Shown here piece after piece: positions 1-64,000 of a DNA stretch of 64,000 bases (positions are counted from its first letter, which is position 1; each line of letters opens with the position of its first letter). The stretch spans positions 1 to 64,000 of IMG/VR virus record IMGVR_UViG_3300044712_001937; one strand, 5' to 3'. The DNA comes from a virus. The translations under genes were made by a program, and so were the position numbers. The notes under the pieces were generated by a model that had not been told where the DNA came from, made no database searches, and saw nothing but the letters and a program-made list of their open reading frames with translations.

Positions 1-2329
1 GATATCCACAAGTTGTATTTAATTTAGCACCACTACAAATATTTAAACTGTAATTTCCAGTTAAACTCGTATTTCCTGTTAATGCTCCACCCAATACAAC
101 ACTACTACCAACTTTACTTAAACCATTTGCAGCATTACTAATATCGCTAGTTGAATAAACTCTATATTCATTACCAACTTTACTAACTATTGTAGTACCA
201 CTGCCAACAAATATAGGTTTATTTGTAATTGTAGTACCTGTATAATCATGAGTATGACCTGTTAAACTTCTATTTTGTAAATCTGTTACTAAATTAGTGA
301 CTTGATTTTCATTTATATTAATTGCAGCTTGTGTAAAATGTATACTTGAATCACCAGTATGTGTTACAAAATCCGATTGTAATGTTAAATTTGGTTTTCC
401 AGTAATACCACTATAAGGATGCCAATGGGTTAAAATTTCACCTGTTAATTTATTTTCAATTGTCGATTTAGTTTCATCACCAGTATTAACTCCACTTGTA
501 TTTTCCAATAGATTATATTTATTTAACGAAATATGGTAACGTTCATCTCCACTACCACCTTGTAAACCTGCAAGTTCATTATGTGCCGATACAAGCGGAC
601 TCATAAAATATGATGCTTGAGATGTACCATTATAACTAAGAGTTACAATTCTATCTGAAGATGCTGTTGTAGTAATAAATCCTATTAATCCAAGACTATC
701 TGTTGTTGCAATATTAAATGATGGCTGGGTAGTTATAATTTCATATTTAGTATGAACAGTAGTTAAAGCAGGAGTTGTTACACCAAACAATTTATTCCAT
801 GTTGCTCCACTAACACCTGTTTCATTAATATAACTTGAAGGTGTAACAATCTTTACAACATTATTACTTGTTTTTCCACTTATTTGAAAAATTCCACTTG
901 GTGTATATAACCATGATGAATTTAAATTATTTGTACTTGCGCTAAAATAAACACCTGAAAATTGATTAGATGTTATAGTTGCAGTTCGACCTAAACCCGA
1001 ACCTGTTATAGAAACAGTACTTCCAGATAATGGTGTTGATTGATATATTTGACGTGTAGAATATGTATTTCCTGCAGACACACTATCAACACTTAAATAA
1101 CTTTCAAAAGACCAATTACCAGATTCAATAACAGTTTTTCCAAGTGCTGTAGGATATAACCATGCTGCAACTGCTCGTGTGTCATTATTTGCAACTCCAG
1201 TAACAGTTTGTGTTGTACCTGTAGTAACTGGAGTTTTAGATAAATTAGCAACAAAAACGCCATTTCCAATACTACCAGTAGAATTAATACCAGCAGGTAA
1301 CGTTCTTGAATTAATAATAGGAGTAGCATTATAAAATGTAACACCAGCACCAATACTTGATGTTGTCGGATTACCATTCACCCATTTCACACCATTCCAT
1401 TTTAATATTTGGTCAAGAGATGGATTTGGAGTATCAACGTCACTTAAATCGTCAAGTCTTAAATTCTCAAATATTTGAACAAATATTTTTCCATGTGTTT
1501 GATGTTTTGAAATTAAACGACCTAATGAAACTATGATATTAGGCGAATTAGGTTTAAATTTAGTAACACCCCCCGGAACAATTTCAGATAAATACAACAT
1601 ATCACCTACAGTCATTCCAGAATATTCTTGACTTGTAAGAGTATTTAAATCATTAATATGACCTCTTGATGTAATAAATCCATATGATTGAGGTAAAATA
1701 TCTTCAGTTGCAAGTCCTAATACAGATGCACTTGTAACACCTGTTGCTATTGCTAAACCAACTGTTGTTACAGCAGCAGTTACACCACCACCATCATATA
1801 TTCCATTTGAATATACTACAGCTCCATTTTCAATAGTATTGATTAATGAAGGATTATAAACATATCTTAAATCTTCTTGACCAAGTTGTAAATTTACACT
1901 ATCATTAAGATTTATTGAAATTGTTTGATATTCATTATCATAATATATTTTACCTTTTGTATGACCAGTAATTAATTCTGGATTAGGTGTTGAGCTAATT
2001 ATAATTCCATCATTAAAAATTAGTTGACCGTTAATTGTAGTTCCTGATATTAAATCACCACCTAAAACTACTTTATTGTCAATTACGCTTAATCCATTAG
2101 TAGCACCAGTTATATTTACTTTAATTATTAAATCAGTATCTAAAACACCATTTTTATACCAAAATTCAAAACCATTTACATTCACAGTTAAACCCGGATA
2201 TCTTTCACCTTCAGGTATACAAGTATTTACTTCACTAATACTTATATATGGGACTGTAATATTTAAATATTTATCTTCAACTGGTTTAGGAGCATTTACC
2301 TTTATATTATCACTTAAATTTATTGCCAT
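1..2329 (-). CDS. Tail fibre / appendage protein, 3' end outside window
   Basis: An open frame on the minus strand runs from ATG at 2327-2329 (MAINLSDNIK) to the window edge without a stop, giving at least 776 residues. It is rich in Gly, Thr, Ser and Asn and low in charge, as phage fibres are. A short block (GLSVIDNKVVLGG near residue 80, GLSKVGSSVVLGG near residue 745) occurs twice. Such blocks recur in tail fibre and baseplate appendage proteins of Bacteroidetes phages and prophages. A segment around residues 190-230 mentions no catalytic motif. It is the last of three consecutive minus-strand appendage genes and probably shares their transcript. The receptor-binding or chaperone end, if any, would lie beyond the window. 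The fibre role is inferred from composition and context. Confidence 0.75.
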   Translation of the reverse strand, partial: MAINLSDNIKVNAPKPVEDKYLNITVPYISISEVNTCIPEGERYPGLTVNVNGFEFWYKNGVLDTDLIIKVNITGATNGLSVIDNKVVLGGDLISGTTINGQLIFNDGIIISSTPNPELITGHTKGKIYYDNEYQTISINLNDSVNLQLGQEDLRYVYNPSLINTIENGAVVYSNGIYDGGGVTAAVTTVGLAIATGVTSASVLGLATEDILPQSYGFITSRGHINDLNTLTSQEYSGMTVGDMLYLSEIVPGGVTKFKPNSPNIIVSLGRLISKHQTHGKIFVQIFENLRLDDLSDVDTPNPSLDQILKWNGVKWVNGNPTTSSIGAGVTFYNATPIINSRTLPAGINSTGSIGNGVFVANLSKTPVTTGTTQTVTGVANNDTRAVAAWLYPTALGKTVIESGNWSFESYLSVDSVSAGNTYSTRQIYQSTPLSGSTVSITGSGLGRTATITSNQFSGVYFSASTNNLNSSWLYTPSGIFQISGKTSNNVVKIVTPSSYINETGVSGATWNKLFGVTTPALTTVHTKYEIITTQPSFNIATTDSLGLIGFITTTASSDRIVTLSYNGTSQASYFMSPLVSAHNELAGLQGGSGDERYHISLNKYNLLENTSGVNTGDETKSTIENKLTGEILTHWHPYSGITGKPNLTLQSDFVTHTGDSSIHFTQAAININENQVTNLVTDLQNRSLTGHTHDYTGTTITNKPIFVGSGTTIVSKVGNEYRVYSTSDISNAANGLSKVGSSVVLGGALTGNTSLTGNYSLNICSGAKLNTTCGY

Positions 2330-2341
2330 ATCTTAATATTT

Positions 2342-4837
2342 TTAACTATTTCTGAATTCTATTGGAGCACTTATTGCACCAACAGTACCACTCATATATA
2401 TTTTATAATTTATATTTGACCAGCAACCTTGTGCTGAACTTACTGCTATAACACATTCATCAGGATATTTATCACTTGGTGCAGAATTAATATTTCCATT
2501 ATCTAAAGCATTTATATACCAACATGTTTTAGATGTTGAAACTGATGGAATTGCAATCCATGTCCATTCACTTGCACTACTACTAAATGTAACATTTACA
2601 GTACCGCTACTACATGCAAGTATTTTATTACCACCAACAACAAGTCCAGATGTTACACTTGGGCGTAATCCACTGGTTAATTTTCCATAATAATATGGAT
2701 ATATACCAGTTAAACTTGCAGTTACAGTTGCAGTACATCCTGTAGGTAATGGATTGTCATAAATACCACCTTTACTATTATATGGTTGAACACCTGCACA
2801 ATATTGAGCAAAACTACTCCAAGATTGTGAACCTATAACTACAGGATAATTAATAACATTTAACATATAAGGTGTTGAAGTATTAGGATAAAAACCAGCT
2901 ATTTGTGCACCTGTAAAACAATATCCATTAACACCACAACTTCTTTTATCACATATTGCAGTATATTGTGGATTTATACAACCAGCATTAAATGTACTAA
3001 CTACTGATAATGTTGGAATAGAACAACCTACCTCATATAATGAAGTTGATGGCGAGAATGTTGTAGTTACAGATGGAATAATTAATGTCGGATATTGTAC
3101 TGGAACCAATATTTCTTCAAATAATTGGAAAGCTGTTTTACCAGTTAATATTGTTCCCGGTGTAATTCCACCTACAGAACATACTGCGGGTGAACTTAAA
3201 TTATATTTATCGGTACTTGACCCACCCGTAGTATATATTACTATAGTATCATTTTTAAGTTTTACTTGAGTACTTCCACTACCTATAAAACTTCTAAGTC
3301 TTAAATTATGTGAAGTAACTCCTGTACTAACACCAACACCTGTTCCCATATTTGATACACTTGTAATTCCACTATATGTACCAAAACTACCACTTGTTCC
3401 TGAATAAGTGCCACCAGATATATATATAAAAGCATCATCATAAATAATTTTTATTTTACTTGAATCTGCACTTAAAATTGTTCTAAAACGAAGACTTTTA
3501 TCTACTTTATTATTAAATACAGGACCTCCTACGTTATAAGTCGTACCAGTATTTAAACTACCATTAACATCAAAACTAATATATCCATTAGTATAAAAAC
3601 CATCACTATAATCCCCACCTATTGATGAAAATTCAATATCGTTAAATACTATTCCGGGGTATTGATATGATGTTAAAAATAACCCAATATTATGAGTAAT
3701 ATCTCCATTAACGAATATCCAACCATTTTTATCACCACCAGTTGTTTTATAATTATAAATCCAAGATTTATTAGGTGAAAAATTACTTAAATACCCACGT
3801 CTTAGTGGTTGACCAGTTGGTGCACCAAGTCTAATATATCCATCAGTATCTCTGTAATAATAATTATATAAAGATGTATATGTACCTTGAAATTGAATTT
3901 GTGAAGTAACCATATACATTGTTTGTACACCTGTTTTACCTGAAAAAAATCCAATATTAGTCGCACCAGTTACAGTTTTATCTAAATAAACTTTAGTATT
4001 ACCAGTATAAGTATTAAATACACTATAACTAACGCTTGATGCAGTTTCAGTAATACCTCTATATTGTAAAACAATACCTGTATTATTTTTAGTTCCAACG
4101 AGCATTGGTTTATTTATAACATTAATTCCAGTTGGTTTTACTGGTGTTAATTTACCAATCGTACTTGATAAATAATATAAAGTACCCCCGCTAATAGGTC
4201 TATTATTAACATCTAAAATTTCAATAGTAGAAATATTACCAGCGTATGTTAATGTAAATCCACTACCATAATCAAACGGATATATTATATCATAATCACT
4301 TTCAGTAACAATACCTAATGGTTCAATAGTGTTTGCATTTGCATTTGAAACTTTCATAAATACACCACCATAATTTTTAGTGTAACCAATAACATCACCA
4401 ACTACAAAAGAATGCAAAGCTTGTACATATTTTTTACTAATATTTTCACCTTGATTTTGAATTGTAGTAGTCGAAAATAAAGGATACCAATTTAAATTAT
4501 TACCAAGAGCTGCAACTTTAGATGAGTTTGTTGGATATAAAGTATTCCATTGGTCTATTGTAATATAATTATCATTATACTTTGGATGTAAATGATAAAT
4601 TTCATTAGTGCTAAGAACATGAACTAACATTCCAAGTCTACGCTGACCTGACGATATTCCATCAAATTCAATTCTATTATTAATACTATCCACTGGTATT
4701 GCATTTCTATCAAGAGTTGTTTTTACTTCCATAAAACCACCAACTCCAAGTACCGAATGATGTGTACCATAAGTATCTCCTGAAGAACCTCTTACTATTG
4801 GAGAAGCTAATACCGTACCTTTATAATATTCTGCCAT
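2342..4837 (-). CDS. Virion appendage / fibre-like structural protein (831 aa)
   Basis: The protein is long and rich in Gly, Ser, Thr and Tyr, with no catalytic motif. Its N-terminal part (about residues 15-100) contains the phrases DSINNRIEFDGISSGQRRLG and LVHVLSTNEIYHL. This resembles a small domain found at the start of many Bacteroidetes phage and prophage structural proteins, where a list of fixed parameters is followed by a 'method/label' type strand. The C-terminal 250 residues contain many Cys and aromatic residues (for example CDKRSCGVNGYCF), unusual for an intracellular phage protein, and look like repeated beta-sandwich segments. It lies 12 bp upstream of the fibre gene at the left edge and 25 bp downstream of the next gene, so the three are probably co-transcribed. 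An adhesin or baseplate appendage role is inference. Confidence 0.7.
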   Translation of the reverse strand: MAEYYKGTVLASPIVRGSSGDTYGTHHSVLGVGGFMEVKTTLDRNAIPVDSINNRIEFDGISSGQRRLGMLVHVLSTNEIYHLHPKYNDNYITIDQWNTLYPTNSSKVAALGNNLNWYPLFSTTTIQNQGENISKKYVQALHSFVVGDVIGYTKNYGGVFMKVSNANANTIEPLGIVTESDYDIIYPFDYGSGFTLTYAGNISTIEILDVNNRPISGGTLYYLSSTIGKLTPVKPTGINVINKPMLVGTKNNTGIVLQYRGITETASSVSYSVFNTYTGNTKVYLDKTVTGATNIGFFSGKTGVQTMYMVTSQIQFQGTYTSLYNYYYRDTDGYIRLGAPTGQPLRRGYLSNFSPNKSWIYNYKTTGGDKNGWIFVNGDITHNIGLFLTSYQYPGIVFNDIEFSSIGGDYSDGFYTNGYISFDVNGSLNTGTTYNVGGPVFNNKVDKSLRFRTILSADSSKIKIIYDDAFIYISGGTYSGTSGSFGTYSGITSVSNMGTGVGVSTGVTSHNLRLRSFIGSGSTQVKLKNDTIVIYTTGGSSTDKYNLSSPAVCSVGGITPGTILTGKTAFQLFEEILVPVQYPTLIIPSVTTTFSPSTSLYEVGCSIPTLSVVSTFNAGCINPQYTAICDKRSCGVNGYCFTGAQIAGFYPNTSTPYMLNVINYPVVIGSQSWSSFAQYCAGVQPYNSKGGIYDNPLPTGCTATVTASLTGIYPYYYGKLTSGLRPSVTSGLVVGGNKILACSSGTVNVTFSSSASEWTWIAIPSVSTSKTCWYINALDNGNINSAPSDKYPDECVIAVSSAQGCWSNINYKIYMSGTVGAISAPIEFRNS

Positions 4838-4862
4838 TTTTATATTTTATTTTATAATTTTA

Positions 4863-5936
4863 TTAACTAATAGCTATACAATATGTTCCAGAAATTCTAC
4901 TATCTGACCTTGCTACGTAATATGATGTACAATAATTATTTTTGTTTTTAAACATCATTGTAAATAATGAGCCAATACCTACATTACCCCATGCATTATT
5001 AGGTAATCCATTTATTGTAAATGAAGGAGTACCCATAACACTTGGATATGCATAATAAAAGAATTCATTATTAAATGTCATCGACATACTCGTTGTTTTA
5101 ATATTACATAATTGAGAAGTAATTGTATTGCACATAAGAGTACATGTTCCAGTACAATTTCCACTATAATATGGTGTTGAAGATTTAAAACAATATCTTC
5201 TATTCATCCATGTTATCTTAGTACAAGAAATTACACTTATTTGACCAGTATTTTTAGCACAAATACCATAATCAGCGAATGTACATAATTCATTTCCAGT
5301 AGGTATTACAATGTAATCAAATTCAGGAGGTATTATATATGGTGTATAATCCATAATATTACCACCTGCGTATGTTGTAGGATAGCAATGAGCTGGATTA
5401 GATGTCCAATTACAATTAAAATCAATATATGGGTCACCTACCGTATCTATATATATTCCACAAATAGGACTTGTCGTTTTATTAGCATACCAACTTAGAC
5501 AACCTACAGAATAATCACCAAATTCTCTACAATTTGCAGAAATACTACCACCACTATAACCATTATAAACTGAAATTCCAATACTTGGCGGTAATTCAGG
5601 TACTAATATATTTTGAAGAATTGTTGAAATAGGACAATTACTGATATTACTTCCTGCAATTAATCCACCTACAGTTATACTTGTTGGAGATGCACCACTA
5701 TATATACCTCCACCTTCAGCACCTGATACCACTTCTAATGTAATTTTACCATTACGATATGTTAATACTTCTCCATTAGTTCCACCTGTTGCAATAACGG
5801 GAATAAATCCGGAATCACCTCTTAAAGTTAAACCAGTTACATTTACAAATCTTGTAGTTCCTGATAATGTTAATGCGCTTCCACTTATTTGTTTAAATTG
5901 TAAGTCTTCAAGGTTTGGACGACTAAAAAACGACAT
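4863..5936 (-). CDS. Cys-rich virion appendage protein (357 aa)
   Basis: This is the first gene of the left appendage operon. The N-terminus (MSFFSRPNLEDLQFKQISGS) followed by short beta-rich stretches and a TGGTNGEVLTYRNGKITL segment is typical of phage fibre and baseplate accessory proteins. The C-terminal two thirds hold about 20 Cys residues (CTGTCTLMCN, CTKITWMNRRYC) and share this Cys-rich, Tyr/Gly-rich style with the C-terminus of the following 831-aa protein, which suggests related terminal domains. The ATG at 5934-5936 is about 100 bp from a late-promoter motif, with a perfect hairpin between them. No enzymatic motif is visible. The structural role is inferred from composition and position. 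Confidence 0.65.
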   Translation of the reverse strand: MSFFSRPNLEDLQFKQISGSALTLSGTTRFVNVTGLTLRGDSGFIPVIATGGTNGEVLTYRNGKITLEVVSGAEGGGIYSGASPTSITVGGLIAGSNISNCPISTILQNILVPELPPSIGISVYNGYSGGSISANCREFGDYSVGCLSWYANKTTSPICGIYIDTVGDPYIDFNCNWTSNPAHCYPTTYAGGNIMDYTPYIIPPEFDYIVIPTGNELCTFADYGICAKNTGQISVISCTKITWMNRRYCFKSSTPYYSGNCTGTCTLMCNTITSQLCNIKTTSMSMTFNNEFFYYAYPSVMGTPSFTINGLPNNAWGNVGIGSLFTMMFKNKNNYCTSYYVARSDSRISGTYCIAIS

Positions 5937-6007
5937 GTTTTATATATTAATTCTTTCTTATTATTTTTAAATTTTGCTAACTATACGACCGTACCCTTAA
6001 TTAGCTT

Positions 6008-6029
6008 TTCCGAATCAAATGATTCGGAA
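6008..6029. repeat. Perfect inverted repeat in leader of appendage operon
   Basis: TTCCGAATC and GATTCGGAA form a perfect 9-bp palindromic stem around a 4-nt loop. It lies between the late-promoter motif (6038-6046) and the first appendage gene (start 5936). It has no T-tract after it on the minus strand, so it looks like a leader hairpin or protein-binding site rather than a terminator. Confidence 0.6.
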
Positions 6030-6037
6030 TTATTTAA

Positions 6038-6046
6038 TATAAATAC
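6038..6046 (-). promoter_or_regulatory. Putative phage late promoter (GTATTTATA, sense)
   Basis: The minus strand reads GTATTTATA about 100 nt upstream of the appendage operon. This motif precedes most transcription units in the window. Confidence 0.55.
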
Positions 6047-6076
6047 AAAAGAATCACATTAAAAACTAATATAAAT

Positions 6077-6112
6077 AAAAAACCCATGAGATTTTTTTCT
6101 CATGGGTTTTTT
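6077..6112 (-). terminator. Intrinsic terminator of the ARPP-1/Ro60 unit
   Basis: AACCCATGAGA pairs with TCTCATGGGTT over 11 bp and is followed by a run of T on both strands. On the minus strand it sits 24 bp past the end of the 365-aa gene, closing that unit before the appendage operon. Confidence 0.85.
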
Positions 6113-6135
6113 ATTGTTAAGTTAAAGTATTATAA

Positions 6136-7233
6136 TTAAAGTTTAAATTTATTTTGCATTTTTGCTTTTTTTCTAAGTTCATTAACTTCTCTCAATGCAT
6201 TTGGGTTATAAATTTCACGTTTCACTATTGACACAAGATGATTAAATTCACTTTCAGTTATTGCTTGTCCTACATACCCCTCATTTTTCAATATATAACT
6301 TTTAGGAGCTGAACTTGATGCTGAAGGATTACCTTCTGAATCAATAGTACTTTCAAATGTCATCTCAAGCAATTCCTGAATTTTTTCAGTAACATTTGCA
6401 GTAATTTTCTGCTTAGTCTTTTTCAATGCCTTTTCAAGCATATCAACTACATTCTCCTGATGATTTCTTTTTACTTCAGCATATGCCATAGTAAAATCTT
6501 TCATTGGTGAACTATGTTTAAGTTCAGAAATTATAGCTAATGAACCATAACAGTCACGAATCATTAAATTCCAAACTTGTTCAGCATATGTGAACGATGG
6601 AAATTTATCAATTGCAACAATTTCTCCTTCAATAAAAACAATCATTCCAATCATTTTCTTAGGACGTTCAAAATGTGCAATAAATTGTTCAAGTTTTTTA
6701 TCATACTTGCTAAAATATACATCTAAATAATTACCAGCAGATGATTGAGTATCTATACCTAATTTATTAATCGCAGGATAAATTCTTGAATATCCGGGTG
6801 CTGTTCCAACAGTATTAAATACCATTTCACGCATAGTTACTGGAAGCATACGGAATTCTTGAGTACCTCTAAAAGTACCACCTTGAGAACCTTGGACACA
6901 TCCAGCATCATTATAAGTAACATTTGCTCCTTTAGCAATATAACCTGCCTTAGTCATACCGTGATTTTGAGCAACTTGCTTTGTCATAACAGCCATTTGT
7001 GTAGGTACAATTACTTCTTTACTTTCTTTATTTTGAAAGTTTATTTGTCCATATGAACTATTACCAGCTACTAATGCTGTTAATGGGTTTGCAAACCGAG
7101 TATCTAATGAATATTCTGAATCTGTTGTTAAACCAACAATTTGCATATTCAATATAGATTGAACTATGATGTTACCATCATTATCCTTGATAGGACGGCA
7201 ACCTTTAAGTAATTCTGTAAATTCTCTTGTCAT
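6136..7233 (-). CDS. ARPP-1/DUF6569-like protein next to Ro60-like gene
   Basis: A protein of 365 aa. Two stretches resemble the ARPP-1 family (a cellular family of unknown function) as I recall it. One is a strand pair around residues 85-125 (VMTKQV, then AGYIAKGANVTYNDAGCV). The other is a C-terminal motif around residues 195-235 (MIGMIVFIEGEIVAIDKF followed by a VWNLMIRDCYGS helix), which matches the family's 'G-hydrophobic-G-x-I-x-x-x-D-x-F ... W-x-x-L-x-x-S' ending. The last 120 residues are helical and charged. It starts 12 bp after the Ro60-like gene, so the two are almost certainly co-transcribed and may act together. Assignment is by remembered family motifs only. The alternative is simply a phage hypothetical protein. 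Confidence 0.55.
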   Translation of the reverse strand: MTREFTELLKGCRPIKDNDGNIIVQSILNMQIVGLTTDSEYSLDTRFANPLTALVAGNSSYGQINFQNKESKEVIVPTQMAVMTKQVAQNHGMTKAGYIAKGANVTYNDAGCVQGSQGGTFRGTQEFRMLPVTMREMVFNTVGTAPGYSRIYPAINKLGIDTQSSAGNYLDVYFSKYDKKLEQFIAHFERPKKMIGMIVFIEGEIVAIDKFPSFTYAEQVWNLMIRDCYGSLAIISELKHSSPMKDFTMAYAEVKRNHQENVVDMLEKALKKTKQKITANVTEKIQELLEMTFESTIDSEGNPSASSSAPKSYILKNEGYVGQAITESEFNHLVSIVKREIYNPNALREVNELRKKAKMQNKFKL

Positions 7234-7245
7234 AGTATATATTTT

Positions 7246-8874
7246 TTAAACGTTTACACTAATTTTTTTTGACCTTTTAACTGGTGCAGCTTCAAGAGCC
7301 AACATTTGAGTTTCAAGCCATCTTTTTGTATCAATTTCAAGCAATCTTGCAGTAATTTGTGGTTGAATTGCACTTGGGTTACTTATTGCCATTGGAACTA
7401 CACTTGTACCTAATTTACGTACATTAGCACCCATTTCTGCACTTGTTATTGGCGAAATCTGAAACATTGGAGTATTTCTACCAGTTTCTGTTTGCCAAAT
7501 CGAAATAACCTCATTAGTTAATCCATCATAAGCATTTTCATAGCCATCAGTTATGATAAAAATAGCATCATAAGGTTTTGACGAATTTTCAACTTTCAAT
7601 AATCCAATAAATGAACTTGCTAAATCAGTTACTTCACCACCAGTTACAACAATATTAGTTAATTCCGCAGATTTACCCAATACTTTTGCTGTAAAATCAG
7701 CAATTGCTTTTGGAGTATTCTTTGATTCAATTTTATCACCTGACATTGAATTACTATCATCAACAATAATTCCAATATTTTTATAATAGAAATTATTGAT
7801 TCTTTTCTTAATAGCAAGTTTATCTATTGCTGAAATTATTTCAGGAGTAAATGATGTTTCATAACCAGTTTTATATAAAGCCAAGAAATCTGTTGCTTTA
7901 TCCATATCAACAGTCTTTTCAACACCCAACTTTGCAGTTGATTTTGTTTGACGGATTTGTTGATTTGTTGATGTAACTTCAACATTCTTTCTGATTAAAG
8001 CTTTAGTTGCTTGTTTTTGAATATCAGTAGACCACATTGAATGATATTGTGGATGTTTAACACTTGAAATTAATCCAAGTAAAACTTCTTCCGGAACATT
8101 TTTAATTCCAGTAATATCAACCTTTGCTTTTAAATATTCACTCAACAATGGAAAATCTAAAGCTGGATAATTTACACCATTATCTTTTTTAAATAAAAAA
8201 AGAAATAATTTAAACGCACGTGAAGCATCACCATTAAAATATTTTAATATATATTCATTAATAATATTACTTTCCTTTTCAGTTGTAACGCCATTTGAAT
8301 ATACAACAAGTTTACGAGCAATTGAAAGCAATATAGATGTTTTCTTTTGACCATATACATGTTTTAAAATTTCAGCAATTTTATTTCGATATTTTAATGA
8401 AAAAAATTCAAGATTTGATTGTCCCCAAATATATCCAAGAATAATTTTTCTTGTCCTTTCATTATTTACTTTAGAATTTTTTAAATCAACAAAAAGACGT
8501 AACACATAAGGTAAACCATTATCTGCAAGATTATCTAATGATGATAATATTGCTTTATCACTTAAACCATTATCATACCAATCAATAGGATTAACAATAT
8601 TACATGCACCTCCCTTTAATGTATTTTTTAATTCATTAAGCAATACTTCAGATATAAATCGACCAGTAGCACCTTTTTGGGTTGCAATAATCAATGGGAG
8701 TTCTTTTGAAAGCATATACATATTCTTAATTTGAGATTGTATTGCTTTCAATTGTTCATCTTTAGAGTGGTAATAAGTAGCACTGCTCTTAGCACCACTT
8801 GCCACTGTCAAACCATCAGTAATTGATTGCTTAACTGTAGACAACATGTTGTTTGTTAATACCAAATTTTTCAT
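7246..8874 (-). CDS. TROVE/Ro60-like protein with C-terminal vWA domain
   Basis: A protein of 542 aa. Residues 1-300 are predicted all-helical repeats, as in the ring of TROVE/Ro60 proteins. Residues 365-510 are a von Willebrand A domain with an intact MIDAS signature DxSxS (D372, S374, S376, in VDDSNSMSG) and the ITDG loop at about residues 441-444. This architecture matches Ro60/Rsr, which binds misfolded RNAs and Y RNAs. In bacteria the Y RNA genes (including tRNA-mimicking YrlA RNAs) usually adjoin rsr. Here a cluster of tRNA-like RNAs lies directly upstream on the same strand, which supports the call. An ARPP-1-like gene follows 12 bp downstream. Other vWA proteins with helical N-termini (for example DUF2828) remain possible, since TROVE is inferred from pattern, not from a search. 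Confidence 0.62.
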   Translation of the reverse strand: MKNLVLTNNMLSTVKQSITDGLTVASGAKSSATYYHSKDEQLKAIQSQIKNMYMLSKELPLIIATQKGATGRFISEVLLNELKNTLKGGACNIVNPIDWYDNGLSDKAILSSLDNLADNGLPYVLRLFVDLKNSKVNNERTRKIILGYIWGQSNLEFFSLKYRNKIAEILKHVYGQKKTSILLSIARKLVVYSNGVTTEKESNIINEYILKYFNGDASRAFKLFLFLFKKDNGVNYPALDFPLLSEYLKAKVDITGIKNVPEEVLLGLISSVKHPQYHSMWSTDIQKQATKALIRKNVEVTSTNQQIRQTKSTAKLGVEKTVDMDKATDFLALYKTGYETSFTPEIISAIDKLAIKKRINNFYYKNIGIIVDDSNSMSGDKIESKNTPKAIADFTAKVLGKSAELTNIVVTGGEVTDLASSFIGLLKVENSSKPYDAIFIITDGYENAYDGLTNEVISIWQTETGRNTPMFQISPITSAEMGANVRKLGTSVVPMAISNPSAIQPQITARLLEIDTKRWLETQMLALEAAPVKRSKKISVNV

Positions 8875-8957
8875 CTTACTAAATTTAAATTTTTGTTACA
8901 GTTATATTTATAAAAAATCAAAAATACATAAATTAATTTAATTAATCACAATAATAA

Positions 8958-9010
8958 ACAAAAAAAATGGGCAAGTATTGTATAATTTCTTATACAAATC
9001 CCCGCCCATT
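8958..9010 (-). terminator. Structured terminator-like hairpin between RNA cluster and Ro60-like gene
   Basis: On the minus strand AATGGGC pairs with GCCCATT and encloses a second perfect stem, TTGTATAA-GAAA-TTATACAA, capped by a GAAA tetraloop. A run of eight T follows the outer stem. It can end transcription of the RNA cluster, or act as an attenuator in front of the Ro60-like gene 84 bp further on. Confidence 0.75.
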
Positions 9011-9180
9011 AATTTTTGGAAAAATAAATCTTCTCAATAAGAGAAGAAGTTTAGTTGTATTTTTACAAGTTTGTGCCACCACTATCGGATGGCAAATTTC
9101 AATTTGCTGTATACACAACAAGTTCTTCCATAATGCTTTTTTTTGAAAAACTCCCACACTTCTGTGGCAGAAAACCATTT
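9011..9180 (-). other. Non-coding region with four successive RNA hairpins
   Basis: No convincing gene: the 62-codon frame here has an unlikely composition. Instead there are perfect hairpins. They are CTTCTC/GAGAAG (9030-9046), a GCCA-CC/GG-TGGC stem with one bulged base (9075-9093), GCAAAT/ATTTGC (9092-9107, overlapping and so alternative) and CCACA/TGTGG (9154-9167). The part around 9060-9115 weakly resembles the permuted tRNA upstream: CAGC-AAA-TTGAAA, then GCC, GTGGT, GGCACAA, ACTTG. It could be a decayed copy. It is probably part of one long structured transcript with 9181-9550. Confidence 0.4.
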
Positions 9181-9189
9181 TTAACCTTC

Positions 9190-9344
9190 AAATGTTAGAT
9201 GATACTACCCTTTTTATAAGTAAAATTTCTCGTATCAAGAACTGAAAAACACCACAAATTACGGTATTGTGGACAACCACTTCAAACATCCTTTGGATGA
9301 TGATAATATTTCGGGAATATTGTAAAAGTATTTTTGTTTTTGTG
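9190..9344 (-). ncRNA. Structured RNA sharing a 15-nt block with the RNA at 10436-10551
   Basis: The minus strand contains CATCC/GGATG (9287-9299), CCACAA/TTGTGG (9252-9272), and a nested pair GATAC...GTATC (9201-9236) enclosing TTTTA/TAAAA. The block ACCGTAATTTGTGGT (9251-9265) is identical to one at 10491-10505. Exact ends are unknown. It lies immediately downstream of the permuted tRNA and may be processed from the same precursor. Confidence 0.45.
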
Positions 9345-15449: not shown

Positions 15450-16531
15450 CCTAATTCAAAACTATCATCATTCTTAATATCGATGTATTTATCCGTTAAA
15501 TCATTTAAATCAATATCAGTTCCAAGTGCATTACGGAAAAATAATAAATGTTCTTTCTTATATACATCAGTACCATCAGGTAATATAAAACCATGAGGTG
15601 TTGATACAATTTTACCTTCCATCGAGATTCCACCAAGAGGTCCGTCTATTTGATTTTTTGCAACACTTACTTTTGTTTCAATACCGTAAGCAACTTCTCT
15701 TGTTTTACTTGTAGCACTAACAATTCTACTACCATGTGCTGCAACACCACCAAAATGATAAATCAAACGTGAACCATAAAAGAATGTTTCTCCACCTTTA
15801 TGTTTAACAACACCAGCACCCATAGAATCAATCCAAATTTTCTGTACACCAACAACTGTATTAGTATATTTTCTATTTTCTTTTCTTGAATTTGGAATTG
15901 TATTATTTAACATATATTTGAATGCTTTTTCAAATGCTCCAGCATTCCACATATTATTATCAGAAGTGTTCTTTTCTTGAGCATTTATTGATTTAATACA
16001 ATCTAATGTACCAAGAGAATCAATTGCAAATAATAAATCATATGGTAATTCACCTGCATCTTGTTGGTCAAGAAAATAGAACATACATTCAGCCATATCT
16101 TCAATACTTGCTTCTTTTCTATTTTTATCTTGAAGTTTACCAAATTTTTGAAGTAAAAAATCATTATCAACAAGAATATAATCACCATCCCAATCAAATC
16201 CCATTTTAGCTAAACGTTCATTACCTAAATTATTTTCAGTATCAATAATAATTGGTAAAATCCCCATTTTTTGTGCTGAAACAATTGCTTCACAAACTGC
16301 AGTAGATTTACCAGTATTGCTAAAACCACGTGCTAATGAAACATATCCCATTGGAAAACCGGGTAAACCTGTTGATGACTGTAATCCCTTTGATGCTGGA
16401 ATCCATTTTAATGGTTTATCCGGAACATCTTCGCCACCAATTTTTTTCTTATAATCATTTAATGAGAAATCTTTTTTTGTAGTTGGTTTTCTTCCCTTAT
16501 CATTTACAGGAACTTCAACATTCTTTGCCAT
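15446..16531 (-). CDS. uvsX: UvsX/RecA-like strand-exchange recombinase
   Basis: A protein of 361 aa. The RecA core has Walker A GFSNTGKST (69-77), a catalytic-type Glu in IIIDTEN (about 99), Walker B DLLFAIDSLG (165-174) and a downstream GxFFYGS/SRL region around residues 230-245. The length and the degenerate Walker A fit T4 UvsX rather than cellular RecA (standard GPESSGKT). It would coat ssDNA and drive recombination-dependent replication with the gp32-like SSB encoded just upstream. An 11-bp hairpin separates it from the SSB gene, which may set relative expression. Confidence 0.82.
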   Translation of the reverse strand: MAKNVEVPVNDKGRKPTTKKDFSLNDYKKKIGGEDVPDKPLKWIPASKGLQSSTGLPGFPMGYVSLARGFSNTGKSTAVCEAIVSAQKMGILPIIIDTENNLGNERLAKMGFDWDGDYILVDNDFLLQKFGKLQDKNRKEASIEDMAECMFYFLDQQDAGELPYDLLFAIDSLGTLDCIKSINAQEKNTSDNNMWNAGAFEKAFKYMLNNTIPNSRKENRKYTNTVVGVQKIWIDSMGAGVVKHKGGETFFYGSRLIYHFGGVAAHGSRIVSATSKTREVAYGIETKVSVAKNQIDGPLGGISMEGKIVSTPHGFILPDGTDVYKKEHLLFFRNALGTDIDLNDLTDKYIDIKNDDSFELG

Positions 16532-16550
16532 AAAACATATTTTTTGATAT

Positions 16551-16580
16551 AAGAAAGGGGACTTTTAAATCCCCTTTCTT
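16551..16580 (-). terminator. Hairpin between SSB and uvsX genes
   Basis: A perfect 11-bp stem AAGAAAGGGGA/TCCCCTTTCTT. The T-tract after it on the minus strand is short, so it may be a partial terminator or attenuator that lets SSB be made in excess of UvsX. Confidence 0.7.
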
Positions 16581-16597
16581 GTTATTTTTGCGAGTAA

Positions 16598-17857
16598 TTA
16601 GAACGGTAAATCGTCATATTTACTGCCAGTTGAAGTATCTTCTTGAGATTCTTCGTTTGTAGTTATAGGAGCTATTTGTGCAGGAGCTGCTTGAGCTTTA
16701 TTTGCAAGTGTTTGTACAGCTAAATCAACTGCATCATCTTTATATGAACCAACATTACGTTCAGTAACGTTATTAATAGTTACACGATATCCATCTTCAT
16801 CATCAATATCAGATGCGTATTCAAAATTTGCATCTTCATCATCAGCATCAAGATTACGATTACGAGTATTTGCCTGTTCTTCTAAATCAGGACGACCCGG
16901 AAATACCCAATGTTTATTAGTTGCATCACTATCATCCCAATAAGGATTAGTACCATTTGCAATCATTTCAAGCACTTCATATGGAGTGATAATTGGAGCT
17001 GTTTTAGGTTTAAAAACTTCTCTCCAAGTTATAGTATCATCAAGCCATTGTTGCATAATGATAGGGTCAGAATGTAGTAAAGATTTACCACGAAACATGA
17101 TTGCAGAAATTGTTTTATAAGCACGACCATTGAATTCACTATCAGTCATAGTTATATTCAAATCAGTTCCATTAGTAGGGCTTGTTGGGTCTGCGTTATT
17201 AACGGTAATGTAACCATTCAAAATAGGTAACAATTTATCTAATGTACCCTGATTTTTGAAATTGTGTTTAAATCTCCAAAACTTAACACCGTCTTTTTCA
17301 GCACCTTTATCAATACCACGAACGATATAGAATTTTTTAGCTTCCCATACGTTAGCTTCTTTATAAATTTCATCGTTTTTGGCTTTTATTTTTTTCTGTG
17401 CTTCATCTAAGTTTTCTTTTTTGATATACTTGATGGAAGGGTCTTGTTTAGCGATAAGTTTTTTATACTTAGCACATAAAGGACAAGGTGCAGGAATCAT
17501 TATTGGTTGATTGTTTGCATCAAACATAGGCTGACCTTGTGCATCTAATTTTTGAACTTTTTTATCGTTATGTGCTGGGCAATAAACGATACTACCATGT
17601 TTCTTTTTTCCACCAGCAATGTTCATTGGAACTGCATGAAAATAAGCTTCTTCAATAACCTTTCTGCCGGGTTTTACTGGAAGAATTCTAAAAATTTCAT
17701 TAGTTTTACGAGGTACGAAGTACTTAGCTAAAATGTCCTCTTTTGATTTTCTGGTTGTAGATTTTTTCTGATTATTTTGATAATCAGCAAACATTTGTTT
17801 GAAGTTAGATAAATCACCTTCAGGTTGATTTACCGGAATTGCATTTTGATTTTCCAT
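16598..17857 (-). CDS. Single-stranded DNA-binding protein, T4 gp32-like
   Basis: A protein of 419 aa. It has a gp32-like N-terminal basic arm and a zinc site with candidate ligands H74 or H96 plus C93, C125 and C128 (VYCPAH ... CPLCAKYKK), where T4 gp32 has His and Cys ligands. An OB-fold-like region surrounds it. The C-terminus is acidic and ends SKYDDLPF. This terminal DDLPF is strikingly like the DDDIPF tip of bacterial SSB that recruits partner proteins. It sits at the start of a unit with a late-type promoter motif at 17932-17940. Function: protects ssDNA and organises the replisome. Confidence 0.82.
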   Translation of the reverse strand: MENQNAIPVNQPEGDLSNFKQMFADYQNNQKKSTTRKSKEDILAKYFVPRKTNEIFRILPVKPGRKVIEEAYFHAVPMNIAGGKKKHGSIVYCPAHNDKKVQKLDAQGQPMFDANNQPIMIPAPCPLCAKYKKLIAKQDPSIKYIKKENLDEAQKKIKAKNDEIYKEANVWEAKKFYIVRGIDKGAEKDGVKFWRFKHNFKNQGTLDKLLPILNGYITVNNADPTSPTNGTDLNITMTDSEFNGRAYKTISAIMFRGKSLLHSDPIIMQQWLDDTITWREVFKPKTAPIITPYEVLEMIANGTNPYWDDSDATNKHWVFPGRPDLEEQANTRNRNLDADDEDANFEYASDIDDEDGYRVTINNVTERNVGSYKDDAVDLAVQTLANKAQAAPAQIAPITTNEESQEDTSTGSKYDDLPF

Positions 17858-17931
17858 TTTAATAAAATTTCAGTATAAAATTATTTACAATTAATTAATT
17901 AATTACAGTGACAAATATATTTCACATTTTC

Positions 17932-17940
17932 TATAAATAC
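17932..17940 (-). promoter_or_regulatory. Putative promoter before SSB gene
   Basis: The sense strand reads GTATTTATA 75 bp upstream of the SSB start. Finding it here means the motif is not confined to virion genes. Confidence 0.5.
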
Positions 17941-17978
17941 AAGGATTTTTAAAAATAATCTAAATTATTTAGATAAAA

Positions 17979-19370
17979 TTAACAAATAATTTTGCTACCA
18001 TCTGAAACCACAGTAAATGATAATGTTTGCTTATTTTCATAATAATTACCATTTTTCATTCTAATTTGCAAAAAATAATCTTGTGGAATTAACCATGATG
18101 TATCTAAATCAAATTCATAACCTTTATTAGTTCTATTTACAGATGTAAATGGTATTACATCAATTTGGTATTTTTTACCCACAGTAGTGAATAATCGATA
18201 TTCAAGTTCTAAAGGTAAAAAATTATTTTGATTCGCATATAATTCTTTTATTGTTAATTTAATCTTTTTTATAACACCAGCTCGTATATTTTCTTTTTCT
18301 CCAATACCCCAAAAATAAAAGAAATAATTATCAAAATTAATTATATTAGATTGATTAAAAGAATAATATTTATCTGGTGATATTAAATAAAATTCACCTT
18401 CATGTTCAACAGACCTACCATTAACTGTTATATACCAAACATCTTTAAATATTACAGCATCTGGATAATCATCTGAACTTATATTTAACATTATTTTATA
18501 TATACCCTTACTTACATTAATAATAGAATTACCACTTAATGTATCGATAAGATTATCATTATTATCATATATTTCAACTTTATTAACTAATATATTTTGT
18601 GGAAAATTACCTATATTTGAATATAAATATAAATAATTATCTTTATTCTGATAAAAATAATTTCTATCATCAATTATAGTATCATTTATTATAGTTTCAA
18701 TATATGGTTCATAAAAAGTATGTGTATGTCTACCATGAAATGCAACTGCTTGTCTAAATTCAGTTTCAATATCTTCATAAATATCAGCAAATTTAATACC
18801 TAAACCATATGAATATCCAGTAACACCACTTAATCTTTGATTAATATAATCAGTTACATCAATTTCAATATCTTCATTTCCTTTTGAAAATAATTGAGAA
18901 CCTAAAATCTCAGTACTTCCTGTTAAATAAGCTCCTTCATTAGTCCAATTAATACCTGTTTTTCTTTCAATCCAATTAGCTGCCTGATTAATTGCATTAT
19001 ATAATGGGTCAACATAATTAAATTCATAACCACCACCTTCATCCCAATCTTCAGAAACATTAAATAAATCTAATTGAAAACTTGTTGCTCTATTGATATT
19101 TGTAGTATATGATTTTTTTCCTATATATTGAGGTGCATATGCTATAGTATTAGTCATATGAAGTACATGCTTAACAATTCCATTTGGATTTATTAAACCA
19201 TTTGCAATTTTAGCACGTAAATTATCTAAATTAACGTCAAAAATATATCTACTCACTAACTTATCAAATGTACCATATGATATTTCAGTAACAGGATTTT
19301 GTGAATTGTTGGATAAACTACCTTCAATTAAAGTTGTATTTTTTTCGAAATAAGTTCTAAATATTGACAT
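17979..19370 (-). CDS. Probable virion structural protein (463 aa)
   Basis: The N-terminal half has the phrases FEKNTTLIEGSLSNNSQNPV and TEISYG followed by a segment with DEGGGYEF. This combination is familiar from predicted structural (neck or fibre-attachment) proteins of Bacteroidetes phages. The C-terminal half is beta-rich and repeats strand-turn patterns (INVSKGIYKIMLNIS, LSFTVVSDGSKI), as in Ig-like or jelly-roll domains. No catalytic motif is visible. It is a single-gene unit with a palindromic promoter-like motif 17 bp upstream. The exact position in the virion is unknown. Confidence 0.6.
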   Translation of the reverse strand: MSIFRTYFEKNTTLIEGSLSNNSQNPVTEISYGTFDKLVSRYIFDVNLDNLRAKIANGLINPNGIVKHVLHMTNTIAYAPQYIGKKSYTTNINRATSFQLDLFNVSEDWDEGGGYEFNYVDPLYNAINQAANWIERKTGINWTNEGAYLTGSTEILGSQLFSKGNEDIEIDVTDYINQRLSGVTGYSYGLGIKFADIYEDIETEFRQAVAFHGRHTHTFYEPYIETIINDTIIDDRNYFYQNKDNYLYLYSNIGNFPQNILVNKVEIYDNNDNLIDTLSGNSIINVSKGIYKIMLNISSDDYPDAVIFKDVWYITVNGRSVEHEGEFYLISPDKYYSFNQSNIINFDNYFFYFWGIGEKENIRAGVIKKIKLTIKELYANQNNFLPLELEYRLFTTVGKKYQIDVIPFTSVNRTNKGYEFDLDTSWLIPQDYFLQIRMKNGNYYENKQTLSFTVVSDGSKIIC

Positions 19371-19386
19371 TTTTATATTCTCTATT

Positions 19387-19400
19387 GTATTTATAAATAC
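19387..19400. promoter_or_regulatory. Palindromic late-promoter motif
   Basis: GTATTTATAAATAC is its own reverse complement, so it can be read as the promoter motif in both directions. The minus-strand structural gene starts 17 bp to its left. No plus-strand gene lies to its right. Confidence 0.45.
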
Positions 19401-19484
19401 TAAATAATTTATAATTATGAGTTACGATACCAATAAATTTATTTTAAAAGCAAATATTAAACATAATCAAAAATATGATGAAAA

Positions 19485-19516
19485 CAAAAAAGACTACCAA
19501 ACGATAGTCTTTTAAT
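19485..19516 (-). terminator. Intrinsic terminator of internal-protein operon
   Basis: AAAAGACTA/TAGTCTTTT stem with an 8-nt loop. On the minus strand it runs into a T-tract. It lies 19 bp past the 479-aa gene. Confidence 0.85.
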
Positions 19517-19534
19517 TATATATTTTATTTATTT

Positions 19535-20974
19535 TTATACTCCTTTAAATTGTACCCAAACTTGGAAAAAATCTTCTTTTTCTTCAGGAGTTAAACTATC
19601 CCAATCTTTCCCTTTATAATATAAATATTTTTTATACGCTTCTTGACTATCAAAATCTTTTTCACCTTGGAAGTCATAAAATTCTTCTTCAATATTATCT
19701 CCAACATTCATTGGTCTGAACCCCATTCTACTAAAATCAGGGTCTACTGATAATGTTCCATCAAGCATTGCTTGATATTGTTCTGGAGTTAAAAATTCTT
19801 TTGGAGATGCTGGTTTATTTTCTTCCATATATTCTGGATATTCTGAACTCCTTGTATTAACATTCACATTCTGAGTTTGAGTTGGTTTCATTCTTTGAAT
19901 TTCAACATGAACTTGATTGGTGGTTGGAGCTGGTATACCCTTTTTAATTAAATTATCGTATGCCTGTAATATTAAATCTCGTTTTTCTTTTGGAATATCA
20001 AAATCTGGAGTGATATCTATTTGAGGTTTATTTACAATAGGTTGTGTTTCTTGCTTAAATCTATTAATCTCTTGATTAACTATATTATTAATATCACTAC
20101 TATTTTCATTCATTTGAGATAAATCATAATCTAATCCAATATAACCAACATAAGGATTCCATGACATTATATAACCATCTTTTTCATAAGTTAAATCTTT
20201 ACTACCATGACCTAATTCTGAACTACCCATATGTTGTCCGGGCATATGCCAATTTTTTAAATATTCCATCGCAGCATCTTTACCTTGATTATTTAATATT
20301 TCAAATGGTTTATTAGCTTCTTCACCTTGCATAAATACAATATTTTCATATCTATCTTGGTCTGTAGACTCATCAACATATTTATTTAATTCAGGTGCAT
20401 TTACTCTTAAATCAGGGTTAGTTGGTTTCATATCTGCATACGACTTACCTGTTTGAAATTGTGTAGAACCACCACCATAAGGAAATGAATCTATTTTTTT
20501 TGCAATATTTAAAAATTCTTCATCCATTGGACGTTCTTCTTGAACATCGATATAATCTTGAATCACATTATAAAAAGAATCTTTAAATTGATTATTAAAA
20601 TCAGTTAAATTATTCTTCTCAATTTGAATATTACTTGACCCATCCTTACCTTGAAATGTGAATTTATTTAAAGAAATATTTCCAACATTGCTTACTCCTT
20701 CTTGGTCACCCATTTCAGATTCAACCTCAAATGTAAAAGTTATCTTATTCCCTTGATTATCTCTACATTCTAAATCAACATTAGTTAAATTTCCATTTAC
20801 TCTTGTGTTTGAACGTTCAACTCTAATTTCACCATTAGACAATGCATTATATTCTGATTGAAGTACATTAATAACACTAAATTGGTCAAAAACTTCATTT
20901 AATTTAACTTTATTTACACCTTGAAACATTTCAAGAAATCTTTCTTTACTACCTATTTTGTTATATATTTTCAT
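19535..20974 (-). CDS. Putative internal head protein with capsid-targeting-like N-terminus (479 aa)
   Basis: The N-terminus (SKERFLEMFQGVNKVKLNE, residues 9-27) repeats a pattern found in the three genes upstream of it in the same operon: a charged amphipathic helix, VNK/VNG, then (L/I)NE. In T4, short N-terminal capsid-targeting peptides of internal proteins are removed by the prohead protease after (L/I)xE. The rest is Asn/Asp/Gln-rich, with an SELGHGSKDLTYEKDGYIMSW segment around 250-275 and an acidic C-terminus. No known enzyme motif is seen. By its leader and operon it is probably packaged in the capsid (inference). Its ATG overlaps the upstream peptidase gene by 4 bp. Confidence 0.65.
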   Translation of the reverse strand: MKIYNKIGSKERFLEMFQGVNKVKLNEVFDQFSVINVLQSEYNALSNGEIRVERSNTRVNGNLTNVDLECRDNQGNKITFTFEVESEMGDQEGVSNVGNISLNKFTFQGKDGSSNIQIEKNNLTDFNNQFKDSFYNVIQDYIDVQEERPMDEEFLNIAKKIDSFPYGGGSTQFQTGKSYADMKPTNPDLRVNAPELNKYVDESTDQDRYENIVFMQGEEANKPFEILNNQGKDAAMEYLKNWHMPGQHMGSSELGHGSKDLTYEKDGYIMSWNPYVGYIGLDYDLSQMNENSSDINNIVNQEINRFKQETQPIVNKPQIDITPDFDIPKEKRDLILQAYDNLIKKGIPAPTTNQVHVEIQRMKPTQTQNVNVNTRSSEYPEYMEENKPASPKEFLTPEQYQAMLDGTLSVDPDFSRMGFRPMNVGDNIEEEFYDFQGEKDFDSQEAYKKYLYYKGKDWDSLTPEEKEDFFQVWVQFKGV

Positions 20975-21441
20975 GTGAATATAATTTCATATATTTTAGG
21001 ATTTATTTTTCCAAAATTTCGCATTAAAATTCCAGCTTTAGCATTCGCCTCATTTTCAATTTCACTACCTGTTTTCCCATCTTCAGCACTTTTAATTCTA
21101 CCTTCTAAATTTTGTTTATGATGAACTAATTCATGTGCTAAACTTCTTAAACAATCAGCTAAATTTCTTTTAATTAATACAATTCTAATTTTATTATCAT
21201 TAAACATATAACCACCAAAAGACCTATTTTCAGAAGCTTCATTTTCATCATACGAATATTCAAATTCAGGTAATTCACCATTTAATCCTAATTCCGAATC
21301 AACAAAATGAATGAAATCGTTAATAATACCTTCACCTTCAGAATTAGTAGAATTGTTAAATTCAACATTTTCATTAAGTTTAAGACCATTTACTTTATTA
21401 AAAACTTCAAATAATCTGTCTTTAGTATTATTTTTCATCAT
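20971..21441 (-). CDS. HExxH metallopeptidase-like internal protein
   Basis: A protein of 156 aa. The zincin signature HELVHH is at 103-108, followed by a Glu-containing helix SEIENEANAKAG (about 126-137) that can supply the third zinc ligand, as in gluzincin-type small peptidases. The N-terminus TKDRLFEVFNKVNGLKLNE (6-24) is the shared leader with an LNE cleavage-like site. If the leader is removed in the prohead, the mature protein would begin at about residue 25 and travel in the capsid. The protease role is predicted from the motif only. The substrate is unknown, and a maturation or host-cell target is equally possible. Confidence 0.7.
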   Translation of the reverse strand: MMKNNTKDRLFEVFNKVNGLKLNENVEFNNSTNSEGEGIINDFIHFVDSELGLNGELPEFEYSYDENEASENRSFGGYMFNDNKIRIVLIKRNLADCLRSLAHELVHHKQNLEGRIKSAEDGKTGSEIENEANAKAGILMRNFGKINPKIYEIIFT

Positions 21442-21442
21442 A

Positions 21443-21676
21443 TTATTGAACTTTTAATACTGGAAATTTTTCTTCTAATGTTGCAGCAATAATTTTAGAT
21501 GCAATCTCATGTCTATAAAATCTTAAATCGAACAATAAATCATCAATCATACTTCTTAATTCTTCATTAGAATAATTATCATTATGGTCGGTATAAGGTA
21601 ACGCATTTTCATTTAAGTTAATTTTATTAACTTTTCTAAAATTTTCAATTAATTTTTCTTTATTAGATTTCATCAT
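21443..21676 (-). CDS. Small internal-protein-like gene (77 aa)
   Basis: The N-terminus NKEKLIENFRKVNKINLNE (5-23) is the clearest copy of the operon's shared leader. The remaining 54 residues form two predicted helices with acidic and basic faces (ELRSMIDDLLFDLRFYRHEIA). It is packed 1 bp from the peptidase gene, and its ATG overlaps the end of the next upstream gene by 14 bp. The function of the mature part is unknown. Confidence 0.65.
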   Translation of the reverse strand: MMKSNKEKLIENFRKVNKINLNENALPYTDHNDNYSNEELRSMIDDLLFDLRFYRHEIASKIIAATLEEKFPVLKVQ

Positions 21677-22391
21677 TAAAACTATTTTGTATGTCTAATT
21701 TAGATTTTTGAGGTAAATCATCGAAATCGGCAATATAACTACCATCAGGTAATTCTCTAATTCCTTTTTCATTTGAACTAACACGATTTTTTTCAAACCA
21801 ATTATCACTCCACATATCATTTAAATTAAAATAATATGGATACGATACTTGCTTTTTATTTAAAAGCTTTTCAGTATCACTTGGTTCACGAACTTCTTCA
21901 ACTTCAGCATTTAATGACTTCAATTGTGAATTTAAACCTTGAACAACATTATTCAAATTTTCTAATTCACTATGAATACTTTTCATTGCTTCAATATTAT
22001 GCTTAATTATCTCATTTTGAATCTCATCAACTGGAGGATTTACATTCATTCCCGGCATTCCACCTGTAGTTGGAGTCATATTAGGAGAACTCATATCACC
22101 ACCATTAACTGGAGGTGGAGGTGGTACTGTATTTCCACCATCTGCTGGAGGTGCAGGTGCATTTGTACCTACATTTGTATTTGCAGGAATTTCAGGAGTC
22201 TCTGGAGTTTCAGGTTTTTCTACTGCTGGTAATTCTTCTTCACCTTGTTCATTTGTTAAAGTTGGAACTTGGTCAAAATTCTCATTATTACCAACTAAAG
22301 GTCGATATTTAGGAGATTCACTAATTTTATAATCGGTAAAATATTTTATTCTTCTTAAATGTTCATTTAAGTTATTATCGTTTTTTTCCAT
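21663..22391 (-). CDS. Pro-rich internal or scaffold-like protein (242 aa)
   Basis: The N-terminus (EHLRRIKYFTDYKISE, 10-25) is a diverged form of the shared leader ending in ISE. A long low-complexity Pro/Gly/Glu/Thr region follows (about 45-115), with PPPPP and repeated PETPE-type runs. After it come a coiled-coil stretch (MKSIHSELENLNNVVQGLNS, about 135-175) and a compact C-terminus (YPYYFNLNDMWSDNWF). It is the first gene of the leader-bearing run. The architecture suits a capsid-interior or scaffold-associated protein. No homolog is recognised. Confidence 0.6.
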   Translation of the reverse strand: MEKNDNNLNEHLRRIKYFTDYKISESPKYRPLVGNNENFDQVPTLTNEQGEEELPAVEKPETPETPEIPANTNVGTNAPAPPADGGNTVPPPPPVNGGDMSSPNMTPTTGGMPGMNVNPPVDEIQNEIIKHNIEAMKSIHSELENLNNVVQGLNSQLKSLNAEVEEVREPSDTEKLLNKKQVSYPYYFNLNDMWSDNWFEKNRVSSNEKGIRELPDGSYIADFDDLPQKSKLDIQNSFNDEI

Positions 22392-22415
22392 AGTATAGTT
22401 TTTGACAAAATAATA

Positions 22416-22592
22416 TTAATATTGTTCACGAAGCAATTGACGACCATCTTCTGTAAGATAGATTTTATCAACTCTTTCAATAAGACCTTCACGTTTATCT
22501 AAAATAACTTTTTTAACATTTTCATTATTTAGATTTTCAGTTTGGTCAGTATCAATAAAATTTTCTACTGCATTTTTAACTTTATTTTCCAT
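22416..22592 (-). CDS. Small hypothetical protein (58 aa)
   Basis: ATG at 22590-22592, ending at TAA 22416-22418. The protein reads as a plausible folded unit, with a charged helix and the ending YLTEDGRQLLREQY. The segment 'D-x-[IV]-Y-L-T-E-D-G-R-x-L-L' resembles small proteins often annotated next to structural genes in Bacteroidetes phages. A late-promoter motif lies 21 bp upstream. It is the first gene of the internal-protein operon. Function unknown. Confidence 0.65.
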   Translation of the reverse strand: MENKVKNAVENFIDTDQTENLNNENVKKVILDKREGLIERVDKIYLTEDGRQLLREQY

Positions 22593-22612
22593 AGTATATA
22601 TAATTTATTTAC

Positions 22613-22621
22613 TATAAATAC
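22613..22621 (-). promoter_or_regulatory. Putative late promoter of internal-protein operon
   Basis: GTATTTATA on the sense strand, 21 bp upstream of the 58-aa gene that opens the operon. Confidence 0.6.
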
Positions 22622-22631
22622 TATGACATTT

Positions 22632-23267
22632 TCATTTTGCCAAAAGAACGATTATATATCTTTTAAGATTAATATAATTTGGAAGTGTTTTATAATATGA
22701 TTGATAGATATCACCATTTAAATCATTAAACGAAGTAGTAGTTCTTTCAGAAATTCTTAAAAGAATTTCATCTATATTAAACTTAAAATATCTATATAAA
22801 ACTAAATTAATGCCAACTATTTTATTACCATTTAAAATATATAAAATATCGTTTTTTAAATTATAGCTGGCATCAATTTTTTTAGGTAAAACATACATTA
22901 ATTCATCTAAATCTTTAATTTGAAAAAATATTGGGTCTAAATCGATATATGTATATTTTGGTGAAAAATAGTAATTAGGAATTAAATTAATAAAATCTTC
23001 AACTCCATTAATATGACAAGCTTTATGTTCATCAAAGCTATATTCCCAATATAATTCATTAGATATTATACAATTATTAAGAATATTTGCATTTTGGATT
23101 AATAAATTTTCAGGATTACATGATTTCATAAAAATCCAGCCAACATATAATGTAGGTAAGCTTTTATCAAGCTTATCATATTCAATAACTTCATTATAAT
23201 AATTAATATAATCAACTTTAGTGTGATTAACTAACTCTTTTTCATAGATAATATTGGCTATTTTCAT
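22632..23267 (-). CDS. Hypothetical protein (211 aa)
   Basis: Not recognised. A soluble alpha/beta protein, rich in Asn, Ile and Tyr, without signal peptide or catalytic motif. A segment with YFSPKYTYIDLDPIFFQIKD around 104-123 and a C-terminus of predicted helices are visible. It is the downstream end of the glycan cluster on the minus strand, 23 bp after the 413-aa gene, and may belong to that cluster by position. Confidence 0.6.
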   Translation of the reverse strand: MKIANIIYEKELVNHTKVDYINYYNEVIEYDKLDKSLPTLYVGWIFMKSCNPENLLIQNANILNNCIISNELYWEYSFDEHKACHINGVEDFINLIPNYYFSPKYTYIDLDPIFFQIKDLDELMYVLPKKIDASYNLKNDILYILNGNKIVGINLVLYRYFKFNIDEILLRISERTTTSFNDLNGDIYQSYYKTLPNYINLKRYIIVLLAK

Positions 23268-23290
23268 GATAAAATGAATTTATTACAAAT

Positions 23291-24532
23291 TTACTTAATA
23301 TTTTTCGGATTATAAACTATTTTATATAAATTATATAAACACATAAAATCTAACCCATTAAAACTTTCAAGTTTATTATTATCAAATTTACTATATTCAG
23401 GATTATAAAGATATGAATCAACTGACCATATATAATGAATCGGTGTATTGTCAAATTTCCATAATGAACCATCTTTAGGTATTGAAGATAATATTCTTTC
23501 TAATTTTTCCTTATTAAATTCTTCAATATTAGAATCATGTAATATTTTATGTATTAAAACAAAATGAGGATACCAATCTTTACGTTCAAAATCTTTAATT
23601 AAATGTTTGATATATTTTTTATTCCACCAAATATCACCGATACAACCTAATGAACGATATGAATATTCTTTTAAAGGTAATTTCCAAATATTTCTGGTCA
23701 TATTATATAAAAATTCAGCACCAAAAACACCAATTTTATAAAGAGGTTTATTCCACCAATGTAACATTTTACGATATTTATTATCATATTCAGTAATTAA
23801 ATCACCTGCTTTTGCAAATCCATATGCAAATAATCTTATATCAGCACCTCTTGGAACTTTTTTACCAGTAACAGGATTTTTAATTACTTGATTACAAGTT
23901 TTTAAAGAATATTTTAAAAATCTATCAATAATATTATGCATCATAGCAAGAATTTCCTCATCATTAATTAGTTTATTAATAACAGAAAATCCTAAAAATA
24001 AATGCCAAAACTGGTCTTGAGACATGACATTTCTTTCTATAGCACGATTTAATCCATTAATATCATTATAAGAATCTTTGTCATCAATTAAATATGTAAT
24101 AGGTCTATTAATTGTAACTTTTCCATTAAAAGTTTCAGGTTCTAATTGATTCTTACAATATTCGTAAAAAATCGAACCTCTTAAATCATCACGCATAAAA
24201 AACCCATTTAAATATAAAGGTTGTTTGCTATCAAATTCTCTTTTAGATAATAAATCTAATCTATTTAATGATAATAAAGCATTTTTTAATTGTTTTAATG
24301 TTTCCGGATTTTTATTTAAATAATAATCTGTAGATAAAAATATTAAATAATAACTAATTTCAATAGTTGTATCACCATAATTAATTCCTTCACCACCCCA
24401 AACATAACGTCCACTTGCAGGTAAATTAGTTCCTCTTATTGTAACATCATCGCTTAATGTAATAAAATGTTTAAAAAATCTTTCTTTATATGAAAGATAA
24501 GCCTGTTCTAATTCTGGTAAATTTATAGTCAT
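23291..24532 (-). CDS. Hypothetical protein, possible alpha/alpha-barrel sugar-active protein (413 aa)
   Basis: No certain family. The sequence is almost entirely helical with aromatic-rich turns (ASGRYVWGGEGINYGDTTIE near 38-57, RGADIRLFAYGFAKAG near 228-243, LHWWNKPLYKIG), which suggests an alpha/alpha toroid as in many polysaccharide lyases and unsaturated glucuronyl hydrolases. It has no signal peptide. It sits beside glycosyltransferase genes with its own promoter-like motif (24548-24556), so a carbohydrate-related role, or a virion depolymerase-like role, is inferred from fold impression and neighbours only. Confidence 0.45.
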   Translation of the reverse strand: MTINLPELEQAYLSYKERFFKHFITLSDDVTIRGTNLPASGRYVWGGEGINYGDTTIEISYYLIFLSTDYYLNKNPETLKQLKNALLSLNRLDLLSKREFDSKQPLYLNGFFMRDDLRGSIFYEYCKNQLEPETFNGKVTINRPITYLIDDKDSYNDINGLNRAIERNVMSQDQFWHLFLGFSVINKLINDEEILAMMHNIIDRFLKYSLKTCNQVIKNPVTGKKVPRGADIRLFAYGFAKAGDLITEYDNKYRKMLHWWNKPLYKIGVFGAEFLYNMTRNIWKLPLKEYSYRSLGCIGDIWWNKKYIKHLIKDFERKDWYPHFVLIHKILHDSNIEEFNKEKLERILSSIPKDGSLWKFDNTPIHYIWSVDSYLYNPEYSKFDNNKLESFNGLDFMCLYNLYKIVYNPKNIK

Positions 24533-24547
24533 ATTTATTATTTTACT

Positions 24548-24556
24548 AATAAATAC
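24548..24556 (-). promoter_or_regulatory. Putative late promoter (GTATTTATT)
   Basis: A one-base variant of the motif in the sense direction, 15 bp upstream of the 413-aa gene. Confidence 0.45.
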
Positions 24557-24560
24557 AGAA

Positions 24561-25244
24561 TTAATATATTCTTTGAATAGGTGTAAATATTTTTTCTTTT
24601 CTCTTTACATTATGTGATGAATAATCTTTAAATTCATTTTGTGCATAATAATCAACTGAATATTCTTGAGAATAATCAGTAATTTTAATATTATTTTCAA
24701 TAAAATAAAATGAAAATGCTATTTGAAAATTACGATTATTATGCACTAAATCAGGATGTTTTTTTGCATAATTATCAAACCAATTATTATATTTCACATT
24801 TTTTATTAAATCTTTAATTGTATTATATGATATCAAGCCATTTGAAATTACTGCATGTGAACCACCTTTTGAACACAGATAACTTCCTTCTTCATATAAT
24901 TCAATTAATTTTAAATCAAAATCATCTATATTTGGAATATAATCATCTTCTATAAAAATATAGTAATCAAAATTACCATAAGTTAGTTCAACAGCTTTTA
25001 ACCATTGACCATAAGATTGATATTTATTCTCACAATCAATTATCTTAACTTTATCATTTAATTCAATATTATAATAAGTATTAACATTATTATTATGTGG
25101 TTTCATTATTGTTATCTGGTCAATACTATTTTTAATTTTATTTAAATGATTTAAATGATTTTTCAACACATTTAAATAATATGCAGCATTATCAGGTTTC
25201 ACTCTAATACCATTCCAACTTGCAATAACATAATTAATTTTCAT
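24561..25244 (-). CDS. Glycosyltransferase-like protein (227 aa), paralog of 32839-33543
   Basis: A GT-A-like layout: N-terminal strand MKINYVIASWNG, then IIDCENKYQSYGQWLKAVEL (74-93) and an acidic metal-site-like motif FIEDDYIP (about 101-108). It is a clear paralog of the 234-aa protein at 32839-33543, sharing the QSYGQWxKAxEL, FIEDDYxP and EEGSYLCSK blocks. Acceptor and donor sugars are unknown. It overlaps the methyltransferase gene by 11 bp and is translated with it. Confidence 0.65.
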   Translation of the reverse strand: MKINYVIASWNGIRVKPDNAAYYLNVLKNHLNHLNKIKNSIDQITIMKPHNNNVNTYYNIELNDKVKIIDCENKYQSYGQWLKAVELTYGNFDYYIFIEDDYIPNIDDFDLKLIELYEEGSYLCSKGGSHAVISNGLISYNTIKDLIKNVKYNNWFDNYAKKHPDLVHNNRNFQIAFSFYFIENNIKITDYSQEYSVDYYAQNEFKDYSSHNVKRKEKIFTPIQRIY

Positions 25245-25926
25245 TATTCTTACTTACTCTATAGATTGAATGTAATATATTAGCATCAAATGTATCAATT
25301 AAATCAATATTTACATTTAATTTAGTCTTCAATTTTTCTACTTGCTGTGTTGTGTTGAAGGTTACTTTATAATTATCAAAAAAATCATAAGCATTTCCAT
25401 TGGATAATTTATATTCGTTACCATGAATCATCGAAAATACCACATAACCACCTCTTTTAACAATAGGCATAATTTTTATTAAAATTTCTTCAGTTGCTTC
25501 AATTGTAGTATGAGTAAACACACTTAATAATAACACAACATCAGAAGTTTCAATCGCTTTTTTTTCTAATTCACTATCAGTAAATCCTAATTCAATTCTA
25601 TCATCATTTCCAAATAATTCGATAGCTTTATTTATGCAAGATTCGGTATATGTACTTTTAGATTTTTCAATTCCAATGTAATGGAAATTTTTTAATCGTT
25701 TACTTAAAAAATTACTTACTCTGGCTGACCCACAACCTAAATCCATTATCTTCATACCTTCTTTATATTTTTCACCCATTGCATTTATAAACGATGCAAT
25801 ACATAGAGAAGCTCTTGGCTCATCATCAGTACCTACGATAATACCTTTTTTTTCATAATTTTCAACAATAGGCGTATATTTTTCAATTCGCCATTTATTT
25901 AACCACAATTCATCATTAAAATTCAT
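25234..25926 (-). CDS. SAM-dependent methyltransferase
   Basis: A protein of 230 aa, class I methyltransferase. Motif I MKIMDLGCGSARVSNFL is at about 59-75, an acidic end of strand 2 in YIGIEKSK (86-93), and the strand 4 region DVVLLLSVFTHT around 128-139. It probably methylates a sugar or another small group in the product of the surrounding glycan cluster (inference from neighbours). The stop overlaps the following GT gene by 11 bp. Confidence 0.75.
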   Translation of the reverse strand: MNFNDELWLNKWRIEKYTPIVENYEKKGIIVGTDDEPRASLCIASFINAMGEKYKEGMKIMDLGCGSARVSNFLSKRLKNFHYIGIEKSKSTYTESCINKAIELFGNDDRIELGFTDSELEKKAIETSDVVLLLSVFTHTTIEATEEILIKIMPIVKRGGYVVFSMIHGNEYKLSNGNAYDFFDNYKVTFNTTQQVEKLKTKLNVNIDLIDTFDANILHSIYRVSKNNEN

Positions 25927-25937
25927 AATATTGTTAT

Positions 25938-26750
25938 TTATTTTTTAATTATTTTTTTTACCAACTCTAAATATTCATCTAAATCAAAATTATCCATACA
26001 TCTATTAGGACATTCACACACTGGAATATGTAATAAACACCTTCCATGACATTTAACTTTACTTTCTACATAATGAGTGTTAATATACTTATTATTTGAA
26101 CTTCCATTATTTCTAAAAAATATGACTTGAGGAATATTTAACGCTGCAGCACAATGAAACAATCCATTATCAATGCCAATAAATAAATCGCACGAATTTA
26201 AAATAGATAATGCTTCTCTAAGTGTAGTTTTATTTATAAATGACATATCAAATTCATTTTGATATTCTTCACCCATTCCAATACCTATTAATTTACAACC
26301 TTCTTCTTTCAATTTTTTAAAAAAAGGTGAAATATATCCATATCTTAAATTTTTACTATCATAGTAAGTTTCAGTGGATATTGCAATCTTTATTGACCCA
26401 TCAAAATCACTTAATAAATTTTTGCCAAATTTAATTTCATCCGAAGTAAGGTATATTTTTGGTAAAGTTTCTTTAGATAATTCAATATTCAATTGTTCAC
26501 CATAAAATTGAATAATATTACATTCAGTACATCTACATGGTGATATATTTATATTTGGATACGGAATTACCAAAATATTCTTTACATGAGGATTATTATA
26601 AAATAACTCAGGTACTGCAGTACAAACTGTGATATTATTATCTTCACTAAGTTTTTCAATAATAGGTGTTAAACCCAATGTATCTCCTATGGATGAACAT
26701 AATCTATCAGGAGATGAAAACGCAATACCTATAGAAACCTCTTTTTTCAT
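25938..26750 (-). CDS. GT9-like (heptosyltransferase-type) glycosyltransferase
   Basis: A protein of 270 aa, GT-B style. The N-terminal SSIGDTLGLTPIIEKLSEDN (19-38) is the usual GT9 'GD-x-L-x-[ST]-P-x-[IL]' start, and FIGIDNGLFHCAAALNIPQV (190-210) is the conserved donor-binding D-x-G-x-x-H-x-A-x-A loop. A Cys-rich segment (CRCTECNI near 72 and CHGRCLLHIPVCECPNRCMD near 235-255) is not typical for the family and may hold a metal. Its likely role is transfer of a nucleotide-activated sugar within the cluster's pathway. Confidence 0.72.
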   Translation of the reverse strand: MKKEVSIGIAFSSPDRLCSSIGDTLGLTPIIEKLSEDNNITVCTAVPELFYNNPHVKNILVIPYPNINISPCRCTECNIIQFYGEQLNIELSKETLPKIYLTSDEIKFGKNLLSDFDGSIKIAISTETYYDSKNLRYGYISPFFKKLKEEGCKLIGIGMGEEYQNEFDMSFINKTTLREALSILNSCDLFIGIDNGLFHCAAALNIPQVIFFRNNGSSNNKYINTHYVESKVKCHGRCLLHIPVCECPNRCMDNFDLDEYLELVKKIIKK

Positions 26751-26753
26751 ACA

Positions 26754-27971
26754 TCAAATATTGAAATATAATACTCTATTATCTAAAAATTTGAAAGGAA
26801 TATCGTTTTGAATTAAATATTCATATGACCTAAAATGTTTTACATGCATTACGTCATCTAATAAAATGTGTTTATTTTTTAAAAATTCTTTATTTAATTT
26901 CATTACTTCTAAAAATTCTAAATATCCAACACCACCAGCAGAATCTAAAAAAATAATTTGTTTTTTATCATTATTAATTAAATCAAATAATATATTTTCC
27001 AATCCATTTACAAGATTTAATTCTTTATCATAAAAATTAATAGGGTCATTATGGTCTGTGAGAATTTGACATTCATTTAAATATTCTTTATTAGTTAAAA
27101 ACGAATCTTTTTTAATAAAATCAATCATATTCTCCCTATTTAAACTAAGTGCATTAATAACTTCAACATTTTTATATTGAGCTAAATTTACTTTAGCTGT
27201 ATTATAATTATCAATGTTACACTCAATAGTTTTTACAGGTAAGTTTGTTTCAGCAAAAGTTTTAGTTGAGCCAACACCAGTAAAAGTACCAGTTTCAATA
27301 ATTTCCTCAATATTATTATTTTTAATGATATTATTAATTAAATTAATGAAAGTTTGATTACTTGGATTACTGTTATAATATGTTATTTTTCTTGGAATTA
27401 CCATCACGCAACCGCTAACTTCATAATTCTTAATTATATTATGTGTTTTATAAAAATTTTTATAAATAAAATTAATATTATCGTGACCTAAATTTTCTCT
27501 TTCATTCCAATTTCCAGCACCATAATTTCCATCTTCATAAATTCTTAAATCATCACATATAATAATATCATTTTTAACGTTTTTTAACTTACAAATTAAA
27601 TCAATCTCATCTTCCAATGGAATTCTAATTTTTTTATCCTTTTCATATGATAATGGTAGACCTAATTCTGAACCCGGAAAATGTGCATCTAACCAAAATA
27701 CTGTTGGTATGTCTTTAATTGAAGGTAATAAATTAGTTAAAAAATCTGTGCTGCTTTGATTATTTAAATGTAAATTTTTTAGATGTCCAACATTTTTTAC
27801 AGCAATATTATACTGTTCTTTATTAATTTCACATGAATAATAATTTTCAAATTCAAATCTCATATAATCTAAAAATTGTAATCCATGTGCAGTACCAGTT
27901 TCTACAAAATTTTTAATTCCAAATTCATTTTTTAATTTAAAACCATCAATATAATCATAAAATTTTCCCAT
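26754..27971 (-). CDS. Tandem methyltransferase-like protein (two similar domains)
   Basis: About 405 aa from the ATG at 27971. An upstream TTG would overlap the previous stop and is less likely. Two domains start alike: NFVETGTAHGLQFLDYM near residue 20 and EIIETGTFTGVGSTKTFAE near residue 215. Both are followed by a strand with an acidic end (YSCEINKEQ; KTIECNIDN) and a later Asp-rich strand (VFWLDAHFPGSE; IIFLDSAG). This is the pattern of FkbM/macrocin-O-methyltransferase-like Rossmann folds. The duplication within one chain is unusual. It is probably a sugar O-methyltransferase, or one active and one structural domain. Confidence 0.6.
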   Translation of the reverse strand: MGKFYDYIDGFKLKNEFGIKNFVETGTAHGLQFLDYMRFEFENYYSCEINKEQYNIAVKNVGHLKNLHLNNQSSTDFLTNLLPSIKDIPTVFWLDAHFPGSELGLPLSYEKDKKIRIPLEDEIDLICKLKNVKNDIIICDDLRIYEDGNYGAGNWNERENLGHDNINFIYKNFYKTHNIIKNYEVSGCVMVIPRKITYYNSNPSNQTFINLINNIIKNNNIEEIIETGTFTGVGSTKTFAETNLPVKTIECNIDNYNTAKVNLAQYKNVEVINALSLNRENMIDFIKKDSFLTNKEYLNECQILTDHNDPINFYDKELNLVNGLENILFDLINNDKKQIIFLDSAGGVGYLEFLEVMKLNKEFLKNKHILLDDVMHVKHFRSYEYLIQNDIPFKFLDNRVLYFNI

Positions 27972-27973
27972 AA

Positions 27974-29152
27974 TTACCAACCTTTTTTAATACAATCTAC
28001 AATATATTCTCTATCTTCAGGTGTAACCCACCAACCAACAGGTATTGATATTAATTTTGGTGTTATACTATCTAAATTAGGTAATAACGTCTTAAAATCA
28101 TGAACACAGCTATGAATATCATTTCTTTCATGTACTTGACTAACCATGATACCACATTCTTTCATATAATCCATAAAATCTTGTTTTCTTTCAACAAGCA
28201 TAGAATAAATCCAAAAAGCAGAATCCATTCTTGAATCTCTATCTAATAGAGTAACACCTGCAACATTTTTAAGATTATCATCATAATATTTTGCATTTTC
28301 TTTATGTTTTTTTATCACATTTTCATTAACATCCTTTAAATTTTCAAGACCAATAACAGCATTAACATCATTCATATGAAATTTAAAACCCCATTCCGGA
28401 ATATCACATTCACATCTAAAATCCTTTTTATTAGTTTCTCTATTAATACCATACCATCTCAATAATTTTGCCCTTCTATATAAGTTTTCATATGGAAGAA
28501 CCAAAGCACCACCATCAACCGAAGTTAAATGTTTAATTGCTTGAAAACTAAATGTACAAATATTACCATGACTACCAATAGGTTGACCTTTAAAATTACT
28601 ACCAAACGAATGTGCACAATCTTCAATAACAGCAGGTTTAAAACCAAAAGTTCTAATTGCGTCAGTTTGAATCTGTGCTATTTTATCTAAATCATTTGGA
28701 TATCCACCCCAATGAACCAACATTATTGCTTTGGTTGTTGGACTTATTTTTCTTGCTAAGTCATCCAAATCCATATTTAATGTTTTTGGGTCAATGTCCA
28801 CCCATTTAATTTTCAAATTATTAGCTAAAATTGGAAAATTACTTGCAGTACAAGTTAATGGTGTTGCTAAAACTTCATCACCATCCTGAATACCTTTCCA
28901 ATTATGTAAATCAACACCTGCACCATATATTGATACATTACCAGTAAATGGTTTTTTTAATAAATGTAAAGCTAAATGTTCAGCAGATGTTGCTGAATTA
29001 GTAGTAACAACATAATCACTTTTAAATTTTTCTTTTAATTTTAATTCAAATTCATCAACTTTACTACCTTGTCCGATATATCCGGAATCTAATATTATGC
29101 CAGCAGCGTCTTTAGCTGTTTTAGACATATAAACTTTAAATAATTGTATCAT
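27974..29152 (-). CDS. DegT/DnrJ/EryC1-type sugar aminotransferase
   Basis: A protein of 392 aa, PLP fold type I. The internal-aldimine Lys is K207 in FSFQAIKHLTSVDGGALV, with an upstream EDCAHSFGS (177-185) and G-Y-I-G-Q-G-S-x-V near residue 25, all diagnostic of the DegT family. It transaminates a nucleotide-linked keto-sugar to an amino sugar, as in perosamine or QuiNAc-type pathways. It is the only sugar-nucleotide-modifying enzyme seen in the cluster, so the keto-sugar substrate must come from the host or from genes outside the window. Confidence 0.9.
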   Translation of the reverse strand: MIQLFKVYMSKTAKDAAGIILDSGYIGQGSKVDEFELKLKEKFKSDYVVTTNSATSAEHLALHLLKKPFTGNVSIYGAGVDLHNWKGIQDGDEVLATPLTCTASNFPILANNLKIKWVDIDPKTLNMDLDDLARKISPTTKAIMLVHWGGYPNDLDKIAQIQTDAIRTFGFKPAVIEDCAHSFGSNFKGQPIGSHGNICTFSFQAIKHLTSVDGGALVLPYENLYRRAKLLRWYGINRETNKKDFRCECDIPEWGFKFHMNDVNAVIGLENLKDVNENVIKKHKENAKYYDDNLKNVAGVTLLDRDSRMDSAFWIYSMLVERKQDFMDYMKECGIMVSQVHERNDIHSCVHDFKTLLPNLDSITPKLISIPVGWWVTPEDREYIVDCIKKGW

Positions 29153-29154
29153 AG

Positions 29155-29895
29155 TTATTTTTTTATTTCATTACAGTAATTTATTATTTTCATAATCCTT
29201 TCACGATGATAAGGTGTTCTCCATTCTCTTGCAAACCATGTGTGATAAGCAAAATCAACACCTTTATGGTTTTTTACAACAGTGGTAAAATCATCATCAG
29301 GATAATCATAACCATTCAAATATTCAATTTTATAGTTATTTCTTAACAACCAGAAAAATAATTTATATGTAGGTTCAAAATTATCATATATAACACCATA
29401 TGGAAGATAACCCGGTGCTATTATCCTACTAAATTTTTCCTGATAAGGTCTATTTGTGTTAATTATATGATGTGGAATATATTTATCTAAATCATGGTCA
29501 TATTTCATTATATTAGCTTCAGCTAATGTATATTTTTTTCTCAATTCACCAACATTAATTATTGCAAAAAAAGCAATTATTGAAATTGGATTATGAAACC
29601 TATGACTAATAACACCACCATCAGGAACACCAGAACAATGAATATTATTCTCAATTTGATAATTTAATAAGTCAAGTAAAGCTTCTTTATCAGTAATAAT
29701 ACAATCTTCATCAATATATATTATCCAATCACAATCAAATCTTGGGTCAGTCATCATATAATTAAAAAATTGGAATCCATAAAAATGATTGCTACCATCA
29801 ACTCCAATCATTTCAAATCCAAAATCTTTATAAAATTCTTTAGTTTTAGAATATAATTCTTCACTCTGATAATTTGTAACTAATTTAATATTCAT
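29155..29895 (-). CDS. Glycosyltransferase-like protein (246 aa)
   Basis: A GT-A-type nucleotide-sugar site is suggested by DCDWIIYIDEDCIITDKEAL (about 54-73), in which the DED triad resembles the DxD metal motif. The C-terminus contains FAYHTWFAREWRTPYHRERI, a conserved aromatic-basic block. Packed 2 bp from the DegT gene and 1 bp from the next GT. Donor and acceptor unknown. Confidence 0.65.
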   Translation of the reverse strand: MNIKLVTNYQSEELYSKTKEFYKDFGFEMIGVDGSNHFYGFQFFNYMMTDPRFDCDWIIYIDEDCIITDKEALLDLLNYQIENNIHCSGVPDGGVISHRFHNPISIIAFFAIINVGELRKKYTLAEANIMKYDHDLDKYIPHHIINTNRPYQEKFSRIIAPGYLPYGVIYDNFEPTYKLFFWLLRNNYKIEYLNGYDYPDDDFTTVVKNHKGVDFAYHTWFAREWRTPYHRERIMKIINYCNEIKK

Positions 29896-29896
29896 T

Positions 29897-30688
29897 TTAT
29901 ATTTTATTTAAATGATTATATCCAATTTCATTTATTTTATTAATAACCATATCAATCCTAAATGATTCATATTCTCTTAATAATTTAACATTATTCTCAT
30001 AATTCTCACTTGTTGTGTCAGTAATGGCATTCCCCTTATATATTGAATTATTTTCAACATAATTTCTACTATGATATAAGTGATATACTTTATAATTAGG
30101 TCTTAAAATATTATAAAAATGTTTTGCTTTACAAAAAAAAGCATTATCTTCTGCACCATAACCTATAAATCTTGGGTCATATCCACCAAGTTTATAATAA
30201 ATGTCCGATTTAATTAAAAACAATCCACCAACAGATTTTACTTGTCTAAAATTTAAATCTAATTGTGAAAAATTTAAAGTATTATCAAATATAGATTTAG
30301 TTTGATTTTCAGTTAAATCCATAACTGAACTTTCATACGGAATTATAATACTATTTTCCATTGTAGTTTTAAATGATTCAACATCTTTATTAATATCATT
30401 AAAAAATGCTTCATCAAGAATACAATCATTATCAGTAAACAAGATATAGTTTGAAGTAACTTCTTTAAAACCTGAATTTAATGCTAAAGCTCTACAAAAA
30501 TAATGAATTCCTGAATTTATTTTAAGATGAATAAGATTATCAAAATAATCAATATTAGTCTCACTATCCATTTCAGCAACTATTATTTTTGAATTAGGTA
30601 GTTGTTTTCTATAATGAGAAATTGCATATTTCAAATTATTTTCTCTATCTATCGTGCTATTTTTGTGAATTATAACTACATCAATCAT
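29897..30688 (-). CDS. Family 2 glycosyltransferase with galactosyltransferase-type C-terminus
   Basis: A protein of 263 aa. It begins as a GT2 strand-loop (MIDVVIIHKNSTIDR), carries the DxD-like LFTDNDCILDEAF (about 83-95) and the acceptor-side motif GGYDPRFIGYGAEDNAFFCK (172-191), typical of the beta-1,4-galactosyltransferase-like C-terminal domain. It is a close paralog of the next gene upstream (30681-31433), with which it overlaps by 8 bp, showing a local tandem duplication. Confidence 0.78.
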   Translation of the reverse strand: MIDVVIIHKNSTIDRENNLKYAISHYRKQLPNSKIIVAEMDSETNIDYFDNLIHLKINSGIHYFCRALALNSGFKEVTSNYILFTDNDCILDEAFFNDINKDVESFKTTMENSIIIPYESSVMDLTENQTKSIFDNTLNFSQLDLNFRQVKSVGGLFLIKSDIYYKLGGYDPRFIGYGAEDNAFFCKAKHFYNILRPNYKVYHLYHSRNYVENNSIYKGNAITDTTSENYENNVKLLREYESFRIDMVINKINEIGYNHLNKI

Positions 30689-31433
30689 GTTTAATTAAAT
30701 GTTTAAATCCAATGTCATTTATGATTTTTTTGTTATCAATATCTAAATATTCTTTATAAAAATTAAAATTATCTGGATAATGAGGGTTTGAAGCTCCATC
30801 ATTAACACCTTTCGAATGATTCATATGAACTAAATCATAGTCAAGTCTAACCAAACCTAAAACATTTTTACCTTTCACAAAAAAAGCATCATCCTCTCCA
30901 CCCCACCCAATAAATCTTGGGTCATGTCCACCAATATTATAATAATTTTCTGAACTAATCATCACAATTCCACCATTAGATTGAAATGGTCTTTTAATTA
31001 AATCTAATGCGCCATAACTAAAATCTTTATGTTTCTTTATTAAATTAATTGTTTGATACTCATTTAAATTAATTACAGGACGATTATAAGGCAATATTAA
31101 ATGTTTATTCCAAATATCGATTAAACCATTTATGTTATACATAATATTTGGATGTAAAATACAATCATTATCATTAAAAATTAATAACTTATTTTTACTA
31201 ATATTATACCCTTCATTAAGCAATAATGATTTACAAAATAATGGTTCTTCAGTTTTTATTTTAAAATGAGTATTAACTAAATCATTTATTTCAGTAATAT
31301 CAGTTTCAGTATTCTGCTCGATAATAATTATATTTGCATTAGGTAGATATTCTTTATAATATTTCACAACAAAAAATAGATTTCTATTTCTATAATCATC
31401 AACAGCACAATGCGGTATTATTATATCAATCAT
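30681..31433 (-). CDS. Family 2 glycosyltransferase, tandem paralog
   Basis: A protein of 250 aa. It shares the layout of the adjacent 263-aa enzyme: start MIDIIIPHCAVDDYRN, metal motif IFNDNDCILHPN (about 84-95) and acceptor block GGHDPRFIGWGGEDDAFFVK (166-185). The two share clear identity in these blocks but differ in the middle third, so they may use different acceptors. Start overlaps the 303-aa GT by 4 bp. Confidence 0.78.
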   Translation of the reverse strand: MIDIIIPHCAVDDYRNRNLFFVVKYYKEYLPNANIIIIEQNTETDITEINDLVNTHFKIKTEEPLFCKSLLLNEGYNISKNKLLIFNDNDCILHPNIMYNINGLIDIWNKHLILPYNRPVINLNEYQTINLIKKHKDFSYGALDLIKRPFQSNGGIVMISSENYYNIGGHDPRFIGWGGEDDAFFVKGKNVLGLVRLDYDLVHMNHSKGVNDGASNPHYPDNFNFYKEYLDIDNKKIINDIGFKHLIKHD

Positions 31434-32341
31434 ACTTCATCATATTTATTCGTAATACATCTAATTTTAATTTCATTAATCATATATTCTTCAGGAATTT
31501 GATTAATAAGTTCTTGTCTTAATTCAATATTGTTTGTTGTAATTTGTTCACTATGAACTCTTCTATAAAAGAGAAAATTATCAATAGTATATATTTTTAC
31601 AAAATTTTTCAATCTTTCAATAAATTCAAAATCTGCAGCAGTTTTCCAAGGTAAATAACCACCTGATATTTCAAAAACATTTTTTTTGAAATATATAGCA
31701 CCATTAGCAGCATTGGGTCTTAATCCACCTTTAATTTTTTTTAAAGAATCAATATAATCAATATATTTAAATTTGATAATATCATAATTCTCTGAATACG
31801 ACATAATTTCATTAATTAAGTATGGTGTCATAATATCATCACTATCAAATCTAATTAAATTATCATATTTAGCTAATTTTAATAAAGTATTAGTTGTAAC
31901 ATAAGTTCCTTTATTATTTTTCATCATATAAACTTTCAAATTTCTATATTTATGACGAATTTCATTTACTTTAACTAAAGTATCATTACAACAATCAATA
32001 CCAATTAATATTTCATAATTATTATTATCATTAAAATATGTTTGTTTTTCAATTGAATTTAAACAATCTTCAATAAAATTTTGAGATTTATAGGCAGTTA
32101 TTATAATAGAAATTGGTTTTTTATCCTCTAAAATAGGTGAATATATAAATGAGTCTGTATGTTGACCTACTCTTTGTAATAATTGTGAATTGTTATATGA
32201 TGTTAATACACTACCAGAACATCTTATTTCACTACAAATTCTTATTTTATTTCTATCATTCACTTTATTTAAATTTTTATGATGATTTTTATATTCAATT
32301 TTTTTTACAATAAATTTTTTAACATTAATCTTCTTTTTCAT
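31430..32341 (-). CDS. Family 2 glycosyltransferase (303 aa)
   Basis: Canonical GT2: PISIIITAYKSQNFIEDCLN (about 75-94), ILIGIDCCND, and the DxD-type LIRFDSDDIMTPYLI (about 160-175), then GGYLPWKTAADFEFIERL in the acceptor region. The first 70 residues are basic and unlike usual GT2 enzymes, perhaps a membrane- or partner-binding extension. It is the second gene of a unit with a promoter-like motif at 32347-32355, though that motif reads directly into this gene. Confidence 0.8.
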   Translation of the reverse strand: MKKKINVKKFIVKKIEYKNHHKNLNKVNDRNKIRICSEIRCSGSVLTSYNNSQLLQRVGQHTDSFIYSPILEDKKPISIIITAYKSQNFIEDCLNSIEKQTYFNDNNNYEILIGIDCCNDTLVKVNEIRHKYRNLKVYMMKNNKGTYVTTNTLLKLAKYDNLIRFDSDDIMTPYLINEIMSYSENYDIIKFKYIDYIDSLKKIKGGLRPNAANGAIYFKKNVFEISGGYLPWKTAADFEFIERLKNFVKIYTIDNFLFYRRVHSEQITTNNIELRQELINQIPEEYMINEIKIRCITNKYDEV

Positions 32342-32346
32342 ATAAT

Positions 32347-32355
32347 AATAAATAC
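32347..32355 (-). promoter_or_regulatory. Putative late promoter (GTATTTATT)
   Basis: Sense-oriented variant motif 5 bp from the start of the 303-aa glycosyltransferase gene. This is very close, so a true promoter here would give an almost leaderless transcript. Confidence 0.35.
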
Positions 32356-32359
32356 ACTT

Positions 32360-32845
32360 TTACATTTTTTCATTTTCAAGTATAGACATAATTATCGAAT
32401 TTACCCACTGACCATTTTTTAAAACTTCATCCCTTTTAATTCCTTCGTATACAAAATTTAATTTTTGATATAAATTAATTGCTCGTTGATTTGTTTCTAA
32501 AACTTCTAACGAAATTTTATGTAAATTAAATTTTTCAAATAAAAAAGGAATAAATTTATTATAACTTTCATATGCAAGACCCAATCCCCTAAAATCTTTA
32601 TGTAAATCTGCACCAATATATATGTTTCTATTTTCAATAGAATAATTACTTGTTCTAAAATATCCTATACGATATTTTTCATCTAAAATAATTATCCAAA
32701 ACTTAGGATTTGTTTTATTATACCAATCAATAGTTTGGTCAAGAGTATATTTATTTGAATTATGTAAATATTCTTCACAACATTCATTTCTAATTTCATT
32801 TAAAAAAGGTAAATCTTCATATTTTAATTCATAAAATTCTAACAT
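32360..32845 (-). CDS. GNAT acetyltransferase, RimJ/RimL type
   Basis: A protein of 161 aa. The GNAT acetyl-CoA site is at DLHKDFRGLGLAYESYNKF (about 81-99: R-G-L-G-L-A), followed by KISLEVLETNQRAINLYQKL and FVYEGIKRDE, the usual beta5 and C-terminal strands. In sugar clusters such enzymes N-acetylate the amino group installed by DegT aminotransferases, which fits the DegT gene at 27974. The stop is close to the next promoter motif, and the start overlaps the upstream GT by 7 bp. Confidence 0.85.
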   Translation of the reverse strand: MLEFYELKYEDLPFLNEIRNECCEEYLHNSNKYTLDQTIDWYNKTNPKFWIIILDEKYRIGYFRTSNYSIENRNIYIGADLHKDFRGLGLAYESYNKFIPFLFEKFNLHKISLEVLETNQRAINLYQKLNFVYEGIKRDEVLKNGQWVNSIIMSILENEKM

Positions 32846-33543
32846 AAAATATTTTGAATTGGCGTAAAAATCTTTTCATTATTTTTTGCATTTGGTAACG
32901 AGTAATCCCATACTTTAGCATGTACGTAAAAATCGACCAAATATTGATTTCGATAATCAATTAATTTAATACCATTTTCAAATAAAAATCGTGAAAATGC
33001 AACTTGATAATTAGTGTGATGAAAAATAAAATATGGATTTAATTTAGCGTATTCATCAAACCAAACATTATATTTATGTTTTTCAAATAATTTTTTTATT
33101 GTATTTTTAGATATAATTCCATTAGAAACTTCACAATGAAAAACTGCATAATTTTCACTAATTTTTGAGCATAAATAACTACCCTCTTCATAAATTTCAA
33201 TCAATTTTTTATCAAAATTATGAGTTCCCGGAACATAATCATCTTCAATAAAGATAAAATAATCAAAATCGTCCAAAAATAATTCAATTGCTTTCATCCA
33301 TTGACCATAAGATTGATATTTATTCTCACAATCGATTATTTTTATTTTATCATTTAATTCAATATCATAATAAGTATTATGAATAGGATTAAACGGTTTC
33401 ATTATAGTTATTTGGTCAATATTATTTTTAATTTTATTTAACTCAAGAATATGTCTTTTTAAAACACTCTGATAATAATTAAAATCAGAATATCCATTAA
33501 TCCTTTGTCCACTCCAAGTTGCAATTATGTAATTTATTTTCAT
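32839..33543 (-). CDS. Glycosyltransferase-like protein (234 aa), paralog of 24561-25244
   Basis: It shares with the 227-aa protein eight kilobases away the start MKINYIIATWSG, the IIDCENKYQSYGQWMKAIEL block, the acidic FIEDDYVPG motif (about 105-113) and EEGSYLCSK. The two were separated by insertion or rearrangement of the intervening GT genes, or kept for different acceptors. It overlaps the GNAT gene and the following GT gene by a few bp, so it is coupled to both. Confidence 0.65.
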   Translation of the reverse strand: MKINYIIATWSGQRINGYSDFNYYQSVLKRHILELNKIKNNIDQITIMKPFNPIHNTYYDIELNDKIKIIDCENKYQSYGQWMKAIELFLDDFDYFIFIEDDYVPGTHNFDKKLIEIYEEGSYLCSKISENYAVFHCEVSNGIISKNTIKKLFEKHKYNVWFDEYAKLNPYFIFHHTNYQVAFSRFLFENGIKLIDYRNQYLVDFYVHAKVWDYSLPNAKNNEKIFTPIQNILC

Positions 33544-34337
33544 TTAAAATTATTTAACTCAAATAATGGCTCGACTTTTTTTAATTTTAAAAAACCATAT
33601 TCATTCATTCCAGTTAAACTATCATCACTCCAATCATTATAATATTTAATCAATTTTTGAATATGTTCTTCATTATCATAATTTAGTCTTTTAGCAGCAT
33701 TTCTAATTTTACTTTCAATATTTTTTCTAACCAATGTCATATGATGCATTTGAATAAATTCTGGTTCAAATACTTTATAATAACCATAATCAGGTCTTCT
33801 TGTAGGGTCTACAAGCACTGGTGAATATTGATTTAATATAAAAGAGACTTTATTATTTTTTATTGGAAAAAATAAACTAACATGAGTATCATGAGGTTTA
33901 TCTATAATAAGTGAAGGTGATTTATAATAATCAATAAAATCTGCAAATCCTACAAAATTTGGATTATTTTTATACCAATCTATTAAATTACTAAATTGTC
34001 CTTCAGTATAAAATTCATCACAATCCATTGACATATGATGAGTACAATAATGTTTTCTCGATAATTCAATTCCAATATTTCTTTTATTTATTTGATTATA
34101 ATGAGGTATTGGATATTGTTTATTTTCATAATGAACTACATCATCCACAAGTCCATCAGCCTTTAAATCATTTAATAATTTAATTAAATTATCTGAACAT
34201 TTATTTCCCCAATATGATTCGCTTTGATATACTACTGAAATATAATCAACGAAATCTCTTATTTGTAATATTGAATCTTCGAGCAATTCTTCGCCATCAA
34301 ATATATTATAACTAACACCAAATTTAATGAAACCCAT
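33540..34337 (-). CDS. Glycosyltransferase, GT2/GT92-like (265 aa)
   Basis: The N-terminal part FGVSYNIFDGEELLEDSILQ and then VVYQSESYWGNKCS resembles glycosyltransferases that act on N-glycan-like acceptors. A metal motif MSMDCDEFYTEGQF is around residues 102-115. The C-terminus EFIQMHHMTLVRKN provides the His pair often seen at the end of these folds. Three bp from the 501-aa GT upstream. Donor unknown. Confidence 0.7.
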   Translation of the reverse strand: MGFIKFGVSYNIFDGEELLEDSILQIRDFVDYISVVYQSESYWGNKCSDNLIKLLNDLKADGLVDDVVHYENKQYPIPHYNQINKRNIGIELSRKHYCTHHMSMDCDEFYTEGQFSNLIDWYKNNPNFVGFADFIDYYKSPSLIIDKPHDTHVSLFFPIKNNKVSFILNQYSPVLVDPTRRPDYGYYKVFEPEFIQMHHMTLVRKNIESKIRNAAKRLNYDNEEHIQKLIKYYNDWSDDSLTGMNEYGFLKLKKVEPLFELNNFK

Positions 34338-34340
34338 AAA

Positions 34341-35846
34341 CTATTTAATTAATCTAATAAACTTATTTAATTTTTCTTTATTTTTTAAATAAAATGGATG
34401 TAATCTTTCAAAATAATCCTTATTTAATTTGACTATTTTATCTTCACTTTTATTTCTCGATAATGACTCGTAATGAAAAGCAACTGCATCACTTACTGTA
34501 ATATTTTTTTTATTAAGTAATAAACATTCCATGTTTAATTCAACATCTTCAAAACATTCAATATAATTTTCATTAAAACATCCAATTTCATTAAATAATG
34601 TTTTATTAATCAATAAAAATGCTCCAGTATTACCTAAAGAATTATAATTTATATTTTTAGAATAATTATCAGATTTTCCAATATCTGCATGAGATAAATG
34701 AATATTTTCAGTATTATCTCTCACAATTGTTATTCCATTATGTTGAATTGATGCATCAGCATAGTGTAGTCTAATTCCAATAGTACCAGCAAGACTACCA
34801 TAATTATTATAAACATTAACACATCTACTTAATACATCATTTAATAATTTCACATCATCATTACAAAATAATATGAGTTCAGAATCTGGTGATATATGGT
34901 TTTTAACCATATCATTATTAATTTTACCAAAATTGTAATAATCATATTTAACTAATTTAACCTTTTCACTTAAAATTTGGTCATATTGTTTAATAGTTTC
35001 TTCATTACTTCCGGTATCTGCAATCAATATCTCATAATTTTCATAATTAACAACATCATTCCAAGAATTAATATTATTAATTAATATATTTGCATGATTT
35101 TTTGTTGGAATTATAACACTAACCTTTGGCTGGGGTTTTACATTGATAAAATCTTCATCAAATTGTGGATATACTGTTAATGGTAAATCATTTTTATATT
35201 TTAAAACAAATTGTGCTCTATTATTTTCCCATTCTTGATTTGTCATTCCAATCGACTTATGTAATATCCTAATTGCAGTAGTTACACCAATATTGCAACC
35301 ATCAAGATAATTTGGAGTACAAAAACCTAAATCATAAAAATGAAAACCTTTAAAATCTTCATCAAATTTATGAATTATAGTATCCGGATTAAATGTCATA
35401 AATAACCCATCTATCAATACAACATCTTTTGTATTCGGAATTTCTTCTGAATATTTACTAACCCAAGTACTATAACTGTCAGTATGTTCAACAATACCAC
35501 ACATTTTAGATGTATTATCCCACCATCTTCCTGAATTTGGTAGATAAGTCGAGCCAGCAACACCTATTATATCAAAATAAGTATTATTATATTTAGTTAA
35601 TAACAATCTACCCCAATTTTTTGTTTTTATAACTATATCATTATGACAAACAACAAAAATACAATCTTTTTCAATATGGTTTAAAATCGCATTATTATAT
35701 ATTTCAGACAATGAATACTGATTAAAATTAGGATAACAAATTGTTTTATGTTTAACACCAATAGTTTCATCAATATGTTTTATAAAACTATCGTTATCTT
35801 CTTTAGATAAATGAGAGGAAAATACTACTACTATATTATTTTTCAT
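34341..35846 (-). CDS. Two-part family 2 glycosyltransferase (501 aa)
   Basis: Residues 1-210 form a first domain starting NIVVVFSSHLSKEDND, with CHNDIVIKTKNW (about 68-79) and a GLFMTFNPDTIIHKFDEDFK segment. Residues 235-480 form a standard GT2 domain (PKVSVIIPTKNHANILINN, ILIADTGSN, LFCNDDVKLL, GCFNENYIECFEDVELNMEC). The first domain resembles the GT-like N-terminal halves of bifunctional enzymes. As the first gene of the glycan block it may set the acceptor. No promoter motif is obvious in the 47 bp before it, so its transcript may start further upstream. Confidence 0.8.
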   Translation of the reverse strand: MKNNIVVVFSSHLSKEDNDSFIKHIDETIGVKHKTICYPNFNQYSLSEIYNNAILNHIEKDCIFVVCHNDIVIKTKNWGRLLLTKYNNTYFDIIGVAGSTYLPNSGRWWDNTSKMCGIVEHTDSYSTWVSKYSEEIPNTKDVVLIDGLFMTFNPDTIIHKFDEDFKGFHFYDLGFCTPNYLDGCNIGVTTAIRILHKSIGMTNQEWENNRAQFVLKYKNDLPLTVYPQFDEDFINVKPQPKVSVIIPTKNHANILINNINSWNDVVNYENYEILIADTGSNEETIKQYDQILSEKVKLVKYDYYNFGKINNDMVKNHISPDSELILFCNDDVKLLNDVLSRCVNVYNNYGSLAGTIGIRLHYADASIQHNGITIVRDNTENIHLSHADIGKSDNYSKNINYNSLGNTGAFLLINKTLFNEIGCFNENYIECFEDVELNMECLLLNKKNITVSDAVAFHYESLSRNKSEDKIVKLNKDYFERLHPFYLKNKEKLNKFIRLIK

Positions 35847-35893
35847 TATATATGCAAATTAATTCACAAACATAATAAAATTTAATCTAATTG

Positions 35894-36214
35894 TCAAGCA
35901 TTATTATTTTTAAAAGTAGTTAAAATTGACTCATAATCAGACTTAACTTTTGCAAGTGGAAATGGTATTCTAATCAAAGTTCCATCTGGAATATCAAATT
36001 CATTTAGATATTGTGGATTAGCATATAAAATCAAAAAATCAAAAAATGGATTACCATAATATTTTTGTGATAATTTATCTAATCTACTAAAATTAACATT
36101 CCAATTTTCAAATTTATCACCAACATTTTTAGGTAAATCTACAAATGGCATTATTTCAGTAGTACCATCGTCTTTTTTTAATATTGAATATCTATTATAA
36201 TCTGCTGTTGGCAT
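35894..36214 (-). CDS. LysM-like baseplate wedge protein, T4 gp53-like
   Basis: A protein of 106 aa. The central stretch RLDKLSQKYYGNPFFDFLIL then YANPQYLNEFDIPDGTLIRI is a LysM-type motif (D-x-L-[AS]-x-x-x-Y-G-x-P ... I-x-x-G-x-x-[IL]-x-I-P), as in T4 gp53 and related wedge proteins that tie the baseplate wedges. It is 5 bp from the 1084-aa baseplate gene, with which it is transcribed. Confidence 0.78.
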   Translation of the reverse strand: MPTADYNRYSILKKDDGTTEIMPFVDLPKNVGDKFENWNVNFSRLDKLSQKYYGNPFFDFLILYANPQYLNEFDIPDGTLIRIPFPLAKVKSDYESILTTFKNNNA

Positions 36215-36219
36215 TTTTA

Positions 36220-39200
36220 TTATTTTTTATTTTTATTATTGTAATCCTCTATCAATTTATTTCTTGAAGTTGTCACAACATTATTTATATACGATAATTG
36301 TTTATCAGCTACATCTGAAGGTAATGAATATAATCCACTTTTAGTAAATGATGAATTAGCATAATAATTAAAAGAAACTGCATTTTGAAGCGCATCGACA
36401 GGTCCTGACAACGATTGACCACCTAATAGTTTCATATTTAGTGTAATATTTGCAATCATTGGTTGAACACCAAAACCTTCCGGATTAGTATCCCAAATTC
36501 CTTCATCATAATCAATAGTTATATTTTCAATAATTACTTTAGTAAATTGAAAATCGCCTAATCTTAAAATACAAATTGGTTGACGACCAAATACTGAATT
36601 TTTAGCAGTTACTACATTACTACTTGTATTATTTTCATCTGGTTTTGTATAATATCTAACAGCAGCACCTTGTCTTGTACATTGTTGTAAAAATGTTAAT
36701 CTTTTATGAAAATCTTCAGGAGTTTGTGAATGAAAAACTGGTGAAAAGTAATGATTTTTTACAGCTTTACCTATATTTAATGATGCTTCATCATCTATTT
36801 TTCTTTCAGAATATAATATTTTATTTTGAGCAAGTTTAATTTTAGCGTTAATATCATCAAGTTCAAGTTTTAATTTATTCCATAATTCAAAATCTTTTGG
36901 ATTTAATTTAGTTTCATCCATAGGCATTGATTTTCCATTTGGAACTATTTTAAAACTTGCATATCTTTCCATTTTTACAGAAGTACTATACATAACATCT
37001 TCTTGACTACTTTCAGTTCTACTTAATGGTGTTGAAGCTTCATCTCCTAACGGATTTTGTTCTACTTCAATTTCAGTAGTCCAATCGCCACAAATTTCTT
37101 TTAATCTGGCATAAACTAATGCTGTAAAAAATGTAATTCTTCTTTGACTTAATTCGTAATTATATCCCTTTTTTTCATGATTTAGATAAGAAGCACCTCC
37201 ATTAATAACTATTTTATAATAATTTTTATTATCTTCATTATTTTTAAAAGCATCAGATAACATTTGATTTAAAGTACATTTATGACCAAAATCACCATCA
37301 ATTTCTTTATTAAAAAATTGAGTAAATCCTATTGGAAGTGCAGTTTTATCTAAATATCTAAGAGTTGGATTAGCTTGTTTTAATCCTTTAACTACAAAAA
37401 CATCTTTATTTAATCCATTACTTAATGACATTGAATTCATACAATATTCATCAATTTCATAATTATATTTTAAATATAATTCATCAGCCAATCCAGTTAA
37501 ATTACCCATATCACTTTTAGTTGGGTAATCATTTGGAAAGAAAAAATATAATACTTTATCGCTTACATTAGGAATACTTTGAATATTAGGTTTATTATTT
37601 TTAAATATATTTCCTAATTCAATTTCAATTTCATTTCTTCTTGTTTTTAACTTTTCAATATTATATTCTGGAAGCGCATCACCTCCAAATGCGAAAAATT
37701 CTGCACTTTTTTTATGTGCTTCATTATCTTTATTATATTGATTTAAATTTTCAGGATAATCCATTAATAATGTAAAACTTAATGTTGCACCTCTTTCAGA
37801 ATTTTGATAATTATACATAGGTTCATTACGACCAACCATAACAGTTGATTCAAATTTTGCATTAGATGTTTCATTAAATTTAATATTATAAGGTGGAAAC
37901 CACATAACACGTCCACCAAATTGTCCAACTTCTTCTAAAGGTATTGGTGAACCATTTTCATCATCAATTATTCCACTATCACCATTACTTATTGTTTTAA
38001 TTGCAAGATTTTCAATAGTAAACATTAAGTTTTTATTATTTGGAACATTTAAATTTTTATCATCTTTAGGTGTTTCTGTTGGATGAATTCGAGGTAATAT
38101 AGTTGAATTAATTACAGAATTTGGATTTCCATTATAAAGATTATTACCATTAAATCTAATTGCTTTTGTAAAATTTTTACCATACGAATCTAAAATACTG
38201 TGTTGACGAATGCCAATGCTTGAGTTATGACCAATTTCAGAACCATCAGAAAAACCATTTCCTTTAGCATATTTACTTTCATTAGATTTCCATAATGGCG
38301 AACCATTATAACCTTCAATATTTTCTCCTGAATTTTTAAATGCTTTTCTTGTAATATCAACTTTATGTCCATTAGTTGCAGTTACTAAATTTTTAGTAAA
38401 TTCTAATAAACCAGCACGAATATTGAATGATGAATCTAAAGAATTATTAATTTGTGCACTATTTTTACTTGTATCAGTAAGTGCTCTTAAATCATCTAAA
38501 GTACCATCAACATGTTTATTAACACCATCTCTACCCCATATTAATTTATCAGTATCGTAATCAAATTTAAATTCTTGATTAGCATGTTCTGATGACCATT
38601 TAAATAAATCTGAGTTATTAACAGTATTTTTATAACTACTTCCTAAATTATTATAAACATATTCATTACTTGGTGCATATTCCCCAATATTATCATCATT
38701 ATCACTTTGTTTTCGAGTATATGACAATTTCATTTCATCATTAGCTACTGTAATAAAAGGATATGAATTTTTATCGATAATAATATCATCATAAGGATGA
38801 AAATAACTATTATCAAAATTATAGTAAACATGTTTATATATATTTCCGTCTCTATTTTTTATTTTCTTTTTATCAGCATAAGTTTCTAATAAATTTTCAT
38901 TAGCACCATTAATATATAAATTATTATTTAATTGATTAGCTAATAAACTTAATTGAGCTTTTCCAGTATTTGCAACATAACTATAATTAGTAGATTCAGA
39001 ATTAAAAGGATAATCATTTTTATTAGTAGTATATACAATTTGATTAATAAAATTTTCAAAAGTTGTTACTTCATTTTTTCTTGTAATTCTATAATCTGTA
39101 AAAGGAGTAAATAAATTAGTACTATCGTCCTTATCTAATAAATTACCGATATTAATTGAAGGTAATTGTTGTTGTAAATTAGATGTTATATTATAAGCAA

Positions 39201-39474
39201 ATTGTTTACCTAAAAAAACCAAACCCATTGAACTTAATGGTGAAGGATTATTAATCATTCTTCCTACAACAGTATTTTCCAAATTAAAAGATTTAAAAGG
39301 TGTTACTATACCAATTAATTTATTAACTGTACTTACTGCACTTTCTTCATTAATTTCATATTCACTATTTGGAGTATATAAATTTCGTGAAGTTAATCTA
39401 TCTCTTAATTGAGATGTTGAAGTTAACAATCTCGAAGTAGTTACACCATTAGTTAGAGTATTATCTGTTGCCAT
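36220..39474 (-). CDS. Large baseplate protein with possible OmpA-like C-terminal domain (1084 aa)
   Basis: No enzyme motif. A segment near residue 540 (MWFPPYNIKFNETSNAKFES, then MVGRNEPMYNYQNSERGATL) is a recognisable block of large Bacteroidetes-phage baseplate proteins. Around 760-860 the pattern YKIVINGGASYLNHEKKGYN then ELSQRRI resembles the OmpA-type peptidoglycan-binding fold, which could anchor the baseplate to the wall. Gene order (gp53-like, this gene, tape measure, gp26-like) supports a baseplate wedge or hub assignment. The late promoter at 39488-39496 lies 14 bp upstream. Confidence 0.65.
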   Translation of the reverse strand: MATDNTLTNGVTTSRLLTSTSQLRDRLTSRNLYTPNSEYEINEESAVSTVNKLIGIVTPFKSFNLENTVVGRMINNPSPLSSMGLVFLGKQFAYNITSNLQQQLPSINIGNLLDKDDSTNLFTPFTDYRITRKNEVTTFENFINQIVYTTNKNDYPFNSESTNYSYVANTGKAQLSLLANQLNNNLYINGANENLLETYADKKKIKNRDGNIYKHVYYNFDNSYFHPYDDIIIDKNSYPFITVANDEMKLSYTRKQSDNDDNIGEYAPSNEYVYNNLGSSYKNTVNNSDLFKWSSEHANQEFKFDYDTDKLIWGRDGVNKHVDGTLDDLRALTDTSKNSAQINNSLDSSFNIRAGLLEFTKNLVTATNGHKVDITRKAFKNSGENIEGYNGSPLWKSNESKYAKGNGFSDGSEIGHNSSIGIRQHSILDSYGKNFTKAIRFNGNNLYNGNPNSVINSTILPRIHPTETPKDDKNLNVPNNKNLMFTIENLAIKTISNGDSGIIDDENGSPIPLEEVGQFGGRVMWFPPYNIKFNETSNAKFESTVMVGRNEPMYNYQNSERGATLSFTLLMDYPENLNQYNKDNEAHKKSAEFFAFGGDALPEYNIEKLKTRRNEIEIELGNIFKNNKPNIQSIPNVSDKVLYFFFPNDYPTKSDMGNLTGLADELYLKYNYEIDEYCMNSMSLSNGLNKDVFVVKGLKQANPTLRYLDKTALPIGFTQFFNKEIDGDFGHKCTLNQMLSDAFKNNEDNKNYYKIVINGGASYLNHEKKGYNYELSQRRITFFTALVYARLKEICGDWTTEIEVEQNPLGDEASTPLSRTESSQEDVMYSTSVKMERYASFKIVPNGKSMPMDETKLNPKDFELWNKLKLELDDINAKIKLAQNKILYSERKIDDEASLNIGKAVKNHYFSPVFHSQTPEDFHKRLTFLQQCTRQGAAVRYYTKPDENNTSSNVVTAKNSVFGRQPICILRLGDFQFTKVIIENITIDYDEGIWDTNPEGFGVQPMIANITLNMKLLGGQSLSGPVDALQNAVSFNYYANSSFTKSGLYSLPSDVADKQLSYINNVVTTSRNKLIEDYNNKNKK

Positions 39475-39917
39475 TAATATTTTTTTCTATAAATACTTGG
39501 AGATTAATTTTGAATATACTACTTTTACATTGGTTAAAACTGTATTAACATTCCGGACGTTAATCATACATATTATTATCCTTTTTTATAGTTGGATTTA
39601 GATAAATTTAAATTTTAAAGATAATTTAAATATAAAACTAAGATATATATATAATGAATATATTGAAAATATATGAATATAGTAAGCCTATAATGTCGAA
39701 GTTTTTATTAAATTCGAAGAAGTTAAAAACAAACTGTAGTAATCTTTGTTCTTTTGTTCTCTGGAACAAGAGAAAGAGTTTATTGGTTGTTCTGATGAAC
39801 AAGCAGAAAACTTGTCAAAGTTACAAATTTTTTTTGAGATTATTACTATATTTTTATATATAATGAAAAATAATTTGAAAATATAAAAAAATTTTTGTGT
39901 TTATATAAAACATATTT
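39475..39917. other. Intergenic region left of HNH gene; possible decayed ORF
   Basis: It holds the promoter motif at 39488-39496 and AT-rich sequence. Around 39695-39850 a plus-strand frame reads protein-like segments (VEVFIKFEEVKNKL, then two in-frame stops, then LEQEKEFIGCSDEQAENLSK), which could be a decayed gene. The only uninterrupted frame here (69 codons) is in another phase and is not convincing. Confidence 0.3.
39488..39496 (-). promoter_or_regulatory. Putative late promoter of baseplate unit
   Basis: Sense GTATTTATA 14 bp upstream of the 1084-aa baseplate gene. Confidence 0.6.
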
Positions 39918-40622
39918 ATGATTAATAAAAAAATTTGTAGTAAATGTAAAATTGAAAAATATTTAGATGATTTTTATAAACAAAAAGATGGATATCTTGG
40001 AAGAAGAGCTGATTGTAAAGAATGTTCCAAAACAAAAATTAAAGAATGGCATAATAAAAATCCTAAATATTGTGAAAATTATTTATTGTTACATCCTGAA
40101 AAAAGAAAAATATATTCTAAAAAATATTATAATAATAATAAATATAAATGTTTAAAATATAGAAAAGAATATTATACAAATAATACACTTAAATTAAATA
40201 ATTATTCTAAAAATTATTATAAATTAAATAAAAATAATTGTTTATTACAAAGTAAAATATGGAGAAATAATAATCGTGATAAATGTAGAGAATATGCAAA
40301 AAATAGATATAATAAAAGTATTGAATTAGCAGCAATTAAATGGATGAGAAACTTTTTATATAGAACAGAAAAACAAGGTTTTAAATTAAATAAAATAAAT
40401 GTTGTTTTAGAATTTGGATATTCTCCAAAACAATTAATTCAAAGAATTGAATGCCAATTCAAAGATGGAATGTCATGGGAAAATAGAAATAAATGGCATA
40501 TTGACCATAAAAAACCTATATCTAAATTTAGTATAAATACTTCAATGAAAACTATTAATATGTTAAGTAATTTACAACCAATTTGGAAAACTGATAATTT
40601 ATCAAAAGGTAATAAATTTTAG
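39918..40622 (+). CDS. HNH homing endonuclease, inserted opposite strand
   Basis: A protein of 234 aa. It has an N-terminal Cys4 zinc ribbon (CSKCKIEKYLDDF ... CKECSKTK) and a C-terminal HNH core with KWHIDHKKPISKF (about 192-204), then MLSNLQPIWKTDN. This is closely similar to the C-terminus of the gene at 49661-50260. The middle is a basic, Asn/Lys/Tyr-rich linker. It is the only plus-strand gene between minus-strand tail genes, stopping 4 bp before the tape measure stop, as expected for a mobile free-standing endonuclease. Confidence 0.85.
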   Translation: MINKKICSKCKIEKYLDDFYKQKDGYLGRRADCKECSKTKIKEWHNKNPKYCENYLLLHPEKRKIYSKKYYNNNKYKCLKYRKEYYTNNTLKLNNYSKNYYKLNKNNCLLQSKIWRNNNRDKCREYAKNRYNKSIELAAIKWMRNFLYRTEKQGFKLNKINVVLEFGYSPKQLIQRIECQFKDGMSWENRNKWHIDHKKPISKFSINTSMKTINMLSNLQPIWKTDNLSKGNKF

Positions 40623-40626
40623 ATAA

Positions 40627-43161
40627 TTATCCACGTCCATTTGTTTGTCCTTTAGCAACTTCATTATCTTTTGTTCTTGCTAAATCAGTTTTATAAACTT
40701 TTTCCATAAATTTTTGACCATCTATATTTAAAGTAATATTATCTACTACTTGAATTCCTTTAGATGCAAATTCAACTTTTAATGGATTTTTTAATAAATT
40801 AGCAAATTCACTGAAAAATCCAGATTTACTTACACTAAGTCTATTTATATCAGCTAAAACTGCAGATATTTCTTCTAAATCATCTTTACTACCTCTTAAT
40901 GTAGTAACAGCAGTATTGATTTTATCAAAAGAATCTCCAACATTACTCATTGCTGTAAAAGCTAATCCAACTTCTTTCATTGCTGGTGCTGTTTTAGCTA
41001 TTTTATTCATAGTTGCAGCAAATACTACAAAACCTAAAGCACCTACTGTAAATAATCCCATTGAAGCTGCAATTGCTGCAATTCCCACTCCAACATTTAT
41101 CATATCTTTACCAGCACCTTTAGCGTTTTTTACTAAATTACCTAAACCATCAGCCATATTTCCAATTCCTGTTGCAGCTAAAAATACAGCACCACCTATC
41201 ATTAACATTGTTGCACCTAAAGCTAATAATCCTCCTGATGCAATTGTAGCGGTAGCACCTACTGCAGCAATACCTATAGCTGCAAGTGGAAATGTTATAG
41301 CTAAAGTCATAGCTATACTTTGTAAAGCTTTAGCTTGTTCAGGTGATAATTTAGACATTGAATCAGCAAGTTTACTAATTCCTACTGCTGCAACTGCAAC
41401 ACCTGCACCAATTCCTACTGCTGCAGTACCTACTCCAAGTCCTTTTCCAAGAGATTTACCAAAACCACCTTTTCCACCACTGCCACCGCCAGCTTCACTT
41501 CCTATTGCACCACCACCTTCGCCACTACTTCTACTAAAAGCACCTGCAATTTTACCTGCAACACCGCTTAATCCACTTATAAGAGTTTTACCAAGTCCAA
41601 ATGCTTTAATTAATAGAAAACCAACTGCCATTCCACCGCCAACCCATTTTAATAGTGTTTGACCTATACCACTACCTGCTAACCATGCAACAGCATTTCC
41701 AAGTTTCTCAGCAAAAGGTCTAACAGCTTTTAAAACAGCATCAACTCCTTTTAACATTGGTAATAATGCTGCTTTTAATTCATTAATAGTATTTTTAAAT
41801 GCTTCATCAAATGTTTGAGCTTGTTTAGCACGTTCTTCAAGACTTTTTCTTTCTTTAACAAATGATTGTGCTTGTGCAGTAGTTAAAGTTGTAACATCAC
41901 GCATTTGACCAGCAACCATAGCTTCAAACTTCCCGGTTTTACTATTAAATGTTGCAGCACCTTGAATTAATTCTTTATCTGCTTTAGATATACCCATTCC
42001 GGTCATTTGTTGTGCCATTTTATCCATTTCAGCACGTTTAAGTGTCATTTCAGTCATTTGCTCAACACTCATACCTAATGATTTAGCTACTGAAGCTAAT
42101 CTATCTCTATCTGCTGGACTTATAAATTTTTCAAATACACCTTCACTATTTTTTCTGAATGTAACCATTCCTCTGGTCATTTCAGATATTTTTTCAGTAA
42201 ATTTTTCAGGGTCATTACGAGATAAAAATAACATTTCAAATGGGTCTGTTTTTGCAAATTCACCACCCATAACTTGAAGATTAGCAGCTAAATCAATTGC
42301 TCCTTCTAAAGTTCTTGATATATCAGCAGCATTTAATGCAGCATTCATATCTACTTTAAATTTTTCAGAATATTGCACCATTCGTGCCATTGATTTTACA
42401 CCACCCTGAAATGTATATGTTTGTAATTTTTTAAAATTATCACTAAGAGATTTTAGTATTTTATTACTATTAACACCCATTCTTTCTGAAGTATCTACAA
42501 CACCTTGAACATATTCCATAGTTGTTTTGGTGTTCATACCCATATTTTCAAATACTCCTGCAAGTCTTGTAGCTTGTTCAACTCCAAGTCCAGTTCCTTT
42601 ACCTATTAAAGTTACATCTTTTACCATATCTGCAGATAAAACACGTGCTCTACCAGTTTCATCTGCATATCCTTGCATTATATTTTGTACATCTTCGAGA
42701 GTACCACCTAATCTTGCAACTTGTCCTGCACTTTGCTCAAATGATGTTCGCATCATTTCAGCTTTCGTTCCGGATAATCCTAAATTAAGAATAGTATTAC
42801 GAATTATTTTATCATTTTGATTTAAATATTGCCATAAACCTTTAGCTAAACTATTAATATCACCTCTTAATTTTTTTTGAGTTTCTAATTGTTTATTAAC
42901 CTTTTTTTCATTATCAATTTCTTTTTGTTGTAAATCAATTAAATCATTTAATTTTTGTTTTTCTTCATCTTCCAAATTAATTAAATCATTTATTAATTGA
43001 TTAATAACTCTTTGTCTTTCAGCTCTTAATTCAGCATTATATATATTAATTTTTTCAACATCATTAACTGCGTTAAGATTTTTAATTTGTTCACTAATTG
43101 ATTCGTTTAATTTATCGTAATCAGAAATTAATTGTTGACTTGTTTTTTTAGGGTCTGCCAT
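40627..43161 (-). CDS. Tail tape measure protein
   Basis: A protein of 844 aa. Residues 1-120 are coiled coil (Lys/Glu/Gln-rich helices). The middle is helical with an MVKDVTLIGKGTGLGVEQAT-type tape-measure phrase (about 180-210). Residues 490-760 hold Gly/Ala-rich hydrophobic segments (VGFLLIKAFGLGKTLISGLS, TAAVGIGAGVAVAAVGISKL, AIGIAAVGATATIASGG) that would insert in the membrane during DNA ejection. It sits between the gp26-like gene and the baseplate genes. Its length would set a tail of roughly T4-like dimensions. The late promoter motif is 20 bp upstream, just past the terminator of the 58-aa gene. Confidence 0.85.
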   Translation of the reverse strand: MADPKKTSQQLISDYDKLNESISEQIKNLNAVNDVEKINIYNAELRAERQRVINQLINDLINLEDEEKQKLNDLIDLQQKEIDNEKKVNKQLETQKKLRGDINSLAKGLWQYLNQNDKIIRNTILNLGLSGTKAEMMRTSFEQSAGQVARLGGTLEDVQNIMQGYADETGRARVLSADMVKDVTLIGKGTGLGVEQATRLAGVFENMGMNTKTTMEYVQGVVDTSERMGVNSNKILKSLSDNFKKLQTYTFQGGVKSMARMVQYSEKFKVDMNAALNAADISRTLEGAIDLAANLQVMGGEFAKTDPFEMLFLSRNDPEKFTEKISEMTRGMVTFRKNSEGVFEKFISPADRDRLASVAKSLGMSVEQMTEMTLKRAEMDKMAQQMTGMGISKADKELIQGAATFNSKTGKFEAMVAGQMRDVTTLTTAQAQSFVKERKSLEERAKQAQTFDEAFKNTINELKAALLPMLKGVDAVLKAVRPFAEKLGNAVAWLAGSGIGQTLLKWVGGGMAVGFLLIKAFGLGKTLISGLSGVAGKIAGAFSRSSGEGGGAIGSEAGGGSGGKGGFGKSLGKGLGVGTAAVGIGAGVAVAAVGISKLADSMSKLSPEQAKALQSIAMTLAITFPLAAIGIAAVGATATIASGGLLALGATMLMIGGAVFLAATGIGNMADGLGNLVKNAKGAGKDMINVGVGIAAIAASMGLFTVGALGFVVFAATMNKIAKTAPAMKEVGLAFTAMSNVGDSFDKINTAVTTLRGSKDDLEEISAVLADINRLSVSKSGFFSEFANLLKNPLKVEFASKGIQVVDNITLNIDGQKFMEKVYKTDLARTKDNEVAKGQTNGRG

Positions 43162-43180
43162 ATTTAAGTATATTATCTAA

Positions 43181-43189
43181 TATAAATAC
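43181..43189 (-). promoter_or_regulatory. Putative late promoter of tape measure gene
   Basis: GTATTTATA on the sense strand, 20 bp before the tape measure start and immediately after the preceding terminator. Confidence 0.6.
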
Positions 43190-43192
43190 AAA

Positions 43193-43220
43193 AGACCAAG
43201 ATTTTTTACTTTCTTGGTCT
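43193..43220 (-). terminator. Terminator overlapping the end of the 58-aa gene
   Basis: AGACCAAGA/TCTTGGTCT stem with a 10-nt loop that contains the stop codon of the 58-aa gene. T residues follow on the minus strand, then the next promoter motif. Confidence 0.8.
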
Positions 43221-43382
43221 ATATGATTTATTTTTTGCTTGGTCTTGTAATCTTTCTATTTCTTCGTTTTCTTTTTGTAATAAATGAAGAAAATGTCGTC
43301 TTCGATAAATTGGAATATTTTCAATATAATCAGCTTGAAATTTAGCATGTTTGGTTAATATAAATATTTCTTCATTAACCAT
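43206..43382 (-). CDS. Small conserved tail-assembly protein (58 aa)
   Basis: ATG at 43380-43382, stop at 43206-43208. The sequence MVNEEIFILTKHAKFQADYI then ENIPIYRRRHFLHLLQKENE is a familiar phage element between the gp26-like gene and the tape measure gene, in the place of small tail-assembly chaperone-type proteins. It has a basic, helical C-terminus. It lies 17 bp after the gp26-like gene, in the same unit. Confidence 0.75.
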   Translation of the reverse strand: MVNEEIFILTKHAKFQADYIENIPIYRRRHFLHLLQKENEEIERLQDQAKNKSYRPRK

Positions 43383-43399
43383 TTTTTTATATTCCCCTG

Positions 43400-44344
43400 C
43401 TAAACGCTGGGGAAAAAAAAATCCAGTCCAAGTGATAAATTAGCGTCAAAACTAAAATTATCTTTAGTTATAAATTGATATTTCATATCAATATCTGGTG
43501 AAACTTGTTGAATTTTTTTACGAATTGTATATGCATCTAATGCTGGCATTGCATCTACAAATTTATCAATATATGTTCTATCTGTATTTTCATCAATAGA
43601 TACTATATGAGATTTTAATTTAAGTGTAGAATATTGACTAAATTCTTCATTATATGCTTCTTGAATTGCTTTTGCTTTTTTTTCTAATAATTTATTTTCA
43701 CCAATGTTTAAAAGACGAAATAAAACAGTTTTTTTACGCATAGGTATATCTACTGTAAAATACCCATTTTCATCCGGTAATTCTGTTAATTCTTTATATT
43801 GTAATTTAGATAAATCAACTACTGATTTAAATTCAGTATTATTTCTTGGGTCTGTTACTGTAACATTATAATCAACACCATAACTTGAAGTACGAAGAAA
43901 TAATATAATTGCACTTCTGTCTCCTTCTAATAATTCTTCAACATTAACATTTGGAGTTTTAATTTTTCTTTTTAATAATACATCTATAACTGTACCATTT
44001 TCAATTAAAGAAGCGGTTGTAAGTAAATCTTCATCTTTTGAAGTCATATATTCAACATTTACCTCAGATAAACCATTTTTATAAAATAAACCTTTAGATG
44101 GTAATGGAACTATTTCATAAGAAGTCATTAAATCCGGGTCAGTTTCTTTTGACATATTTTTTTCAAACGAAACTTGATTAAATGATGTGGGTTTAGGTAA
44201 TGAATTAGGAGTTACAATAGGATTTCCAGTATTAGCTATTGGATTTTGTATTGCAACATTATCATCTAAACCATGTTGTATTTTATATTTTTTTAAAGAT
44301 TCTGTAATACTTTCTCTTTTTGGAGCAATTTCTTCGTTATTCAT
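43400..44344 (-). CDS. T4 gp26-like baseplate hub protein
   Basis: A protein of 314 aa. The core from about residue 75 (YEIVPLPSKGLFYKNGLSEV, MTSKDEDLLTTASLIENGTV, LLEGDRSAIILFLRTSSYG) is the typical T4 baseplate-type block (PSKG-x-[FY]-Y ... M-T-x-x-[DE]-E ... GDR-x-x-[IL]-[IL]-x-x-[RL]-x-x-[SA]-Y-G). The N-terminal 70 residues are a variable extension. In T4 gp26 belongs to the hub and tail-assembly pathway. It starts with a promoter motif 35 bp upstream and leads into the 58-aa and tape measure genes. Confidence 0.82.
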   Translation of the reverse strand: MNNEEIAPKRESITESLKKYKIQHGLDDNVAIQNPIANTGNPIVTPNSLPKPTSFNQVSFEKNMSKETDPDLMTSYEIVPLPSKGLFYKNGLSEVNVEYMTSKDEDLLTTASLIENGTVIDVLLKRKIKTPNVNVEELLEGDRSAIILFLRTSSYGVDYNVTVTDPRNNTEFKSVVDLSKLQYKELTELPDENGYFTVDIPMRKKTVLFRLLNIGENKLLEKKAKAIQEAYNEEFSQYSTLKLKSHIVSIDENTDRTYIDKFVDAMPALDAYTIRKKIQQVSPDIDMKYQFITKDNFSFDANLSLGLDFFFPSV

Positions 44345-44378
44345 AAATTATAAATTTTTATATTTTATTATTGTTTTT

Positions 44379-44387
44379 GATAAATAC
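44379..44387 (-). promoter_or_regulatory. Putative late promoter (GTATTTATC)
   Basis: A one-base variant of the motif in sense direction, 35 bp upstream of the gp26-like gene, in the divergent region facing phoH. Confidence 0.45.
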
Positions 44388-44501
44388 TCTAAATTTTATT
44401 TTATACTATTCAAGATAAAAATAATTTATGCGTAATAATATATGTTGCTAAAAACATTAAACATATAAATTATTATTTGAAGTAAATTATTAAATTAATA
44501 T

Positions 44502-45332
44502 ATGAGTAAAAATAAATTTAAAGACGAAGAAGATTTTAAGGAGATAATGACTGTTGATAATACTTCAGAAATACAAAAAATTAAACAAGATATTGCAGGT
44601 GTTTTAAAAAATGATATAAAAATAGTTGCAAAAAATGATAGTCAAAAAAAATTAATAAACTCTATAAAAAATAATGAAATAACAATATCTGCAGGTCGTG
44701 CTGGATGTGGTAAAACTTATGTAGCTGTTGCATATGCTTTAAGTCTTTTAAGAAAAACTTCAAATAGATTTAAGAAAATATATCTGGTTAAATCAGTTAC
44801 GCCAATAAAAGGAGAAGAACTTGGATTTATTAAAGGTGATTGGAAAGAAAAAGTTGAACCATTCATGTGGAGTTATTATATTAATATGGAAAAATTAATA
44901 TTAGAATCTACATTAAAATATTTGATTGATAAAGATTATATTAAACCATTTCCTTTAGCATATATGAGAGGGGCAAGTCTCGATGATTGTATTATAATTG
45001 CTGATGAAATGCAAAATGTTTCATTAGGTAATGCAAGAACTTTATTAACTCGAATTGGAAGTAATTGTAAATTAATTCTTTTAGGTGATTTTAATCAAAT
45101 TGATATTAAAGAAACTCATTTAAGCTCACTTAAAACTTTAATTGAAAATTTCAAAGATATTAATAATATTGGTGTTATTGAAATGAATAATTCTGATACT
45201 AATATTAGAAATCCGTTAATTGATATAATTGAATCTAAATTTAATGAAATTGATGAAAAAAATAAAAATAAAAAAAATAGAAAGATATCATCATTACCTG
45301 TTGATGAAATTAAAATTGATAATGTAGTATAA
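44502..45332 (+). CDS. phoH: PhoH-like ATPase
   Basis: A protein of 276 aa. Walker A GRAGCGKT (65-72), Walker B CIIIADEMQN (163-172) and the downstream GDFNQID sensor motif are diagnostic of PhoH, an ATPase linked to RNA metabolism. Phages commonly carry it. The C-terminal 30 residues are Lys/Asn-rich and variable. It is the first gene of the rightward unit. No GTATTTATA motif precedes it, which fits an earlier class of expression than the structural genes. Confidence 0.88.
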   Translation: MSKNKFKDEEDFKEIMTVDNTSEIQKIKQDIAGVLKNDIKIVAKNDSQKKLINSIKNNEITISAGRAGCGKTYVAVAYALSLLRKTSNRFKKIYLVKSVTPIKGEELGFIKGDWKEKVEPFMWSYYINMEKLILESTLKYLIDKDYIKPFPLAYMRGASLDDCIIIADEMQNVSLGNARTLLTRIGSNCKLILLGDFNQIDIKETHLSSLKTLIENFKDINNIGVIEMNNSDTNIRNPLIDIIESKFNEIDEKNKNKKNRKISSLPVDEIKIDNVV

Positions 45333-45333
45333 T

Positions 45334-45618
45334 ATGGAAACAAAAATATTAGTAATTTATATTGGTATTGCCGGAATACGTTCTGAAGATATTGAAAAAT
45401 TTGTACGAAAAGTAACAAATAAAATATCACCAACTACTTTACAATGTGAAATTATAACAATACCTGTTCAAGATGTTAATACAAGAATTGAATGTATAAA
45501 TCCAAAATATATTACAGATGAATCATTAATTAATGAACATACTGAAATAATGAAAAAATTACAAGAAGAACTTAATTGTCAATTAGAAATATTAAAAAAA
45601 GATAATAAAAATGAATAA
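45334..45618 (+). CDS. Small hypothetical protein (94 aa)
   Basis: Alpha/beta with an initial strand KILVIYIGIAGIRSEDIEKF and charged C-terminal helix. It follows phoH by 1 bp and overlaps the next gene by 8 bp, so it is a real operon member. Similar small proteins often sit beside the HAD-like gene in T4-like phages. Function unknown. Confidence 0.65.
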   Translation: METKILVIYIGIAGIRSEDIEKFVRKVTNKISPTTLQCEIITIPVQDVNTRIECINPKYITDESLINEHTEIMKKLQEELNCQLEILKKDNKNE

Positions 45619-46351
45619 ATTGAGAATAGGTATTGAAATTGATGAAATTTTAAGAGCAAAATGGCTTCAATTTGACCGATATTATGTACAAGAATTTGGA
45701 GAAGAAGGTGTTCCTGAAAATCAACCATATTGTTTTGATTTCTTTAAAAATTATAAATGGCATGATACTGAAGAAATTAGTAAAGAATTAAAAGAACCTG
45801 AAGATATGCCTGAAGATATCAATCCCATATATTATCAAACTGATGATAATGGAAATGCTGTTGCAGATTCTTTTTTATTTAAAAAAAGTGAAACAACTAT
45901 ATTACCAGCAAAAGATGTTTATAATCGTTTTATGAATAAGGATTATAGATTTGAAATATATGCTAATGCTCCAATAATGTATAAACAAATGGATTTACAT
46001 ATTAGTGAATTTTTATTTAAATATAAAGATTATGCTGATTTCACTGCATTCTCAGTTGAAAATACAATTTGTATATCATCAACATTATTTTTTTTAAGTA
46101 GAATGAGTAGTAAATTCAGAAATTATAAATTTATTGATAAAGCTACTGATATTTGGAAAGATATTGATATTGTTATTACCACAAATCCTGAATTATTAGA
46201 ATTAGGTGCACCTTGGGGTAAAAAAATAATTAAAGTAGTTAGACCTTATAATGAACAATATAATGTTGGTTCTATGGATGTTTTACAAATTAAAGAATTA
46301 ACTGATAATAAAAATTTTGAAAAAATAATAAAATTTAAAAACAATAAATAA
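45611..46351 (+). CDS. HAD-like / nucleotidase-like protein with altered catalytic motif (246 aa)
   Basis: It begins NKLRIGIEIDEILRAKW, where HAD-family phage nucleotidases have 'VG-[IV]-D-[IL]-D-G-V-L'. Here the first Asp is Glu (IEIDEIL), and the overall length and the segment ATDIWKDIDIVITTNPELLE fit a HAD-like fold. A substitution of the nucleophile Asp suggests loss or change of phosphatase activity. Similar proteins are widespread in T4-like phages of marine and gut bacteria. Confidence 0.5.
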   Translation: MNKLRIGIEIDEILRAKWLQFDRYYVQEFGEEGVPENQPYCFDFFKNYKWHDTEEISKELKEPEDMPEDINPIYYQTDDNGNAVADSFLFKKSETTILPAKDVYNRFMNKDYRFEIYANAPIMYKQMDLHISEFLFKYKDYADFTAFSVENTICISSTLFFLSRMSSKFRNYKFIDKATDIWKDIDIVITTNPELLELGAPWGKKIIKVVRPYNEQYNVGSMDVLQIKELTDNKNFEKIIKFKNNK

Positions 46352-46352
46352 A

Positions 46353-47501
46353 ATGAGTGAAGAATTATTAAATGTCGAATCAAATAATCTTGAAGCTGAA
46401 AAAATTGCAAAAATTACTGCTTCATTAAAAAATATTAATGATAAGAAATCTAAATTTTTATTTTGTGTACCTGAATCACAATCTCCCGCTGCTTCAATTT
46501 ATGAAATATATTTTCATGCTTCAGTAGTAAAAAGTTTAGGTTATAAAGTTATTATGATGGTAGAAAAGGGTGATTATGTTATACCTAATTGGATTGAAAA
46601 AGAATTAACTAATTTAGAGCATATGCCAATGTCAGACCCTAAATTAACTGTAGGTCCTGAAGACGTGATGATAATTCCTGAAATTTATTCTAATGTAATG
46701 GAACAAACTAAAAATTTACCATGTTTACGTATTGGTTTATTACAATCAGTTGATTATATGATTAATGGTTTAATTCCCGGTACAGATTGGAAATCATTTG
46801 GAATAAACAATATAATCACAACATCTGAAAGTCTTAAAGAATTGATAGAAGTATTTTATGGTAAAGAAAAATTTAACATAAAAACATATAAAATAGGTAT
46901 TCCAGATTATTTTGAAAAATCTAAATTACCACAAAAACCAATATTTTCAATTGTAGGACGTAACCCTAATGAAATTTCTAAGTTTGTTAAGTTATTTTTT
47001 AGTAAATATCCTCAATATAATTGGGTAACATTTGACCCAATGTTAACTAAAAGTAAGCCTCCTCAACAAATGAGACGTGTTGATTTTGCAAAAAGATTAC
47101 AAGGAAATTTTGCAGCTATTTGGATTGATAGAATATCAAGTTTTGGAACATTTCCTCTTGAATGTATGAAAACTGGTACAATACCTGTTGGTTTAAAACC
47201 TGATATTATGCCTGATTTTATGATTGAACGAAATGAAAATGGTGATGCTGTTAAAGTTGCTGAAGGTGGTGGTCTTTGGACTGATAATTATTACGATTTA
47301 CCTGTTTTAGCTGGTGAAGTATTAGTTAAATTTTTAGATGATGCAATAAAACCTGAATTATATGAATCTATGGATAGAATATCGTCTAAATATACTCAAG
47401 AAAATTCAGAATTTGAATTAATTCAAATATATGAAAGTTTAATTGATGAAAGAATTAAGTTTTTTCAAACAGCTTTAAATGAAAATGTAAAACAAAAATA
47501 A
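46353..47501 (+). CDS. GT-B-type glycosyltransferase-like protein (382 aa)
   Basis: A two-domain layout: an N-terminal Rossmann half (FLFCVPESQSPAASIYEIYF; PEDVMIIPEIYSN; RIGLLQSVDYM) and a C-terminal half (IFSIVGRNPNEISKFVKLFF, then SSFGTFPLECMKTGTIPVG, a GT1/GT4-like donor-binding motif E-x-x-[AK]-x-G-x-x-P-[VI]-G). It probably transfers a sugar. Its location in the phoH/sigma unit rather than in the leftward glycan cluster suggests a different substrate, perhaps DNA or virion. Confidence 0.55.
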   Translation: MSEELLNVESNNLEAEKIAKITASLKNINDKKSKFLFCVPESQSPAASIYEIYFHASVVKSLGYKVIMMVEKGDYVIPNWIEKELTNLEHMPMSDPKLTVGPEDVMIIPEIYSNVMEQTKNLPCLRIGLLQSVDYMINGLIPGTDWKSFGINNIITTSESLKELIEVFYGKEKFNIKTYKIGIPDYFEKSKLPQKPIFSIVGRNPNEISKFVKLFFSKYPQYNWVTFDPMLTKSKPPQQMRRVDFAKRLQGNFAAIWIDRISSFGTFPLECMKTGTIPVGLKPDIMPDFMIERNENGDAVKVAEGGGLWTDNYYDLPVLAGEVLVKFLDDAIKPELYESMDRISSKYTQENSEFELIQIYESLIDERIKFFQTALNENVKQK

Positions 47502-47531
47502 ATAAATATAACAATTTTAAAATAAATAATT

Positions 47532-48350
47532 ATGAGTAATATAACTATTATAATACCTATACACGAGTTTAATGATAATGTTTCAAATTATTTAGATAAA
47601 TCAATTGAATCAATTCTTAAACAAGAAAAATGGAGTGAAATCATCAATGTTTGTGCAGTTTTTCCTAAATCGATTGAATTATATGTTGAATCTTATTTTA
47701 ATAAATATGATGTTGATGAAGTAAAAAATAAAATTAATCTTACTTTACTTGAACATGAAAATGATAAAATATATCAATCACAAGTTGATTTAGCAGTTAA
47801 TACTATTAACACTGATTATTTTAGTGTACTTGAATTTGATGATGAATATAGTACAACATTTATGTTTAATGGTGAAAAATATATTCAATCATATCCGGAT
47901 ATTGATGTGTTTTTAACAATGATGATTGAAGTTAATGAAAAAAATGAAGGAATTAAATTAACCAATGAAACTGTATGGGCACAACAATTTGTAGGTGAAA
48001 ATGGTGAAATGGGTTATTTAAATGCTAATGCTTTAAAACAATATACTGATTTTAAATTATCAGGAGCAATTATTAAAAAATCTGAATTTGTTAATCTTGG
48101 TGGATATAAAACTAATATTAAATTAACATTTATGTTAGAATTTTTACTTCGTGCATTGAATAACACATGCAAAATATATACAATACCTAAAATCGGATAT
48201 AAACATTTAGCAACAAGAGAGGGAAGCTTATTTGATAATTATTTGAAAAATATGCCTATGAATGAAAGAAAATTTTGGTTCGATACAGCAATTAAAGAAT
48301 CTAATTTTACTAATGATAGAGTAATTGATATGTCAACTCTTCAAAAATAA
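47532..48350 (+). CDS. Family 2 glycosyltransferase-like protein (272 aa)
   Basis: It starts NITIIIPIHEFNDNVSNYLD, a GT2 start, and has YFSVLEFDDEYSTTFMFNG around 100-118, in which DDE replaces the DxD pair. A second acidic site and an acceptor segment LSGAIIKKSEFVNLGGYKTN (about 178-197) are present. It may cooperate with the GT-B protein upstream. The acceptor is unknown. Confidence 0.6.
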   Translation: MSNITIIIPIHEFNDNVSNYLDKSIESILKQEKWSEIINVCAVFPKSIELYVESYFNKYDVDEVKNKINLTLLEHENDKIYQSQVDLAVNTINTDYFSVLEFDDEYSTTFMFNGEKYIQSYPDIDVFLTMMIEVNEKNEGIKLTNETVWAQQFVGENGEMGYLNANALKQYTDFKLSGAIIKKSEFVNLGGYKTNIKLTFMLEFLLRALNNTCKIYTIPKIGYKHLATREGSLFDNYLKNMPMNERKFWFDTAIKESNFTNDRVIDMSTLQK

Positions 48351-48375
48351 TCTGTATTGTTGAATAATATAATAA

Positions 48376-49128
48376 ATGAAAGAAAATGAAATTAGTGTAC
48401 CGTATTTTGCTGAAAGGGAGGAACAAGCAGTTATTGATTATATAAATTCTGATTCTGTTGAAGAAAAATCAAGAATTTATAATACAATTCTCATAATTCC
48501 ATTTCGGAAAATGATACAATCCATATTAAGAAGATATCCTATTCATGTTGGAAATTATACTATGGAAGAGGTTGAAGAAAATGCTTTAACTCATTTAATT
48601 GAACATATGATTAAATTTGACCCTGATAAAATTACAAAATCAGGAGTTAAAACTAAAGCATATAGCTATTGTCAAACTATAATTAGAAATTATTATAAAG
48701 ACCATAGTAAAAAAAGTTATACTGAAAAGAAAATTAATTTGTGTTATGATGATTATGCTGAAGACATTAATGAAAGTTCTGAATATGCATATGAAATTGA
48801 AAATGAAAATCAACAAAATCTTGAAAATTTAATTAATGATGTTATTCTAAAAATAGATGATAGAATTACTAATGATACTACAATGAAAAAAAATGAAGTG
48901 ATTGTTGGTGATGCTATTATTAATGTTTTAAAAAATTGGCACATTCTTTTTATGGAAGATAGTCCTGAAGGTAAATATAATAAAAAAATTACAAATAAAT
49001 TCGCAAAAAATAAAATTTTATTGTTTTTGAAAGAACAAACTGAATTATCTACTAAAGAAATTAGAATTGCAATTAAACCTTTCAAGGACATATATTTTCT
49101 GGAAAAAACTGATTATTTTAATGATTAA
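48376..49128 (+). CDS. Late-transcription sigma factor, T4 gp55-like
   Basis: A protein of 250 aa. A sigma region-2-like helical core lies at about 45-120 (FRKMIQSILRRYP, EEVEENALTHLIEHMIKFD, KTKAYSYCQTIIRNYYKDHS), where the last block corresponds to the promoter-melting helix with aromatic residues. Region 4 is absent, as in T4 gp55. The C-terminus is charged. gp55 directs host RNA polymerase to short promoters with only a -10 element, matching the single GTATTTATA motif seen before many units. It overlaps the next gene by 8 bp. Confidence 0.72.
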   Translation: MKENEISVPYFAEREEQAVIDYINSDSVEEKSRIYNTILIIPFRKMIQSILRRYPIHVGNYTMEEVEENALTHLIEHMIKFDPDKITKSGVKTKAYSYCQTIIRNYYKDHSKKSYTEKKINLCYDDYAEDINESSEYAYEIENENQQNLENLINDVILKIDDRITNDTTMKKNEVIVGDAIINVLKNWHILFMEDSPEGKYNKKITNKFAKNKILLFLKEQTELSTKEIRIAIKPFKDIYFLEKTDYFND

Positions 49129-49630
49129 AGTATATCAAACTATTGTTGATAAAGGACATGGCAATTGTATGCAAGCTGCAATTGCCAGTTTATTTGATAC
49201 AACACTCGAAGATGTACCTAATTTTATTGAATATAAAGATGGTTGGTTTTCGCCTTTATGGGAATTTATACAGAACAAAGGTTATAGTTATCAAGGAATG
49301 TTACATAATAAAAACCATAGTAATTTATATCACCCAACACTTAATTGTTTTAAAAAAGAAAATTGGTTTAGTAAAAGTATAATTTCTCCAAAAAAATTAT
49401 ATAAAGAACAGGGTGTTAATGGTTTATTTTTTGCATCAGTATTATCACCTAAATATTGTACAATTAATGATGGATATCATTCTACACATGCAGTTATAAT
49501 TGATAAAGATTATAATATTGTTCATGACCCAAATCCTGAATATGAAAATATATTAAAATATCCATTAGCTGATTTGTTAAAATATAATGGAATTATTGAT
49601 GTATTTCTTATTAATCCAAAAAATAATTAA
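49121..49630 (+). CDS. Cysteine-peptidase-like hypothetical protein (169 aa)
   Basis: Start ATG at 49121, within the stop region of the sigma gene (ATGATTAA). A longer frame from 49067 would overlap more and is less likely. The N-terminus QTIVDKGHGNCMQAAIASLF has a Cys preceded by GN, and later residues HSTHAVII (about 124-131) and HDPNPEYEN hold a His and Asp. This C ... H ... D order and the hydrophobic context resemble papain-fold C39-like proteins. Similar small proteins occur in many T4-like phages. Function and activity are unproven. Confidence 0.6.
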   Translation: MIKVYQTIVDKGHGNCMQAAIASLFDTTLEDVPNFIEYKDGWFSPLWEFIQNKGYSYQGMLHNKNHSNLYHPTLNCFKKENWFSKSIISPKKLYKEQGVNGLFFASVLSPKYCTINDGYHSTHAVIIDKDYNIVHDPNPEYENILKYPLADLLKYNGIIDVFLINPKNN

Positions 49631-49633
49631 ACT

Positions 49634-49642
49634 GTATTTATA
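49634..49642 (+). promoter_or_regulatory. Putative late promoter (GTATTTATA)
   Basis: Plus-strand motif 18 bp upstream of the HNH gene at 49661. Confidence 0.55.
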
Positions 49643-49660
49643 TGTACTAAAACAATTAAA

Positions 49661-50260
49661 ATGAAAATTTGTATTTGTTGTAAATTTAAAAAAGAATATT
49701 CTGAATTTACTATAGATAATAAACAAAAGGATAATAGATATTCTGTATGTAAAATATGTTTAAAAGAAAAAAGAATTTTAAAAAAAGAAAATAAACGAAA
49801 GTATGATATTGAATATAGATTAAAAAATAAAGATAAATTAATCGAAAAAAGTAGAAATTATCAAAAAAGTATACCTAATGAAATTAGGACAAAACGAAAT
49901 AAAAAATATAGACAAAAAAATAAAGATAAATTCAATAAATGGCAACTGAAATATATTAAAAAAAATAAGTATAAATTTTTATATAGAACAGTATTAAATA
50001 ATTTTTTAGTTCGTTCCGGTAGAAATAAAAATGATAGCGCAATTCAAATATTAGGTTATGATTATGAAAAATTTAAATTAAGAATTGAATTTAATTTTAA
50101 AGAAGGTATGAGTTGGGAAAATCATGGAAAATGGCATGTTGACCATAAAAAACCAATATCAAAATTTAATGTAGGTATATCTCCAAAAATAGTAAATGCA
50201 TTATCTAATTTACAACCATTATGGGCTAATGAAAATCTATCAAAAGGAAATAAATTTTAA
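49661..50260 (+). CDS. HNH homing endonuclease, second copy
   Basis: A protein of 199 aa. It has an N-terminal zinc ribbon (CICCKFKKEYSEF ... CKICLKEKR), a basic middle and a C-terminal HNH core KWHVDHKKPISKF then ALSNLQPLWANEN. The C-terminal 65 residues are highly similar to the HNH gene at 39918 (shared MSWEN ... KWH[IV]DHKKPISKF, LSNLQP[IL]W, LSKGNKF ending). The two must be recent relatives that occupy different gaps between virion genes. Confidence 0.85.
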   Translation: MKICICCKFKKEYSEFTIDNKQKDNRYSVCKICLKEKRILKKENKRKYDIEYRLKNKDKLIEKSRNYQKSIPNEIRTKRNKKYRQKNKDKFNKWQLKYIKKNKYKFLYRTVLNNFLVRSGRNKNDSAIQILGYDYEKFKLRIEFNFKEGMSWENHGKWHVDHKKPISKFNVGISPKIVNALSNLQPLWANENLSKGNKF

Positions 50261-50263
50261 TAT

Positions 50264-50647
50264 ATGAGACCAACAAGAAAAAAACTAAAATTTGATGAAC
50301 GTAGTGTAAATGATTTATTACAAGAAATTTACAACGACTCTCACAACATTAAAGCTAAAATAGCCAGATTATTTACTAAATGGGAAAGCAAAGTTAAAGA
50401 AGGTGGTGAAATTTCAGCATTAGGTGACCAAATTGTTAAACTTCTTAATGCTGAAGCAAAAAACCAAGACCAAAAAATTATGCTTCTTCGTTACTTAAAG
50501 GAAGTTGTTTTTAACGATAAAACTGACAATAGTGATAATAATGGTCAATCTCAAAATGAAAAAGGTATTACTTCAAGTGATAGAAGAAATGAATTATTAA
50601 GCATGATTCAAGAAGAAATTGGAAAAAAAGATAATACACATAAGTAA
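50264..50647 (+). CDS. Hypothetical protein (127 aa)
   Basis: A charged helical protein (FDERSVNDLLQEIYNDSHNI, ARLFTKWESKVKEGGEISAL) with a polar low-complexity tail. No family is recognised. It is fused by overlap (TAATGAG) to the 436-aa structural gene and likely supports its assembly. The codon use is less AT-extreme than that of the endonuclease upstream, consistent with a well-expressed virion or assembly gene. Confidence 0.7.
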   Translation: MRPTRKKLKFDERSVNDLLQEIYNDSHNIKAKIARLFTKWESKVKEGGEISALGDQIVKLLNAEAKNQDQKIMLLRYLKEVVFNDKTDNSDNNGQSQNEKGITSSDRRNELLSMIQEEIGKKDNTHK

Positions 50648-51957
50648 TGAGTTTAGCTGATGATAAAAGAAGTGTGTATGCTAACATAGCTGCAACAACG
50701 TCAATTGGTCAATACGGTAAAATACCCACTCAAACCGATACGTTAACTTCTATTAATAATAAAAATGATACAATTGGTTTTTTACTTGATACTTTAAGTG
50801 TTGTTGCAGGTGCAGCAGCTTTACAAGTATTAGTTGGTGAATTATTTGTAAATTTTGCAAGTAAAGTAGAATCTCCAATGAAAGTTGCTTTAAAAAAACA
50901 ATTTATTCAAAATAATTCTACAGCAAGTTTACCATCATATTTTAAATCAAATGGTAGTGGCATTGCTCTTGATATGGTGAGTGTTGACTCAAAAGGAAAA
51001 TTACAACAACCAAAGACTTCTTTATTATATGACCAATCTAAAGTAACATTTGATGGAAAATTAAAAGATAGTATTGTCAGCGAATCTCCAACTGAAATTA
51101 ATGGTTTATCCATGACATATAAACCAAGTTTAGATAAATTAGTAGTTAAATCAACAGCAGCGTCAGAGTCATCAACTGTTGGTGATTGGTTTGGAAATTT
51201 TATTGATAATAGTGAACTTATTAATAAACAAGAACTTGTAGCTAATGTAATGAACACTATTTACGGTACTATAGATTCTAATTCAGATAAAACTGTTGAA
51301 CAATTATATCAAGAACAACAAATGAGTCAAATGCTTGATAATATTGGAAATGACGATGATTCATTTACATTATCTCAAGAAGAATTAGATGATGCTATGA
51401 AAAAAGCACAAGATTTAAAAAATGGTGTGGTTGTATATGATTTAGGTTGTGGTATGTATGAAGTTAGTATGAGTATGGATGACATAACTACATTAGTTAA
51501 TAGTGTTGTTAGCTCTTCAGACCCTAATGCTGTAGGTAATACTATTACTAATGCGTTTAGTGGAAGTGTAAGCACAAATCCGAGTGTTGAAACAACTGAT
51601 GAAAATAAAGAAGCTATGAAAGATGGTTTTTTAAAAAAATTACTCGATATTATAAAAAAAATATTAGTTGAAGCATTAACTACATCTCCATTAGTAAGAG
51701 TATTAATGGGTATATTTAGTGCTATACAAAATAATGGTGTTGCATTAATAACTAAACCAATTGATGATTTTAAAAAATTTAAATCATTAATTAAGTGTCT
51801 TACAGATGAAATGAAAAAAGAAATTTCTAAATTCATATTTAATTTAATATTAACATATTTAATGGCATTACTTGCACCTGTTATTAAAGAGATAATTAAA
51901 GAAAAAATAAATAACTATTTAACCGTTTTAAAATCATTAGTAGGTATAAGTAGTTAA
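50647..51957 (+). CDS. Putative virion structural protein (436 aa)
   Basis: Not recognised as an enzyme. An N-terminal Ala/Gly-rich hydrophobic helix (LSVVAGAAALQVLVGELFV, 49-67), a beta-rich middle, an acidic region and a C-terminal hydrophobic helix pair (FIFNLILTYLMALLAPVIKE) are visible. It lies among baseplate genes between two small proteins and the gp5-like gene, so it is probably a baseplate or tail-tip protein with membrane-contacting helices. Assignment by position. Confidence 0.55.
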   Translation: MSLADDKRSVYANIAATTSIGQYGKIPTQTDTLTSINNKNDTIGFLLDTLSVVAGAAALQVLVGELFVNFASKVESPMKVALKKQFIQNNSTASLPSYFKSNGSGIALDMVSVDSKGKLQQPKTSLLYDQSKVTFDGKLKDSIVSESPTEINGLSMTYKPSLDKLVVKSTAASESSTVGDWFGNFIDNSELINKQELVANVMNTIYGTIDSNSDKTVEQLYQEQQMSQMLDNIGNDDDSFTLSQEELDDAMKKAQDLKNGVVVYDLGCGMYEVSMSMDDITTLVNSVVSSSDPNAVGNTITNAFSGSVSTNPSVETTDENKEAMKDGFLKKLLDIIKKILVEALTTSPLVRVLMGIFSAIQNNGVALITKPIDDFKKFKSLIKCLTDEMKKEISKFIFNLILTYLMALLAPVIKEIIKEKINNYLTVLKSLVGISS

Positions 51958-51975
51958 AAATTTAATAATAAAATT

Positions 51976-52152
51976 ATGATTGTAGACCAAAAATTAAATA
52001 AACAATTTGTCGGAGTTTATCTGATAGATGGATGTATTGACGGTACTCAACTTGCAACAGTAAGTAAACCTAATTGGTTTAGAAGGATAATTACTAAATG
52101 GTTTTTAGGTTGGAAATGGATAAGTATTCAAAAATTAAAATTAATTAAATAA
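51976..52152 (+). CDS. Small basic, Trp-rich protein (58 aa)
   Basis: ATG at 51976, stop 52150-52152, directly abutting the next ATG. N-terminus MIVDQKLNKQFVGVYLIDGC, then KPNWFRRIITKWFLGWKWIS: four Trp and many Lys/Arg in 20 residues, an amphipathic, membrane-interacting type of segment. It is too short for an enzyme. A structural clamp or membrane-contacting tail piece is possible. No homolog can be named. Confidence 0.6.
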   Translation: MIVDQKLNKQFVGVYLIDGCIDGTQLATVSKPNWFRRIITKWFLGWKWISIQKLKLIK

Positions 52153-52560
52153 ATGGCTATTGATTTTGGAAATATTAATTCAATAATTAAAGGTTTTGAT
52201 AAAGTTTTAAAATTAACTTCTACTGGTAGTCCTCCAAAAGTGCCACCGCCATTAATATATATTGGAGTACCGAGACGTACAGGTTTATCAGCAACTAAAA
52301 TTGCATCTAAAATTATTGCAAGAAAAGGTGAAGCTGGATTACCTGTAGGTGTATTACCATCAGGTTCTGTTAGTCCAGATGAAATAATGGAAAGAATTAG
52401 AATTGAGGAAATTATTAAAGCATTACATGAAGATGCAGTAATTACAGTAACATTAGCACCGGGTATTACATTAACTGCTGCTGGTGCAAATGGTGGAGGT
52501 CCTGTTACCGTAATGGGGTCTACTATTGTATTTGCTATGGGATATGGAATTATACAATAA
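52153..52560 (+). CDS. Hypothetical baseplate-region protein (135 aa)
   Basis: Gly/Pro/Ala-rich: PPKVPPPLIYIGVPRRTGLS in the first third and a hydrophobic C-terminus (TVTLAPGITLTAAGANGGGP, VMGSTIVFAMGYG) that looks like a strand-turn or membrane-loop region. It has no catalytic motif. It overlaps the next gene by 1 bp (TAATGG) and abuts the 58-aa gene, so it is within the hub operon. Function unknown. Confidence 0.6.
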   Translation: MAIDFGNINSIIKGFDKVLKLTSTGSPPKVPPPLIYIGVPRRTGLSATKIASKIIARKGEAGLPVGVLPSGSVSPDEIMERIRIEEIIKALHEDAVITVTLAPGITLTAAGANGGGPVTVMGSTIVFAMGYGIIQ

Positions 52561-52766
52561 TGGAAAATTTAACAGGATATACATCTACTCAATTACTTAA
52601 AATGCTTAATGATATAAATGTTAAGCATAAAATTGTAAGACAAGAAATTATTGATATGACTTTTCAAGTAGATGAACTTGAAATTAATATAAATAATAAA
52701 ATTACTGAACTTACAGAACTTGAAAAAAATTATGTACTATTTATTGATGAAATGAGTAAAAGATAA
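52560..52766 (+). CDS. Small coiled-coil protein (68 aa)
   Basis: A heptad-like pattern throughout (LLKMLNDINVKHKIVRQEII, ELEININNKITELTELEKNY) predicts one long helix or coiled coil. It overlaps both neighbours by one base, and its coupling to the gp5-like gene suggests a chaperone or trimerisation partner. Confidence 0.65.
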   Translation: MENLTGYTSTQLLKMLNDINVKHKIVRQEIIDMTFQVDELEININNKITELTELEKNYVLFIDEMSKR

Positions 52767-53659
52767 TGCCATACGATAAACCATTCATACATACGCAACC
52801 TGTAAGAGATTTAGGTGTTACAACTAATAATATAAGTAGAACTATATATTATGGAGAAGTAATATCAATTAATGATGAAACTGATGGTGGCAGAATAAAA
52901 GTAAAAATAGCTGATTTAGATAATAGAACAGCTAATGATGATTTGCCTTGGTGCTATCCTTTATTACCAAAATTTTTTCATTTATATCCACAAATCGGTG
53001 AAATGGTTCGTATATTTATCGAAGATATTAAATTTCCACAAAGAAGCAGATTTTGGCTTGGTAGTATAATTTCTCAACCACAAAAAATTGGATTAGATAC
53101 AATTTATAATGCATTATCTACTACTAACATGGGTTTAACTGTTCCAGACCCTGCGCCTGCCACATATCCTGCTTCTGATGGTGTGTTTCCAACAAAAACT
53201 GATGTAGCGATAATAGGTAGAGTAAATACTGATATAATTTTACGTATTAATGAATTACATTTAAGAGCAGGTAAACATGAAAATGATGATATTTTAACCT
53301 TAAATAGTAAAAATCCTGCTGAAATTAGTTTAATTTTCGAACCTTTAAATGATGATGAAAATAATTTTTATAGTAATACAGTCATATTAAGCGATAAAAT
53401 TGCATTAATTTCTCATTCCGGTAATCCTAAATTTAAATCAAGTAAATTAGAAACTAAAGATAGAGATAAAATTTTTAAAGAAGGTCATCCGCTTGCCAGA
53501 GCAGATGTATTAGTTGAAGCGTTAGAATTAATGAGAAAAGCAATTGTACAACACATACATGCATATTCTGGTTTACCTGTAGATACTACTGCTATTATAA
53601 ATGATTTAAATAAAATAGATTTTAATGCTATACTTCAAAAAAATATTGTAATTAATTAA
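52766..53659 (+). CDS. Baseplate hub / spike OB-fold protein, T4 gp5-like
   Basis: A protein of 297 aa. The OB-fold core is clear: YYGEVISINDETDGGRIKVK (28-47), then LPWCYPLLPKFFHLYPQIGE (64-83) and RSRFWLGSII. This is the pattern of the gp5 N-terminal and VgrG-like domain. The lysozyme domain of T4 gp5 is missing, and no triple-stranded beta-helix repeats are visible, so this phage has another cell-wall-piercing factor or a separate spike tip. It forms the centre of the baseplate beneath the tube. Confidence 0.78.
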   Translation: MPYDKPFIHTQPVRDLGVTTNNISRTIYYGEVISINDETDGGRIKVKIADLDNRTANDDLPWCYPLLPKFFHLYPQIGEMVRIFIEDIKFPQRSRFWLGSIISQPQKIGLDTIYNALSTTNMGLTVPDPAPATYPASDGVFPTKTDVAIIGRVNTDIILRINELHLRAGKHENDDILTLNSKNPAEISLIFEPLNDDENNFYSNTVILSDKIALISHSGNPKFKSSKLETKDRDKIFKEGHPLARADVLVEALELMRKAIVQHIHAYSGLPVDTTAIINDLNKIDFNAILQKNIVIN

Positions 53660-53669
53660 TAATTATATA

Positions 53670-53677
53670 TATTTTTG
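53670..53677 (+). promoter_or_regulatory. Putative host-type promoter (TAnnTTTG) before nuclease gene
   Basis: TATTTTTG matches the Bacteroidetes -7 box, with TTG (53646-53648) 21 nt before it, matching the -33 element. The gene starts at 53681, only 3 nt beyond, so the transcript would be nearly leaderless. A chance match in AT-rich DNA is possible. Confidence 0.4.
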
Positions 53678-53680
53678 TGT

Positions 53681-54466
53681 ATGAAATTAGATTTAACCTC
53701 AATAAGTGAATTATTCACAAATTTTAATAATTTAACTTATCATGATTTACCTCATAAATACTATTTAGATGGGCAAGAATTGATTTCTGTCACCACATTG
53801 ATACATCAATATCAAGAAGAATTTAATGAGGAATATTGGTCTAATTATAAAGCAAATCAATTTAATTTGAATCAATATGAAATATTAAGAGCTTGGAATT
53901 TTATAAATAAAAAGGGAACTGTAAAAGGTTCTGCAATTCATGATTATACTGAAAATCTTTTTTTAAATAAAAAATACGAATACCCTAAAAATTTAATTTT
54001 AAATGAATTTGGATTTGACCCGGTAGAATATGAATATAATATTACTAAAAATCATGTTGATAATTTTTATAAAAATAGTTTTGGAAAATTAATACCTATT
54101 AAAACGGAATGTGTAATTTATGATAAAGAATCATTAATTGCAGGTATGTTTGACATTATATTTTATAATGTAAAAGCTAACGAATTTCAAATATGGGATA
54201 ATAAAACCAATAAAGAATTGACTCTTGAAATGCCAAATAGACATCTATTAGGAGATTTATATTTATTAGAAGATTGTGATTTAAATATATATTCATTACA
54301 ACTTGGATTGTATAAATACATTATTGAGAATAATACATCTATAAAATTAGGAAAATCATATCTTTCTTGGTTTTCACATAATAATGATACATATAAAATT
54401 ATAGAATGTAAAGATTTATCTTATTATGTAAATTTAATTGTTAAAAATAGAATTAAAGTTCTTTAA
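53681..54466 (+). CDS. PD-(D/E)XK (RecB/Cas4-like) nuclease
   Basis: About 261 aa from ATG 53681. A TTG upstream adds two residues, but the ATG is preferred. Nuclease motifs in order are GSAIHDYTE (helix with the acidic pair, about 86-94), ECVIYDKESLIAGMFDIIFY (metal-binding D at AGMFD), QIWDNKTNKE (about 175-184) and the C-terminal helix YSLQLGLYKYIIE with the conserved Gln. Such enzymes process DNA ends in recombination or packaging. It is downstream of hub genes in the same orientation, with its own promoter-like element. Confidence 0.78.
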   Translation: MKLDLTSISELFTNFNNLTYHDLPHKYYLDGQELISVTTLIHQYQEEFNEEYWSNYKANQFNLNQYEILRAWNFINKKGTVKGSAIHDYTENLFLNKKYEYPKNLILNEFGFDPVEYEYNITKNHVDNFYKNSFGKLIPIKTECVIYDKESLIAGMFDIIFYNVKANEFQIWDNKTNKELTLEMPNRHLLGDLYLLEDCDLNIYSLQLGLYKYIIENNTSIKLGKSYLSWFSHNNDTYKIIECKDLSYYVNLIVKNRIKVL

Positions 54467-55118
54467 ATTGAATTCTTTTACGTAATAATCCCATAGGTTT
54501 ATCATCATAATCTTGATAAATATAATTTTCAAATTTTATTAAATCTTTCTTATTTGTTATTCTAATTTGTGATGATTTTCCACCTCTACTTTTAATTATT
54601 CTAATTTTATAATTTAATATATTCAATTCATGAAATAAATCAATAATAAATTTCCAATCTTGATTATAAGCACTTGTAAAAGCGATTGAATGATGTCCTT
54701 TATTTTTAATTGTAACAGACCCATCACCATCAAAAAAACCTCTAAACCAATATAATTTTAAATTATTTGGAATTTTATTTAAAATTATATCAGGTGATAT
54801 AGTTTTATTTTTATATTGATTTTCAATTAGAAAGTTTCCAAATAATCTACTTGAAACCCAATTAACTGAAATGTTTTTAGGTTCTTTTGCAAATGAGCCA
54901 ACATTTTTAGTTATAAATGTATTCCAATTGCCTGAAAATTTTAATATTTCTATAAATATTACATTATCTTCATTTTTAGCGGAATGTTTAATTATTGGTG
55001 TTTTAGCATTATTATTTGAATAAGTAACACAACCATCTGCCCATAATAGTCCTAATATATATCCTATTTCTTTATCTTTAATATTTGTAAATAAATTAAT
55101 ATTTATTCTATTTTTCAT
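54453..55118 (-). CDS. LAGLIDADG homing endonuclease
   Basis: About 221 aa from the ATG at 55118. Two LAGLIDADG-type helices are present: EIGYILGLLWADGCVT (near 20-35) and LYWFRGFFDGDGSVTI (near 110-125), with the acidic residues at their ends. A longer frame to 55163 would start at GTG inside a terminator hairpin and is not favoured. It lies convergent to the PD-(D/E)XK gene (overlapping ends) and just after the tail tube gene, the usual setting for a mobile endonuclease. Confidence 0.88.
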   Translation of the reverse strand: MKNRININLFTNIKDKEIGYILGLLWADGCVTYSNNNAKTPIIKHSAKNEDNVIFIEILKFSGNWNTFITKNVGSFAKEPKNISVNWVSSRLFGNFLIENQYKNKTISPDIILNKIPNNLKLYWFRGFFDGDGSVTIKNKGHHSIAFTSAYNQDWKFIIDLFHELNILNYKIRIIKSRGGKSSQIRITNKKDLIKFENYIYQDYDDKPMGLLRKRIQFKEL

Positions 55119-55154
55119 TAAAATTAGTATTAGTTTCCCATATTTTATTTTTAT

Positions 55155-55177
55155 AAAAGCCACTAAATGTGGCTTTT
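55155..55177 (-). terminator. Terminator of tail tube gene
   Basis: AAAAGCCAC-TAAAT-GTGGCTTTT. Almost the same sequence ends the sheath gene at 56091-56116, so the tube and sheath units end in duplicated terminators. Confidence 0.85.
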
Positions 55178-55195
55178 AATTCTATTTTGTATCTA

Positions 55196-55687
55196 TTAAT
55201 GGTTAAGTATACATCTCCAAGGTTGAATACCTAATTCAATTTCAGTTAACTCATCTGACGTATGGTCATTATCACCAAAACTAATTGATGTAATCATACA
55301 TTGTTCTAAGAACCATTTTTCAACTTCAATACCTGTTGGGTCTAATGCTTTAAGTAATATATTCTTTTTATATCCTGCAGCATAACCCATACGACCTGTT
55401 AAAGATTCTGCATGTAAACGAACCCATTCCATAAGTTGTTGTGATGTAGAAGGTCCTATCAGGTCAATAAATGTAACCGTTAATTCATCCCATGTATATC
55501 TACCAGCAACGTAATTTTGTTCATTCATGTAGGGAATTTCTACTGAATTAATTTTCATTGAAGGACGTTTAAATTTTTTTACTTTCCAAACTTCGATACC
55601 CAATTCATCTGAAAACTCAGCAAAAAATCGGTTTACTCTTTTTGGTTCATATTCGAAGGGAATTCCCCTAATCATTTCTCCTGCCAT
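55196..55687 (-). CDS. Tail tube protein, T4 gp19-like
   Basis: A protein of 163 aa, the usual length of gp19. The sequence has the recognisable tube pattern: IPFEYEPKRVNRFFAEFSDE, VKKFKRPSMKINSVEIPYMN, WDELTVTFIDLIGPSTSQQL and C-terminal ELTEIELGIQPWRCIL. It forms the stacked hexameric rings inside the sheath. A strong late promoter motif (55730-55738) is 43 bp upstream, and a terminator follows it. Confidence 0.9.
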   Translation of the reverse strand: MAGEMIRGIPFEYEPKRVNRFFAEFSDELGIEVWKVKKFKRPSMKINSVEIPYMNEQNYVAGRYTWDELTVTFIDLIGPSTSQQLMEWVRLHAESLTGRMGYAAGYKKNILLKALDPTGIEVEKWFLEQCMITSISFGDNDHTSDELTEIELGIQPWRCILNH

Positions 55688-55729
55688 ATCTAATTTTGTT
55701 TTATATTAATCGTTTTATTTTTGTTTTAT

Positions 55730-55738
55730 TATAAATAC
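55730..55738 (-). promoter_or_regulatory. Putative late promoter of tube gene
   Basis: Sense GTATTTATA 43 bp upstream of the tube gene. Confidence 0.6.
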
Positions 55739-55753
55739 TTGTTATTTTAAAAT

Positions 55754-56059
55754 TTAAATAATTTCATTATTTAATTTAGGTAATACACCAGTTCTTCGAT
55801 ACATTCTCATTTCTTGTTTAGTTAATTCATCCATAGATTTATAATTAACTTCAAGTTTAACATCAGGTTTATCTTTAGGTAATATATCAATAACAATTTC
55901 TTTATTATCTTCAATTATGTTAATTTTATTTGTTTTTTTAGATTCACTAAGATTAATTATTATTGGTTCATCAATTACAACATTTTCATTAACTATTGTA
56001 GTTTCTGGAATTATTTTCTTTTTATTTTCAGTTTGATTTTTATTTTCTTTATTCCACAT
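55754..56059 (-). CDS. Small charged hypothetical protein (101 aa)
   Basis: Lys/Glu/Ile/Asn-rich with an extended linker and a helix near the C-terminus (MDELTKQEMRMYRRTGVLPK). No family recognised. It lies between sheath and tube genes, so it may be a tail-completion or chaperone factor. It is read after the sheath terminator with no promoter motif found in the 31 bp between. Confidence 0.55.
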   Translation of the reverse strand: MWNKENKNQTENKKKIIPETTIVNENVVIDEPIIINLSESKKTNKINIIEDNKEIVIDILPKDKPDVKLEVNYKSMDELTKQEMRMYRRTGVLPKLNNEII

Positions 56060-56090
56060 AAAATTTAATTATTAAATATTTTAATTATTG

Positions 56091-56116
56091 AAAAAGCCAC
56101 TAAAATGTGGCTTTTT
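56091..56116 (-). terminator. Terminator of tail sheath gene
   Basis: AAAAAGCCAC/GTGGCTTTTT 10-bp stem with a 6-nt loop and T-tract on the minus strand, 28 bp past the sheath gene. A duplicate of the terminator at 55155-55177. Confidence 0.88.
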
Positions 56117-56143
56117 CGTTATGAAAAGTTAATTTATTTATTG

Positions 56144-58960
56144 TTATTCTGAAAATGAAGCACCTGATGGCGTTAAAGTAAATGTTATTCCAATATATTC
56201 TACAGAACGTGTTGGTTTTAATGAAATTTCACCATATAATTCATTTCTATCACGAGTTTCTGTAGTATTATTAGTATCATCCATTTTTATTCTAAAGTCA
56301 TATAAACCTCTTTCTCTTTTAATATTATCAAGAATTGGTGTTGCTTTTTGTAAGAATTGGTCAATAGTAGCTTGGTCATTTTGTTCAAATACAAGTCTAA
56401 TAGCAATATTTGCAATAAGAACTTTAACTTGAAGTAATAATCTACGTACATTGATTCTATCAAGAGCACTTTCTTTCTTTTGTAAAGTTTTTTGTCCGAA
56501 AATTGCAGTTCCTGCATCAGCAAAATCTGCCATTGGATTTATTCTACCTTTATATAATATATCACGAGCTTCTTGTGACATTTTATATTTAGATTTACGT
56601 GCATCAGTAACACCTCTATTCAAACCAGCAGGGGCAAACCAAGGAAACTTAACATTATCTGTATATGCCATAGCTTTTACAACTTCACCTGTAGGTGGAA
56701 TATATACATTAACATTATTTTGAGTATCTTTAATTTGAATCCAAGGGAAATAAGTACAAGCATAACTACTATCGATATCTGTAGTATCTAATAAATCTGC
56801 AATATCTGAAGCTGCAATTATATCTGCTTTTCCACCATCACCAATAGTTAATTGTACAGTAACATCAGGAGCATCTACTATATATAAGCTATCAGTTCTT
56901 AATTCTTCAAGCATTTCAATAGTGTCTTTAATTAAAACTGTATTATTAGACCAATCAATACCCGGAGTAGCAAATAAGTTAACCGTTACTTCTTCAGGAT
57001 TTGCATACGTATTTATAGCAGTTTCCCATGCTTGAAAATCATTAGTAGGTTTTCCATTAGGAATTACTCCATCATAAAGTCCATTAAGACGATATAAATC
57101 TCCATTTGAACGTGAAGTTCTATGTATATCCCAACCATCAAAACCACCAGCAGGTACTAATGTAAATTTCCTTGTAACTAATTCGTAATAAGGTAATGTT
57201 GCATCTAAAACATCTTCAACAGTTGCGAATGTACCAGCACCTGCATCAAAAGCAAAACCACTTGAAGTAACACCACTTGCATTTATATCCATGTGATATC
57301 CATTAGTTTTACTAAATGAATCAGTATTCGCACCATCATAATATCCATTGAAATTAAAGAAATTTTGATTAATTCCAGTTCCAACAGTACTTACAGTATC
57401 ATATCCAGTTTCAGATACACCTAAATATATTTTTTTAGGTCTTTCATCATCGTCATATTTAGTTTTGTAGAATATTTTAGGAGTAGTTGCATTATATGCA
57501 CCACCAGTAACATCTGTATTAAAATTATTGAAATAATATCCTTCAAAACCTGCAGGAAATGAATCAGGAGTTATTTCACTATCTAATTCAATCATTATAT
57601 ATTTACTTTGAAGGTCATATTCAGAATCAGAAGTACCAATTCGTTGAGCAATATAATTTGTTTGTCCTTTAATCAAACTACATCTTGAAAATTGTTCAAG
57701 AATAGTTGGAGCTGCATCAGTATCATAAAAATCACGAATAACTACATCAAATTCAAGTGTTACTGGATTAATATTGGTAATACTGATTTTTATTTCTTGA
57801 TTTGCAGCATCACCATCAGAGATAGATATAAATTTAAATAATTTATCAACTTTATTACCTTTTATTTGTGATACAACCCAAGGTGTTTCTGGAGTTTTAA
57901 ATTGAGTTCTATAATTAGTATACACTGGTTCATCACATATCAATAATGCGTTATTTATTCCATAAGCATATGACATAATACCTGAAATACCGTAAGCAGT
58001 TAAACCAGAAGGTGCTGTTTTTCCATCACCATCAATTTTTTTAATTAAATCTGGATATGTTGCCTGAGTATATATTTTTGTTTTCTTATCTTTAGCATCA
58101 ACACCAATTACATTAGGTAAAAAACTTGATGAATTTGGATTTAATGAAACTGTATAAGATTCAGTAGTACCACTAACAGTTAATGTAGGTGTATATCCAG
58201 TATTAGTTGCTTTTAATGTTAAATTACCATATAAATCACCAATTCCAGTATTAGTTAAATTTCCTGTAATTGTAAGAGTATTAGTATCAAATTTTGTTTG
58301 TGCACCATTTGTAGAATCTAAAATATCACGAACTGTACCTCTACTTCTTATTACTGCAACTACCATATTTTCATATTCTGTATACGATGTACCAGTTAAA
58401 CGTGTAATAACATCTTCAACAGTCCCATTACCACTAATATTAAGAGTTACTGCAGTAAATGAATGTACATATGTACTAAAAATATTACCTATTTTTGTAA
58501 ATCCAGTATATGAAATACCAGTATCTCCGGTTGCATTTAATGCAACACCTAAATAAGAATTAGCTGTGAATGCTACTGTTATAGGTGATGCTGGTGCTAA
58601 CGGAACTATAGTATCAGGGTCAACACCTGCACTAAGAGTAACTGCCCATGCTTTTCCTGCTTCATATCCAGATAAACCTAATACTCTGGTTACCCAAAGT
58701 TGACTTGATTCATTTAAATATGAGTTTGCAACGTAAGGTAATTGATATTGTAAACTACCATTACTAAATCTTTTTATACTTTGTGTGCCAAATCTCGAAG
58801 TAAATTGAGTTTTATCTTGAATGAAAACTGGTTCAAATGCAGGACCTTTCAATGTTTCACCAACTAGACCTAAAGTCGTCACACCAACATTACGTGTAAC
58901 AAATGTTAAGTCTCTTTCTCTAAATTTTACCCCCGGAGAAGTAAATACAAATTCTGCCAT
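56144..58960 (-). CDS. Tail sheath protein, T4 gp18-like
   Basis: A protein of 938 aa, longer than T4 gp18 (659). The start FVFTSPGVKFRERDLTFV matches the sheath N-terminus (x-S-P-G-V-x-x-x-E-x-D), and the end (residues 740-938: WFAPAGLNRGVTDARKSKYK, RGLYDFRIKMDDTNNT, EISLKPTRSVEYIGITFTL) matches the conserved sheath C-terminal domain. The extra middle 280 residues probably form surface domains that decorate the tail. It forms the contractile outer tube. Its promoter is far upstream (59011-59019), 50 bp off. Confidence 0.93.
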   Translation of the reverse strand: MAEFVFTSPGVKFRERDLTFVTRNVGVTTLGLVGETLKGPAFEPVFIQDKTQFTSRFGTQSIKRFSNGSLQYQLPYVANSYLNESSQLWVTRVLGLSGYEAGKAWAVTLSAGVDPDTIVPLAPASPITVAFTANSYLGVALNATGDTGISYTGFTKIGNIFSTYVHSFTAVTLNISGNGTVEDVITRLTGTSYTEYENMVVAVIRSRGTVRDILDSTNGAQTKFDTNTLTITGNLTNTGIGDLYGNLTLKATNTGYTPTLTVSGTTESYTVSLNPNSSSFLPNVIGVDAKDKKTKIYTQATYPDLIKKIDGDGKTAPSGLTAYGISGIMSYAYGINNALLICDEPVYTNYRTQFKTPETPWVVSQIKGNKVDKLFKFISISDGDAANQEIKISITNINPVTLEFDVVIRDFYDTDAAPTILEQFSRCSLIKGQTNYIAQRIGTSDSEYDLQSKYIMIELDSEITPDSFPAGFEGYYFNNFNTDVTGGAYNATTPKIFYKTKYDDDERPKKIYLGVSETGYDTVSTVGTGINQNFFNFNGYYDGANTDSFSKTNGYHMDINASGVTSSGFAFDAGAGTFATVEDVLDATLPYYELVTRKFTLVPAGGFDGWDIHRTSRSNGDLYRLNGLYDGVIPNGKPTNDFQAWETAINTYANPEEVTVNLFATPGIDWSNNTVLIKDTIEMLEELRTDSLYIVDAPDVTVQLTIGDGGKADIIAASDIADLLDTTDIDSSYACTYFPWIQIKDTQNNVNVYIPPTGEVVKAMAYTDNVKFPWFAPAGLNRGVTDARKSKYKMSQEARDILYKGRINPMADFADAGTAIFGQKTLQKKESALDRINVRRLLLQVKVLIANIAIRLVFEQNDQATIDQFLQKATPILDNIKRERGLYDFRIKMDDTNNTTETRDRNELYGEISLKPTRSVEYIGITFTLTPSGASFSE

Positions 58961-59010
58961 GTTTATTAATTATTAATTTATCTTTATTTTTAGTTTATTA
59001 CATTCTTTTA

Positions 59011-59019
59011 AATAAATAC
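59011..59019 (-). promoter_or_regulatory. Putative late promoter of sheath gene
   Basis: Sense GTATTTATT (variant), 50 bp upstream of the sheath start. Confidence 0.55.
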
Positions 59020-59188
59020 TATAAATTTACCCAAAAGTAGTTTTGTTTTAAATATTATATAACTGGTATTCTTAATCATAAAATCAAAATTTTGATTTTT
59101 TATATTTATTTAAGTTAGATTTTTAAATATTTAAGATTTTTTTATTAAAATTTTTTGTTTTTTGGTAAAAAAAAAATAAAAAAATCTT

Positions 59189-59196
59189 TATATTTG
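59189..59196 (+). promoter_or_regulatory. Putative host-type promoter (-7 box TATATTTG)
   Basis: TATATTTG fits the Bacteroidetes TAnnTTTG box, with TTG at 59162-59164, 24 nt earlier. It points to the Vsr-type endonuclease gene. Confidence 0.45.
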
Positions 59197-59219
59197 TGCA
59201 ATATTTATTTGGAGAAACA

Positions 59220-59228
59220 GTATTTATA
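59220..59228 (+). promoter_or_regulatory. Putative late promoter before Vsr-type nuclease
   Basis: GTATTTATA on the plus strand, 14 bp before the start at 59243. Confidence 0.5.
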
Positions 59229-59242
59229 TATGTAACAAGAAG

Positions 59243-61240
59243 ATGAATATGAGAAAAATATTAATGGAAATTATTAGTGAAAATGGTGTTATTGTTAAAA
59301 GACGAATAACTGAATCATATATTAAAAACAATTATTTAGAATTATATAATAATATTTGTAAACACTATCAAAAACATAATATTTCATTTAACGAAATGTT
59401 ATATTTATTATTGAATGATTTATCAAAACCGCCTACATGTAAAATTTGTGGTGAGAAAGTAAATTTTCTAAAATTTAGTCAAGGTTATTCTGTTTATTGT
59501 TCTTCAAAATGTATCGGACTTGATATTAATGTTCAAATTAAAAGAGAAAAAACTGCTATAAAAAATAGTGGATATAAGTATACATTACAATCTCCGGAAA
59601 TAAGAAATAAAATTAAACAAACTAATTTAAAAAAATATGGAACAGAAATAGCTCAACAAGCCACTATTGTTAAAGAAAAAACAAAACAAACAAATTTGAA
59701 TAATTTTGGTGTTGAATATCCACAACAATCTAAAATAATTAGAAACAAATCTATAGCTACTTTACAATCACATTATAACTGTGACAACCCACAAAAATCT
59801 GAGGAAATTAAACATAAAACTAAGCAAACTAATATTGAGAGATTTGGAAGTGAAAATCCAAATCAAAATCATATTATTAAAGAAAAAATAAAAGAAACTA
59901 ATCTTAAAAAGTATGGTGTAAAATCTAAATTTCAATTAGAGTCATTTAAAAATGATATTAAACAAATTAATTTAAAAAAATATGGAATTGAATATCCACA
60001 ACAATTAAATTTAGTTAAAGAAAAAATAAAAGAAACAAAAAAAAAGAGATATGGTAATGGAAATTATAATAACATTGAACAAATTAAATGTACTTCTTTA
60101 ATAAGATATGGTTTTGATAATCCTTCTAAAAATATTGATGTAATTAACAAAATAAAAAATACTGTAGATAATAATTTTAAAGAAAAATATTCTAAATTAT
60201 TAAACATCGATTCTAATAATATTGTTATTAATAATGATTTTGTAAATATTAATAATTATTGTTATAAACATAATGTTTTTGAAATTTCAAAATCATTATT
60301 ATATTCAAGACTGATACATAATAAACATGAAAATATATGTACCTTATGTAATCCTATTGCTGAAAATTCTTCCATCGTTGAAAATGAAATCAAAATTTTT
60401 ATCGATAGCTTAAATATTAAAAATTATACAAATTATAAACTATTTAATAATAAATTAGAAATTGATATTTACATTCCCGATTATAAATTAGCTATTGAAT
60501 TTAATGGATTGTATTGGCATTCAGAATTATTTAAGGATAAAAATTATCATCTAAATAAAACTAATTTATGTGAAGAGCAAGGAATTCAATTACTTCACGT
60601 ATTTGAAGATGAATGGATTTATAAAAAGGAAATTGTTAAATCTATAATTAAAAGTAAATTAGGAATAATTGATAATAAAATATATGCTCGAAAATGTGAA
60701 GTTAAAGAAATTTCTGATATTGAATTAATTAGAGATTTTTTAAACAAAAATCATATTCAAGGTTACACTAATTCATTAATTAAAATAGGTTTATTTTATG
60801 AAAATAAGTTGGTTAGTTTAATGGCGTTTGAAAATGCAAGGAGTGGTTTGGGTAATAAAAATCATGATGAAAATTATTATAATTTAAATAGATTTTGTAA
60901 TGAATTAAATACTCAAGTTATAGGTGGTGCAAGTAAATTATTAAATTATTTTATTGATAAATATAAACCAAAATCAATTATAACATATGCAGATAGAAGA
61001 TATTCTAATGGAAAACTATATAAAAAAATAGGTTTTTCTCAAGTTTTAATAAATAAACCCACTTATACATATTTTAATCAGAATAAAAAAATTAGATATC
61101 ATCGTTTTAATTTTAGAAAAGATAATATAATTAAATTTGGATGGTTTGAAAACGATAAATCATTAAATGAAATATTAATAGAACATCAAATATTGAAAAT
61201 ATATGATAGCGGAAATATAAAATATGAAATTAAATTTTAA
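59243..61240 (+). CDS. Vsr-type (EDxHD) homing endonuclease with repeat DNA-binding array
   Basis: A protein of 665 aa. The N-terminus has a zinc-ribbon-like [21 protein letters not shown] (about 75-95). Residues 110-310 hold eight to nine tandem repeats of the type 'K-E-K-x-K-x-T-N-L-x-K-[YF]-G-x-x-x-P-Q-Q', a DNA-reading array known in large homing endonucleases. The Vsr-like nuclease core follows ([35 protein letters not shown]). Start at 59243; MRKILMEII six bases later is an alternative. Mobile and intact, located between sheath and the 729-aa virion gene. Confidence 0.82.
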
Positions 61241-61264
61241 TAATTATTATAAATTTTCGTATAT

Positions 61265-61273
61265 AGTATTTAT
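61265..61273 (+). promoter_or_regulatory. Putative late promoter of 729-aa virion gene
   Basis: GTATTTATA on the plus strand, 15 bp upstream of the start at 61289. Confidence 0.6.
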
Positions 61274-61288
61274 AAAAAATTATATATA

Positions 61289-64000: not shown

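Follow-up and report, generated by a model that had tools for sequence, protein, structure and literature searches.

A strand-specific late-promoter-like motif in a T4-related jumbo phage and its probable reading by a 250-aa gp55-like sigma factor

To our knowledge, the promoter rules of uncultivated jumbo phages are mostly unknown. The recurrence of the nine-base word GTATTTATA before genes of one such phage raises the question of whether this word is a promoter, which genes it serves and which factor reads it. The window, i.e. the whole stretch of DNA analysed, comprises bases 1-64000 of a 364,702-base IMG/VR virus record (G000); its GC content is 23-31% (4-kb steps), and megablast against known phages gave no match. 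The initial annotation had placed the 9-mer or a one-base variant at a series of coordinates, and all of these carry the 9-mer or a variant of its last base, the one given as 61265 being 61266. With the G of the motif numbered as position 0, the sites are as follows.

6038..6046, minus strand: late-promoter-like GTATTTATA, AAA at positions 11-13, 101 nt before ORF 4863-5936
10206..10214, minus strand: late-promoter-like site, 18 nt before ORF 9558-10187 (homing endonuclease)
17932..17940, minus strand: late-promoter-like site, 74 nt before ORF 16598-17857
19387..19400, minus strand: palindromic site GTATTTATAAATAC, sense copy at 19392-19400, 21 nt before ORF 17979-19370
22613..22621, minus strand: late-promoter-like site, 20 nt before the 58-aa ORF 22416-22592
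24548..24556, minus strand: late-promoter-like GTATTTATT, 15 nt before ORF 23291-24532
39488..39496, minus strand: late-promoter-like site, 13 nt before ORF 36220-39474 (1084 aa)
43181..43189, minus strand: late-promoter-like site, 19 nt before ORF 40627-43161 (844 aa)
44379..44387, minus strand: late-promoter-like GTATTTATC, 34 nt before ORF 43400-44344 (T4-type baseplate protein, PF12322)
49634..49642, plus strand: late-promoter-like site, 18 nt before ORF 49661-50260 (endonuclease VII-like)
55730..55738, minus strand: late-promoter-like site, 42 nt before ORF 55196-55687
59011..59019, minus strand: late-promoter-like GTATTTATT, 50 nt before ORF 56144-58960 (tail sheath, phrog_23 E 2e-64)
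59220..59228, plus strand: late-promoter-like site, 14 nt before ORF 59243-61240 (homing endonuclease)
61266..61274, plus strand: late-promoter-like site, 14 nt before ORF 61289-63478
11368..11376, minus strand: doubtful match GTATTTATC, no purine-A at positions 12-13, 306 nt to the next ORF of at least 50 aa
32347..32355, minus strand: doubtful match GTATTTATT, 5 nt before the ATG of ORF 31430-32341

The accompanying statement that every site lies shortly before a gene held except at 6038 (101 nt) and 17932 (74 nt), and is doubtful for 11368, where the nearest ATG-ORF encodes only 44 aa and is 148 nt away, and for 32347. The perfect palindrome GTATTTATAAATAC is the only listed site readable both ways; its plus-strand copy has no nearby sense gene, and the minus-strand site carries A at position 12 and C at position 13. 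At 17857-17940 a Bacteroidota (host)-type promoter word, TTG-N-TATATTTG, overlaps the late motif downstream, possibly forming a tandem early/late start, and a late motif with an overlapping host-type word also precedes the helicase gene starting at G000 354087.

Enrichment over background, by place and by strand, was found as the initial annotation had anticipated. Exact GTATTTATA occurred 16 times in the window, compared to 3.6 expected and a count of 16 reached in none of 100 shuffles, and 82 times in the 364,702-base record, which holds 33 copies of the reversed pattern. In about 280 kb of the record, intergenic copies at most 150 nt from a start were sense in 52 and antisense in 3 cases, with intergenic DNA making up only about 12% of the sequence scanned. 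A search for 8-mers, made independently of the annotated word over all upstream regions of the record with the exception of two gaps of 5-10 kb, returned GTATTTAT as the top over-represented word (78 versus 7.5 expected). It was present in 77 upstream regions, where an order-3 Markov model gave a mean of 7.2 and a maximum of 16 in 200 runs. As controls of the pipeline, the k-mer approach ranked TATAAATA first in T4 DNA and likewise recovered it from cyanophage S-RIM8; the method therefore detects known late promoters. Allowing any single mismatch in the 9-mer gave no enrichment (97 versus 95.5 expected) owing to the near-invariance of the first eight bases: each one-base variant of positions 1-8 was found only 0-5 times before genes, no more often than on the other strand, and only the ninth base may vary freely (A > T > G > C in frequency at sites before genes). 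The motif is real and directional.

Its orientation bears on a reading in which the sites are ordinary T4 late promoters facing away from the genes, as might be suspected from GTATTTATA being the exact reverse complement of TATAAATAC. However, the word found in sense before genes is GTATTTAT (70 sense and 18 antisense upstream regions), TATAAATA lying mostly in antisense (20 sense, 55 antisense), and it is downstream of the sense word GTATTTAT that a purine signature lies. The reading as TATAAATAC on the other strand was rejected by orientation, and we give it hardly any credence.

The purine signature is a downstream part absent from the initial annotation. All 73 sites have a purine (A or G) at position 12, and 65 of them have A at position 13. 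The 17 sites whose distance to the start codon is 25-150 nt also show purine-A at positions 12-13, which is thus a feature of the motif, independent of the ribosome site. Most intragenic matches, correctly noted before, are without it (present in 9 of 33). Upstream of the motif, from -60 to -1, no position is conserved, with information of at most about 0.2 bit, and there is therefore no -35 element; this strand-specific, -10-only layout agrees with the promoter-like element lacking a -35 that had been postulated. The purine-only position 12 nt downstream resembles a transcription start. We propose that GTATTTAT(A), followed by purine-A 12-13 bases from its G, would constitute the core promoter of a late gene class, in which GTATTTAT would serve as a -10-like element unaided by a -35 and transcription would begin at or near purine 12; most genes would then have leaders of about 10-14 nt.

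Motif-to-ATG spacing peaks at 13-17 nt, the distance of most sites, and spacing that tight is unusual for promoters. The motif might thus act in RNA, as a signal for translation initiation or RNA processing. Against this, it was found in none of 76 co-directional genes with gaps below 10 nt, even when the scan reached into the preceding gene. With gaps of at least 25 nt, in contrast, 38-67% of genes have it, many divergent transcription-unit heads among them. Furthermore, purine-A keeps its place relative to the motif, independently of the ATG, and site-ATG distances reach 101 nt. The translation-signal reading was rejected by this gap analysis, and action in RNA is altogether very improbable.

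Genes behind the promoter-like motif encode the tail sheath, portal, large terminase (TerL), T4-type baseplate protein, virion/tail spike protein and amidase, so that the annotated promoter-like element indeed precedes structural, packaging and lysis genes; endonuclease VII, DNA helicase and many homing endonucleases are also behind it. No motif site was present directly in front of the replication genes of the window (DnaB-like helicase, exonuclease, UvsX-like). Among genes with gaps of at least 25 nt, those carrying the motif are concentrated at 1-153 and 291-365 kb (65 of 142, compared to 9 of 114 in between; Fisher p 7e-12), the regions 230-240 and 320-325 kb having been left out of the genome-wide gene statistics. 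The gene content suggests late timing. Homing/HNH endonucleases are numerous in the record (9558-10187, 10642-11061, 59243-61240 and elsewhere), several with their own late-type promoter, and two adjoining galactosyltransferase-type glycosyltransferases lie at 29897-31433.

Other promoter types are present in the record as well. A second class, GTAACA-N14-TCGTATAT, whose spacing never varies, was found in 25 cases, with 20 genes in the 153-291 kb part, and includes genes for nicotinamide phosphoribosyltransferase (NAMPT) and a rIIB-like protein and small genes. The layout of this class is ECF-like; it has sites at G000 175-252 kb, for example in front of the genes that start at 176768, 208507, 209027 and 251567. 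Host-type TTG-N-TAnnTTTG promoter words also occur among the genes of the 153-291 kb part.

The best candidate for a reader of the late motif is encoded in the window:

48376..49128, plus strand: 250-aa sigma-region-2 protein (P0001)

The initial annotation had a gp55-like sigma read the motif. A sigma region 2 fold, probably with a distant relation to gp55, was supported, and the reading itself is retained here as a proposal. In the structure model of P0001, which is of medium confidence (pLDDT 75.5, pTM 0.50), a sigma2 fold occupies residues ~8-127 and an extra helical C-terminal domain residues 143-250. Foldseek with this model gave no significant match; in a second-look structural alignment, whose list is a re-alignment of Foldseek's own candidates only, the top rows were almost all sigma region 2, T4 gp55 among them. 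Compared with T4 gp55 in the promoter open complex (7d7c_F), the model gave Z 9.7 over 104 residues at 3.9 A. Hhalign of the P0001 profile against seven gp55s yielded E 0.0084 at low probability, collinear over residues 15-113. Tyr98 of P0001, invariant in a 61-member alignment, aligns in the profile comparison with gp55 Tyr97, one of the positions at which substitutions impair opening of the late promoter (PMC7892883). A distant family member matched the gp55 PHROG phrog_234 with E 1.8e-5 in the genome search and had no match in hmmscan, and profile A8 matches both a cyanophage gp55 and P0001. With weak sequence scores and a medium-confidence model, P0001 appears to be a gp55-like sigma distantly related to T4 gp55, as distinct from a proven gp55.

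Proteins of the gp55 family are short, lack region 4 and end in a hydrophobic-acidic tail for clamp binding; members of the P0001 clade share a conserved hydrophobic-acidic C-terminal tail (EKxDYLDD-like). A comparison of the C-termini of the DNA polymerase and the sigma for a shared clamp-binding tail revealed no clear identity, and the T4 clamp profiles PF02916 and PF09116 had no match in this genome; PF09116 matched in T4 and S-RIM8 and in none of G000-G005. In IMG/VR, P0001 has more than 100 close homologues, and more than 480 with a wider alignment. Many of them (L075, L077, L084, L091 and similar) carry an insertion of ~40 aa between the KFDP-like and SYCQT motifs in mid sigma region 2. 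In several relatives a sigma2-only paralogue of ~125-130 aa follows just after the 250-aa sigma gene (L034:2131-2520, L085:11169-11540, L061:2773-3168 and others); none was seen in this window.

Three further sigma-like proteins are encoded in the record, two of ECF type and one matching the gp55 family:

G000 174168-174938, plus strand: ECF-type sigma, PF04542 match
G000 313189-313803, minus strand: ECF-type sigma, PF04542 match
G000 279585-279923, minus strand: 113-aa gp55-like protein, sigma2 only, orthologues L185:463-804, L186:480-803 and L187:334-648

The 113-aa protein is the most serious rival reader. Under this alternative the late promoter is real, the short protein is the true gp55 counterpart that reads it, and P0001 has another or an assisting role. 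The short gp55-like proteins (105-114 aa, with conserved neighbours and orthologues in 3 of 5 relatives) are sigma2-only like gp55. The orthologues have stronger matches to the gp55 family than P0001 (phrog_234 E 5.6e-9, 7.5e-6 and 0.0027), and the gene of the 113-aa protein lies in the motif-poor part of the record, as for a middle gene. However, the short protein was not detected in the motif-rich relatives G002 and G004, where only the 250-aa orthologue matches, nor in the Microcystis phage Mel-JY01, which carries the core motif, and among the four copies that of G000 diverges most. We therefore consider this alternative unlikely, while taking it more seriously than any other.

ECF sigma promoters need a -35. 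That a class of phage genes should have a sigma of its own is plausible, and the two ECF-type proteins of this genome, at 174 kb and 313 kb, are its strongest sigma matches (PF04542 E 8e-15 and 8e-13); one or more ECF-type sigmas are also present in each of the five large close relatives. Nevertheless, the ECF proteins carry a sigma4-like region, whereas the late motif has no -35, and the class GTAACA-N14-TCGTATAT with its ECF-like layout suits the pair better. No ECF-type sigma was detected in Mel-JY01. That one of the two reads the late motif is accordingly improbable. The ECF gene at 313189-313803 overlaps the end of a 357-aa gene, and a Bacteroidota-type promoter word lies just before the start of the latter.

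Conservation in relatives was seen at several distances. Five large related records contained 82, 59, 67, 51 and 40 copies of GTATTTATNNNNRA, compared to 9, 4, 4, 3 and 4 of the reversed pattern, an enrichment of 9- to 17-fold. Where the P0001 homologues are 55-70% identical, GTATTTAT is kept (37 upstream regions versus 1.1 expected, 5 antisense). At 22-33% identity, in phages that use SD sequences, no sense GTATTTAT was found; there, ATATTTAT (39 versus 5.4 expected, 5 antisense) and CTATTTAT (17 versus 1.3 expected, 0 antisense) were enriched, and A was favoured at position 13. The complete genome of Mel-JY01, the nearest cultured phage with the P0001 sigma family, encodes a P0001 homologue (E 1e-75), and in its structural region ATATTTAT ranks first (8 versus 0.9 expected, 0 antisense). 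The word of the distant P0001 relatives and of Mel-JY01 can be written (A/C)TATTTAT. No gp55-family, sigma70 region 2 or short gp55-like protein was detected in Mel-JY01, so the P0001 family is the only sigma detected there, which favours P0001 as the reader.

The co-occurrence of motif and protein is partly circular because the relatives were found through P0001. LR756508 has a P0001 homologue and no motif in the ~90 kb examined, and the Tenacibaculum phage PTm1 showed neither TATTTAT enrichment in 50 kb nor a P0001 homologue. Since the distant homologues and Mel-JY01 carry TATTTAT, the core word follows the sigma family across hosts. The suggestion that the motif is the counterpart of the T4 element in Bacteroidetes phages was hence too narrow, TATTTAT and the family also being found in Mel-JY01 and in SD-using phages: this is a variant of the T4-type late promoter system whose range extends beyond Bacteroidota phages.

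Late transcription in T4 is textbook knowledge, and the present motif resembles that of the gp55-gp33-gp45 system of T4 (Straboviridae) in its single, near-invariant TA-rich element of ~8 bp, the absence of a -35, the short AT-rich stretch towards the predicted start and the late-type genes behind it. T4 late promoters act late in infection and start transcription about one turn downstream. They consist of an 8-bp TA-rich -10-like element with a tight consensus, no -35 and a short AT-rich stretch to the start, precede head, tail and packaging genes, and have a dedicated phage sigma with region 2 (PMC2988020, PMC7892883). In contrast to T4 TATAAATA, the element here is TATTTAT(A) with a clade-specific first base, and the two central bases differ. 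The first base of the T4 element lies at -13 (PMC2988020), and the predicted start would here be about one base closer to the element. Moreover, the sigma has an extra C-terminal domain of ~100 aa compared to gp55, and no gp45 clamp was found by profile. In T4-like cyanophages, KVP40, 44RR and the Aeh1 variant, the in silico late consensus tracks the gp55 homologue (PMC2988020); there the TATAAATA core is kept or only -13/-12 changed, whereas here the centre is altered from AA to TT. The -7 element of the Bacteroidota housekeeping promoter spans -12 to -5 (PMC6847099), which is the span that GTATTTAT would have if the start is position 12. Unlike the promoter of the Bacteroidota sigma ABfr (TTTG ... 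TAHHTTTG), however, the late motif is a different word without a -33 element and precedes a different gene class.

Altogether, a late core promoter of a T4-related jumbo phage, read by the 250-aa gp55-like sigma, is the probable explanation of the motif. The phage sigma, with its gp55-like region 2 and extra C-terminal domain (window 48376-49128), would then be the most likely reader and would redirect host RNA polymerase to GTATTTAT. No paper with GTATTTATA as a phage promoter, nor one on Mel-JY01, was found in the literature; as far as the searchable literature goes, the kind of promoter system is known, while the word, the extended sigma and their spread are undescribed. More tentatively, and short of an even chance in our estimation, a widespread gp55-related sigma family with a C-terminal domain may form a second late-promoter lineage (TATTTAT with G or A/C as first base, according to clade) in phages of Bacteroidota, cyanobacteria and other hosts, which in this phage would be the last of three tiers, from host-type promoters through the ECF class GTAACA-N14-TCGTATAT to the late class.

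If only the T4 word TATAAATA were searched for, these promoters would be assigned to the wrong strand; with the word described here, late genes of such phages would become callable from sequence alone. The natural switch of the first base between G and A/C (GTATTTATA versus ATATTTATA for Mel-JY01) makes the recognition code testable, and the sigma family and its promoter word can be traced jointly through hundreds of contigs and lend themselves to study as a pair.
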